From a virus: DNA of 26,817 bases. Below, piece after piece: positions 1 through 26,817 of the stretch (positions are counted from its first letter, which is position 1; every line of letters starts with the position of its first letter). The notes beneath the pieces were generated by a model. That model did not search any database. It was given only the letters and a program-made list of their open reading frames with translations, and was not told the DNA's origin. The DNA is taken from the IMG/VR virus record IMGVR_UViG_3300035698_007462, positions 1-26,817 of that record; one strand, given 5' to 3'. Position numbers and translations under genes: made by a program.

Positions 1-257
1 AATGATGACAAATCCCCTGTAGCTGGCAGTACATGAATAACATCATCAGCGTTACCACTTTCAGATTCTATGGTAAGATCACCTACAAGAGATGCCTGTG
101 TCCAAGCACCATCATCATAAGTACCATTTTTGCATTTAATCACAAGTCCATCGGCAAGATGATTAATCAGCACATAATCTACCGTTTTATAAGGATTGCC
201 CGTTGAACCATCCCCAGTGGTATCATTTCCTGTAGGTGCAATATATATATTTGCCAT
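1..257 (-). CDS. Tail fibre/tailspike N-terminus, beta-helix type (partial)
   Basis: This open frame starts with ATG at 257 and runs off the window, giving 85 visible residues. It begins MANIYIAPTGNDTTGDGS, followed by GNPYKTVDYVL and later KCKNGTYDDG. This is the usual opening of pectate-lyase-like right-handed beta-helix proteins (DUF1565-like): a xIYVxxTGNDxxxGS start, a PxKTIxxA segment and a KxGTY strand. In phages such proteins are tailspikes or fibre shafts that bind or cut surface glycans, and the position downstream of the baseplate genes fits. The start lies just after the preceding stop at 266, with a weak purine-rich AGAGAG upstream. Whether it has an enzymatic groove or a trimeric shaft cannot be seen here. 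The beta-helix assignment rests on the N-terminal pattern only. Confidence 0.7.
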   Translation of the reverse strand, partial: MANIYIAPTGNDTTGDGSTGNPYKTVDYVLINHLADGLVIKCKNGTYDDGAWTQASLVGDLTIESESGNADDVIHVLPATGDLSS

Positions 258-265
258 AGCGCTCT

Positions 266-757
266 CTAACTAATTTTTATTCTAAATTGAATTGTCATAA
301 TATCTGTGTCTAGAACAGTTCTTGATAATGATAAAGCTCTAAACGCAATAAACTTTCCTGTATTATCAGTTGTTGTTGCTAAATACGCCGTTGTCACAGG
401 CCCAATGCTTCCTCCTGACGCCGTGAATGATACTGTCTTACTTACCAATCGATACGCCCCTGCATCAAGTTCTTTAGTAGGAAATCCAACATTTGATTTT
501 TCAACTACTTGAGGCGCATAACCATTTCCTGATGGTTCATTAGTTATTGAAGTTAGGGTAGACGCAACAGTAGGGGTAGAATTACACAACCGAATATAAA
601 ATTCAGTAGGATCATATGTTGAATCTCCCCTAAAGAATGTCTCTAATATTGCTTCTTCCCCTTCTTGTGATACAGCATTAAGACCCTCATCTTCCCAAAT
701 TACTTTACCATCCCTAATATGTTGTATTTTCCATATTGATTCATACCGCATATCCAT
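266..757 (-). CDS. Small beta-rich virion protein, probable baseplate/fibre adaptor
   Basis: This is a 163-residue protein without signal peptide, membrane span or cysteine clusters apart from one Cys. The N-terminal third is mixed (WKIQHIRDGKVIWEDEGLN). The rest is Ser/Thr/Gly-rich beta structure, with GPVTTAYLATT then GKFIAF and a final LSLSRTVLDTDIMTIQFRI. That last pattern (a GxVTxxxL strand, a GxFIAF strand, then LSxxxTVxxGDxxxxxF) is common in small phage appendage proteins that sit between baseplate and fibres. It lies between the gp6-like wedge gene and the fibre gene, and the junctions are short. A structural role as fibre connector or adaptor is inferred from fold style and position. 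No named family is recognised with confidence. Confidence 0.8.
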   Translation of the reverse strand: MDMRYESIWKIQHIRDGKVIWEDEGLNAVSQEGEEAILETFFRGDSTYDPTEFYIRLCNSTPTVASTLTSITNEPSGNGYAPQVVEKSNVGFPTKELDAGAYRLVSKTVSFTASGGSIGPVTTAYLATTTDNTGKFIAFRALSLSRTVLDTDIMTIQFRIKIS

Positions 758-772
758 AGTTCACTCCTTTAA

Positions 773-2458
773 TTATGATACGTAACTTATACTTGTATAA
801 TCATTTTCGAGTAATTTACAAATCTGTTCTTTATCAACTACAATATCCCCAAGTTCATCTTGTTGATATCGTGCATACACAACCTCAAGAGCTCCTGGTG
901 CGGGTGTTATATCCACCCCAATCAATCCCGTAACATAATCTATCACACCCGTAACTGCATAGGTGCTACCCAGATCCGTCCATCCACCTGCCCCATCATC
1001 TACTGCTATCTTTGTATCATCTATGTAAATTTCAGTACCATGTATTACTAAAGGCAACACATCCGCAGTTTCAGAAAAATCATATGTTGAATCATATGCC
1101 GATAAAAGTTCTTTACGAATCTTCAATGTAATATTACTGTGTGATACTCCGGATACATTTTCTACTACTTCATAAATATCCCCTATTCGTTTTGACACCC
1201 CTAATTTAGTTGTAGTTCCCAAAACAAATAAATCACTTATCGCTGTTTCAATAAGAGACTGCACATATGAAAGTTGATTACCTACAACAACTTTAATAAT
1301 AAGAGTTGGTATAACATAAAGAATAGTTGGATCAACATAAGTATATCTAACTGTCATCATAGCTTTTGTATAAAGATACTCGGATAGAACAGCTTTGAAG
1401 GCGGTATCCGGTAGTTCCCAGTCCTGTAAAATAACAACCAGTCGTACCTGATTGTAAAGAGTGTAATCAGGATTTGCTTCTTCCGCTTCACCCCAAGCAT
1501 TTGAATCCGCAACACCCGGATAGGCATTCAGAATAGCAATGTGATCAGATTTTGTTACTGCCCGATCACCGGTGGCAAAAACTTGTGGGGCATTAACCCT
1601 AATTTCTTCAATTGTTTCAGGATCATCCCCACCTAAGAAATTTGTAGTATTGGTAACGGTAACAATCTGTGTTACACCGTCTTGATCATAAATAGTAGAT
1701 GATAATGTAGTAATCAAGCCAGTAGCATATACATTACCAAGAATACCGTCAGATCGCACATAAGTAATATCAATATTTTGCCCTACTGTTGGGGCGGCAC
1801 CGAAGACATTGTTACCAAAAACAATAGTAATAGTTCCATCAAGTTCTGGTCTAAGGACATAATCAGTAGAAGTATTAATTGAATTAATGAAAGATGTTAC
1901 TGAAGTCCACACAACTGAATCAACTGTCACAATAACATTTGTATTTTCAATTTCAGCATCATTAACGTTATATTCCTGGTTAGCACTTCCAGACGATGTT
2001 TGAGAAACAATTTTCTTTTCCCCTTGAATACCGCCAACATCAACATAAGTTTGTCCCGGCATAATAACACCATCCGCCGCAACCAAGAATGTATAACCCC
2101 CAGCTGTGGCACAAATAGTATATTTAGGAACAAAAACCATTTTTGTAGCCGCAGAACTCAAACTAAATCTAAGAGTACCAGTTGATGATACATTCCTGGT
2201 AGGAATATAATTTAAAAGTCTGGCCAAATTTACAACTGATGAATAATTCTGTGCAGTAACTATGTATGATTCTTCGGCTCTTCTTTCAACATAATACAAA
2301 ACAAGAGTTCCAACAGCCGCAAATAATTCTATTAGCATAGATCCTGTAGAACTTCTGTACATATCTGTCCAGGCACTCTGTAACGCCAATCGTTGCTGCA
2401 ATTGCGTTACTAGATTGTCAAAATCATAATCTACATAATTTAGCGGTTGTGTCGACAT
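773..2458 (-). CDS. Baseplate wedge protein, gp6 / baseplate J-like
   Basis: This 561-residue protein matches the baseplate J / T4 gp6 type. The N-terminal segment carries the typical LIELFAAVGTLVLYYVERRAEE helix region (about residues 44-66). The central part has the diagnostic GGDDPETIEEIRVNAP followed by DRAVTKSDH and the GVADSNAWGE strand, as in J-like wedge proteins. A gp6-type C-terminal half follows, with KAMMTVRYTYVDPTI and an IGDIYEVVENVSGV segment. These proteins form the ring of the baseplate that triggers sheath contraction. The last 90 residues add a small beta module (about 473-532, VTGVIDYVTG) that also appears in the capsid and neck proteins of this window. It sits directly after the gp25-like gene, the usual wedge gene order. 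The Shine-Dalgarno is AAGGAG before ATG 2458. Confidence 0.92.
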   Translation of the reverse strand: MSTQPLNYVDYDFDNLVTQLQQRLALQSAWTDMYRSSTGSMLIELFAAVGTLVLYYVERRAEESYIVTAQNYSSVVNLARLLNYIPTRNVSSTGTLRFSLSSAATKMVFVPKYTICATAGGYTFLVAADGVIMPGQTYVDVGGIQGEKKIVSQTSSGSANQEYNVNDAEIENTNVIVTVDSVVWTSVTSFINSINTSTDYVLRPELDGTITIVFGNNVFGAAPTVGQNIDITYVRSDGILGNVYATGLITTLSSTIYDQDGVTQIVTVTNTTNFLGGDDPETIEEIRVNAPQVFATGDRAVTKSDHIAILNAYPGVADSNAWGEAEEANPDYTLYNQVRLVVILQDWELPDTAFKAVLSEYLYTKAMMTVRYTYVDPTILYVIPTLIIKVVVGNQLSYVQSLIETAISDLFVLGTTTKLGVSKRIGDIYEVVENVSGVSHSNITLKIRKELLSAYDSTYDFSETADVLPLVIHGTEIYIDDTKIAVDDGAGGWTDLGSTYAVTGVIDYVTGLIGVDITPAPGALEVVYARYQQDELGDIVVDKEQICKLLENDYTSISYVS

Positions 2459-2469
2459 GTGAAAACTCC

Positions 2470-2853
2470 TTATTGAGTAATAACTGTTGCGTAATTAAAC
2501 GTTTCAGTGTAACTCTTTATTCTAAAATTTATGGTTACTGATACAGAATTAGCATCTGAATCTTCTGTAAAATCTACACCAACAACTTGAACCCTAGGAT
2601 CCCAGGCTTCAATTTTATCCTTAATTTCATTTGATAATCTATTAACCAAATTATTGTTAATAGGTTCAAATACCAAACCACGTAAACCAATAGCAAAATT
2701 CGGCAAGAAAACTCTTTCACCGGGGGTAGTTCCGAGAATATTATCTATTGATGTTCTAACAGCATCCACATTAACTGACTTCCGTAAACTACCTTGGGCA
2801 TCAGGTGATAATGATTGGTGTAGATCGGACCAAATTTCTTTTGTTATAGCCAT
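2470..2853 (-). CDS. Baseplate wedge protein, gp25 / GPW family
   Basis: This 127-residue protein has the full gp25-like (GPW/gp25) pattern. An N-terminal DAVRTSIDNILGTTPGERVF is followed by LPNFAIGLRGLVFEP, then NRLSNEIKDKIEAWDPRV and a beta-rich end SVSVTINFRIK. The family forms part of the contractile-tail sheath-baseplate joint (TssE in type VI secretion, gpW in P2). Length is typical (110-135). The start at 2853 is preceded by TAGGAG, in which the stop codon TAG of the upstream gene (2862-2864) forms part of the Shine-Dalgarno, so translation of the two genes is probably coupled. It directly precedes the J-like wedge gene, the order seen in many contractile phages. Confidence 0.95.
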   Translation of the reverse strand: MAITKEIWSDLHQSLSPDAQGSLRKSVNVDAVRTSIDNILGTTPGERVFLPNFAIGLRGLVFEPINNNLVNRLSNEIKDKIEAWDPRVQVVGVDFTEDSDANSVSVTINFRIKSYTETFNYATVITQ

Positions 2854-2861
2854 AACTACTC

Positions 2862-3821
2862 CTATAATACTCTTGGATTCATTAATACAAAATTAGTACC
2901 GTCATAAACAACAGTACAAAACATATCTTCCAAAATATCACTACTCTCTAACACTGTATTTACTCCCTTAACAATAGTTTTTGCACCGAGAGAATTAACA
3001 TTTAATGTTGCCGTACCCGTATTGAGAGTATTTGCTTTGAATACAAGTGTCATTCCTATTATATAAGTGTTAATACCAAAAATAATTGTTGCATATGTGT
3101 CTGTTGATCCGACGTCAACACCATAATTAGTACCTAAAACTGTATATAATGGTGCATCTGTATATGCAAATGGTGTTGTGCCTTCACACACAGTTACACC
3201 ATCAAACCAAACAATATAATTTTCATATTTAGCCATCAATTTTAATACAACTGATGTACCTAAACTATCTGTAATAAATGTTCCTGTTTGGGTTTCAAAT
3301 ATAGTTGATGAAGAATCTGTAGCAACCATATTTATTTCTGCCCCTGTTGTCAACACTCTTGATTCCATTCCTGAAGTAACCTTAACTCTATATAAAATTG
3401 AATATGTTGTTGAGGCTTTTAACCCCGAAAGTGTATAGTTAATTCCTTCAAAATGAGTACCTGTTGTCGTAATTTTAACAGAATAAGATCCGTATCCAAT
3501 ATCACTCGTATCTCTTGCTATTGTTGGTGTTCCTTCCAACGCCCAATAATCCGGTACGGAGGAAGCACCTAAACTAAAATATTCAAAAGAACCATTCCGA
3601 ATTAAATTAAGTGAATTATTTGATCCATCTCCTAATATAGTTGTACTTGTATTAAGAAAAACAGTCCATATACCGATAGTATAACAACTGTACATAATTC
3701 CTGTATCTATTGCGTAGTACCATTGCCCTACTACAGGTGTTACGGTCTTAGCCCCGTCTACACCAGATACAAATGGTGTGTGCAATTCAGTATTTGTTAA
3801 ATTACTATGTTCTTTTGACAT
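2862..3821 (-). CDS. Fibre/appendage protein with carbohydrate-binding-like jelly roll
   Basis: The 319 residues appear as three modules. Residues 1-60 contain VGQWYYAIDTGIMYSC, a pattern of short fibre N-terminal repeats. Residues about 70-220 begin LNLIRNGSFEYFS and continue VPDYWALEG, with a Y-S-V-K-I strand, which is characteristic of CBM4/9-like jelly-roll carbohydrate-binding modules. Residues about 228-319 contain MTLVFKANTLNTGTATLNVN, SLGAKTIVKG and CTVVYDGTNFVL. That module is very common at the C-terminus of phage tail-fibre-like proteins. The gene lies inside the baseplate cluster, between a helical protein and the gp25-like wedge. It probably forms a baseplate-attached appendage that binds surface or extracellular glycan. 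The ligand is unknown. Confidence 0.82.
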   Translation of the reverse strand: MSKEHSNLTNTELHTPFVSGVDGAKTVTPVVGQWYYAIDTGIMYSCYTIGIWTVFLNTSTTILGDGSNNSLNLIRNGSFEYFSLGASSVPDYWALEGTPTIARDTSDIGYGSYSVKITTTGTHFEGINYTLSGLKASTTYSILYRVKVTSGMESRVLTTGAEINMVATDSSSTIFETQTGTFITDSLGTSVVLKLMAKYENYIVWFDGVTVCEGTTPFAYTDAPLYTVLGTNYGVDVGSTDTYATIIFGINTYIIGMTLVFKANTLNTGTATLNVNSLGAKTIVKGVNTVLESSDILEDMFCTVVYDGTNFVLMNPRVL

Positions 3822-3839
3822 TTACTAACTCCTTACTTA

Positions 3840-4313
3840 TTATAAATCACAACTAAGTTCTGATATCTTTGAAGTTATTGATGCTTCTAATCCACTTAAT
3901 TGAGAGGTTATGGTTGCAATTTTAGCCACCATTTCTATTTGTTTTTTAATTAATTCTGCTTGTATCAATATTGCATGATCATAGGGATCCAATATATTTA
4001 CATGAATAAAACTTTTAATCCAATCTATAGCCCCACCTAAATCACCGGGTTCTATTATAAGTGAACCTAAGATGCCTAAACTCTTTGTTATTTCTGCCAA
4101 TTGGTCGGCAAAATAATTTTCTACTAATTTTTTAAATTCATCTAAGTCCTTTGTAATATTTATATCTGCTAATTCTTTTAATGTACTTAGTTGTGAACAA
4201 GCAGTACATCCTGAAACATCGGTATTAACCTTAGTAATACTTGCCTGCATATTATCAATTTTTAATTGCAGATTGTTTAAAAATATTGGACTTATAGGCC
4301 CTGGTATATTCAT
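3840..4313 (-). CDS. Helical protein of unknown function in the baseplate cluster
   Basis: I do not recognise a family for this 157-residue protein. It is almost entirely predicted helix with heptad-like hydrophobic spacing (for example ISPIFLNNLQLKIDNMQASI and the C-terminal ITSQLSGLEASITSKIS). There is one CxxC pair (CTAC at about residues 36-39) and a final SCDL. No signal peptide or full membrane span is present, although LGILGSLIIEPG is a short apolar stretch. It lies between the OB-fold spike gene and the carbohydrate-binding fibre protein. It could therefore be a trimeric coiled-coil element, such as a hub-associated or fibre-chaperone protein. That role is an inference from position alone. 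Confidence 0.75.
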   Translation of the reverse strand: MNIPGPISPIFLNNLQLKIDNMQASITKVNTDVSGCTACSQLSTLKELADINITKDLDEFKKLVENYFADQLAEITKSLGILGSLIIEPGDLGGAIDWIKSFIHVNILDPYDHAILIQAELIKKQIEMVAKIATITSQLSGLEASITSKISELSCDL

Positions 4314-4324
4314 ATTACTCCTTT

Positions 4325-5011
4325 TTATTTAACACTTGTAATAACGCCTTGTGAAACACTTACTATTCTATTATCTCCGGTAGAAAATGTTCCGGTCCAA
4401 CCATTTGCTAAATCTATATTACCAGTTACTTTAACTATTCGAGAATCTAATATTATATTATTTGGTGAAAACACTATGATTTTTCCATCCCATTCCATAT
4501 GAACAGAAGCAATTACTGTTTCCAATGAATCGTTAATACTATCAACAACTGCTTCTCCACCACTTGTTATAGGATCAAATTTAGAAAGTTTAACTTCACC
4601 TAAAGTATCATCCACATAAAATTCAATACCCCCACTTGTTCTTAATGCCTTTCTAGTCGGATAATTTGGTATTCTTGCTTGGGGTAATCCCATTTGAGCA
4701 GTAGGCGCTTCCCCAATATAAATAGGTTGATATGGATCCCCCATTTCAAACATAACGAAAACAAAACTATCTACCACAGGAATAGCAAAATGTCCTGTAC
4801 CACTACCTGAACCATCCCAAATAGGGTACATAGGAACTGCCCAAGGCAATAAAGTAGAATCAGTAATATCTTCAAACATTGGGTACACTTGAACTTTGAT
4901 CCGGCCATACTGATCTGGATCATCATTATCCAAAACCTTCCCACGATAAACCCCTGATAATTTGGGATCATGTATAGCTAAACCTGATGTTCCTAATTTC
5001 ATATTTGACAT
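4325..5011 (-). CDS. Baseplate hub spike protein, gp5 / baseplate assembly V-like OB-fold
   Basis: In this 228-residue protein, residues about 18-105 carry the OB-fold signature of gp5/gpV/VgrG spikes: YRGKVLDNDDPDQYGRIKVQ, then LPWAVPMYP, then FAIPVVDSFVFVMFEMGD and YQPIYIGE. The C-terminal 60 residues are short strands (GKIIVFSPNNIILDSRIVKV, then NIDLANGWTGTFSTGD), as in beta-prism or beta-helix needle segments. Unlike T4 gp5 there is no lysozyme domain, so peptidoglycan cleavage must be done elsewhere or not at all. The ATG at 5011 overlaps the TAA of the hub gene as TAATG, which indicates coupled translation of hub and spike. Together they should form the central puncturing device. Confidence 0.88.
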   Translation of the reverse strand: MSNMKLGTSGLAIHDPKLSGVYRGKVLDNDDPDQYGRIKVQVYPMFEDITDSTLLPWAVPMYPIWDGSGSGTGHFAIPVVDSFVFVMFEMGDPYQPIYIGEAPTAQMGLPQARIPNYPTRKALRTSGGIEFYVDDTLGEVKLSKFDPITSGGEAVVDSINDSLETVIASVHMEWDGKIIVFSPNNIILDSRIVKVTGNIDLANGWTGTFSTGDNRIVSVSQGVITSVK

Positions 5012-6195
5012 TACACTGTCTTCCTTCTATGTGTTGCGGGTAATAAACTTGTCTTTTTATCGGTATCTAATCCATGCCGAGTTAATAAGAGTTTTGTCAA
5101 AAATACATCCCCACAATTATGAACCACTCTTTCTATTAACCAATCTCCAGAATACTGATAAGAATATAAATCATCCCCCGTTGTACCTTGTGGAAAAAAT
5201 ACCTGAACAATTTGTCCCGGAACAGCATTAGGTAATCCCTTAGTAGTGATCCACATCTTCGCCAAACTAATTAACCTATTTCCGTAACTACTCTTTATTC
5301 GTCCTACAAAATCAGATGTAAAATCATTAGTTCTGCCGGTATTATTATTCTGATTACTATCAGTTGTATCACCCTTATCAATCATAAAGAAATCAGCTAA
5401 TGATGTGTAATCAGCAACATTCTCTGTGGCTGATACATAAACACTGTTATCATAATCAAAATACCCATACGCCTGTGTTCGCACACCAAATATTCCATAT
5501 AACTTATAATAATCATATATGTAATATTCAAAAATAGGTAACTGATCTTCATATGGTATATCATTGAGAATGAACTTGTAAGATATTGGATCCGTTATCA
5601 TCTTTGATAAACTCTTACACATAAATATCTTTTTGTTCTTATAATTCTTTACATAACATTTATATCCATATTCACCGTTTACACCAATCAAATTATCTTG
5701 CAAATAATTTAATAATTGAGCATTATTCCAAGTTGGTTGAAGTAAGGTTTTATCATAATCCAAAGATATATCAACATCGGTAGAATCAATGTCAAGTTCC
5801 GCAGCAATAGTTTCCAAAGATGTTTTTATGCTACCAGAAAACCCTCTTGAATAATCTGGTGCAAATAACTTCTTAATATCTAAAAATCCAGTAACATCAT
5901 ATTCTGATGTTGGTGTACTTTGTCTTGCCTTCGGTTCTCTTATATAGACACTAAAATTAAAGATATTTTTGTCATCAGTATCGGCATTTTCTGCTAATTC
6001 TATTTCAACACTACTCATATTTTTATCAAAGGGAGCAACATGCGTAACCGCACCCGTATTGTCATCAAAACGAAGTCTAAATTCCGGCAAGAACTTATTC
6101 AGATCCTGTACGATAGTGAGTTCCCTTAAAACCGATCTTGTTAAAGGAAGCACCACACCACCAAATTTAACTATTAAATGATAATTTCCTATCAT
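5011..6195 (-). CDS. Baseplate hub protein, gp27 / gpD-like
   Basis: This 394-residue protein lies directly upstream of the OB-fold spike, as expected for the hub. The N-terminal half reads like the first tube-like barrel of gp27-type hubs: a strand-rich start with LTRSVLRELTIVQDLNKF, a VYIREPKARQ segment, then YDVTGFLDIKKLFAPDYSRG. The middle contains the Q-P-T-W-N-N-A-Q-LLNYLQDN helix, typical of the short-helix region after the first barrel in gpD/gp27 proteins. The C-terminal part has NAVPGQIVQVFFPQG and DWLIERVVHN, the second barrel pattern. The hub adapts the hexameric tube to the trimeric spike. It overlaps the upstream gp53-like gene as ATGA (6192-6195) and the downstream gene as TAATG. 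Confidence 0.85.
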   Translation of the reverse strand: MIGNYHLIVKFGGVVLPLTRSVLRELTIVQDLNKFLPEFRLRFDDNTGAVTHVAPFDKNMSSVEIELAENADTDDKNIFNFSVYIREPKARQSTPTSEYDVTGFLDIKKLFAPDYSRGFSGSIKTSLETIAAELDIDSTDVDISLDYDKTLLQPTWNNAQLLNYLQDNLIGVNGEYGYKCYVKNYKNKKIFMCKSLSKMITDPISYKFILNDIPYEDQLPIFEYYIYDYYKLYGIFGVRTQAYGYFDYDNSVYVSATENVADYTSLADFFMIDKGDTTDSNQNNNTGRTNDFTSDFVGRIKSSYGNRLISLAKMWITTKGLPNAVPGQIVQVFFPQGTTGDDLYSYQYSGDWLIERVVHNCGDVFLTKLLLTRHGLDTDKKTSLLPATHRRKTV

Positions 6196-6497
6196 CGTAA
6201 TGAATACCTTTTATAGAATTCATAAATATCCAGAACATTAGGTATCTTAATCAATTCCCCAATCGTAATGTCCTCAAATGGATTCTGAATTCCGTTCACA
6301 TAACAAATTATCCACCAATATTTCACTGAGCCATAATTCTTAAAACTTAATAAATCAGCTCGCAATACATCATCCGCAGTAATACGATAATAATTAACTG
6401 GATAGCTCATCACAAACCGATTCAATGTCGCGTCTAAATGGTCATATTCTAATCCGTTACCAATATCTACGGTATTAAAAAAAGATGTTCTATTCAT
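6192..6497 (-). CDS. Baseplate wedge protein, gp53-like
   Basis: This 101-residue protein has the gp53/LysM-like tail protein pattern: YYRITADDVLRADLLSFKNY, then VKYWWIICYVNGIQNPFED, then ELIKIPNVLDIYEFYKRY. In this family the paired Trp residues, the asparagine-containing NxIxNPF loop and the final IP motif mark a small domain that staples baseplate wedges together. Length is close to the usual 100-200. The Shine-Dalgarno is AGGA before ATG 6497. The stop overlaps the hub start as ATGA. Confidence 0.85.
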   Translation of the reverse strand: MNRTSFFNTVDIGNGLEYDHLDATLNRFVMSYPVNYYRITADDVLRADLLSFKNYGSVKYWWIICYVNGIQNPFEDITIGELIKIPNVLDIYEFYKRYSLR

Positions 6498-6509
6498 AAT
6501 TTTCCTAGC

Positions 6510-7331
6510 CTATCCTATAATGGGAGGTTCTTTAGGTGCAACATAACCACCGAATTCAGTTTTAGACAGATGTAAATCATTATCATAGACTGCCGCAAGT
6601 TCTTTTCTTGTCATCATTCGCCAAGATTCTATGGTCAAATCAACTTCTGCACCAATAGGACCCTTATTACTCATTCTATTTTCATAAGTAACCTTAACTT
6701 CTCGGACAATAACACTCCTAAATCCTAAGAAATTCCCAATATTTATGGAAATTTGTTCCCCACGACTTGTATCCGCGCCTGTACGATGTGCGCCATTCGA
6801 CTCCTGTGATATAGTAAAACCAGATGGTCCTGGTGGTGTTAGTCCTACACCACTTTTGTCTTCTAAGGCATTACTGGGTAATGTAAGACCTTGTAATAAT
6901 TGACAAGGCAAAAGAACTTCTTTTTCTACATTATTTACGGCCTCAAACTTTAATTTAAGAGTTATACCTATTGGTCTAGATCCAGCCCATTTTCTATTAG
7001 TACTTACAGATGTTATGGCTGATTTATGAAAAAATGCGGAAGTTAAAAAATCCGCCCCCTCTTCTAGTGCCTTATAACCTGGAATACCTTGCGCAATACC
7101 CGCCCAATCTGAGCCCGCAGTTAGCGTAATCTTTTCTTGTAAATACGCATTAATGGTAAACATATGAGCACCTTCTCCAAAACCAACAAATTTCCCACCC
7201 TGATCCGCAGTTATTTCAATAACATATCTATCACTAATCCCACTCAATACACTTGTTGGAATACCACAGGTGACAGGAAGAATGGATTTAACTGCATTAC
7301 CAAAGGTCTTTGTCCATGTTGTAATCGCCAT
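6510..7331 (-). CDS. Baseplate/tail tube initiator-like protein (gp48/gp54 type, tentative)
   Basis: This 273-residue protein sits between the tape-measure candidate and the gp53-like wedge. Two features resemble T4 gp48/gp54-like baseplate tube proteins. The strand pair GITLKLKFEAVNNVEKEVLL, with LPCQLLQGLTLPS following, matches a tube-fold-like sequence near the middle. A C-terminal strand set GFRSVIVREVKVTYENRMS, then GAEVDLTIESWRMMTR, resembles the closing sheet of the tube fold. In T4 these proteins cap the hub and start polymerisation of the tail tube. The middle is Gly/Pro-rich (TPPGPSG). No membrane segment or signal peptide is present. The family assignment is by pattern and position, and homology to gp54 specifically is uncertain. 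Confidence 0.62.
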   Translation of the reverse strand: MAITTWTKTFGNAVKSILPVTCGIPTSVLSGISDRYVIEITADQGGKFVGFGEGAHMFTINAYLQEKITLTAGSDWAGIAQGIPGYKALEEGADFLTSAFFHKSAITSVSTNRKWAGSRPIGITLKLKFEAVNNVEKEVLLPCQLLQGLTLPSNALEDKSGVGLTPPGPSGFTISQESNGAHRTGADTSRGEQISINIGNFLGFRSVIVREVKVTYENRMSNKGPIGAEVDLTIESWRMMTRKELAAVYDNDLHLSKTEFGGYVAPKEPPIIG

Positions 7332-7341
7332 ATTTACTCCA

Positions 7342-8943
7342 TTAGTCAGGAACTATGCTACCCGCCCCTATAGAATCCAAAAGTGGATTTTTAATAGTAT
7401 TTACATTAGTTCCAGCAGGCGGAGGGGTACTCTTAGTATCCATATTTTTTATATTATCATTAAGTTCACGTATTGATATACTAAGATCCTCTATACTCAT
7501 ACGATAATTTGAATCTGATCCAGCTGTAACAAGAGGGATATCATTCAACATTGAATCTTCATTAACTGATTCCTTACTCCCAAATTTTTTAATAGATTCT
7601 TCAACTGACATCTCGTTTCCACGTGCTTGCTGCATTGCTTCTTGTTCATTTCGTTCCTGTATATGCGCTTCACGTTCAATATCATCCCCAGGTTTTGATA
7701 CTACATTTAAATTTTCATCGAGTATTATGCCATGCATTTGTTCCCATGCCATTTGAGTAGCCACCTTAGCACCTATTGATTCATCTTTTGCCCGTATTTG
7801 TAAAGCTCTAACATGTTCGGGAGTAAGATGCCCAGTACCCCGCGCCTGTGCCAATGTTGCCTTACTGGCTTCTTTTTGCAAATGTGTATGCGCATCCCCA
7901 CCCATCATATCAGAAATGAACTTTTGTTTACTAAGCCAATCCACTGCCAAAGTAGCTGCGTATGTGAACGCTACAATTGCAACAGTAGCAAGGTTAATCA
8001 TACTTCCAAAATTACGTATACCACCACCACCCGCGTCTTCGGTATCAATACCACTACCACTACCACCATGAGAAGACTCCAACATTTTTTTTGTCCATTT
8101 TGCTTTCATTGCTTTCCCATTAAAAAAATTAAATAATCCTGTTTCAATATCACCACCACGCCTACCCTCCCCTGCCCTATCCACTGCTCCCATAATAGAG
8201 GTATCTTCTGGTTCTATCTCCTGACGCTGAGTTTCCACACCAATATTTGTACCTGCCACGCCAAAAGCATTTTCATCTAATCGTTCTGCCATTATTTTTT
8301 GTTTATTTCGTTCCCTCCTCTGATACGGTCCAATACCGAACATATCTAAAGTGGCCGCCTTACCCACTGTTCCCGCAACAGTCTTAACCAGATCTAAAAA
8401 TTGTTTACCTTTTGATACTGGTTTAGTTATTTCTTTTGTTTTCTTTAAAAAGAGAACCTGCGCACTATCTAGATCTTCTAAACTTATTCCAGTTGTACGA
8501 GCAATTTGTTCAAAATTTTCAGATAAAGTTTCAGATATTTTTGTGGCGTCAGTAAAGAAAATAAATTCATCGTCTAATTCTGTTACCATATCTAGAAGTT
8601 TAAGACCATATTCCCGAGCCTTTACGATATCATTTGTTGAAAGTATCTTATCTATAAGAATAACTAATGAAGATATCTTAGAAAAAACACCACGCACACG
8701 CTTAATTTCCGCCGTTGCTCTTTTATACCTATCATATTTTGCACTTAACATGGTAAAGAAAGTACGAAAATCACCTGTGTAACGCTCTTTAATAATCTCA
8801 AGAGCCGTTTGGCCAACACCTGTAACTATACCAAAACCCTCATCCATCATCTGCTGTATTGAATTATTTGCAGTGGATTTTCTAGGTTTCATCATAGATC
8901 TGAATTTATCGATTTCAGAATCTCTCAAAGGTTCTCTGGCCAT
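7342..8943 (-). CDS. Candidate tail tape measure protein
   Basis: This is the longest protein (533 residues) between the tube/chaperone genes and the baseplate genes, where tape measure proteins lie. It is almost wholly helical, rich in charged residues and Gln, with long amphipathic stretches (residues 40-185). A Gly-rich break (GGSGSG at 293-298, GGGG at 305-308) leads to one hydrophobic segment at about 313-335 (INLATVAIVAFTYAATLAVD), a feature often seen in tape measures that contact the host membrane. The length is close to T4 gp29 (590), which implies a T4-scale tail rather than a very long one. Residues 458-462 are ESVNE, a pentapeptide repeated in other proteins of this window. The Shine-Dalgarno is GGAGG, 7 bases before the ATG. 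The alternative is another internal tail protein. Confidence 0.6.
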   Translation of the reverse strand: MAREPLRDSEIDKFRSMMKPRKSTANNSIQQMMDEGFGIVTGVGQTALEIIKERYTGDFRTFFTMLSAKYDRYKRATAEIKRVRGVFSKISSLVILIDKILSTNDIVKAREYGLKLLDMVTELDDEFIFFTDATKISETLSENFEQIARTTGISLEDLDSAQVLFLKKTKEITKPVSKGKQFLDLVKTVAGTVGKAATLDMFGIGPYQRRERNKQKIMAERLDENAFGVAGTNIGVETQRQEIEPEDTSIMGAVDRAGEGRRGGDIETGLFNFFNGKAMKAKWTKKMLESSHGGSGSGIDTEDAGGGGIRNFGSMINLATVAIVAFTYAATLAVDWLSKQKFISDMMGGDAHTHLQKEASKATLAQARGTGHLTPEHVRALQIRAKDESIGAKVATQMAWEQMHGIILDENLNVVSKPGDDIEREAHIQERNEQEAMQQARGNEMSVEESIKKFGSKESVNEDSMLNDIPLVTAGSDSNYRMSIEDLSISIRELNDNIKNMDTKSTPPPAGTNVNTIKNPLLDSIGAGSIVPD

Positions 8944-8945
8944 TA

Positions 8946-9188
8946 TTATCCTCCGGCTTCTTTACGAGCCTTAGCTTCATTTTTCTTTTGCAATACCAAC
9001 CTACTATGTATCCAACTATTATCCCTTATATCATTATTATCATAATCTGCTGTCGTCATATTAAGGTAATACAAGAGATCAAATTGAGTCTCCAGTATAG
9101 CGCTCAAGTTTTTTCCCATATGGAAGAAGTAATTCAATGCGAAAGGGTACGGGCAAAAAACCCGTACCTCCACATCTTGGGCATTCAT
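8946..9188 (-). CDS. Second tail assembly chaperone-like ORF, overlapping the zinc-ribbon gene in another frame
   Basis: This 80-codon frame overlaps the last 110 bases of the upstream gene (9079-9816) and continues to the tape-measure start. The first ATG at 9188 lacks a convincing Shine-Dalgarno, and the internal ATGs at 9119 and 9059 have none. The non-overlapping part is protein-like: KNLSAILETQFDLLYYLNMT, then SWIHSRLVLQKK and a Lys/Ala-rich tail. Two short overlapping ORFs between tube and tape-measure genes are the hallmark of tail assembly chaperones made by programmed frameshifting. Here a +1 shift (or equivalent -2) from the upstream gene would enter this frame. The overlap contains U6 and A6 runs and a perfect hairpin. 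It is either a frameshift extension or an independently started gene. Confidence 0.6.
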   Translation of the reverse strand: MNAQDVEVRVFCPYPFALNYFFHMGKNLSAILETQFDLLYYLNMTTADYDNNDIRDNSWIHSRLVLQKKNEAKARKEAGG

Positions 9189-9816
9189 ACCCAGATTCCA
9201 TCTTTACCCCGTGTTCAAATTTAGAATGAAATGCCCTAATAACCATCAAATCCTTTGTGGATAGATTTTCAAGATATTCAACATTTTCCCAAACACTCTT
9301 ATCATTAACCAACGTGAGTGCATATCTGTATAACCAAACACTCTGACCCTGTTTATCCATATCATTGATCTTCAACATGTCCGCTACTCTAAGCAGCCTA
9401 ACTTGTACGGCATCTCCAGATATAGGAAGTTTAAGATCATATGGTTCTTTGAAATCCTCTGGCAGTTCCACTATTTCCAAAGCAGAAAGATCAACATCAT
9501 AAATAGATTTCTGCCAACAATGTTCACATTCATAATCCACTGCGAATATTTTAGAATATGAATTAATAGCTTGCCATACCACTAAATACAATCTATCCCC
9601 AATAGTAAGATTGATTGGATCAATACCTTTCAACACACCCCTTAACACAGTAATAAACTTCTTTTCGAAGTTATCATTACTAATTTCAGCAATTAACTTT
9701 TCGTCTTTACCCTTAAAGGTTCTAATTTGTATCTGATCAGGGTTTTCCGCTAAATCAATATCTGGGTACACCAGACATTTGGAAGGGAAGGTTACTGTTA
9801 CTAAATTCTCTTGCAT
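9079..9816 (-). CDS. T4_baseplate/gp26-like protein with zinc ribbon; probable tail assembly chaperone
   Basis: This 245-residue protein resembles the T4 gp26 (T4_baseplate) type. An N-terminal strand region with IQIRTFKGKDEKLIAEIS is followed by the helix KKFITVLRGVLKGID and then LTIGDRLYLVVWQAINSY. A C-terminal part contains DLMVIRAFHSKFEHG. Two CxxC knuckles, C97/C100 (CEHC) and C212/C215 (CPRC), can form a zinc ribbon in which the long middle domain is an insert. In T4, gp26 is a minor factor in hub assembly. Position between tube and tape-measure genes points to an assembly chaperone. The Shine-Dalgarno is AAGGAG before ATG 9816. The 3' end overlaps the next ORF in a different frame. Confidence 0.75.
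   Translation of the reverse strand: MQENLVTVTFPSKCLVYPDIDLAENPDQIQIRTFKGKDEKLIAEISNDNFEKKFITVLRGVLKGIDPINLTIGDRLYLVVWQAINSYSKIFAVDYECEHCWQKSIYDVDLSALEIVELPEDFKEPYDLKLPISGDAVQVRLLRVADMLKINDMDKQGQSVWLYRYALTLVNDKSVWENVEYLENLSTKDLMVIRAFHSKFEHGVKMESGYECPRCGGTGFLPVPFRIELLLPYGKKLERYTGDSI
9146..9168 (-). promoter_or_regulatory. Perfect 8-bp hairpin with U6G loop in the chaperone overlap
   Basis: In the mRNA, GGUACGGG and CCCGUACC form a perfect 8-base-pair, GC-rich stem closing a UUUUUUG loop. An SD-like GGAGGU (plus positions 9166-9171) overlaps the 5' arm. It lies where both overlapping frames are open. In the upstream frame the codons are ACG GGU UUU UUG. A +1 slip of the Phe tRNA on UUU would continue in the downstream frame with UGC. 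The structure is seen directly in the sequence; a role in frameshifting or in repressing local initiation is inferred. Confidence 0.55.
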
Positions 9817-9854
9817 GGTACTCTCCTTTTCTTTTTGTAGGAGTAATATTACTA

Positions 9855-10100
9855 CTACGGCTTGATTAACGTCATCAAGATATTTCCTTTTGCCAAAGCT
9901 TTATTCATCATATCTACTGTGGTATTTGTTTTCTTAATGTATCTTCCTAATGCTTTGTTGGTAGGTGTCCTTAACTCAATCATATTATCATCTTCCACAA
10001 AGTTCGCAACCAATCGATTATTCATATCAGTGATCTGTGTGGTTATGACAGAAGTTTCATTAAGTTCTTTCCTACAATGTTCAATTAAATCCCTAAGCAT
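9855..10100 (-). CDS. Small helical protein between tube and chaperone genes, unknown function
   Basis: I do not recognise a family for this 81-residue protein. It is mostly helical and mixed charge (RDLIEHCRKELNETSVITTQ at the start, YIKKTNTTVDMMNKALAKG near the end), with one Cys and no membrane segment. It follows the second tube-like gene closely and has a weak AAGGAT Shine-Dalgarno. Proteins at this place in contractile phages are often small tail assembly factors, but nothing in the sequence identifies the role. A 12-base palindrome (AGTAATATTACT, 9842-9853) lies just after the stop. Confidence 0.72.
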   Translation of the reverse strand: MLRDLIEHCRKELNETSVITTQITDMNNRLVANFVEDDNMIELRTPTNKALGRYIKKTNTTVDMMNKALAKGNILMTLIKP

Positions 10101-10112
10101 ATTTTATCCTTT

Positions 10113-10658
10113 TTATCCAAACCATTCATATTCAATTTTATCAACAGAAAACTCAATAGCAACAGTAGTCAAATCTTCATTCGCGTAATTTAAGTTATAT
10201 TTCGGAAAAGTTACCGGGAAACAACCGATCAATTTGTACCTGCCGAATGCTATTCCTGTTGAATCCAAGAATCTAACATAAATATCTTTTTGATAATTAG
10301 ATTTAATCTTAAACAATCCTTCTGTATCAACAATCAAACCTTTCCAAGCATTAACGTACGCGGATACAGCATCGGGCATTGTTTTGACAAAAGTTATACG
10401 AATTTTATCCACAGTCAGCATACCCGCAAAATGAGCTTCATAGGGACCAACGCGCATAATATTAGCGGCATTCATACTATAATCACCAAACTGCACATCC
10501 CGTACTAATTGAGCCAATCCAAAGCCCATCAAACCGCCGAACTTGCCGCCACCGCTCGCACTCATCTGAATATCCGGCAATAACACGTCCCAGAGATAAT
10601 TTCTCTGGAAACGTGCCTTGCCTAAAATCCAATCAACTGGTACGCTTATTCCCGGCAT
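10113..10658 (-). CDS. Second tail-tube-fold protein (gp19-like paralogue)
   Basis: The frame is open from a GTG at 10679, but the ATG at 10658 is the better start. It avoids an overlap, lies just after the upstream TAA (10661-10663), and has GAGGT 9 bases upstream, while the GTG has no Shine-Dalgarno. The resulting 181-residue protein starts MPGISVPVDWIL. It has tube-fold traits shared with the preceding gene: an early NYLWDVLLPDI strand matching TYLWEVVVPVP, a central DKIRITFVKTM strand followed by AVSAYVNAWKGLIV (compare VFDAIQSWQQLIV), and a C-terminal Y-K-L-I-GCFPVTFP strand. The Gly-rich GGGKFGGLMGFG insert is unusual. It could be a minor tube subunit, a tube-baseplate or tube-terminator adaptor, or a second tube protein. 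Confidence 0.72.
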   Translation of the reverse strand: MPGISVPVDWILGKARFQRNYLWDVLLPDIQMSASGGGKFGGLMGFGLAQLVRDVQFGDYSMNAANIMRVGPYEAHFAGMLTVDKIRITFVKTMPDAVSAYVNAWKGLIVDTEGLFKIKSNYQKDIYVRFLDSTGIAFGRYKLIGCFPVTFPKYNLNYANEDLTTVAIEFSVDKIEYEWFG

Positions 10659-10660
10659 TT

Positions 10661-11176
10661 TTAAGTTACCTCTTCCCACGTATCAAACGCGAATGTAACT
10701 CCATAGCTAACTGTTCCATCCGTTGCATAAGACATTGCAACCTTACCAATGTTCTGCACCCAAGCACCACGCAACTTGATCTTCATGTAAATAGCACCGG
10801 CAGTTGTGATAGTGGTAAGATACACATCACTTTTATAAAGAGGATCGCCAACACCAATTCCTGTAGTATTGTTTACGATAAGTTGCTGCCAGGATTGAAT
10901 GGCATCAAATACCTTCTTATCCTCACCTTCAATGAACGTTATCGCCCACTGCTGATCATACTTCAATTTCCCTGCAACCTTAATCCCGGCAGTTTGCTTA
11001 AATGGTATTAAAATTTCACCATTACTTCTACCAGGAATTTCAGCCGACTGGGCTCTGATTGTAAAAGTATCAGAATCCCCATCCCCTCTAGGAACAGGAA
11101 CTACTACTTCCCACAAATACGTTCTTGCCGGATTTGTAAGATTACTTTTTAATGAATCTAGCCCCATAAGTGACAT
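10661..11176 (-). CDS. Tail tube protein, gp19-like
   Basis: In this 171-residue protein the pattern is that of T4 gp19-type tube subunits: an N-terminal NPARTYLWEVVVP strand, TIRAQSAEIPGRSNGEILI, the K-Y-D-QQWAITFIEGEDK strand, the helix KVFDAIQSWQQLIV, and a C-terminal strand IKLRGAWVQNIGKVAM ending in VTFAFDTWEEV. Length matches gp19 (163). It follows the sheath gene, the conserved sheath-tube order, and has a perfect AAGGAGG Shine-Dalgarno, as expected for a highly made subunit. A second tube-fold gene follows immediately. Confidence 0.92.
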   Translation of the reverse strand: MSLMGLDSLKSNLTNPARTYLWEVVVPVPRGDGDSDTFTIRAQSAEIPGRSNGEILIPFKQTAGIKVAGKLKYDQQWAITFIEGEDKKVFDAIQSWQQLIVNNTTGIGVGDPLYKSDVYLTTITTAGAIYMKIKLRGAWVQNIGKVAMSYATDGTVSYGVTFAFDTWEEVT

Positions 11177-11204
11177 ATTAAATCCTCCTTATTTATAAAC
11201 TTGT

Positions 11205-12821
11205 TTACAGGTTGTATCCCCTGGCAATAAGTTCATTGAAATTAGCACCTGTTGTAGTAACGATAACCTGCAATTGTATGAACTCGGCCACCCTTATAGG
11301 TTTAACAAATACATCAACGTGAAGTTCATTACGATCAATAGTATCAGGAGTATTGTTTGTTTCATCACAAACAACCTGGTATCCTTTTTGATCATCCGTT
11401 GTCATCTGGAATGCACCGGCCCCACTTAATGTATCTAAATAATTATCCAACATTGCGGTAACTCTAAACCGCGTATTCTCATCATTCGGTTCAAACACAA
11501 ATGATCGTAAAGATATTGCCATTGCTTTTTCAATAATAATAAGCAATCTACGAACATTCACACGATCAAGAGCCGAAGCAGTTGTTGCTTGAGTTTTCTG
11601 ACCCCAGATAACATTTCCCGATCCAGGAAAGATCTGTAACGGATTGATCCCTGCCGGATATAATGTATCCCGTTCTCCTTGTGAAAAGGCCAATCGTGTT
11701 CCATTAACATCCACAATACTAAGAACATTCATAATACCCCTATTCAAACCTGCAGGAGCACTCCATACATTACGGATATAATCTGTGTATGCATATTGAG
11801 CGCCAACATACCCAGAACCCGCCACAGTAGTCAAAGTTGAATTATACGGATCATATATCGAAACCAATGGAGCGTACAAAGCAACATAACTAGAATTAAT
11901 ATTCTGTGTAACATTTCTCCACGTAACCATTGATGCCACAGACGTTGTTTCAGCTGGATCAATGTTTAGAATAGCCATACAATCTTTTCGTGTTTCTGCC
12001 ACTGATTGCATTTTCAACTGAACAGCTACCGAAAAGAATCCAGCTTCAACTAGAATACGAACATCAACATCATCAGGATTAATAAATAGATCCCAACCAG
12101 CAATCAACTGAGCATCTGCAATTGCACCACCATCAGATCCTTCTGCAAATGTCAATGCAGTATCCTGTGCCTTTGGAAGAACAGAATCCACCTGTGTTGC
12201 ATCATCCGCAACTACAATGTAATCACTAAATCCATTGATTACTGTTTCCATATACTGTTGTCTTCCATAACCATCTAATTGTGTTTTTCTAGAAACTGTC
12301 CAGGATTCTTGTCTAACATTTGTTCCATTAGAATCCAATTGATAAACATCAATCACAAAAACAAATAAAGCATCATTTGTAGTTGTTCTGGTGATAATAA
12401 TACTCAGGTCATTGTTCCATATACCTGGATTCACACCATAAATATTTAACAAATTGTCTTCACCAGAAACATCCACAAAATCAGGACTTGTTACACCCGA
12501 TGAGATTGCGGCATTTGCCTGAACACTATCACTTGTTTTAATCTTAACACCACCATACAATGCAGTATTCTGAGCACGATAACACCATAATTGATTTCCT
12601 GTTTCTAAAAATGCCAAAGCAGCATAATGAAAATCGTTTCCAAGTACTGGTTGACCATATTCAGCGATAAACTGCTGTGTATTTGTAATCAACCTGATCT
12701 GCGTAGTATCACCCTTTGCTGAATAACCAACAATAGCCGCAGTGGTTGTCGCAATTGTCGGCACAATGTTACTCAAATCAAGTTCTCGCGTGTAAACACC
12801 TGGGGATAAGTAAAAACTCAT
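11205..12821 (-). CDS. Tail sheath protein, gp18-like
   Basis: This 538-residue protein starts with the diagnostic sheath signature SPGVYTRELDLSNIVP followed by TTAAIVGYSAKGDT. The tail has the usual domain I-IV features: a DVDVRILVEAGFFS segment, NPLQIFPGSGNVIWGQKT with RVNVRRLLIIIEKAMAIS (the conserved C-terminal sheath helix region), and a final V-D-V-FVKPIRVAEFIQLQV strand. These subunits form the contractile outer tube. The start has an excellent AAGGAGG Shine-Dalgarno and overlaps a possible 27-codon ORF as ATGA. The tail tube gene follows. Confidence 0.96.
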   Translation of the reverse strand: MSFYLSPGVYTRELDLSNIVPTIATTTAAIVGYSAKGDTTQIRLITNTQQFIAEYGQPVLGNDFHYAALAFLETGNQLWCYRAQNTALYGGVKIKTSDSVQANAAISSGVTSPDFVDVSGEDNLLNIYGVNPGIWNNDLSIIITRTTTNDALFVFVIDVYQLDSNGTNVRQESWTVSRKTQLDGYGRQQYMETVINGFSDYIVVADDATQVDSVLPKAQDTALTFAEGSDGGAIADAQLIAGWDLFINPDDVDVRILVEAGFFSVAVQLKMQSVAETRKDCMAILNIDPAETTSVASMVTWRNVTQNINSSYVALYAPLVSIYDPYNSTLTTVAGSGYVGAQYAYTDYIRNVWSAPAGLNRGIMNVLSIVDVNGTRLAFSQGERDTLYPAGINPLQIFPGSGNVIWGQKTQATTASALDRVNVRRLLIIIEKAMAISLRSFVFEPNDENTRFRVTAMLDNYLDTLSGAGAFQMTTDDQKGYQVVCDETNNTPDTIDRNELHVDVFVKPIRVAEFIQLQVIVTTTGANFNELIARGYNL

Positions 12822-12901
12822 GCTAATTCCTCCTTAATTATTTGTTTTTTATGTACCATTAAAAATCCATACCTTTCTTTTTTTAGAGTATGTTTTGTCA
12901 T
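12818..12901 (-). CDS. Possible 27-residue leader ORF coupled to the sheath gene
   Basis: The 87-base gap before the sheath gene is fully open in one frame: ATG at 12901, 27 codons, then TGA overlapping the sheath ATG as ATGA. The peptide begins MTKHTLKKERYGFL and ends IIKEELA; it is basic and has no known relative to me. TAGGA (the upstream stop plus GGA) lies just before the ATG. The sheath Shine-Dalgarno AAGGAGG lies inside its last codons, so translation of the leader would affect access to it. It could equally be an untranslated leader that is open by chance, as it is short. Confidence 0.3.
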   Translation of the reverse strand: MTKHTLKKERYGFLMVHKKQIIKEELA

Positions 12902-12908
12902 ATATTTC

Positions 12909-13577
12909 CTATGGTGTTGCTGTAATAATATATTCATCTATTAATGTATCTCGGTAATTTGGGCTAGTTCCTTCTCTTACGTATAGATCCAGAATGATCG
13001 TCAATATTGTCTTTGTAGTTATTGACGTTAATACCCAGCCTTCCAATGTTATCGGAAACTCATACACGAAATACTGTCCTTTTTCATAAATATCATAATT
13101 TGTTTTATCTATGATAGGACCAAACTTCATATACATATCCATTTCATACACACCATTGTAATAAAGAACAAGATTTGGTGTATCATGTTGCCATGATAAA
13201 TATGATTCTGCCGCGTGCATAATCCAATCTAAATCCCTACTCCACAACAAAATTTTATAATTTATCTTTGCAGGAACGGCCTTGATGGTAATGATCTGTG
13301 CTTTAGAACCACTATCAACATATTGCATTGTCATTCCACGTCTGGCCAATGTGGATCTCTGCCGTTCCCAATCAAATTCAATACCCTCACGCCAGATACT
13401 AATAAATTCAACTGTTCCTTCACCCCTTTTTTCTGCAATCTTTCTTTGTGCTATTCTTTCGGGATAAAATACAATATCTTTGTTAGAATCATCTATATCC
13501 AGAAACGGACTGAACTTAGTGAAGACCAGTGATTCCATTCCCTTATCCATTGTGCTTATGAAAGAAGTAGCGGCCAT
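12909..13577 (-). CDS. Probable tail terminator / sheath-stabiliser-type protein
   Basis: This 222-residue protein lies immediately before the sheath gene, the place of gp15-type tail completion proteins. It shows GEGTVEFISIWREGIEFDW early, a central NYKILLWSRDLDWIMHAAES helix followed by YLSWQHDTPNLVL, and a C-terminal YEKGQYFVYEFPITLEGWVL. Proteins with this L-W-S-x-D-L-D and GxYFxYxxPIxxxGW pattern recur beside sheath genes of large contractile phages, in the tail terminator or neck-tail joint position. No signal peptide or membrane span is present. The start overlaps the previous stop as TAATG. Specific homology to T4 gp15 is not proven. Confidence 0.68.
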   Translation of the reverse strand: MAATSFISTMDKGMESLVFTKFSPFLDIDDSNKDIVFYPERIAQRKIAEKRGEGTVEFISIWREGIEFDWERQRSTLARRGMTMQYVDSGSKAQIITIKAVPAKINYKILLWSRDLDWIMHAAESYLSWQHDTPNLVLYYNGVYEMDMYMKFGPIIDKTNYDIYEKGQYFVYEFPITLEGWVLTSITTKTILTIILDLYVREGTSPNYRDTLIDEYIITATP

Positions 13578-13810
13578 TATATTTTATGCATCTTTCTGTA
13601 AATGATTAATTTAGTCATAAAGTATCTCCATGTCCAAAATTTCATATCCGTATCAGGATCCAATACACTTCGGTTTATCCATTGTTCAAAAAAGTATTCT
13701 GGTTCAGGGCTTCCTGCACTTAAATAATCATAAAAAGCCCTATAAGCGAGAAGGCGTCTAGCCATATCTCTGAACTTCTCTAACTCTATGTTTTCAATAT
13801 TCTTTTTCAT
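13577..13810 (-). CDS. Small helical protein in the connector cluster, unknown function
   Basis: The frame is open from 13996, but that long version runs through the coding part of the preceding gene and its N-terminal 62 residues look non-natural (Leu/Arg/Phe-rich). The real start is most likely the ATG at 13810, one base after the upstream TAA, giving 77 residues beginning MKKNIENIELEKFRDMARRL. It is helical, Trp/Tyr-rich at the C-terminus (KFWTWRYFMTKLIIYRKM) and has no Cys. There is no strong Shine-Dalgarno, so it is probably translated by re-initiation. Its stop overlaps the next start as TAATG. Its place between connector and terminator genes suggests a tail or neck assembly role, which is only an inference. 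Confidence 0.75.
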   Translation of the reverse strand: MKKNIENIELEKFRDMARRLLAYRAFYDYLSAGSPEPEYFFEQWINRSVLDPDTDMKFWTWRYFMTKLIIYRKMHKI

Positions 13811-13811
13811 A

Positions 13812-14024
13812 TTAATCAAATAACAATGTTTTACCTTCAACAATAGGTTCAACCTCAGAAAGATCTTGTTCAATTTTAACGAATTCCCGAATTGAACCCA
13901 AATTAAAAACATTCTTATTCTCCAAAGTACCGCCTGCCGCAAGATAGATCGTTGTTGCGGGATCAATCTGCACAGGAATTTGAGAATTTGAAACATTCTG
14001 TATTTTTCTAACTTTTACACTCAT
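13812..14024 (-). CDS. Small beta-rich connector-region protein
   Basis: This 70-residue protein starts with ATG at 14024, overlapping the upstream stop as ATGA. The sequence is mostly short strands: VRKIQNVSNSQIPVQI, then TTIYLAAGGTLENKNVFNL, then IREFVKIEQDLSEV. This layout, an N-x-S-N strand followed by an aGGtLEN turn, recurs in small phage proteins near the neck that may decorate virions. The 141-residue protein at 25008-25433 uses a similar opening (VKTMGDVRVEPGETV), which may be convergent. Function unknown. Confidence 0.75.
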   Translation of the reverse strand: MSVKVRKIQNVSNSQIPVQIDPATTIYLAAGGTLENKNVFNLGSIREFVKIEQDLSEVEPIVEGKTLLFD

Positions 14025-14464
14025 GTTCTCTTCGCCCTTCTTGGTGCTAATTTATAGTATCTGAATACTTCCCGATCATACATATTCTGCATTAGGACAT
14101 CAACGATTTCAAATTCATCCGTGTCAAACTTGCCCGGAATATACTCACTTTTTATCTTTATATAACTTTTAATAATAACTTCCGGTAAATTCTGAAACCT
14201 GGCAACAATCGGGGTCTCACCTTCTGCAAATACCCCTAATTTTCTTAACCTATGCAGTTTAGGCACAAACCACTCAATCCAAACTTTAATACACCCATGT
14301 TTTCTAAAGGTAACATCATCAGGTGACGTATAGATATCATCTGGTTCAAGTGTGGTCAAATTAGTAGGAACATAAAGAGTACAGTCAATCCCATATAATG
14401 ACACACCAACATTATTGAAAGTTCTAACAACATCAATAACTCTATTTGGAATTAATCCACTCAT
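14021..14464 (-). CDS. Probable neck/head-closure protein (tentative)
   Basis: This 147-residue protein is strand-rich with an early GVSLYGIDCTLYVP, a middle GCIKVWIEWFVPKLHRLRKL, and an end VDVLMQNMYDREVFRYYKLA before a basic tail PRRAKRT. Small beta-barrel proteins ending in a V-x-D-V ... R-x-Y-x-L-A-P-x-R pattern occur between neck and tail terminator genes as head-closure or adaptor proteins. It overlaps the upstream membrane protein gene as ATGA, with a GGAGG Shine-Dalgarno within that gene's end, and overlaps the following gene as ATGA. The functional call is from position and fold style. Confidence 0.7.
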   Translation of the reverse strand: MSGLIPNRVIDVVRTFNNVGVSLYGIDCTLYVPTNLTTLEPDDIYTSPDDVTFRKHGCIKVWIEWFVPKLHRLRKLGVFAEGETPIVARFQNLPEVIIKSYIKIKSEYIPGKFDTDEFEIVDVLMQNMYDREVFRYYKLAPRRAKRT

Positions 14465-14859
14465 TTACGTTCCTCCATTGATTCCGTTGGCATTAAATAA
14501 TAGTTCCATCTGGCCTCATCAATTTTAATATGATCTACCATTTTTTCTGCCACTTTCATAAACTGTTTACGCTGTGCTTTTGCCTCACCCCATTCTATAA
14601 AACCATGGGCAAATAATCCAAGCATTCCAACCAAACAAATACTAATCGCAAATCGCCATTTCTTCTTACTCCTAGGAAATTCTTCAACATATGATAATCT
14701 CACATCGTGACTAGCACAAGGAAGAGTACTTACTTTATCAGTAAGTGTTTTTACTGAACTAAGGATGGCTTCAATGTCGGTTCTGTTTTGCTTATGACAT
14801 TGTTCAATCAACTTAATAATTATCCCGTGTTCTCCATTAACATGTTGTTTATCACACAT
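14461..14859 (-). CDS. Single-span membrane protein with N-terminal helix (XhlA-like layout)
   Basis: In this 132-residue protein, residues 1-47 form an amphipathic helix (IIIKLIEQCHKQNRTDIEAI, then SVKTLTDKVS). A PCASHDVRLSYVEEF motif follows, then a basic SKKKWR stop and one membrane segment at about 69-90 (FAISICLVGMLGLFAHGFIE). A second charged helix ends the protein. The order helix, then R-L-x-x-x-E, then basic cluster, then membrane span resembles the short XhlA/holin-associated membrane proteins of phages. The basic residues before the span predict an inside N-terminus. It is odd to find it inside the connector genes. Options are a lysis accessory, a superinfection-exclusion protein or a virion membrane component. 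Shine-Dalgarno GGAG is 6 bases before the ATG. Confidence 0.75.
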   Translation of the reverse strand: MCDKQHVNGEHGIIIKLIEQCHKQNRTDIEAILSSVKTLTDKVSTLPCASHDVRLSYVEEFPRSKKKWRFAISICLVGMLGLFAHGFIEWGEAKAQRKQFMKVAEKMVDHIKIDEARWNYYLMPTESMEERK

Positions 14860-14876
14860 TCGAACTCCAATACTAT

Positions 14877-15005
14877 TTAGTCAATGTTATGTGCCGGTAA
14901 TTCTTGTTTAGGTGGTTCATCTTGTTGTTTATTATGCAACACCTTTACTAAAATAACCGACACACATCCCACAAGTAATAATACTAGCCATAAATAAGTT
15001 CTCAT
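14877..15005 (-). CDS. 42-residue membrane-anchored peptide
   Basis: This short gene fills the gap between the DUF5661-like gene and the membrane protein gene. ATG at 15005 follows a good AGAGGTG Shine-Dalgarno, and TAA is at 14877-14879. The peptide starts MRTYLWLVLLLVGCVSVILV (one hydrophobic helix, residues 4-21), followed by a short polar tail with HNKQQDEPPKQELPAHNID. L-V-G-C at 11-14 matches a lipobox, so lipid attachment is possible, but the hydrophobic stretch continues past the Cys, which favours a simple membrane anchor. It is adjacent to another membrane protein, so the two may act together. No known family is recognised. Confidence 0.65.
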   Translation of the reverse strand: MRTYLWLVLLLVGCVSVILVKVLHNKQQDEPPKQELPAHNID

Positions 15006-15006
15006 A

Positions 15007-15501
15007 CTACACCTCTAACTTATCAACTGACTCAAACGGAGCATCTGCTTTTGGTGGAAGTGTTGTATCACCACCTGGTTCTATAACTGACCCATCTTGT
15101 TCCACATCTTCTGGTGCGGGTTCTGGTTCTTGCAACTGACTTTCCATTTCAGCTAAGGCCGCATAATAATCAACATTAGGAAATTCTTTCATGTGATCAA
15201 ATGTAATCTTAGCAATAATGGCAGGATCACCACCAACAGTTTCAAAGTGTTCCATTTCAACATTCATACCTTTAATCAGCATATCAACATCCACTTCTGC
15301 TAATTCAGGAAGTTGCTCAGTAAGCTGTGCGATCAATTCAGGCGTGATTTCTGGTCTTTCGCCACCTTCATCAGCAATGGGTGTGTCATCTGCAATAGGT
15401 GCGTCAGGCGCCATAGGTTCCTGAACTCTTGGTTCACTCGCGGCAACCATTTCCTCTTCTGTTATTTGCAATGTTGCTTCTACAATTTTATGTATATCCA
15501 T
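15007..15501 (-). CDS. Acidic DUF5661-like protein
   Basis: This 164-residue acidic protein has a central segment M-L-I-K-GMNVEMEHFETVGGDPAI followed by AKITFDHMKEFPNVDYY and AALAEME. This is the DUF5661 pattern: a G-x-x-V-E-x-E-H-T-like start and a final H-x-x-E-x-P-D-Y-Y-x-x-L-x-x-M-E. Flanking regions are low complexity, Pro/Glu/Asp-rich, and the C-terminus is FESVDKLEV. DUF5661 has no assigned function and is common in large phages and plasmids. The start overlaps the stop of the 682-residue gene as TAATG, with AAGGAG upstream. The pairing with another acidic, modular gene suggests internal virion proteins, an inference. Confidence 0.75.
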   Translation of the reverse strand: MDIHKIVEATLQITEEEMVAASEPRVQEPMAPDAPIADDTPIADEGGERPEITPELIAQLTEQLPELAEVDVDMLIKGMNVEMEHFETVGGDPAIIAKITFDHMKEFPNVDYYAALAEMESQLQEPEPAPEDVEQDGSVIEPGGDTTLPPKADAPFESVDKLEV

Positions 15502-17549
15502 TACTTTATCTCCTTTTTCTTGTCAGTAACCTTTTTCTTGTTTTTCTTTGAAAACTTCTTAGCCTTCATATCATCAACGAATTTCTGTTGTTTAGCAGAC
15601 ATCTTTTTACCTTTTTTCTCTGCGGGGCATTTTTCACCAGCTTGTTTTCTTTTTCCATCTTTACCCGCCATAGCAGAACCGGCAAAAGGACCAGTACCAT
15701 CTCTTTTTCCCGGAACACTTTTACCTTCTTCAAGATCTTCAAGATGTTCCGCGACCAATAATCTTTCCGCCATTTCCAATGTTTCCTCATCAGAGAATTC
15801 AGGCTGTTCTTCATCGGTTAAAAATAATTCATCACCAAGCATAGGATCTTCACCAGGTTCTAACGCCAATGGATCTCCACCAAGATCATCCAAAGGAAGT
15901 TCAATAGTATCAGCCTTTGACGTTGTAACAGTTGTTGAATCACCATCCGAAGAAACATCAATTTTATTACCATCATCAGTAGACACAGAAACATCAACAC
16001 CTTCTTCAACTTCTTCCTTTACTTCAACTTCTTCCTTTACTTTCGTAGTACCATCAACCATTGGTGCAGGTTTTGCTGTTCCATCAGTAGCTTGTTTCTT
16101 TGCTGCTGATTTATTAACATCACTCTGTGCAGCACTTTTTCCTTCTGGCCCCTGATCTTTGGTAATATCAGTGGCTACCTGTTGTGCGGCCTGATCAGTG
16201 TGTGCTTTATGAGTAGAATCTGATTTCGTAACAATCTTCTGGGCATTACTAATACTCTGTCCGGCTAAATCATCGGTTGGTATTGTTGCTGCTGTTTCAT
16301 CCATTACCTCAGAATCTTCTTCTTCTTCCTCTTCATCATTTTCTTCAGCATCTACAAATGCCCCACCGCCATCATCTTCTTTTACAAATACAGATTCATT
16401 ATTAGAACTATCCCAAGTTAGGTTTAAGTCACCCATAACTTTAATAACTTCTTCTGGAGATACTTCTTCATCACGTAAATTCCATACCACTCGTTTACCA
16501 CTGCCGTTTACTTGAACACAGTACATTGCTTTATTATCAACTTGAATAATATAAAATACAGTACCGTTAGTATCATAGTTTCTCAAAAGTCGTGCGCCTT
16601 CTTCACCTCTTGCCGGACACCAAGGTGATCCTTCGGCATATTTTTGAAAATCTTCAGCAGTATCTATTTTTATTACTTTAACATTACCTTCATCATGTAA
16701 AATTTGTGCTTCTTTTACAGATTCCCGAGCAGCAGAACCGGGAACAATACCTGCCGAACCATTAGCACTTTCCTGAGCATTTGTCTTTACTGACCACAAC
16801 TTTGAATCAGGATTTTGAACAGCAATACCATTGTTCTTCTGTGCTAGATCTCGTGCAACACTTTCTTCACTAATACCATCGGCAATAATCTCACCGTTGT
16901 TATCATTACTATCAAATTCAGCTAAATCCTGAATATAATCTTCGGCATTATCAACATTATTAAGATTAGCAGGAAGTTTTCCTTCTTCAGTCTTAATGCC
17001 ACCGACTTTCACACCTCTATTTTTTGCAGTATTCTTGTCACTTGTTTTCTTAATACCCGCAGAAGTTTCAAAATCAGACTTCTTATCAACACCGGGTGTT
17101 TCCTTATCCATTTCTTTCTGGATTTTGGAAAGTTCTGGTGTGTCAGTTTGCCCAGCACCGTCTGTTTTAATGGCAGGATTGTCACAAGGATCTTTAGCAT
17201 CCTTTTTCTTCTTCGCTTCTTCAACCTCATCTTCTTTCAAAGATTGAATTATTTCTTCTGGATCATCAACGTTATTCAGATTAGGATATAACTTTCCTTC
17301 TGATACATCCCTACAATCAAGACATTTCATACCATACTCATCTTCAAAGTTTGCTTTAGCTTCTTCCGCAGTAGCAACATTAAAAATATCCTTTATACTA
17401 CCCGCACTGCATTCCCATGCCTTTGATTGTTCAGATACTTGAGTTTCACCAACAGTTTTGTATGCCTTATCGGTAGCCTCAAATAAACTTTCATTTGTTA
17501 CATCCTTTTGAATGAATTTAAATAATTCATATGGATTGATATCTGACAT
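15501..17549 (-). CDS. Large acidic modular protein with WC-type domain, probable internal virion protein
   Basis: This is a 682-residue protein, very rich in Asp/Glu (E-run at 406-411) with a strongly basic C-terminus (KKNKKKVTDKKK). Residues 84-106 and 189-211 are near-copies: EGKLYPNLNNVDDPEEIIQ and EGKLPANLNNVDNAEDYIQ. Residues about 285-380 form a folded domain with EGSPWCPARGEEGARLL, NGTVFYIIQV and YCVQVNGSGKRVVWNL. This resembles the W-C-T/I-A domain seen in several large-phage and conjugative proteins. Residues 614-660 carry KRDGTGPFAGSAMAG and KMSAKQQKFVDDMKAKKF. The perfect Shine-Dalgarno GAGGAGG is partly inside a hairpin. No enzymatic assignment is possible. The position after head genes suggests a capsid-internal or core protein. 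Confidence 0.8.
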   Translation of the reverse strand: MSDINPYELFKFIQKDVTNESLFEATDKAYKTVGETQVSEQSKAWECSAGSIKDIFNVATAEEAKANFEDEYGMKCLDCRDVSEGKLYPNLNNVDDPEEIIQSLKEDEVEEAKKKKDAKDPCDNPAIKTDGAGQTDTPELSKIQKEMDKETPGVDKKSDFETSAGIKKTSDKNTAKNRGVKVGGIKTEEGKLPANLNNVDNAEDYIQDLAEFDSNDNNGEIIADGISEESVARDLAQKNNGIAVQNPDSKLWSVKTNAQESANGSAGIVPGSAARESVKEAQILHDEGNVKVIKIDTAEDFQKYAEGSPWCPARGEEGARLLRNYDTNGTVFYIIQVDNKAMYCVQVNGSGKRVVWNLRDEEVSPEEVIKVMGDLNLTWDSSNNESVFVKEDDGGGAFVDAEENDEEEEEEDSEVMDETAATIPTDDLAGQSISNAQKIVTKSDSTHKAHTDQAAQQVATDITKDQGPEGKSAAQSDVNKSAAKKQATDGTAKPAPMVDGTTKVKEEVEVKEEVEEGVDVSVSTDDGNKIDVSSDGDSTTVTTSKADTIELPLDDLGGDPLALEPGEDPMLGDELFLTDEEQPEFSDEETLEMAERLLVAEHLEDLEEGKSVPGKRDGTGPFAGSAMAGKDGKRKQAGEKCPAEKKGKKMSAKQQKFVDDMKAKKFSKKNKKKVTDKKKEIK

Positions 17550-17559
17550 TATTATTCCT

Positions 17560-17593
17560 CCTCAAAATTGTTGAGGGTCGTATTGACCTTCAA
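17560..17593 (-). promoter_or_regulatory. Overlapping alternative hairpins covering the RBS of the 682-residue gene
   Basis: In the mRNA the arm CCUCAA pairs with UUGAGG (loop CAAUU, 17560-17576), taking the first GAGG of the GAGGAGG ribosome site. The same CUCAA can instead close an upstream hairpin built on GGUC-AAUAC-GACC with outer UUGA/UCAA pairs (about 17571-17593). The two structures exclude each other, and the upstream one lies directly after the stop codon of the preceding gene. This is seen in the sequence; any regulatory switching is inference. Confidence 0.4.
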
Positions 17594-18484
17594 TTAATTT
17601 AACTCGCCCAAATCATCAATGACATCCAGGATGTTATTGAATAATGCTGGCTTAAACATTTCCCCAATTGGAAATACCATATCCTTTACAACTTTGATAG
17701 TACGATACGATTCTAGTTCGTCCAGCACATCCTGGGATTCTATATAAATCGAATTGGTGGCAATCATTCCCATATTCACAGTAAATTCAGATATCAATAT
17801 AATACCTTCATACTCACTTTGAATTCTGCAACCTACCAAATAATCATATTCTTGGAAAGGTTCAAACGCATTCAAAGGTCGGTCATCTTGGATTGTTTTA
17901 ATTATCATTTCTAAGGTACCGATATCATCTGAGTGAATATTTTGGATTCTCTTCGCCAATCCCCGGATACTTTTATCATATGTATTAAGTTGTATTGCAA
18001 CCTGCCCGCTCATTGGCAAGAATTTTGAATTCGTAAATACTGATAACCAATAATTCATCAACACCAAGGTTCTTTTTACCTGGCGATTTTCCCGCATATC
18101 AATGGTAAGCACATGAGCGAGCCTATCATAGAGTTTATGAATATTTTCCGATCTGGCTTCATTGATCATTTCCGCAAGGTCAATTCCTTTTTTGCCCTTG
18201 ACTGTAATAACCTTTGTATTGAATTCATCATACGCCAATCTCGGAACCACAATACTCAAAGCGTCCTCAAACATTACATGGAAATCATCATCCTGTTCCA
18301 GTACTTTGATTTTCCATTTTTTCTTGACAGGGGCAAGCGCCCTGATCATATTCTTTGTGTTGGCAAAACCACCTGGCAAATATGCCACAGATGGATTACC
18401 CATCCCCGTTGTACCAGCAACCATACCACCCGTTGTGGCTTCTTCATTTAATATTCTATCGGCTAACAATTCGAAATCACTCAT
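17594..18484 (-). CDS. Unknown protein, probable head or neck component
   Basis: The frame is open from a TTG at 18511, but the ATG at 18484 with GGGGA 7 bases upstream is preferred, giving about 296 residues starting MSDFELLADRILNEE. The first 40 residues are Gly/Thr-rich. The remainder is a compact mixed fold with KKKWKIKVLEQDDDFHVMFE, DMRENRQVKRTLVLMNYWLS, then FLPMSGQVAIQLNTYDKS and KDMVFPIGEMFKPALF. There is no membrane segment, signal or zinc site. The short FELLADRILNEE opening recurs in proteins of large phages near head genes. It overlaps the preceding gene by 8 bases, consistent with coupled expression. I do not recognise a family. Confidence 0.75.
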   Translation of the reverse strand: MSDFELLADRILNEEATTGGMVAGTTGMGNPSVAYLPGGFANTKNMIRALAPVKKKWKIKVLEQDDDFHVMFEDALSIVVPRLAYDEFNTKVITVKGKKGIDLAEMINEARSENIHKLYDRLAHVLTIDMRENRQVKRTLVLMNYWLSVFTNSKFLPMSGQVAIQLNTYDKSIRGLAKRIQNIHSDDIGTLEMIIKTIQDDRPLNAFEPFQEYDYLVGCRIQSEYEGIILISEFTVNMGMIATNSIYIESQDVLDELESYRTIKVVKDMVFPIGEMFKPALFNNILDVIDDLGELN

Positions 18485-19718
18485 CCCAGGGTCCCCAGTT
18501 TTGTTGTTCAAGAATTATTTTTACCATTTCGGCACGTGTATATCTTTGTTCTTCCTTTGCACCCACAAACCGTTCATACGCATCCCAAGGCAACTTTTTA
18601 TCCCATACAGGATCATAAATCATTTTAATGTCATGCCCATGATGTGTTTCAGTATTTTCTACCCACGCATGCCCGATGGTTCTTCCACCTTCCACTTGTT
18701 CAGTAATCGTTCCATGAATCAAGTCCCACTCAAGATTATTCATTACATATTTACCCGATAATGAATAACAATTCCCCAATCTTTCTTTAAAACTATCTTC
18801 ATTAACTGATTCATTAGGCGTATAGTGGCCTTTTCTACCCTTATCCTTTACTTTAGGGTTATCCTCCGGTTCAATCTGTAAATTTGTAATCCCCGGTTTC
18901 GTTCCTCTTACCGGCAATTTGGTAGCACTTTTAGTCGCAGAAGACGGCCCAATATTTTCTGGTGGTTCATCATCATCCGGGGTGGGTGGTTCTTCATCCA
19001 CATCTATATCTTCTCCCGGCTCTTCTAGTGGCTCATCTCGCCCGTATGGACCCCTAGTGGATTTGGCAGTATCATATGCCATCTTTTTTAATTCATCCCC
19101 TACTGCCCCAAATGCAGCCTTCTGTGCAGTAAAGGCTTCAACAGCGTTATCCACATCATCAGACCAATATTTCTTTAGAAATGAGGCAAAAGTTGACGTA
19201 TAGTTCGGTAAAACACTCGCCATGAGCTCTGTATGCTTACAATACGCCCCGTATTGCCTAGGATTCCTGATATTTGGAGGCCTATTTTCTTGCCGCCCGA
19301 ACTGAGCATCCCTTTGGGTCTTAATATATGCACCGCCCCAATATAAATCAGCCGGACAGGAACAACTGAACTTCATATCCACACTATTCAGTATTTCGGC
19401 GGCCAAAAGCGTGTATTTAGGACCTGATTTATCCTTTTTCCACAAACTCTGATCCCCAGCGTATTTCTTGATCATTTCAGGTATATTAGTGAATTCCACG
19501 TAAACATCGTACTTTACGCCCTCTTTTGTGCCGGATGTAACGGTAAAATGCCAAAAATCAGGCATCATTTCACGCATCTCAACCCCACCCTTTGATGCAA
19601 CGGTTTTAACCCGCTGCCCAAACTCAGGAAACAGTTTTCCAATAGACTTTTGCTTAGTTCTAAGCCTATTGAAATTGATTTCGTTCATAACATGTTCAAC
19701 ACAACTGTTAATTGACAC
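18477..19718 (-). CDS. SWIM-type zinc-finger protein with C-terminal Cys/His/Asp domain
   Basis: This 413-residue protein starts at GTG 19718, which has GGAGG 8 bases upstream; the next ATG has no such site. Residues about 115-165 contain KFSCSCPADLYWGGAY ... YGAYCKHTE: C119, C121, C160 and H162 form a SWIM-type zinc finger (CxC...CxH). An acidic Pro-rich linker follows (228-300). After ESVNE (303-307) comes a domain with NCYSLSGKYV (C317), TIGHAWVENT (H350) and MIYDPVWD (D369), the residue order of papain/transglutaminase-like cysteine enzymes. Related Cys-His-Asp domains occur beside phage structural genes with unknown role. No catalytic activity is demonstrated. It lies between the candidate neck genes and other probable virion proteins. 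Confidence 0.78.
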   Translation of the reverse strand: MSINSCVEHVMNEINFNRLRTKQKSIGKLFPEFGQRVKTVASKGGVEMREMMPDFWHFTVTSGTKEGVKYDVYVEFTNIPEMIKKYAGDQSLWKKDKSGPKYTLLAAEILNSVDMKFSCSCPADLYWGGAYIKTQRDAQFGRQENRPPNIRNPRQYGAYCKHTELMASVLPNYTSTFASFLKKYWSDDVDNAVEAFTAQKAAFGAVGDELKKMAYDTAKSTRGPYGRDEPLEEPGEDIDVDEEPPTPDDDEPPENIGPSSATKSATKLPVRGTKPGITNLQIEPEDNPKVKDKGRKGHYTPNESVNEDSFKERLGNCYSLSGKYVMNNLEWDLIHGTITEQVEGGRTIGHAWVENTETHHGHDIKMIYDPVWDKKLPWDAYERFVGAKEEQRYTRAEMVKIILEQQNWGPWDE

Positions 19719-19977
19719 TTAATCTACCTCCGGGAAAACCCATTGCCTGTAATTCATCTTTTAATCTAGCATTATGATCAATCTGTACTTCAATAAACAT
19801 AATATCAGTACCAGTGAGCTCTTCGTTATTTTCTAATTTCTTTTTAATAAGATCGATCATAGCATCCTGCCATTCAGGTGTACCAAACCCATATTTCTGG
19901 GCAAGATCAAAATAATCACTTTCTTCTGTGATACATGCTTCACTAAGATCACGTAATTGATTAATCAAGTCCTTCAT
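19708..19977 (-). CDS. Small acidic helical protein, unknown function
   Basis: The frame is open from 20004, but the ATG at 19977 is the likely start, since it overlaps the upstream TAA as TAATG and has a strong AGGAG 6 bases upstream. The 89-residue product starts MKDLINQLRDLSEACITEES, continues YGFGTPEWQDAMIDLIKKKL, and ends GFPGGRLSVN. It is helical and acidic, with no membrane segment. It overlaps the next gene by 11 bases. No family is recognised; its position after the candidate neck protein suggests a small head or connector component. Confidence 0.75.
   Translation of the reverse strand: MKDLINQLRDLSEACITEESDYFDLAQKYGFGTPEWQDAMIDLIKKKLENNEELTGTDIMFIEVQIDHNARLKDELQAMGFPGGRLSVN
19727..19731 (-). 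promoter_or_regulatory. Shine-Dalgarno supporting a GTG start
   Basis: GGAGG in the mRNA lies 8 bases before the GTG at 19718. The first in-frame ATG (19688) has no such site, so GTG is the preferred start of the SWIM-finger protein. Confidence 0.65.
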
Positions 19978-20918
19978 TAGAATCTCCTCGCGAATGTAAG
20001 CCAACGACCCTCATCCCGTAGTGTCGCTTCCAATTCTTTCTTCTCAGTTTTACCCTCATCATACATTTGCTGACCATCATTCTTAATATCAATCGCCATT
20101 GTCTTCCGTAAGGCATTTCCTTCAACCATTTTCACCAAAGCTTTAATGTAATACAAAATCCATTGAAGCATATGTTCACTCTTTACATTTTCAAAATAAG
20201 CATAGTTTGTTGTGATTATGCCATTACCTGCCCAACCAGTTACTGTCCAAGCTCCTGTATCATAATCAAGTGTTCCACTGTACCCAGATTGGTCACAATT
20301 TAGTATACCTTCCCCATCATCTGTAAAAGTGGTAGTACCGTTTGTCATTGAAAAAGTATCAGGATCTAAAGGAAAGAAATCAAGTATGCCAGAGAGGCTG
20401 GTATTCACACCACTTGAATGTTCAAGAATATATTCAACAGGTCCGTTAATGATTCTTTTTGTTCCCACAACACAAATAGATGTTGTCTGTGATGGAAGTT
20501 GCTGCATATATAATGCCCCACCAACTGCGGGATCATCAGATCGTTCAAAATGCCAACTAAAGTCTGAACCAATATAATATTTATAATTACGATAAGCTTC
20601 TGATAACATAACCAAATCAGAAGTAAGATTATCTATGATCGTGATACCCAACAAAGACCACATAGGAAAATTTTGTAGAACCCAATCAGGCACAGTCGCA
20701 GGATATACTTTAACAACTGACTTATAATCAGGTGTTAAATATATTCTACTTGTTGCAATGCCTGCGTTTTCAAACATCTTAACAATAGGCATGGCAGAAT
20801 GTGTATTCCAATAACGATATGCATTATCAACAATCTGCGTAATGGTTTCATTTGGAGTTGCTAATGAAATAGGTTGAAACTCTTGATTCACCCAATTAAG
20901 AATATCAGTTTTTAACAT
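19977..20918 (-). CDS. Probable neck/head-completion protein (gp13-like position)
   Basis: This 313-residue protein is next after the capsid gene. The start MLKTDILNWVNQEF and then ETITQIVDNAYRYWNTHS, with a tail LQWILYYIKALVKMVEGNALR and LEATLRDEGRWLTFARRF, resembles adaptor or neck proteins of contractile phages, in which long terminal helices bracket a beta core. Length matches T4 gp13 (309), but homology is not certain. Residues about 172-242 are a beta module, with TTTFTDDGEGILNCD, SGTLDYDTGAWTVTG and ITTNYAYF, that resembles segments of the capsid and baseplate proteins in this window. The ribosome site is weak (AGAAAG), and the gene lies behind a strong hairpin, suggesting lower expression than capsid. 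Confidence 0.7.
   Translation of the reverse strand: MLKTDILNWVNQEFQPISLATPNETITQIVDNAYRYWNTHSAMPIVKMFENAGIATSRIYLTPDYKSVVKVYPATVPDWVLQNFPMWSLLGITIIDNLTSDLVMLSEAYRNYKYYIGSDFSWHFERSDDPAVGGALYMQQLPSQTTSICVVGTKRIINGPVEYILEHSSGVNTSLSGILDFFPLDPDTFSMTNGTTTFTDDGEGILNCDQSGYSGTLDYDTGAWTVTGWAGNGIITTNYAYFENVKSEHMLQWILYYIKALVKMVEGNALRKTMAIDIKNDGQQMYDEGKTEKKELEATLRDEGRWLTFARRF
19984..19988 (-). promoter_or_regulatory. Shine-Dalgarno fixing the start of the 89-residue gene
   Basis: AGGAG in the mRNA lies 6 bases before the ATG at 19977, inside the 3' end of the upstream gene. It supports the TAATG-coupled start over the longer frame from 20004. Confidence 0.65.
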
Positions 20919-20954
20919 AATGTTTTCTTTCTATTTTCATTTTATTCCCTTACA

Positions 20955-20978
20955 GGGGAGAGAATTTCTTCTCTCCCC
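20955..20978 (-). promoter_or_regulatory. Perfect 10-bp hairpin with GAAA loop after the capsid gene
   Basis: In the mRNA, GGGGAGAGAA and UUCUCUCCCC form a perfect 10-base-pair stem closed by a GAAA tetraloop. It lies in the 82-base gap following the capsid stop. No U-tract follows on either strand, so a classical Rho-independent terminator is unlikely. A 3' stabiliser, processing site or expression step-down is more plausible. The stem is certain; the role is inferred. Confidence 0.6.
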
Positions 20979-21000
20979 CCTCCCCATATACTGAGTTCAG

Positions 21001-22458
21001 TTATACAATAACTAAACTACCGTGAGTGTACATACCACTATTAACAACCTTATACCCGGCTGATGCAAGAAAGCCCTTCTGCGCTTTCAAGTCAGCAGTA
21101 ACAAGTGTTGGGGTCGAGAACAACGGAATATACGGAGCAAACAAAAATCCAGCAAACAGATAATTGTCACCCTTGAAACCAAACAATATTTCTGTAGCAC
21201 CTAACAACGGATCGTGAATAACCAATCTGCCATCAAGAGTTCCTAACTCGTATGGTCCAGTAGGAACAAGAGTGTTTAACCCAGGAGCGGGCACGAAATT
21301 CGGTGCCAACTGACGGACCAAACGAGCAGTGTCATTACCAACAACTAAGAAATTACAAACAGCACGTAACGTCTTGTTGATGATATTAACATTGGCTTTT
21401 TCAACGAAATCCAAGAACTGGTATTTCTTCCATACCCATGCCTCACCCGTTGAAGGGGTTGCCGTGTACGTACCAGGACTCGTTGCTGCATCACCTGTTT
21501 GTGAAGCGGTATTCATTAAATCAATACCCAAGTGATCCATCGTGAACTTAACTTCACCGCCTAAGTACTTAACCAACTCATCCTCTAAATTCAAACCGTG
21601 TGCTTTTTCCAAATCGATCGCAGCACCCAGTGTAAATAAGGCTTTGAGTGGGAAATCTTCGGCAGTAATTGTCGAAGATGTTACGGCAATATTAACTTCA
21701 GGAACATTTGCAGTTGTAACACCTGCAGCGCCACCCGTTTGCCAATCATACTTATAATTAACAGTAGAACTAGCGTACAGGGTTGTATCTACGGTCCAAA
21801 CACCTGTTGCAAGAACAACAGTACCAGCATCACCAGAAGTAGATCCCGTTAATACGTCAGTACCACCAGAAGTAGAAGTAACGGTATAAGTTTCACCCGT
21901 TGTTCCATCTGTAATAACCACGGTACCCGTAACAACCGGGAAATACCCTAATGTACCCGTAGTCGTTGCTGCAATAGATTCACCAGTAACACGAACAGAA
22001 GCATATTCACGCCCACCAACAGTTTTATTGTGGCCTAATTTCGCGTCCATCATATTAGTGGCAGCAGTAACACTACCCTTGCTAGAACCATACTTAACAT
22101 CCAAATAAAACACAGCACCAGAACGACGATCAAGTGCTTGAGTAACTGCTAATTTGTTAAGAACCAAACTAGGCAGCAACGCAGCAATAACCGGCAACTG
22201 AATACCTAAAAACGAAATCGCACTAGAATCCGTTGTTTCAAAGATACTAGAACGAGATTTAATACCACCTTCTAATAACGCATTTTCAAGACATCGAGCA
22301 ATGTTTCTCTTATCGTTTTCTGTAATAGATTTTCCTTGTTGCTTGAAATAACTATCCACAGAATTGATATGAGGCGCCCAAGCTTGAGTCAGACGATTGC
22401 GATCAGCCGACATAGCAGCCAAACGCGACTCAACTAAACCTTCAATTCCCTTACCCAT
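21001..22458 (-). CDS. Major capsid protein, gp23-like (HK97 fold)
   Basis: This 485-residue protein has the T4 gp23-type layout. An N-terminal helical region (residues 1-75) probably forms the propeptide. The core starts GIQLPVIAALLPSLVLNKL and RRSGAVFYLDV, which match the gp23 segment before the HK97 N-arm. Later come NPRQ-free core parts typical of the family: FTLGAAIDLEKAHGLNLEDEL, FLVVGNDTARL, then HDPLLGATEILFGFKG, FAPYIPLFSTP and KGFLASAGYKVVNSGMY. Residues about 168-240 are a Thr/Gly-rich beta insertion (TYTVTSTSGG, GTVVLATGVWTVDT), plausibly an insertion domain on the capsid surface. Candidate protease sites before the core include LLEGG (61-65) and SITEN (45-49). It has a strong GAGGAG Shine-Dalgarno. 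Confidence 0.94.
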   Translation of the reverse strand: MGKGIEGLVESRLAAMSADRNRLTQAWAPHINSVDSYFKQQGKSITENDKRNIARCLENALLEGGIKSRSSIFETTDSSAISFLGIQLPVIAALLPSLVLNKLAVTQALDRRSGAVFYLDVKYGSSKGSVTAATNMMDAKLGHNKTVGGREYASVRVTGESIAATTTGTLGYFPVVTGTVVITDGTTGETYTVTSTSGGTDVLTGSTSGDAGTVVLATGVWTVDTTLYASSTVNYKYDWQTGGAAGVTTANVPEVNIAVTSSTITAEDFPLKALFTLGAAIDLEKAHGLNLEDELVKYLGGEVKFTMDHLGIDLMNTASQTGDAATSPGTYTATPSTGEAWVWKKYQFLDFVEKANVNIINKTLRAVCNFLVVGNDTARLVRQLAPNFVPAPGLNTLVPTGPYELGTLDGRLVIHDPLLGATEILFGFKGDNYLFAGFLFAPYIPLFSTPTLVTADLKAQKGFLASAGYKVVNSGMYTHGSLVIV

Positions 22459-22489
22459 GATATTTTTCTCCTCTTTAACTTAATTAATG

Positions 22490-24997
22490 TTATACACCAA
22501 AATGCTTAAGTGCTGTTCCTACCTTTTTACGAAGTGACGTCATAGCCGGATTAGGATCAGATTGTGATTCCATAACGATCTCAGAGATACCATTAGCAGA
22601 TTGTACTATGTTCTCTCGTATAGCGTTTTGGGTTCTCCTAATGAGACTATCAACTTCTTCTACCGTCCTACATGCTTCTAAAAGTGTTAGAGACGATTCT
22701 GGTAAATGAAGCCCCATACTTTTTGTTTTCATACTAACGTAAAAACTAATTAAATCCTTCTTGTGTGCTTCTTGGAGAACATTTGCCTCCTGTTCATACT
22801 TCTCCGTAATTTCTTTACGGTCTTTTTCTTCTTCTTCTTTAATAGATTTAATTTCTAATAAATGAGAATCTTTACTTTTTTTAGTAGATTCATTCAATTT
22901 ATTTAATTGTTTAGTTAATTTACCTATATCTATTGTTAGGGATTCAGCCACCTCAGTTTTTTGTTTTGACTGAGTCTGCAATATTTTTACCTGATCATGC
23001 AGTTCTTGAAATTGCTCAGTTATTTCCCGCATTTTAATGGTGAAAGCCATCATATCTTTTCCATAACTTTCCACTAATCGATCTCGTTCAGCAGTAATTA
23101 CCACAAGCCTTTCTGACATCTTTTTAAGTGACTTATTTCTGATCATGCCCGAAGGTTTTGCCTTCTCGTTGTTCCTTGTGGTTACTGCTGAAATATTGCC
23201 TTTAGTACTTTCCATATTAGTAACATATGTATCAGCAATGCTCTCGTCAATCTTAAATACCTTAACAATATTATCCACTGCATCAGAATGACTATGAAAG
23301 TTACCCCAATTATCAGTTAAGAATTGATTCGTTTTTCTTTCAAGGTTTTCTTTCATTTGAACATCTGATAGAGGAACATATATATCTGCTCTAATGGAAT
23401 TGACATTTACAAGTAATCTACTCTTACCAATTTTCTGTATAGTTCCATCAGAAGCAACTCTCCCCCATTCCTTATTGTCTGTATCAATATGTACCTTATC
23501 ACCAACCTTAAATTTACCACGTAATTCATTTAACTTATGTAAGTCAGCAATCTTAATCATATCTGATTCTTTAACTTTAGTTTTCTTCTTCTTTTTAATC
23601 TTCTTAGTTTTCTTGGAAGATTTATTAACCACTACCTGTGCTGCCTTGGCGTCTGCGGGTTGACCACAAAGATCAGAAGTTGATATAATCTTTTTCTTTT
23701 CATCTACATCAGAAAAAGACATAAGACATTCTTTTGAACAGAATGATCCATCTTCTGCATCCCATTCTTTTTTAGCTGGTTTTCCACATACCTTACATTT
23801 CTTTTCTTCTACCACTTTTTTTTCGTCTTCTACATTCTCATTTACTGATTCAAAAACTCCAGCATCGATTAAATCTTTTTTACTATATTTCTCTACATTA
23901 TCACCACTAAAAACAGATAATGTTGTACCATCCCAATCCCAATCATCCATATTCTCTGTTGTATCAGATAACCAACTTTGAATTTTATCTAAATTTACTT
24001 GATTTTCATTTACTGACTCCTTTGTACCCATATCCTCCACCAATTCTTCCATACTACTAATGAACTTACTATATTCACTCGCATCACCCTCACCATCTTC
24101 AATCTCTATCTGTGTTAAACTCCATAATTCAGTAATTTCTGCTTTTAATTGAGGGTACTTCTTTACCATTTCTTGCCCTTTTGCTAAAGCCTCTTCCTTA
24201 GACGATTCTTTTATGGGCAACCTATCTTCGACTTTCTTAACAATTTCATTTACTAATTCATCAACAGGCATACAAGTAAGACATTCTTTTTCAGATGTCT
24301 CAACAGTACAATTTTCAGACTGTACATCATTCTTAATTTTTTCCAAAAGTGCAACGGCTTCTGGGTTATACAATCTTTCTAACAAAACAGTAGCGTACTG
24401 CCGATCAATCTTCTTATCATCCAACCCAGTCTTAATAACTTGGGTAACATCACGTTCTACCGTGATAGGCAATTCTGATCCAAAAGTACTGGGATCGGCA
24501 GTAAAATCAATAGTCACAAACCGATAACTTTCCGGCACAACCCTTTGATAACTACCACCCGCTTCATCCAAAGTTTCTTCCAGTTCACCATCCGCTCGGG
24601 TTGAGACACCAATACCACACCCCGCGCGAAGCAATGTATCAACGATTCTTCCATAAGGTGTATCAAGAACTTCCATTACAGCATAAACCTTATGCTTATC
24701 CTCACTCAAGATCATTTCAGTAACTACCCCAGCAACCTTTTCTGTATTACTCTGCGTTGTACTAGGATGTTCTGCGTGGAAAAATAGAGATTTATTTTCC
24801 AGCTTAGCAGTAATATCAGGGTCAGCAAGAACCTTATCCCACACAGCCTTTTCATAAACCCTATTATTCCGATTCTTTTCCCCAATAGAACAAATCTCAT
24901 ATTTCGCCCGACACAAGATCGCATCATTCTTGTCACTGGCATGCTCCAGGATCTGTCCTTTCGTTATAAATGATTCTACAATTTGTGTAGGCTTCAT
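22490..24997 (-). CDS. Prohead protease (gp21-like) fused to a zinc finger, barrel and coiled-coil scaffold-like tail
   Basis: The frame opens at 25003, but ATG 24997 has AGGAG 7 bases upstream while 25003 has it only one base away. Numbering here is from 25003 (837 residues). Residues about 25-200 are a gp21/S78-type protease, with NRVYEKAVWDKVL, FHAEHPS (H79), YAVMEVLDTPYGRIV, CGIGVSTRADGE (S134) and TIDFTADPS. The following regions are unusual: ESVNE at 329-333 and 385-389 bracket a short domain; a C403/C406/C422/C426 zinc finger (CKVC...CSKEC) is TRASH/MYM-like; a poly-Lys patch lies at 464-478; and a KOW/SH3-like barrel (490-550) contains KFKVGDKVHIDTDNKEWGRV. Residues about 625-760 form a long coiled coil. 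The gene precedes the capsid gene, where protease and scaffold are expected. Confidence 0.88.
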   Translation of the reverse strand: MKPTQIVESFITKGQILEHASDKNDAILCRAKYEICSIGEKNRNNRVYEKAVWDKVLADPDITAKLENKSLFFHAEHPSTTQSNTEKVAGVVTEMILSEDKHKVYAVMEVLDTPYGRIVDTLLRAGCGIGVSTRADGELEETLDEAGGSYQRVVPESYRFVTIDFTADPSTFGSELPITVERDVTQVIKTGLDDKKIDRQYATVLLERLYNPEAVALLEKIKNDVQSENCTVETSEKECLTCMPVDELVNEIVKKVEDRLPIKESSKEEALAKGQEMVKKYPQLKAEITELWSLTQIEIEDGEGDASEYSKFISSMEELVEDMGTKESVNENQVNLDKIQSWLSDTTENMDDWDWDGTTLSVFSGDNVEKYSKKDLIDAGVFESVNENVEDEKKVVEEKKCKVCGKPAKKEWDAEDGSFCSKECLMSFSDVDEKKKIISTSDLCGQPADAKAAQVVVNKSSKKTKKIKKKKKTKVKESDMIKIADLHKLNELRGKFKVGDKVHIDTDNKEWGRVASDGTIQKIGKSRLLVNVNSIRADIYVPLSDVQMKENLERKTNQFLTDNWGNFHSHSDAVDNIVKVFKIDESIADTYVTNMESTKGNISAVTTRNNEKAKPSGMIRNKSLKKMSERLVVITAERDRLVESYGKDMMAFTIKMREITEQFQELHDQVKILQTQSKQKTEVAESLTIDIGKLTKQLNKLNESTKKSKDSHLLEIKSIKEEEEKDRKEITEKYEQEANVLQEAHKKDLISFYVSMKTKSMGLHLPESSLTLLEACRTVEEVDSLIRRTQNAIRENIVQSANGISEIVMESQSDPNPAMTSLRKKVGTALKHFGV

Positions 24998-25004
24998 ATT
25001 CATT

Positions 25005-25009
25005 CTCCT
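25005..25009 (-). promoter_or_regulatory. Shine-Dalgarno deciding the protease start
   Basis: AGGAG in the mRNA, partly formed by the stop codon TAG of the upstream gene (25008-25010). Spacing is 7 bases to the ATG at 24997 but only 1 base to the ATG at 25003, which favours the shorter start. Confidence 0.55.
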
Positions 25010-25433
25010 AAATTAATTCTACTGTGACGTAAGTCGTTGCTGATGGCACAACCACCAAAGAATCAATAGTACGACTTAAACATCTAATAGTGTAGGTTTC
25101 ATAGAGACCAACATACCGTACGACCCCTACCCCATTCAGTTGAACAGTTGCATCCCCAACGGCTACATACACCGTAATTAAATAATTTCCAACCAGATCC
25201 CTCGACGTCTCAGATACAGAATCTGTGACAGTTTCAGGAATAGTGACCGTAGTAGTTGTGGTCAATTTAGCCGAACTGACAATCGGTAAAATGGTTGGCG
25301 CGGTAACTACTTCTGTAATATCAGTGGGTAACGAACCAGGAATAAATTGTAATGTTTTTACTGTTTCACCTGGCTCAACGCGAACATCACCCATTGTTTT
25401 TACTACTAATCCGGCATTATGATATTTAGGCAT
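25008..25433 (-). CDS. Small beta-rich head protein, possible decoration protein
   Basis: The frame is open from 25517, but ATG 25433 has AGGAG 7 bases upstream and nearly abuts the upstream stop, giving 141 residues beginning MPKYHNAGLVVKTMGDVRVE. The first 35 residues form a short strand-turn with PGETVKTLQF, like small phage decoration or collar proteins. A Thr/Val-rich stretch then follows (VVTAPTILP, TTTTTVTIPETVTDS), and then a beta domain with YLITVYVAVGDATVQLNGVG, TYTIRCLSR and a closing TTYVTVELI. Located between the edge gene and the protease gene, it is probably a capsid-associated protein; no family is named with confidence. Confidence 0.72.
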   Translation of the reverse strand: MPKYHNAGLVVKTMGDVRVEPGETVKTLQFIPGSLPTDITEVVTAPTILPIVSSAKLTTTTTVTIPETVTDSVSETSRDLVGNYLITVYVAVGDATVQLNGVGVVRYVGLYETYTIRCLSRTIDSLVVVPSATTYVTVELI

Positions 25434-26817
25434 TTCCTGTCTCCTCTTTATTTGTATGTAATCCCCACCAAACTCGTGCTTCACCAGGATTTCCTGTTGA
25501 ATCGACTGCGGTAGCACGAACCATATCCCCCAGAGTATCTAAGGAAATCTTTTTATCCATATCTCTGATCGTGAAGTAAACTGCAACTGATCCTTCTCTG
25601 GCCAAACGGAACTTAGCCCCATCCCCAACCGCATCAACCAATCTCTTTGCGATATCAGGATTGAATTCATTGTAGTTACCAACGATCTTAGCCTGTTTTA
25701 AGAATGTTTCTGAATTAGCATATATTCCCAGCCATTTTAGATTTCGAATTGCCCCGTACACCTTAGGTTCATCCACCAAACTATCTGCATAGGCAAGGGC
25801 AGTTGAAATGAAAGGTTCTTCGGGATATTGCATTTCAATATTAGCCCGTGCTGATTCCGGGGATGACATATCCTCGGCCTTAGGGTCTCCACCATCTGGT
25901 GCTGGTTCAGAATCCGCTGATGTATGTTCTTCTCCCGGACCCGCTATGGGTTCATCACCTGGTTCAACAAGAATATCAGGACTCGGCCCGCCTGCTACTG
26001 CTGGAGCACCCACTTGATCAAGATCCTCAATCCCACGTGGTGATCGTTCATCAAGTAAATCAAACTTTTCCATTAAGACATCAATTTTAGATTCTGATAG
26101 GCCAAACTTCTCCAATAAATCTTTCATCTTGGCTTCTCCAACATCACCGGTTTTATATAAATTATCCACATCAATGTTATATGTTTTCTTTTTTGGTGTT
26201 TTCTTGTTATCTTTTTCTTTATCTCTATCAGGAAAAAAATCCAATGCTTCCCCTTCAGGATAATCACCATTTGGTTCTTCGCCCGGTTCCCATTCTGCCC
26301 CGCCCATCCACTTAAAAGCTTCGTAAAATGCCTTAACAGCATCATCCATTTTAGAATATTCTAGTTCTGGGATAATTGTGTTCTGAACGAACTCAATAAA
26401 GGCCTCTTTGGTCTCAAAAGCCTCCATCAAATCATACTTTTCCAATAACTTTTTCATCCTAGCGTCATTAACCATAGTTTGCACCTCTTTGATCCCTATA
26501 TCCACAGATTCCCCAACATTACTAAGTTTATCTTCTATTGCTTGTGATAATACTGAATAAACTGCGTCAGGATACCAATTATCAAAAGCAATCTTTGAGA
26601 CAACCCATTTAGTAGGAGAATATTTAATCCAGTGATCTACCACAGTATCCGTTCCGCCACCAACATGTTCTCCACCTTCGGGGAAATCAATTTCAATCCA
26701 ACCACTATTACCAGAATCATTAACCTCGATATTTTTTATTTCAAAATTATTAAATTCACTGGCAATATCAGCATCATTCTTATATTGTTCTTCAGTTACC
26801 TTGGATTCACCCATTCC
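25426..26817 (-). CDS. Modular acidic protein of the head region (5' end uncertain or partial)
   Basis: An ATG at 26812-26814 begins a 462-residue frame, but only three bases lie upstream, so the gene may start outside the window. Residues about 24-97 form a domain with GWIEIDFPEGGEHVGGGTD, HWIKYSPTKWVVSKIAF and NWYPDAVYSVLS. Three short helices repeat a theme: MKKLLEKYDLMEAF (120-133), MKDLLEKFGLSESK (230-243) and VLMEKFDLLDER (247-258). An acidic Pro/Gly linker (265-325) leads to a C-terminal domain with LVDEPKVYGAIRNLKWLGIY and ARVWWGLHTN. No enzymatic family is recognised. Position just upstream of protease and capsid suggests a head-core or internal protein. Confidence 0.7.
   Translation of the reverse strand, partial: GMGESKVTEEQYKNDADIASEFNNFEIKNIEVNDSGNSGWIEIDFPEGGEHVGGGTDTVVDHWIKYSPTKWVVSKIAFDNWYPDAVYSVLSQAIEDKLSNVGESVDIGIKEVQTMVNDARMKKLLEKYDLMEAFETKEAFIEFVQNTIIPELEYSKMDDAVKAFYEAFKWMGGAEWEPGEEPNGDYPEGEALDFFPDRDKEKDNKKTPKKKTYNIDVDNLYKTGDVGEAKMKDLLEKFGLSESKIDVLMEKFDLLDERSPRGIEDLDQVGAPAVAGGPSPDILVEPGDEPIAGPGEEHTSADSEPAPDGGDPKAEDMSSPESARANIEMQYPEEPFISTALAYADSLVDEPKVYGAIRNLKWLGIYANSETFLKQAKIVGNYNEFNPDIAKRLVDAVGDGAKFRLAREGSVAVYFTIRDMDKKISLDTLGDMVRATAVDSTGNPGEARVWWGLHTNKEETGNA
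25441..25445 (-). promoter_or_regulatory. Shine-Dalgarno fixing the start of the 141-residue gene
   Basis: AGGAG in the mRNA lies 7 bases before the ATG at 25433, and it is inside the end of the preceding gene. It argues against the longer frame from 25517, which would overlap that gene by 92 bases. Confidence 0.6.

Follow-up and report, generated by a model that had tools for sequence, protein, structure and literature searches.

ESVNE peptides in head-region proteins of an uncultured T4-type phage as candidate prohead-protease linkers

Recurrence of ESVNE in the window

Why should the same pentapeptide, ESVNE, recur in different proteins of one phage? The window (the whole 26,817-nt stretch analysed) is part of the genome of an uncultured T4-type myovirus and encodes a gp23 capsid protein and a gp21-like protease-scaffold fusion. 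All four predicted copies were confirmed as in-frame coding sequence on the minus strand (Table 1), and no ESVNE was present in any other reading frame of the window. Their number was indeed far above chance, as had been claimed; the expectation from within-protein shuffles was at most about 0.01 versus four observed, no pentapeptide exceeded three copies in 200 such shuffles, and ESVNE was the only pentapeptide present at least three times in the window. The copies at 7558 and 18798 had also been described as near-identical at the DNA level. They share an exact 18-nt match, but this is weak evidence for copying, because codon identity among the four copies was 0.67 versus 0.55 expected from codon usage, and one fully codon-identical pair was found versus 0.2 expected. 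A position between recognisable modules, proposed for every copy, was retained for three of them. A module boundary was looked for at the tape-measure-like copy and none was found, and the motif was missing in the aligned relatives G001, G003 and G007. This copy is probably not a maturation site; it is unconserved, is at odds with the explanation preferred below and was left out of it.

Table 1. Features of the window and their positions (arrow, predicted cut).
Feature	Position	Strand	Basis or context
ESVNE copy	7558-7572	-	Residue 458 of tape-measure-like tail protein, ORF 7342-8943
'GSPWC' cargo-type module, directly after ESVKE	16350-16709	-	Module common to window and G004
ESVKE↓A, linker variant before 'GSPWC' module of 682-aa internal protein	16710-16724	-	Motif scan
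LFE24↓A, candidate N-terminal processing site of 682-aa protein	17478-17486	-	Inferred by sequence inspection
Extra C-terminal module of SWIM protein, residues 308-413	18477-18797	-	Cys/His/Asp pattern GNCY...GHAWVE...YDPV; absent from all relatives
ESVNE copy	18798-18812	-	Residues 303-307 of SWIM protein, ORF 18477-19718; predicted cut VNE307↓D
IFE74↓T, candidate processing site of gp23-like major capsid protein	22237-22245	-	Inferred; invariant in four relatives
Scaffold-like coiled-coil C-terminal domain, residues 557-837	22490-23335	-	Conserved in relatives; long helices in model
Variable insertion zone, about residues 242-556, with both ESVNE copies and Cys-rich module	23336-24280	-	Alignment of four relatives
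ESVNE copy	23837-23851	-	Residues 385-389 of protease-scaffold fusion, ORF 22490-25003; predicted cut VNE389↓N
ESVNE copy	24005-24019	-	Residues 329-333 of the same fusion; predicted cut VNE333↓N
gp21-like prohead protease domain, residues 1-241	24281-25003	-	Pfam Peptidase_S77 3.8e-7; phrog_207 6.4e-24
MKKLLEKYDLME↓A, internal module start	26422-26457	-	Matches N-terminus of separate 61-aa protein in G005
ESKVTE↓E, linker variant at contig edge, truncated polyprotein	26791-26808	-	ORF open at 5' end

A group-wide linker and its distribution in relatives

Read across 15 related contigs (G001 to G015), ESVNE is a variant of a linker found throughout the group, E-S-(x)-[LIVM]-N-E. This pattern occurred 19 times and was the commonest among 60 permutations, whose mean was about 2. 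A scan of the related genomes, which the original prediction had called for, located the motif mainly in the head and cargo region. Per 1000 residues, the broader motif occurred 0.46 times in the region preceding the capsid gene, 0.18 times from capsid to sheath and 0.04 times in the tail; the first value is about 12-fold that of the tail genes, where the motif was at background. The reversed motif had no such gradient (0.13, 0.13 and 0.09 in the same order), and all 10 copies of the LLEKFDLNE-type motif stood in the first of these regions, with 0 and 0 in the other two.

In the nearest relative, G001 (capsid 83% identical), two ESVNE copies immediately precede the repeated linker DIFKGAS (ESVNE↓KDIFKGAS and ESVNE↓KDKDIFKGAS). 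The cognate linkers VFKAAS and IFKPPT also serve as N-terminal ends of small proteins encoded in tandem. Linkers of the DIFKGAS/VFKAAS kind were surveyed in four genomes; 28 of the 51 were N-terminal on separate proteins, e.g., MSFEKDITEIKKMVE↓A and MKKLLESLLE↓Q, and 23 were internal. [LIVM]-x-E lay 2-5 residues upstream in 47 and was missing in four, against a background of 15%, and Ala followed the Glu in 28 of those 47; the 51 are not independent, because linkers within one genome are related. The codon identity of the 17 VFKAA copies of G002 equalled expectation (0.39 vs 0.39), indicating that conservation lies in the peptide rather than in the DNA. The G015 linkers behaved alike, their synonymous codons agreeing with codon usage and their peptide being retained, a combination indicating selection on the peptide. 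Leaders of the T4 type (N-terminal, 10-19 residues, ending in [LI]-x-E↓A) were present on tandem small proteins of G002, G004 and G015, with Gln, not Ala, after the Glu in G004. Capsid-targeting leaders are defined at N-termini, a definition inapplicable to internal copies such as ESVNE of the window. When the starts of shared segments were taken from all proteins, tail proteins and endonucleases among them, nearby [LIVM]-x-E was not enriched (0.332 versus 0.322 at random). As a motif, [LIVM]-x-E is weak and also arises by chance.

Protease, capsid and modular proteins

The protease domain scored 30.2 bits against Pfam PF03420 (cut-off 27) and matched phrog_207, the head maturation protease family. 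A PDB sequence search with it gave chance-level matches only. The putative catalytic residues His79, Ser134 and Asp166 fell in columns aligned with T4 gp21 and relatives. The domain is fused to the scaffold-like domain and the gene adjoins the Gp23 ORF (21001-22458), a gene neighbourhood expected of S77 peptidases. In the capsid protein, IFE74↓T adjoins the Gp23 domain, which starts at residue 87. Both ESVNE copies of the fusion lie in an insertion zone that is absent from relatives, and in the AlphaFold model they fall in segments with pLDDT < 50 (325-337 and 385-400) that flank a small module; the models were of low confidence (mean pLDDT 50-55).

The fusion junction of the SWIM protein is exactly at ESVNE, since the G001 orthologue stops (KYKPNE, then the stop codon) at the aligned position. 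Its AlphaFold model has disorder from 221 to 306 and secondary structure again from 307, with the extra C-terminal module below pLDDT 50; this module had no match among 50,697 phage records or viral contigs. The 'GSPWC' module is also found in G004 (42402-44318), where the N-terminus is MKKLLEFLIE. Residues 121-171 of the truncated polyprotein matched residues 1-57 of the separate G005 protein (21780-21965; 46%, 9.8e-8), so the same modules are found alone and within polyproteins. G003 carries an exact 234-bp tandem duplication, the unit starting at the linker FDLNE. Neither the G002 cargo nor the C-terminal module of ORF 25426 had a match in the 50,697 phage records, and a search for capsid relatives among 84,980 genomes of bacteria and archaea, meant to hint at a host, returned none.

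Readings of the linker and known systems

We consider it likely that ESVNE is this phage's own version of a linker cleaved by its gp21-like prohead protease, because of [LIVM]-x-E↓A in the repeated linkers, the propeptide-like N-terminal versions and the concentration in the head and cargo region. The proposal of maturation cleavage sites is thereby kept, as predicted cuts, for three of the four copies, with good support from relatives, and dropped for the tail protein. Two features of the window copies count against cleavage: the FKAAS half of the linker is missing, and P1' is D or N, not Ala. Head-interior proteins of this phage group would be strings of small modules, each junction having an [LIVM]-x-E site, often as E-S-(x)-[LIVM]-N-E. 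Scaffold-binding N-terminal peptides would bring the strings into the prohead, some strings being fused directly to the protease-scaffold protein. The protease, activated in the prohead, would cut after the final Glu (SVNE↓D, SVNE↓N), as predicted in the window sequences TPNESVNEDSFKER, GTKESVNENQVN and GVFESVNENVED, and the separated modules may act alone or leave with the ejected DNA. The linkers are best explained as processing sites freeing head-packaged modules, a repeated form of the capsid-targeting propeptide of T4; actual cleavage, packaging, ejection and module functions are what we infer from these patterns. The chances seem about even that an uncultured T4-like clade carries its head cargo as polyproteins of many small, shuffled, possibly early-acting modules, packaged as a single chain and split in the prohead by the maturation protease at standard linkers, with linker-plus-module cassettes adding cargo.

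The original prediction had named a shared recombination linker as the alternative, i.e., a short flexible site of module swap or duplication with no proteolysis. Modules were indeed duplicated or fused at linkers, as in the G003 duplication and the SWIM junction, and occur both alone and inside polyproteins. However, a peptide conserved at randomised codons, as in G002 and G015, cannot be explained by recombination alone; the conserved letters are also the T4 protease consensus, and the linker also heads separate proteins, a position that calls for no recombination junction, making recombination an unlikely sole cause. We hold it very unlikely that the repeats are scaffold-core docking peptides like the CTS of T4, several per chain and uncut internally: the CTS-like amphipathic helices of N-terminal versions (MSFEKDITEIKKMVE, MKKLLESLLE) and the restriction of the LLEKFDLNE-type motif would suit docking, but most internal copies retain [LIVM]-x-E↓A and drop the upstream helix, a pattern contrary to the one expected of docking. 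Chance recurrence in Glu/Ser/Asn-rich low-complexity linkers agrees with the tail-protein copy without conserved context, the copies in charged, disordered stretches and the negative whole-protein boundary test on its mixed set. Composition-keeping shuffles, permutations and reversed-motif controls nevertheless reproduced neither the count nor the head bias, and chance is highly improbable.

The T4 protease gp21 cuts after L/I-x-E, and T4 IPII and IPIII start MKTYQEFIAE↓A. As with the CTS of T4 IPI, IPII, IPIII and Alt, small proteins of various kinds here carry short N-terminal leaders that end in [LIVM]-x-E, with Ala next in most cases, and a gp21-type protease is encoded alongside. Unlike in T4, the site recurs inside chains of up to 2266 residues, a conserved FKAAS-type half follows the predicted cut, and modules sit between the protease and the scaffold to which it is fused. 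A diverged gp21 homologue in phiKZ (gp175) and SPN3US (gp245), peptidase S80, cuts head and ejection proteins at multiple sites specified by Glu (PMC9026906, PMC5694885, PMC10052503), a property shared with the system described here, where it is predicted from sequence. Their consensus sites, S-x-E and A-x-E, and the removal of propeptides differ; apart from self-cleavage, the cuts made by SPN3US gp245 yield N-terminal propeptides rather than series of individual modules. Polyvalent proteins of phages and conjugative elements, for which host transfer and proteolytic domain separation were proposed (Iyer et al. 2017; PMC5512222), likewise string small domains in one chain and shuffle them between proteins. 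They have embedded peptidase domains (MPTase), whereas the sites here fit the head protease; neither Pfam nor PHROGs revealed a peptidase domain in the cargo polyproteins of G001, G002 and G003, and signature domains of polyvalent proteins were looked for and not found. Bacillus phage SP-15, Listeria phage LIS04 and Maribacter phage Molly_1 also encode a gp21-like protein beside gp23 (annotated as hypothetical, protease, and scaffold plus protease, respectively), of 432-568 residues versus 611-1545 with the insertion zone here, and the linker motif is at background in these three phages. The proposed, predicted release of modules resembles that of many RNA viruses, which cut up polyproteins; a search of the open-access literature for prohead-protease cleavage of phage polyproteins found no case, which does not prove that none exists.

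If the cleavage reading is true, the linker would give a sequence rule for finding head-packed, probably injected proteins of uncultured phages, most of which have no recognisable domain, and a DNA phage would run a polyprotein strategy with its capsid protease. Because the linker marks module edges, each cargo piece could be defined from sequence and tested singly, e.g., as an anti-defence factor. A cut after the first Glu (E↓SVNE) is less likely; a hydrophobic P3 is present in one of four copies, versus Val in all four for the second Glu, and the E-S part is missing from most linkers of relatives. T4 gp22 has SIFE↓SVN, a parallel to such a cut.

Protease and linker motif

The window (26.8 kb) is an incomplete piece of a T4-type myovirus genome and encodes a gp23-like capsid protein (Pfam 2e-29), a tail sheath and a gp21-like protease (Peptidase_S77, 3.8e-7) fused to a scaffold-like coiled-coil domain. 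The putative catalytic His79, Ser134 and Asp166 of the protease aligned with the corresponding residues of T4 gp21 and of the relatives compared. Fifteen contigs (G001-G015), either related or linker-bearing, were fetched for comparison; ORFs were called mechanically, and all group members are fragments from uncultured phages.

All four noted ESVNE copies were present, in frame, on the minus strand, and their excess over chance was confirmed: within-protein shuffles gave an expectation of at most 0.01. No pentapeptide exceeded three copies in 200 shuffles of each protein, and ESVNE was the only one occurring at least three times in the window. The near-identity of DNA at the tail-protein and SWIM copies was real (18 identical nt), but was close to the codon-usage expectation.

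The motif E-S-(x)-[LIVM]-N-E occurred 19 times in 254,000 residues; among 60 orders of the motif, the runner-up reached 7 and the mean was about 2. With position N widened to N, S, T, R or K, 34 sites lay upstream of the capsid gene, 8 from capsid to sheath and 3 in tail genes (respectively 0.46, 0.18 and 0.04 per 1000 residues), an upstream-to-tail contrast that is conservative for cargo because the upstream class includes some terminase, portal and non-structural genes. The reversed motif showed no such gradient (10, 6 and 7). Around the capsid gene of cultured relatives the motif reached 0-0.11 per 1000, and 0.14 in the T4 stretch.

Coordinates of linkers and other features (slash, predicted cut after Glu)
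Record	Positions	Feature
Window	7558-7572	ESVNE, tape-measure-like tail protein
Window	16710-16724	ESVKE/A, preceding 'GSPWC' module
Window	18477-18797	SWIM C-terminal module
Window	18798-18812	ESVNE, SWIM protein
Window	23837-23851	ESVNE, protease-scaffold fusion
Window	24005-24019	ESVNE, protease-scaffold fusion
Window		ESKVTE, start of incomplete contig-edge ORF
G003	5460-8396	Portal-like gene with insertion
G003	45310-63517	Collagen-like GYSGIS repeats
G004	39550-47840 and vicinity	Tandem array of small proteins
G007 (L036 contig)	30252-33995	Split capsid gene
G009	3844-5660	Split capsid gene
G013	47786-49980	Split capsid gene
T4 (L096)	44118-44927	gp22 scaffold

Placement of the linkers

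The inter-domain placement originally claimed for every copy held for the SWIM and protease-fusion proteins. In G001, the nearest relative (capsid 83% identical), the SWIM orthologue stops at ...KGKYKPNE, whereas the window protein continues as ...KGHYTPNE-SVNED into a new 106-residue module, placing ESVNE at the exact fusion junction. The AlphaFold model of the window protein was disordered over 221-306, with secondary structure again from 307; the C-terminal module itself had pLDDT <50. This module has a Cys-His-Asp pattern (GNCY, GHAWVE, YDPV) resembling a papain or transglutaminase fold, and no relative was found in 50,697 phage records and viral contigs. Both protease-fusion copies lay in a protease-to-scaffold zone unalignable among relatives, coinciding with pLDDT <50 segments (325-337 and 385-400) around a small module, in a weak model (mean pLDDT 55). 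For the tail-protein copy no module boundary was found, and relatives lacked the motif at that place; the prohead protease is unlikely to meet a tail protein, and this copy is left outside the cleavage explanation.

In G004, the 'GSPWC' module lies within a protein with N-terminus MKKLLEFLIE. The contig-edge ORF contains MKKLLEKYDLME, which matches the start of a stand-alone 61-residue protein in G005; the C-terminal module of the contig-edge ORF also ends a 2266-residue G003 polyprotein and forms stand-alone proteins in G002, G004 and G010.

Two ESVNE copies occur in a 955-residue multi-module protein of G001, and each directly precedes a repeated DIFKGAS. This architecture is shared by G002, where the repeated string is VFKAAS/VFKAAG and follows sites including IVNE/A, SVRE/A, KINE/A and SVSE/A, and separate small proteins of G002 and G015 begin with such a string (MSFEKDITEIKKMVE/AEEPVFKAAS). 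Ten G004 genes have the N-terminus MKKLLESLLE/QDIFKPPTEEEL or nearly so. [LIVM]-x-E stood 2-5 residues upstream of the string in 47 of 51 linkers, which are related and not independent (background 15%); Ala followed directly in 28 of the 47. In G001, G002, G004 and G015 the conserved half on the C-terminal side of the predicted cut is [VI]F[KR]-x-x-[ST]-x-E-E-[LV]-x-x-R, which would become the new N-terminus if cutting occurs. The G004 array shares an N-terminal leader, with leucine-rich-repeat matches in the one protein scanned, and LTSLEGAPKYVGG recurs throughout that contig.

Probable cleavage, and recombination

The T4 gp21 consensus, L/I-x-E (PMC9026906), is the [LIVM]-x-E found before the strings, and the N-terminal linker form matches T4 IPII and IPIII (MKTYQEFIAE/A, T4 record). 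Pfam domains agreed with the linkers: His_Phos_1 of G003 (23-219) is flanked by sites at 14 and 245, DUF7249 of G004 begins at ESIKE, and no site fell within a domain save at the edge of DUF7249. A broader, undirected test of shared-segment starts against nearby [LIVM]-x-E in all proteins gave no signal. The alternative in the original prediction, that the linkers are shared recombination points, was partly borne out by an exact 234-bp tandem duplication in G003 whose unit begins at linker FDLNE (possibly an assembly error). However, codon identity among the 17 VFKAA copies of G002 was 0.39, against 0.39 from codon usage; selection therefore keeps the peptide while the DNA has drifted. Cleavage and recombination both seem to act at the linkers, and we infer that modules are cleaved, packaged and ejected.

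In T4 and in giant phages, Glu-directed gp21-type maturation, capsid-targeting propeptides and the cutting of scaffold proteins at several sites are well documented (PMC9026906, PMC5694885, PMC10052503). Among known systems, polyvalent proteins come closest to chains of small domains; there, embedded peptidases do the separating (PMC5512222). The open-access literature yielded no description of polyproteins of head cargo in which prohead-protease sites recur internally. T4 gp22 carries SIFE/SVN at residue 24 and ESTITE/S near residue 223, echoing ESVN(E).

Other features of the phage group

No host was found when capsid relatives were sought in 84,980 bacterial and archaeal genomes. In several relatives the gp23-like capsid gene consisted of two or three separate ORFs, a layout suggestive of introns or inteins carrying homing endonucleases; in Bacillus phage SP-15, an intron or intein is annotated at the same gene. 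The insertion in the G003 portal-like gene resembles an intein with an endonuclease part, and the very long G003 repeats lie in putative tail-fibre proteins.
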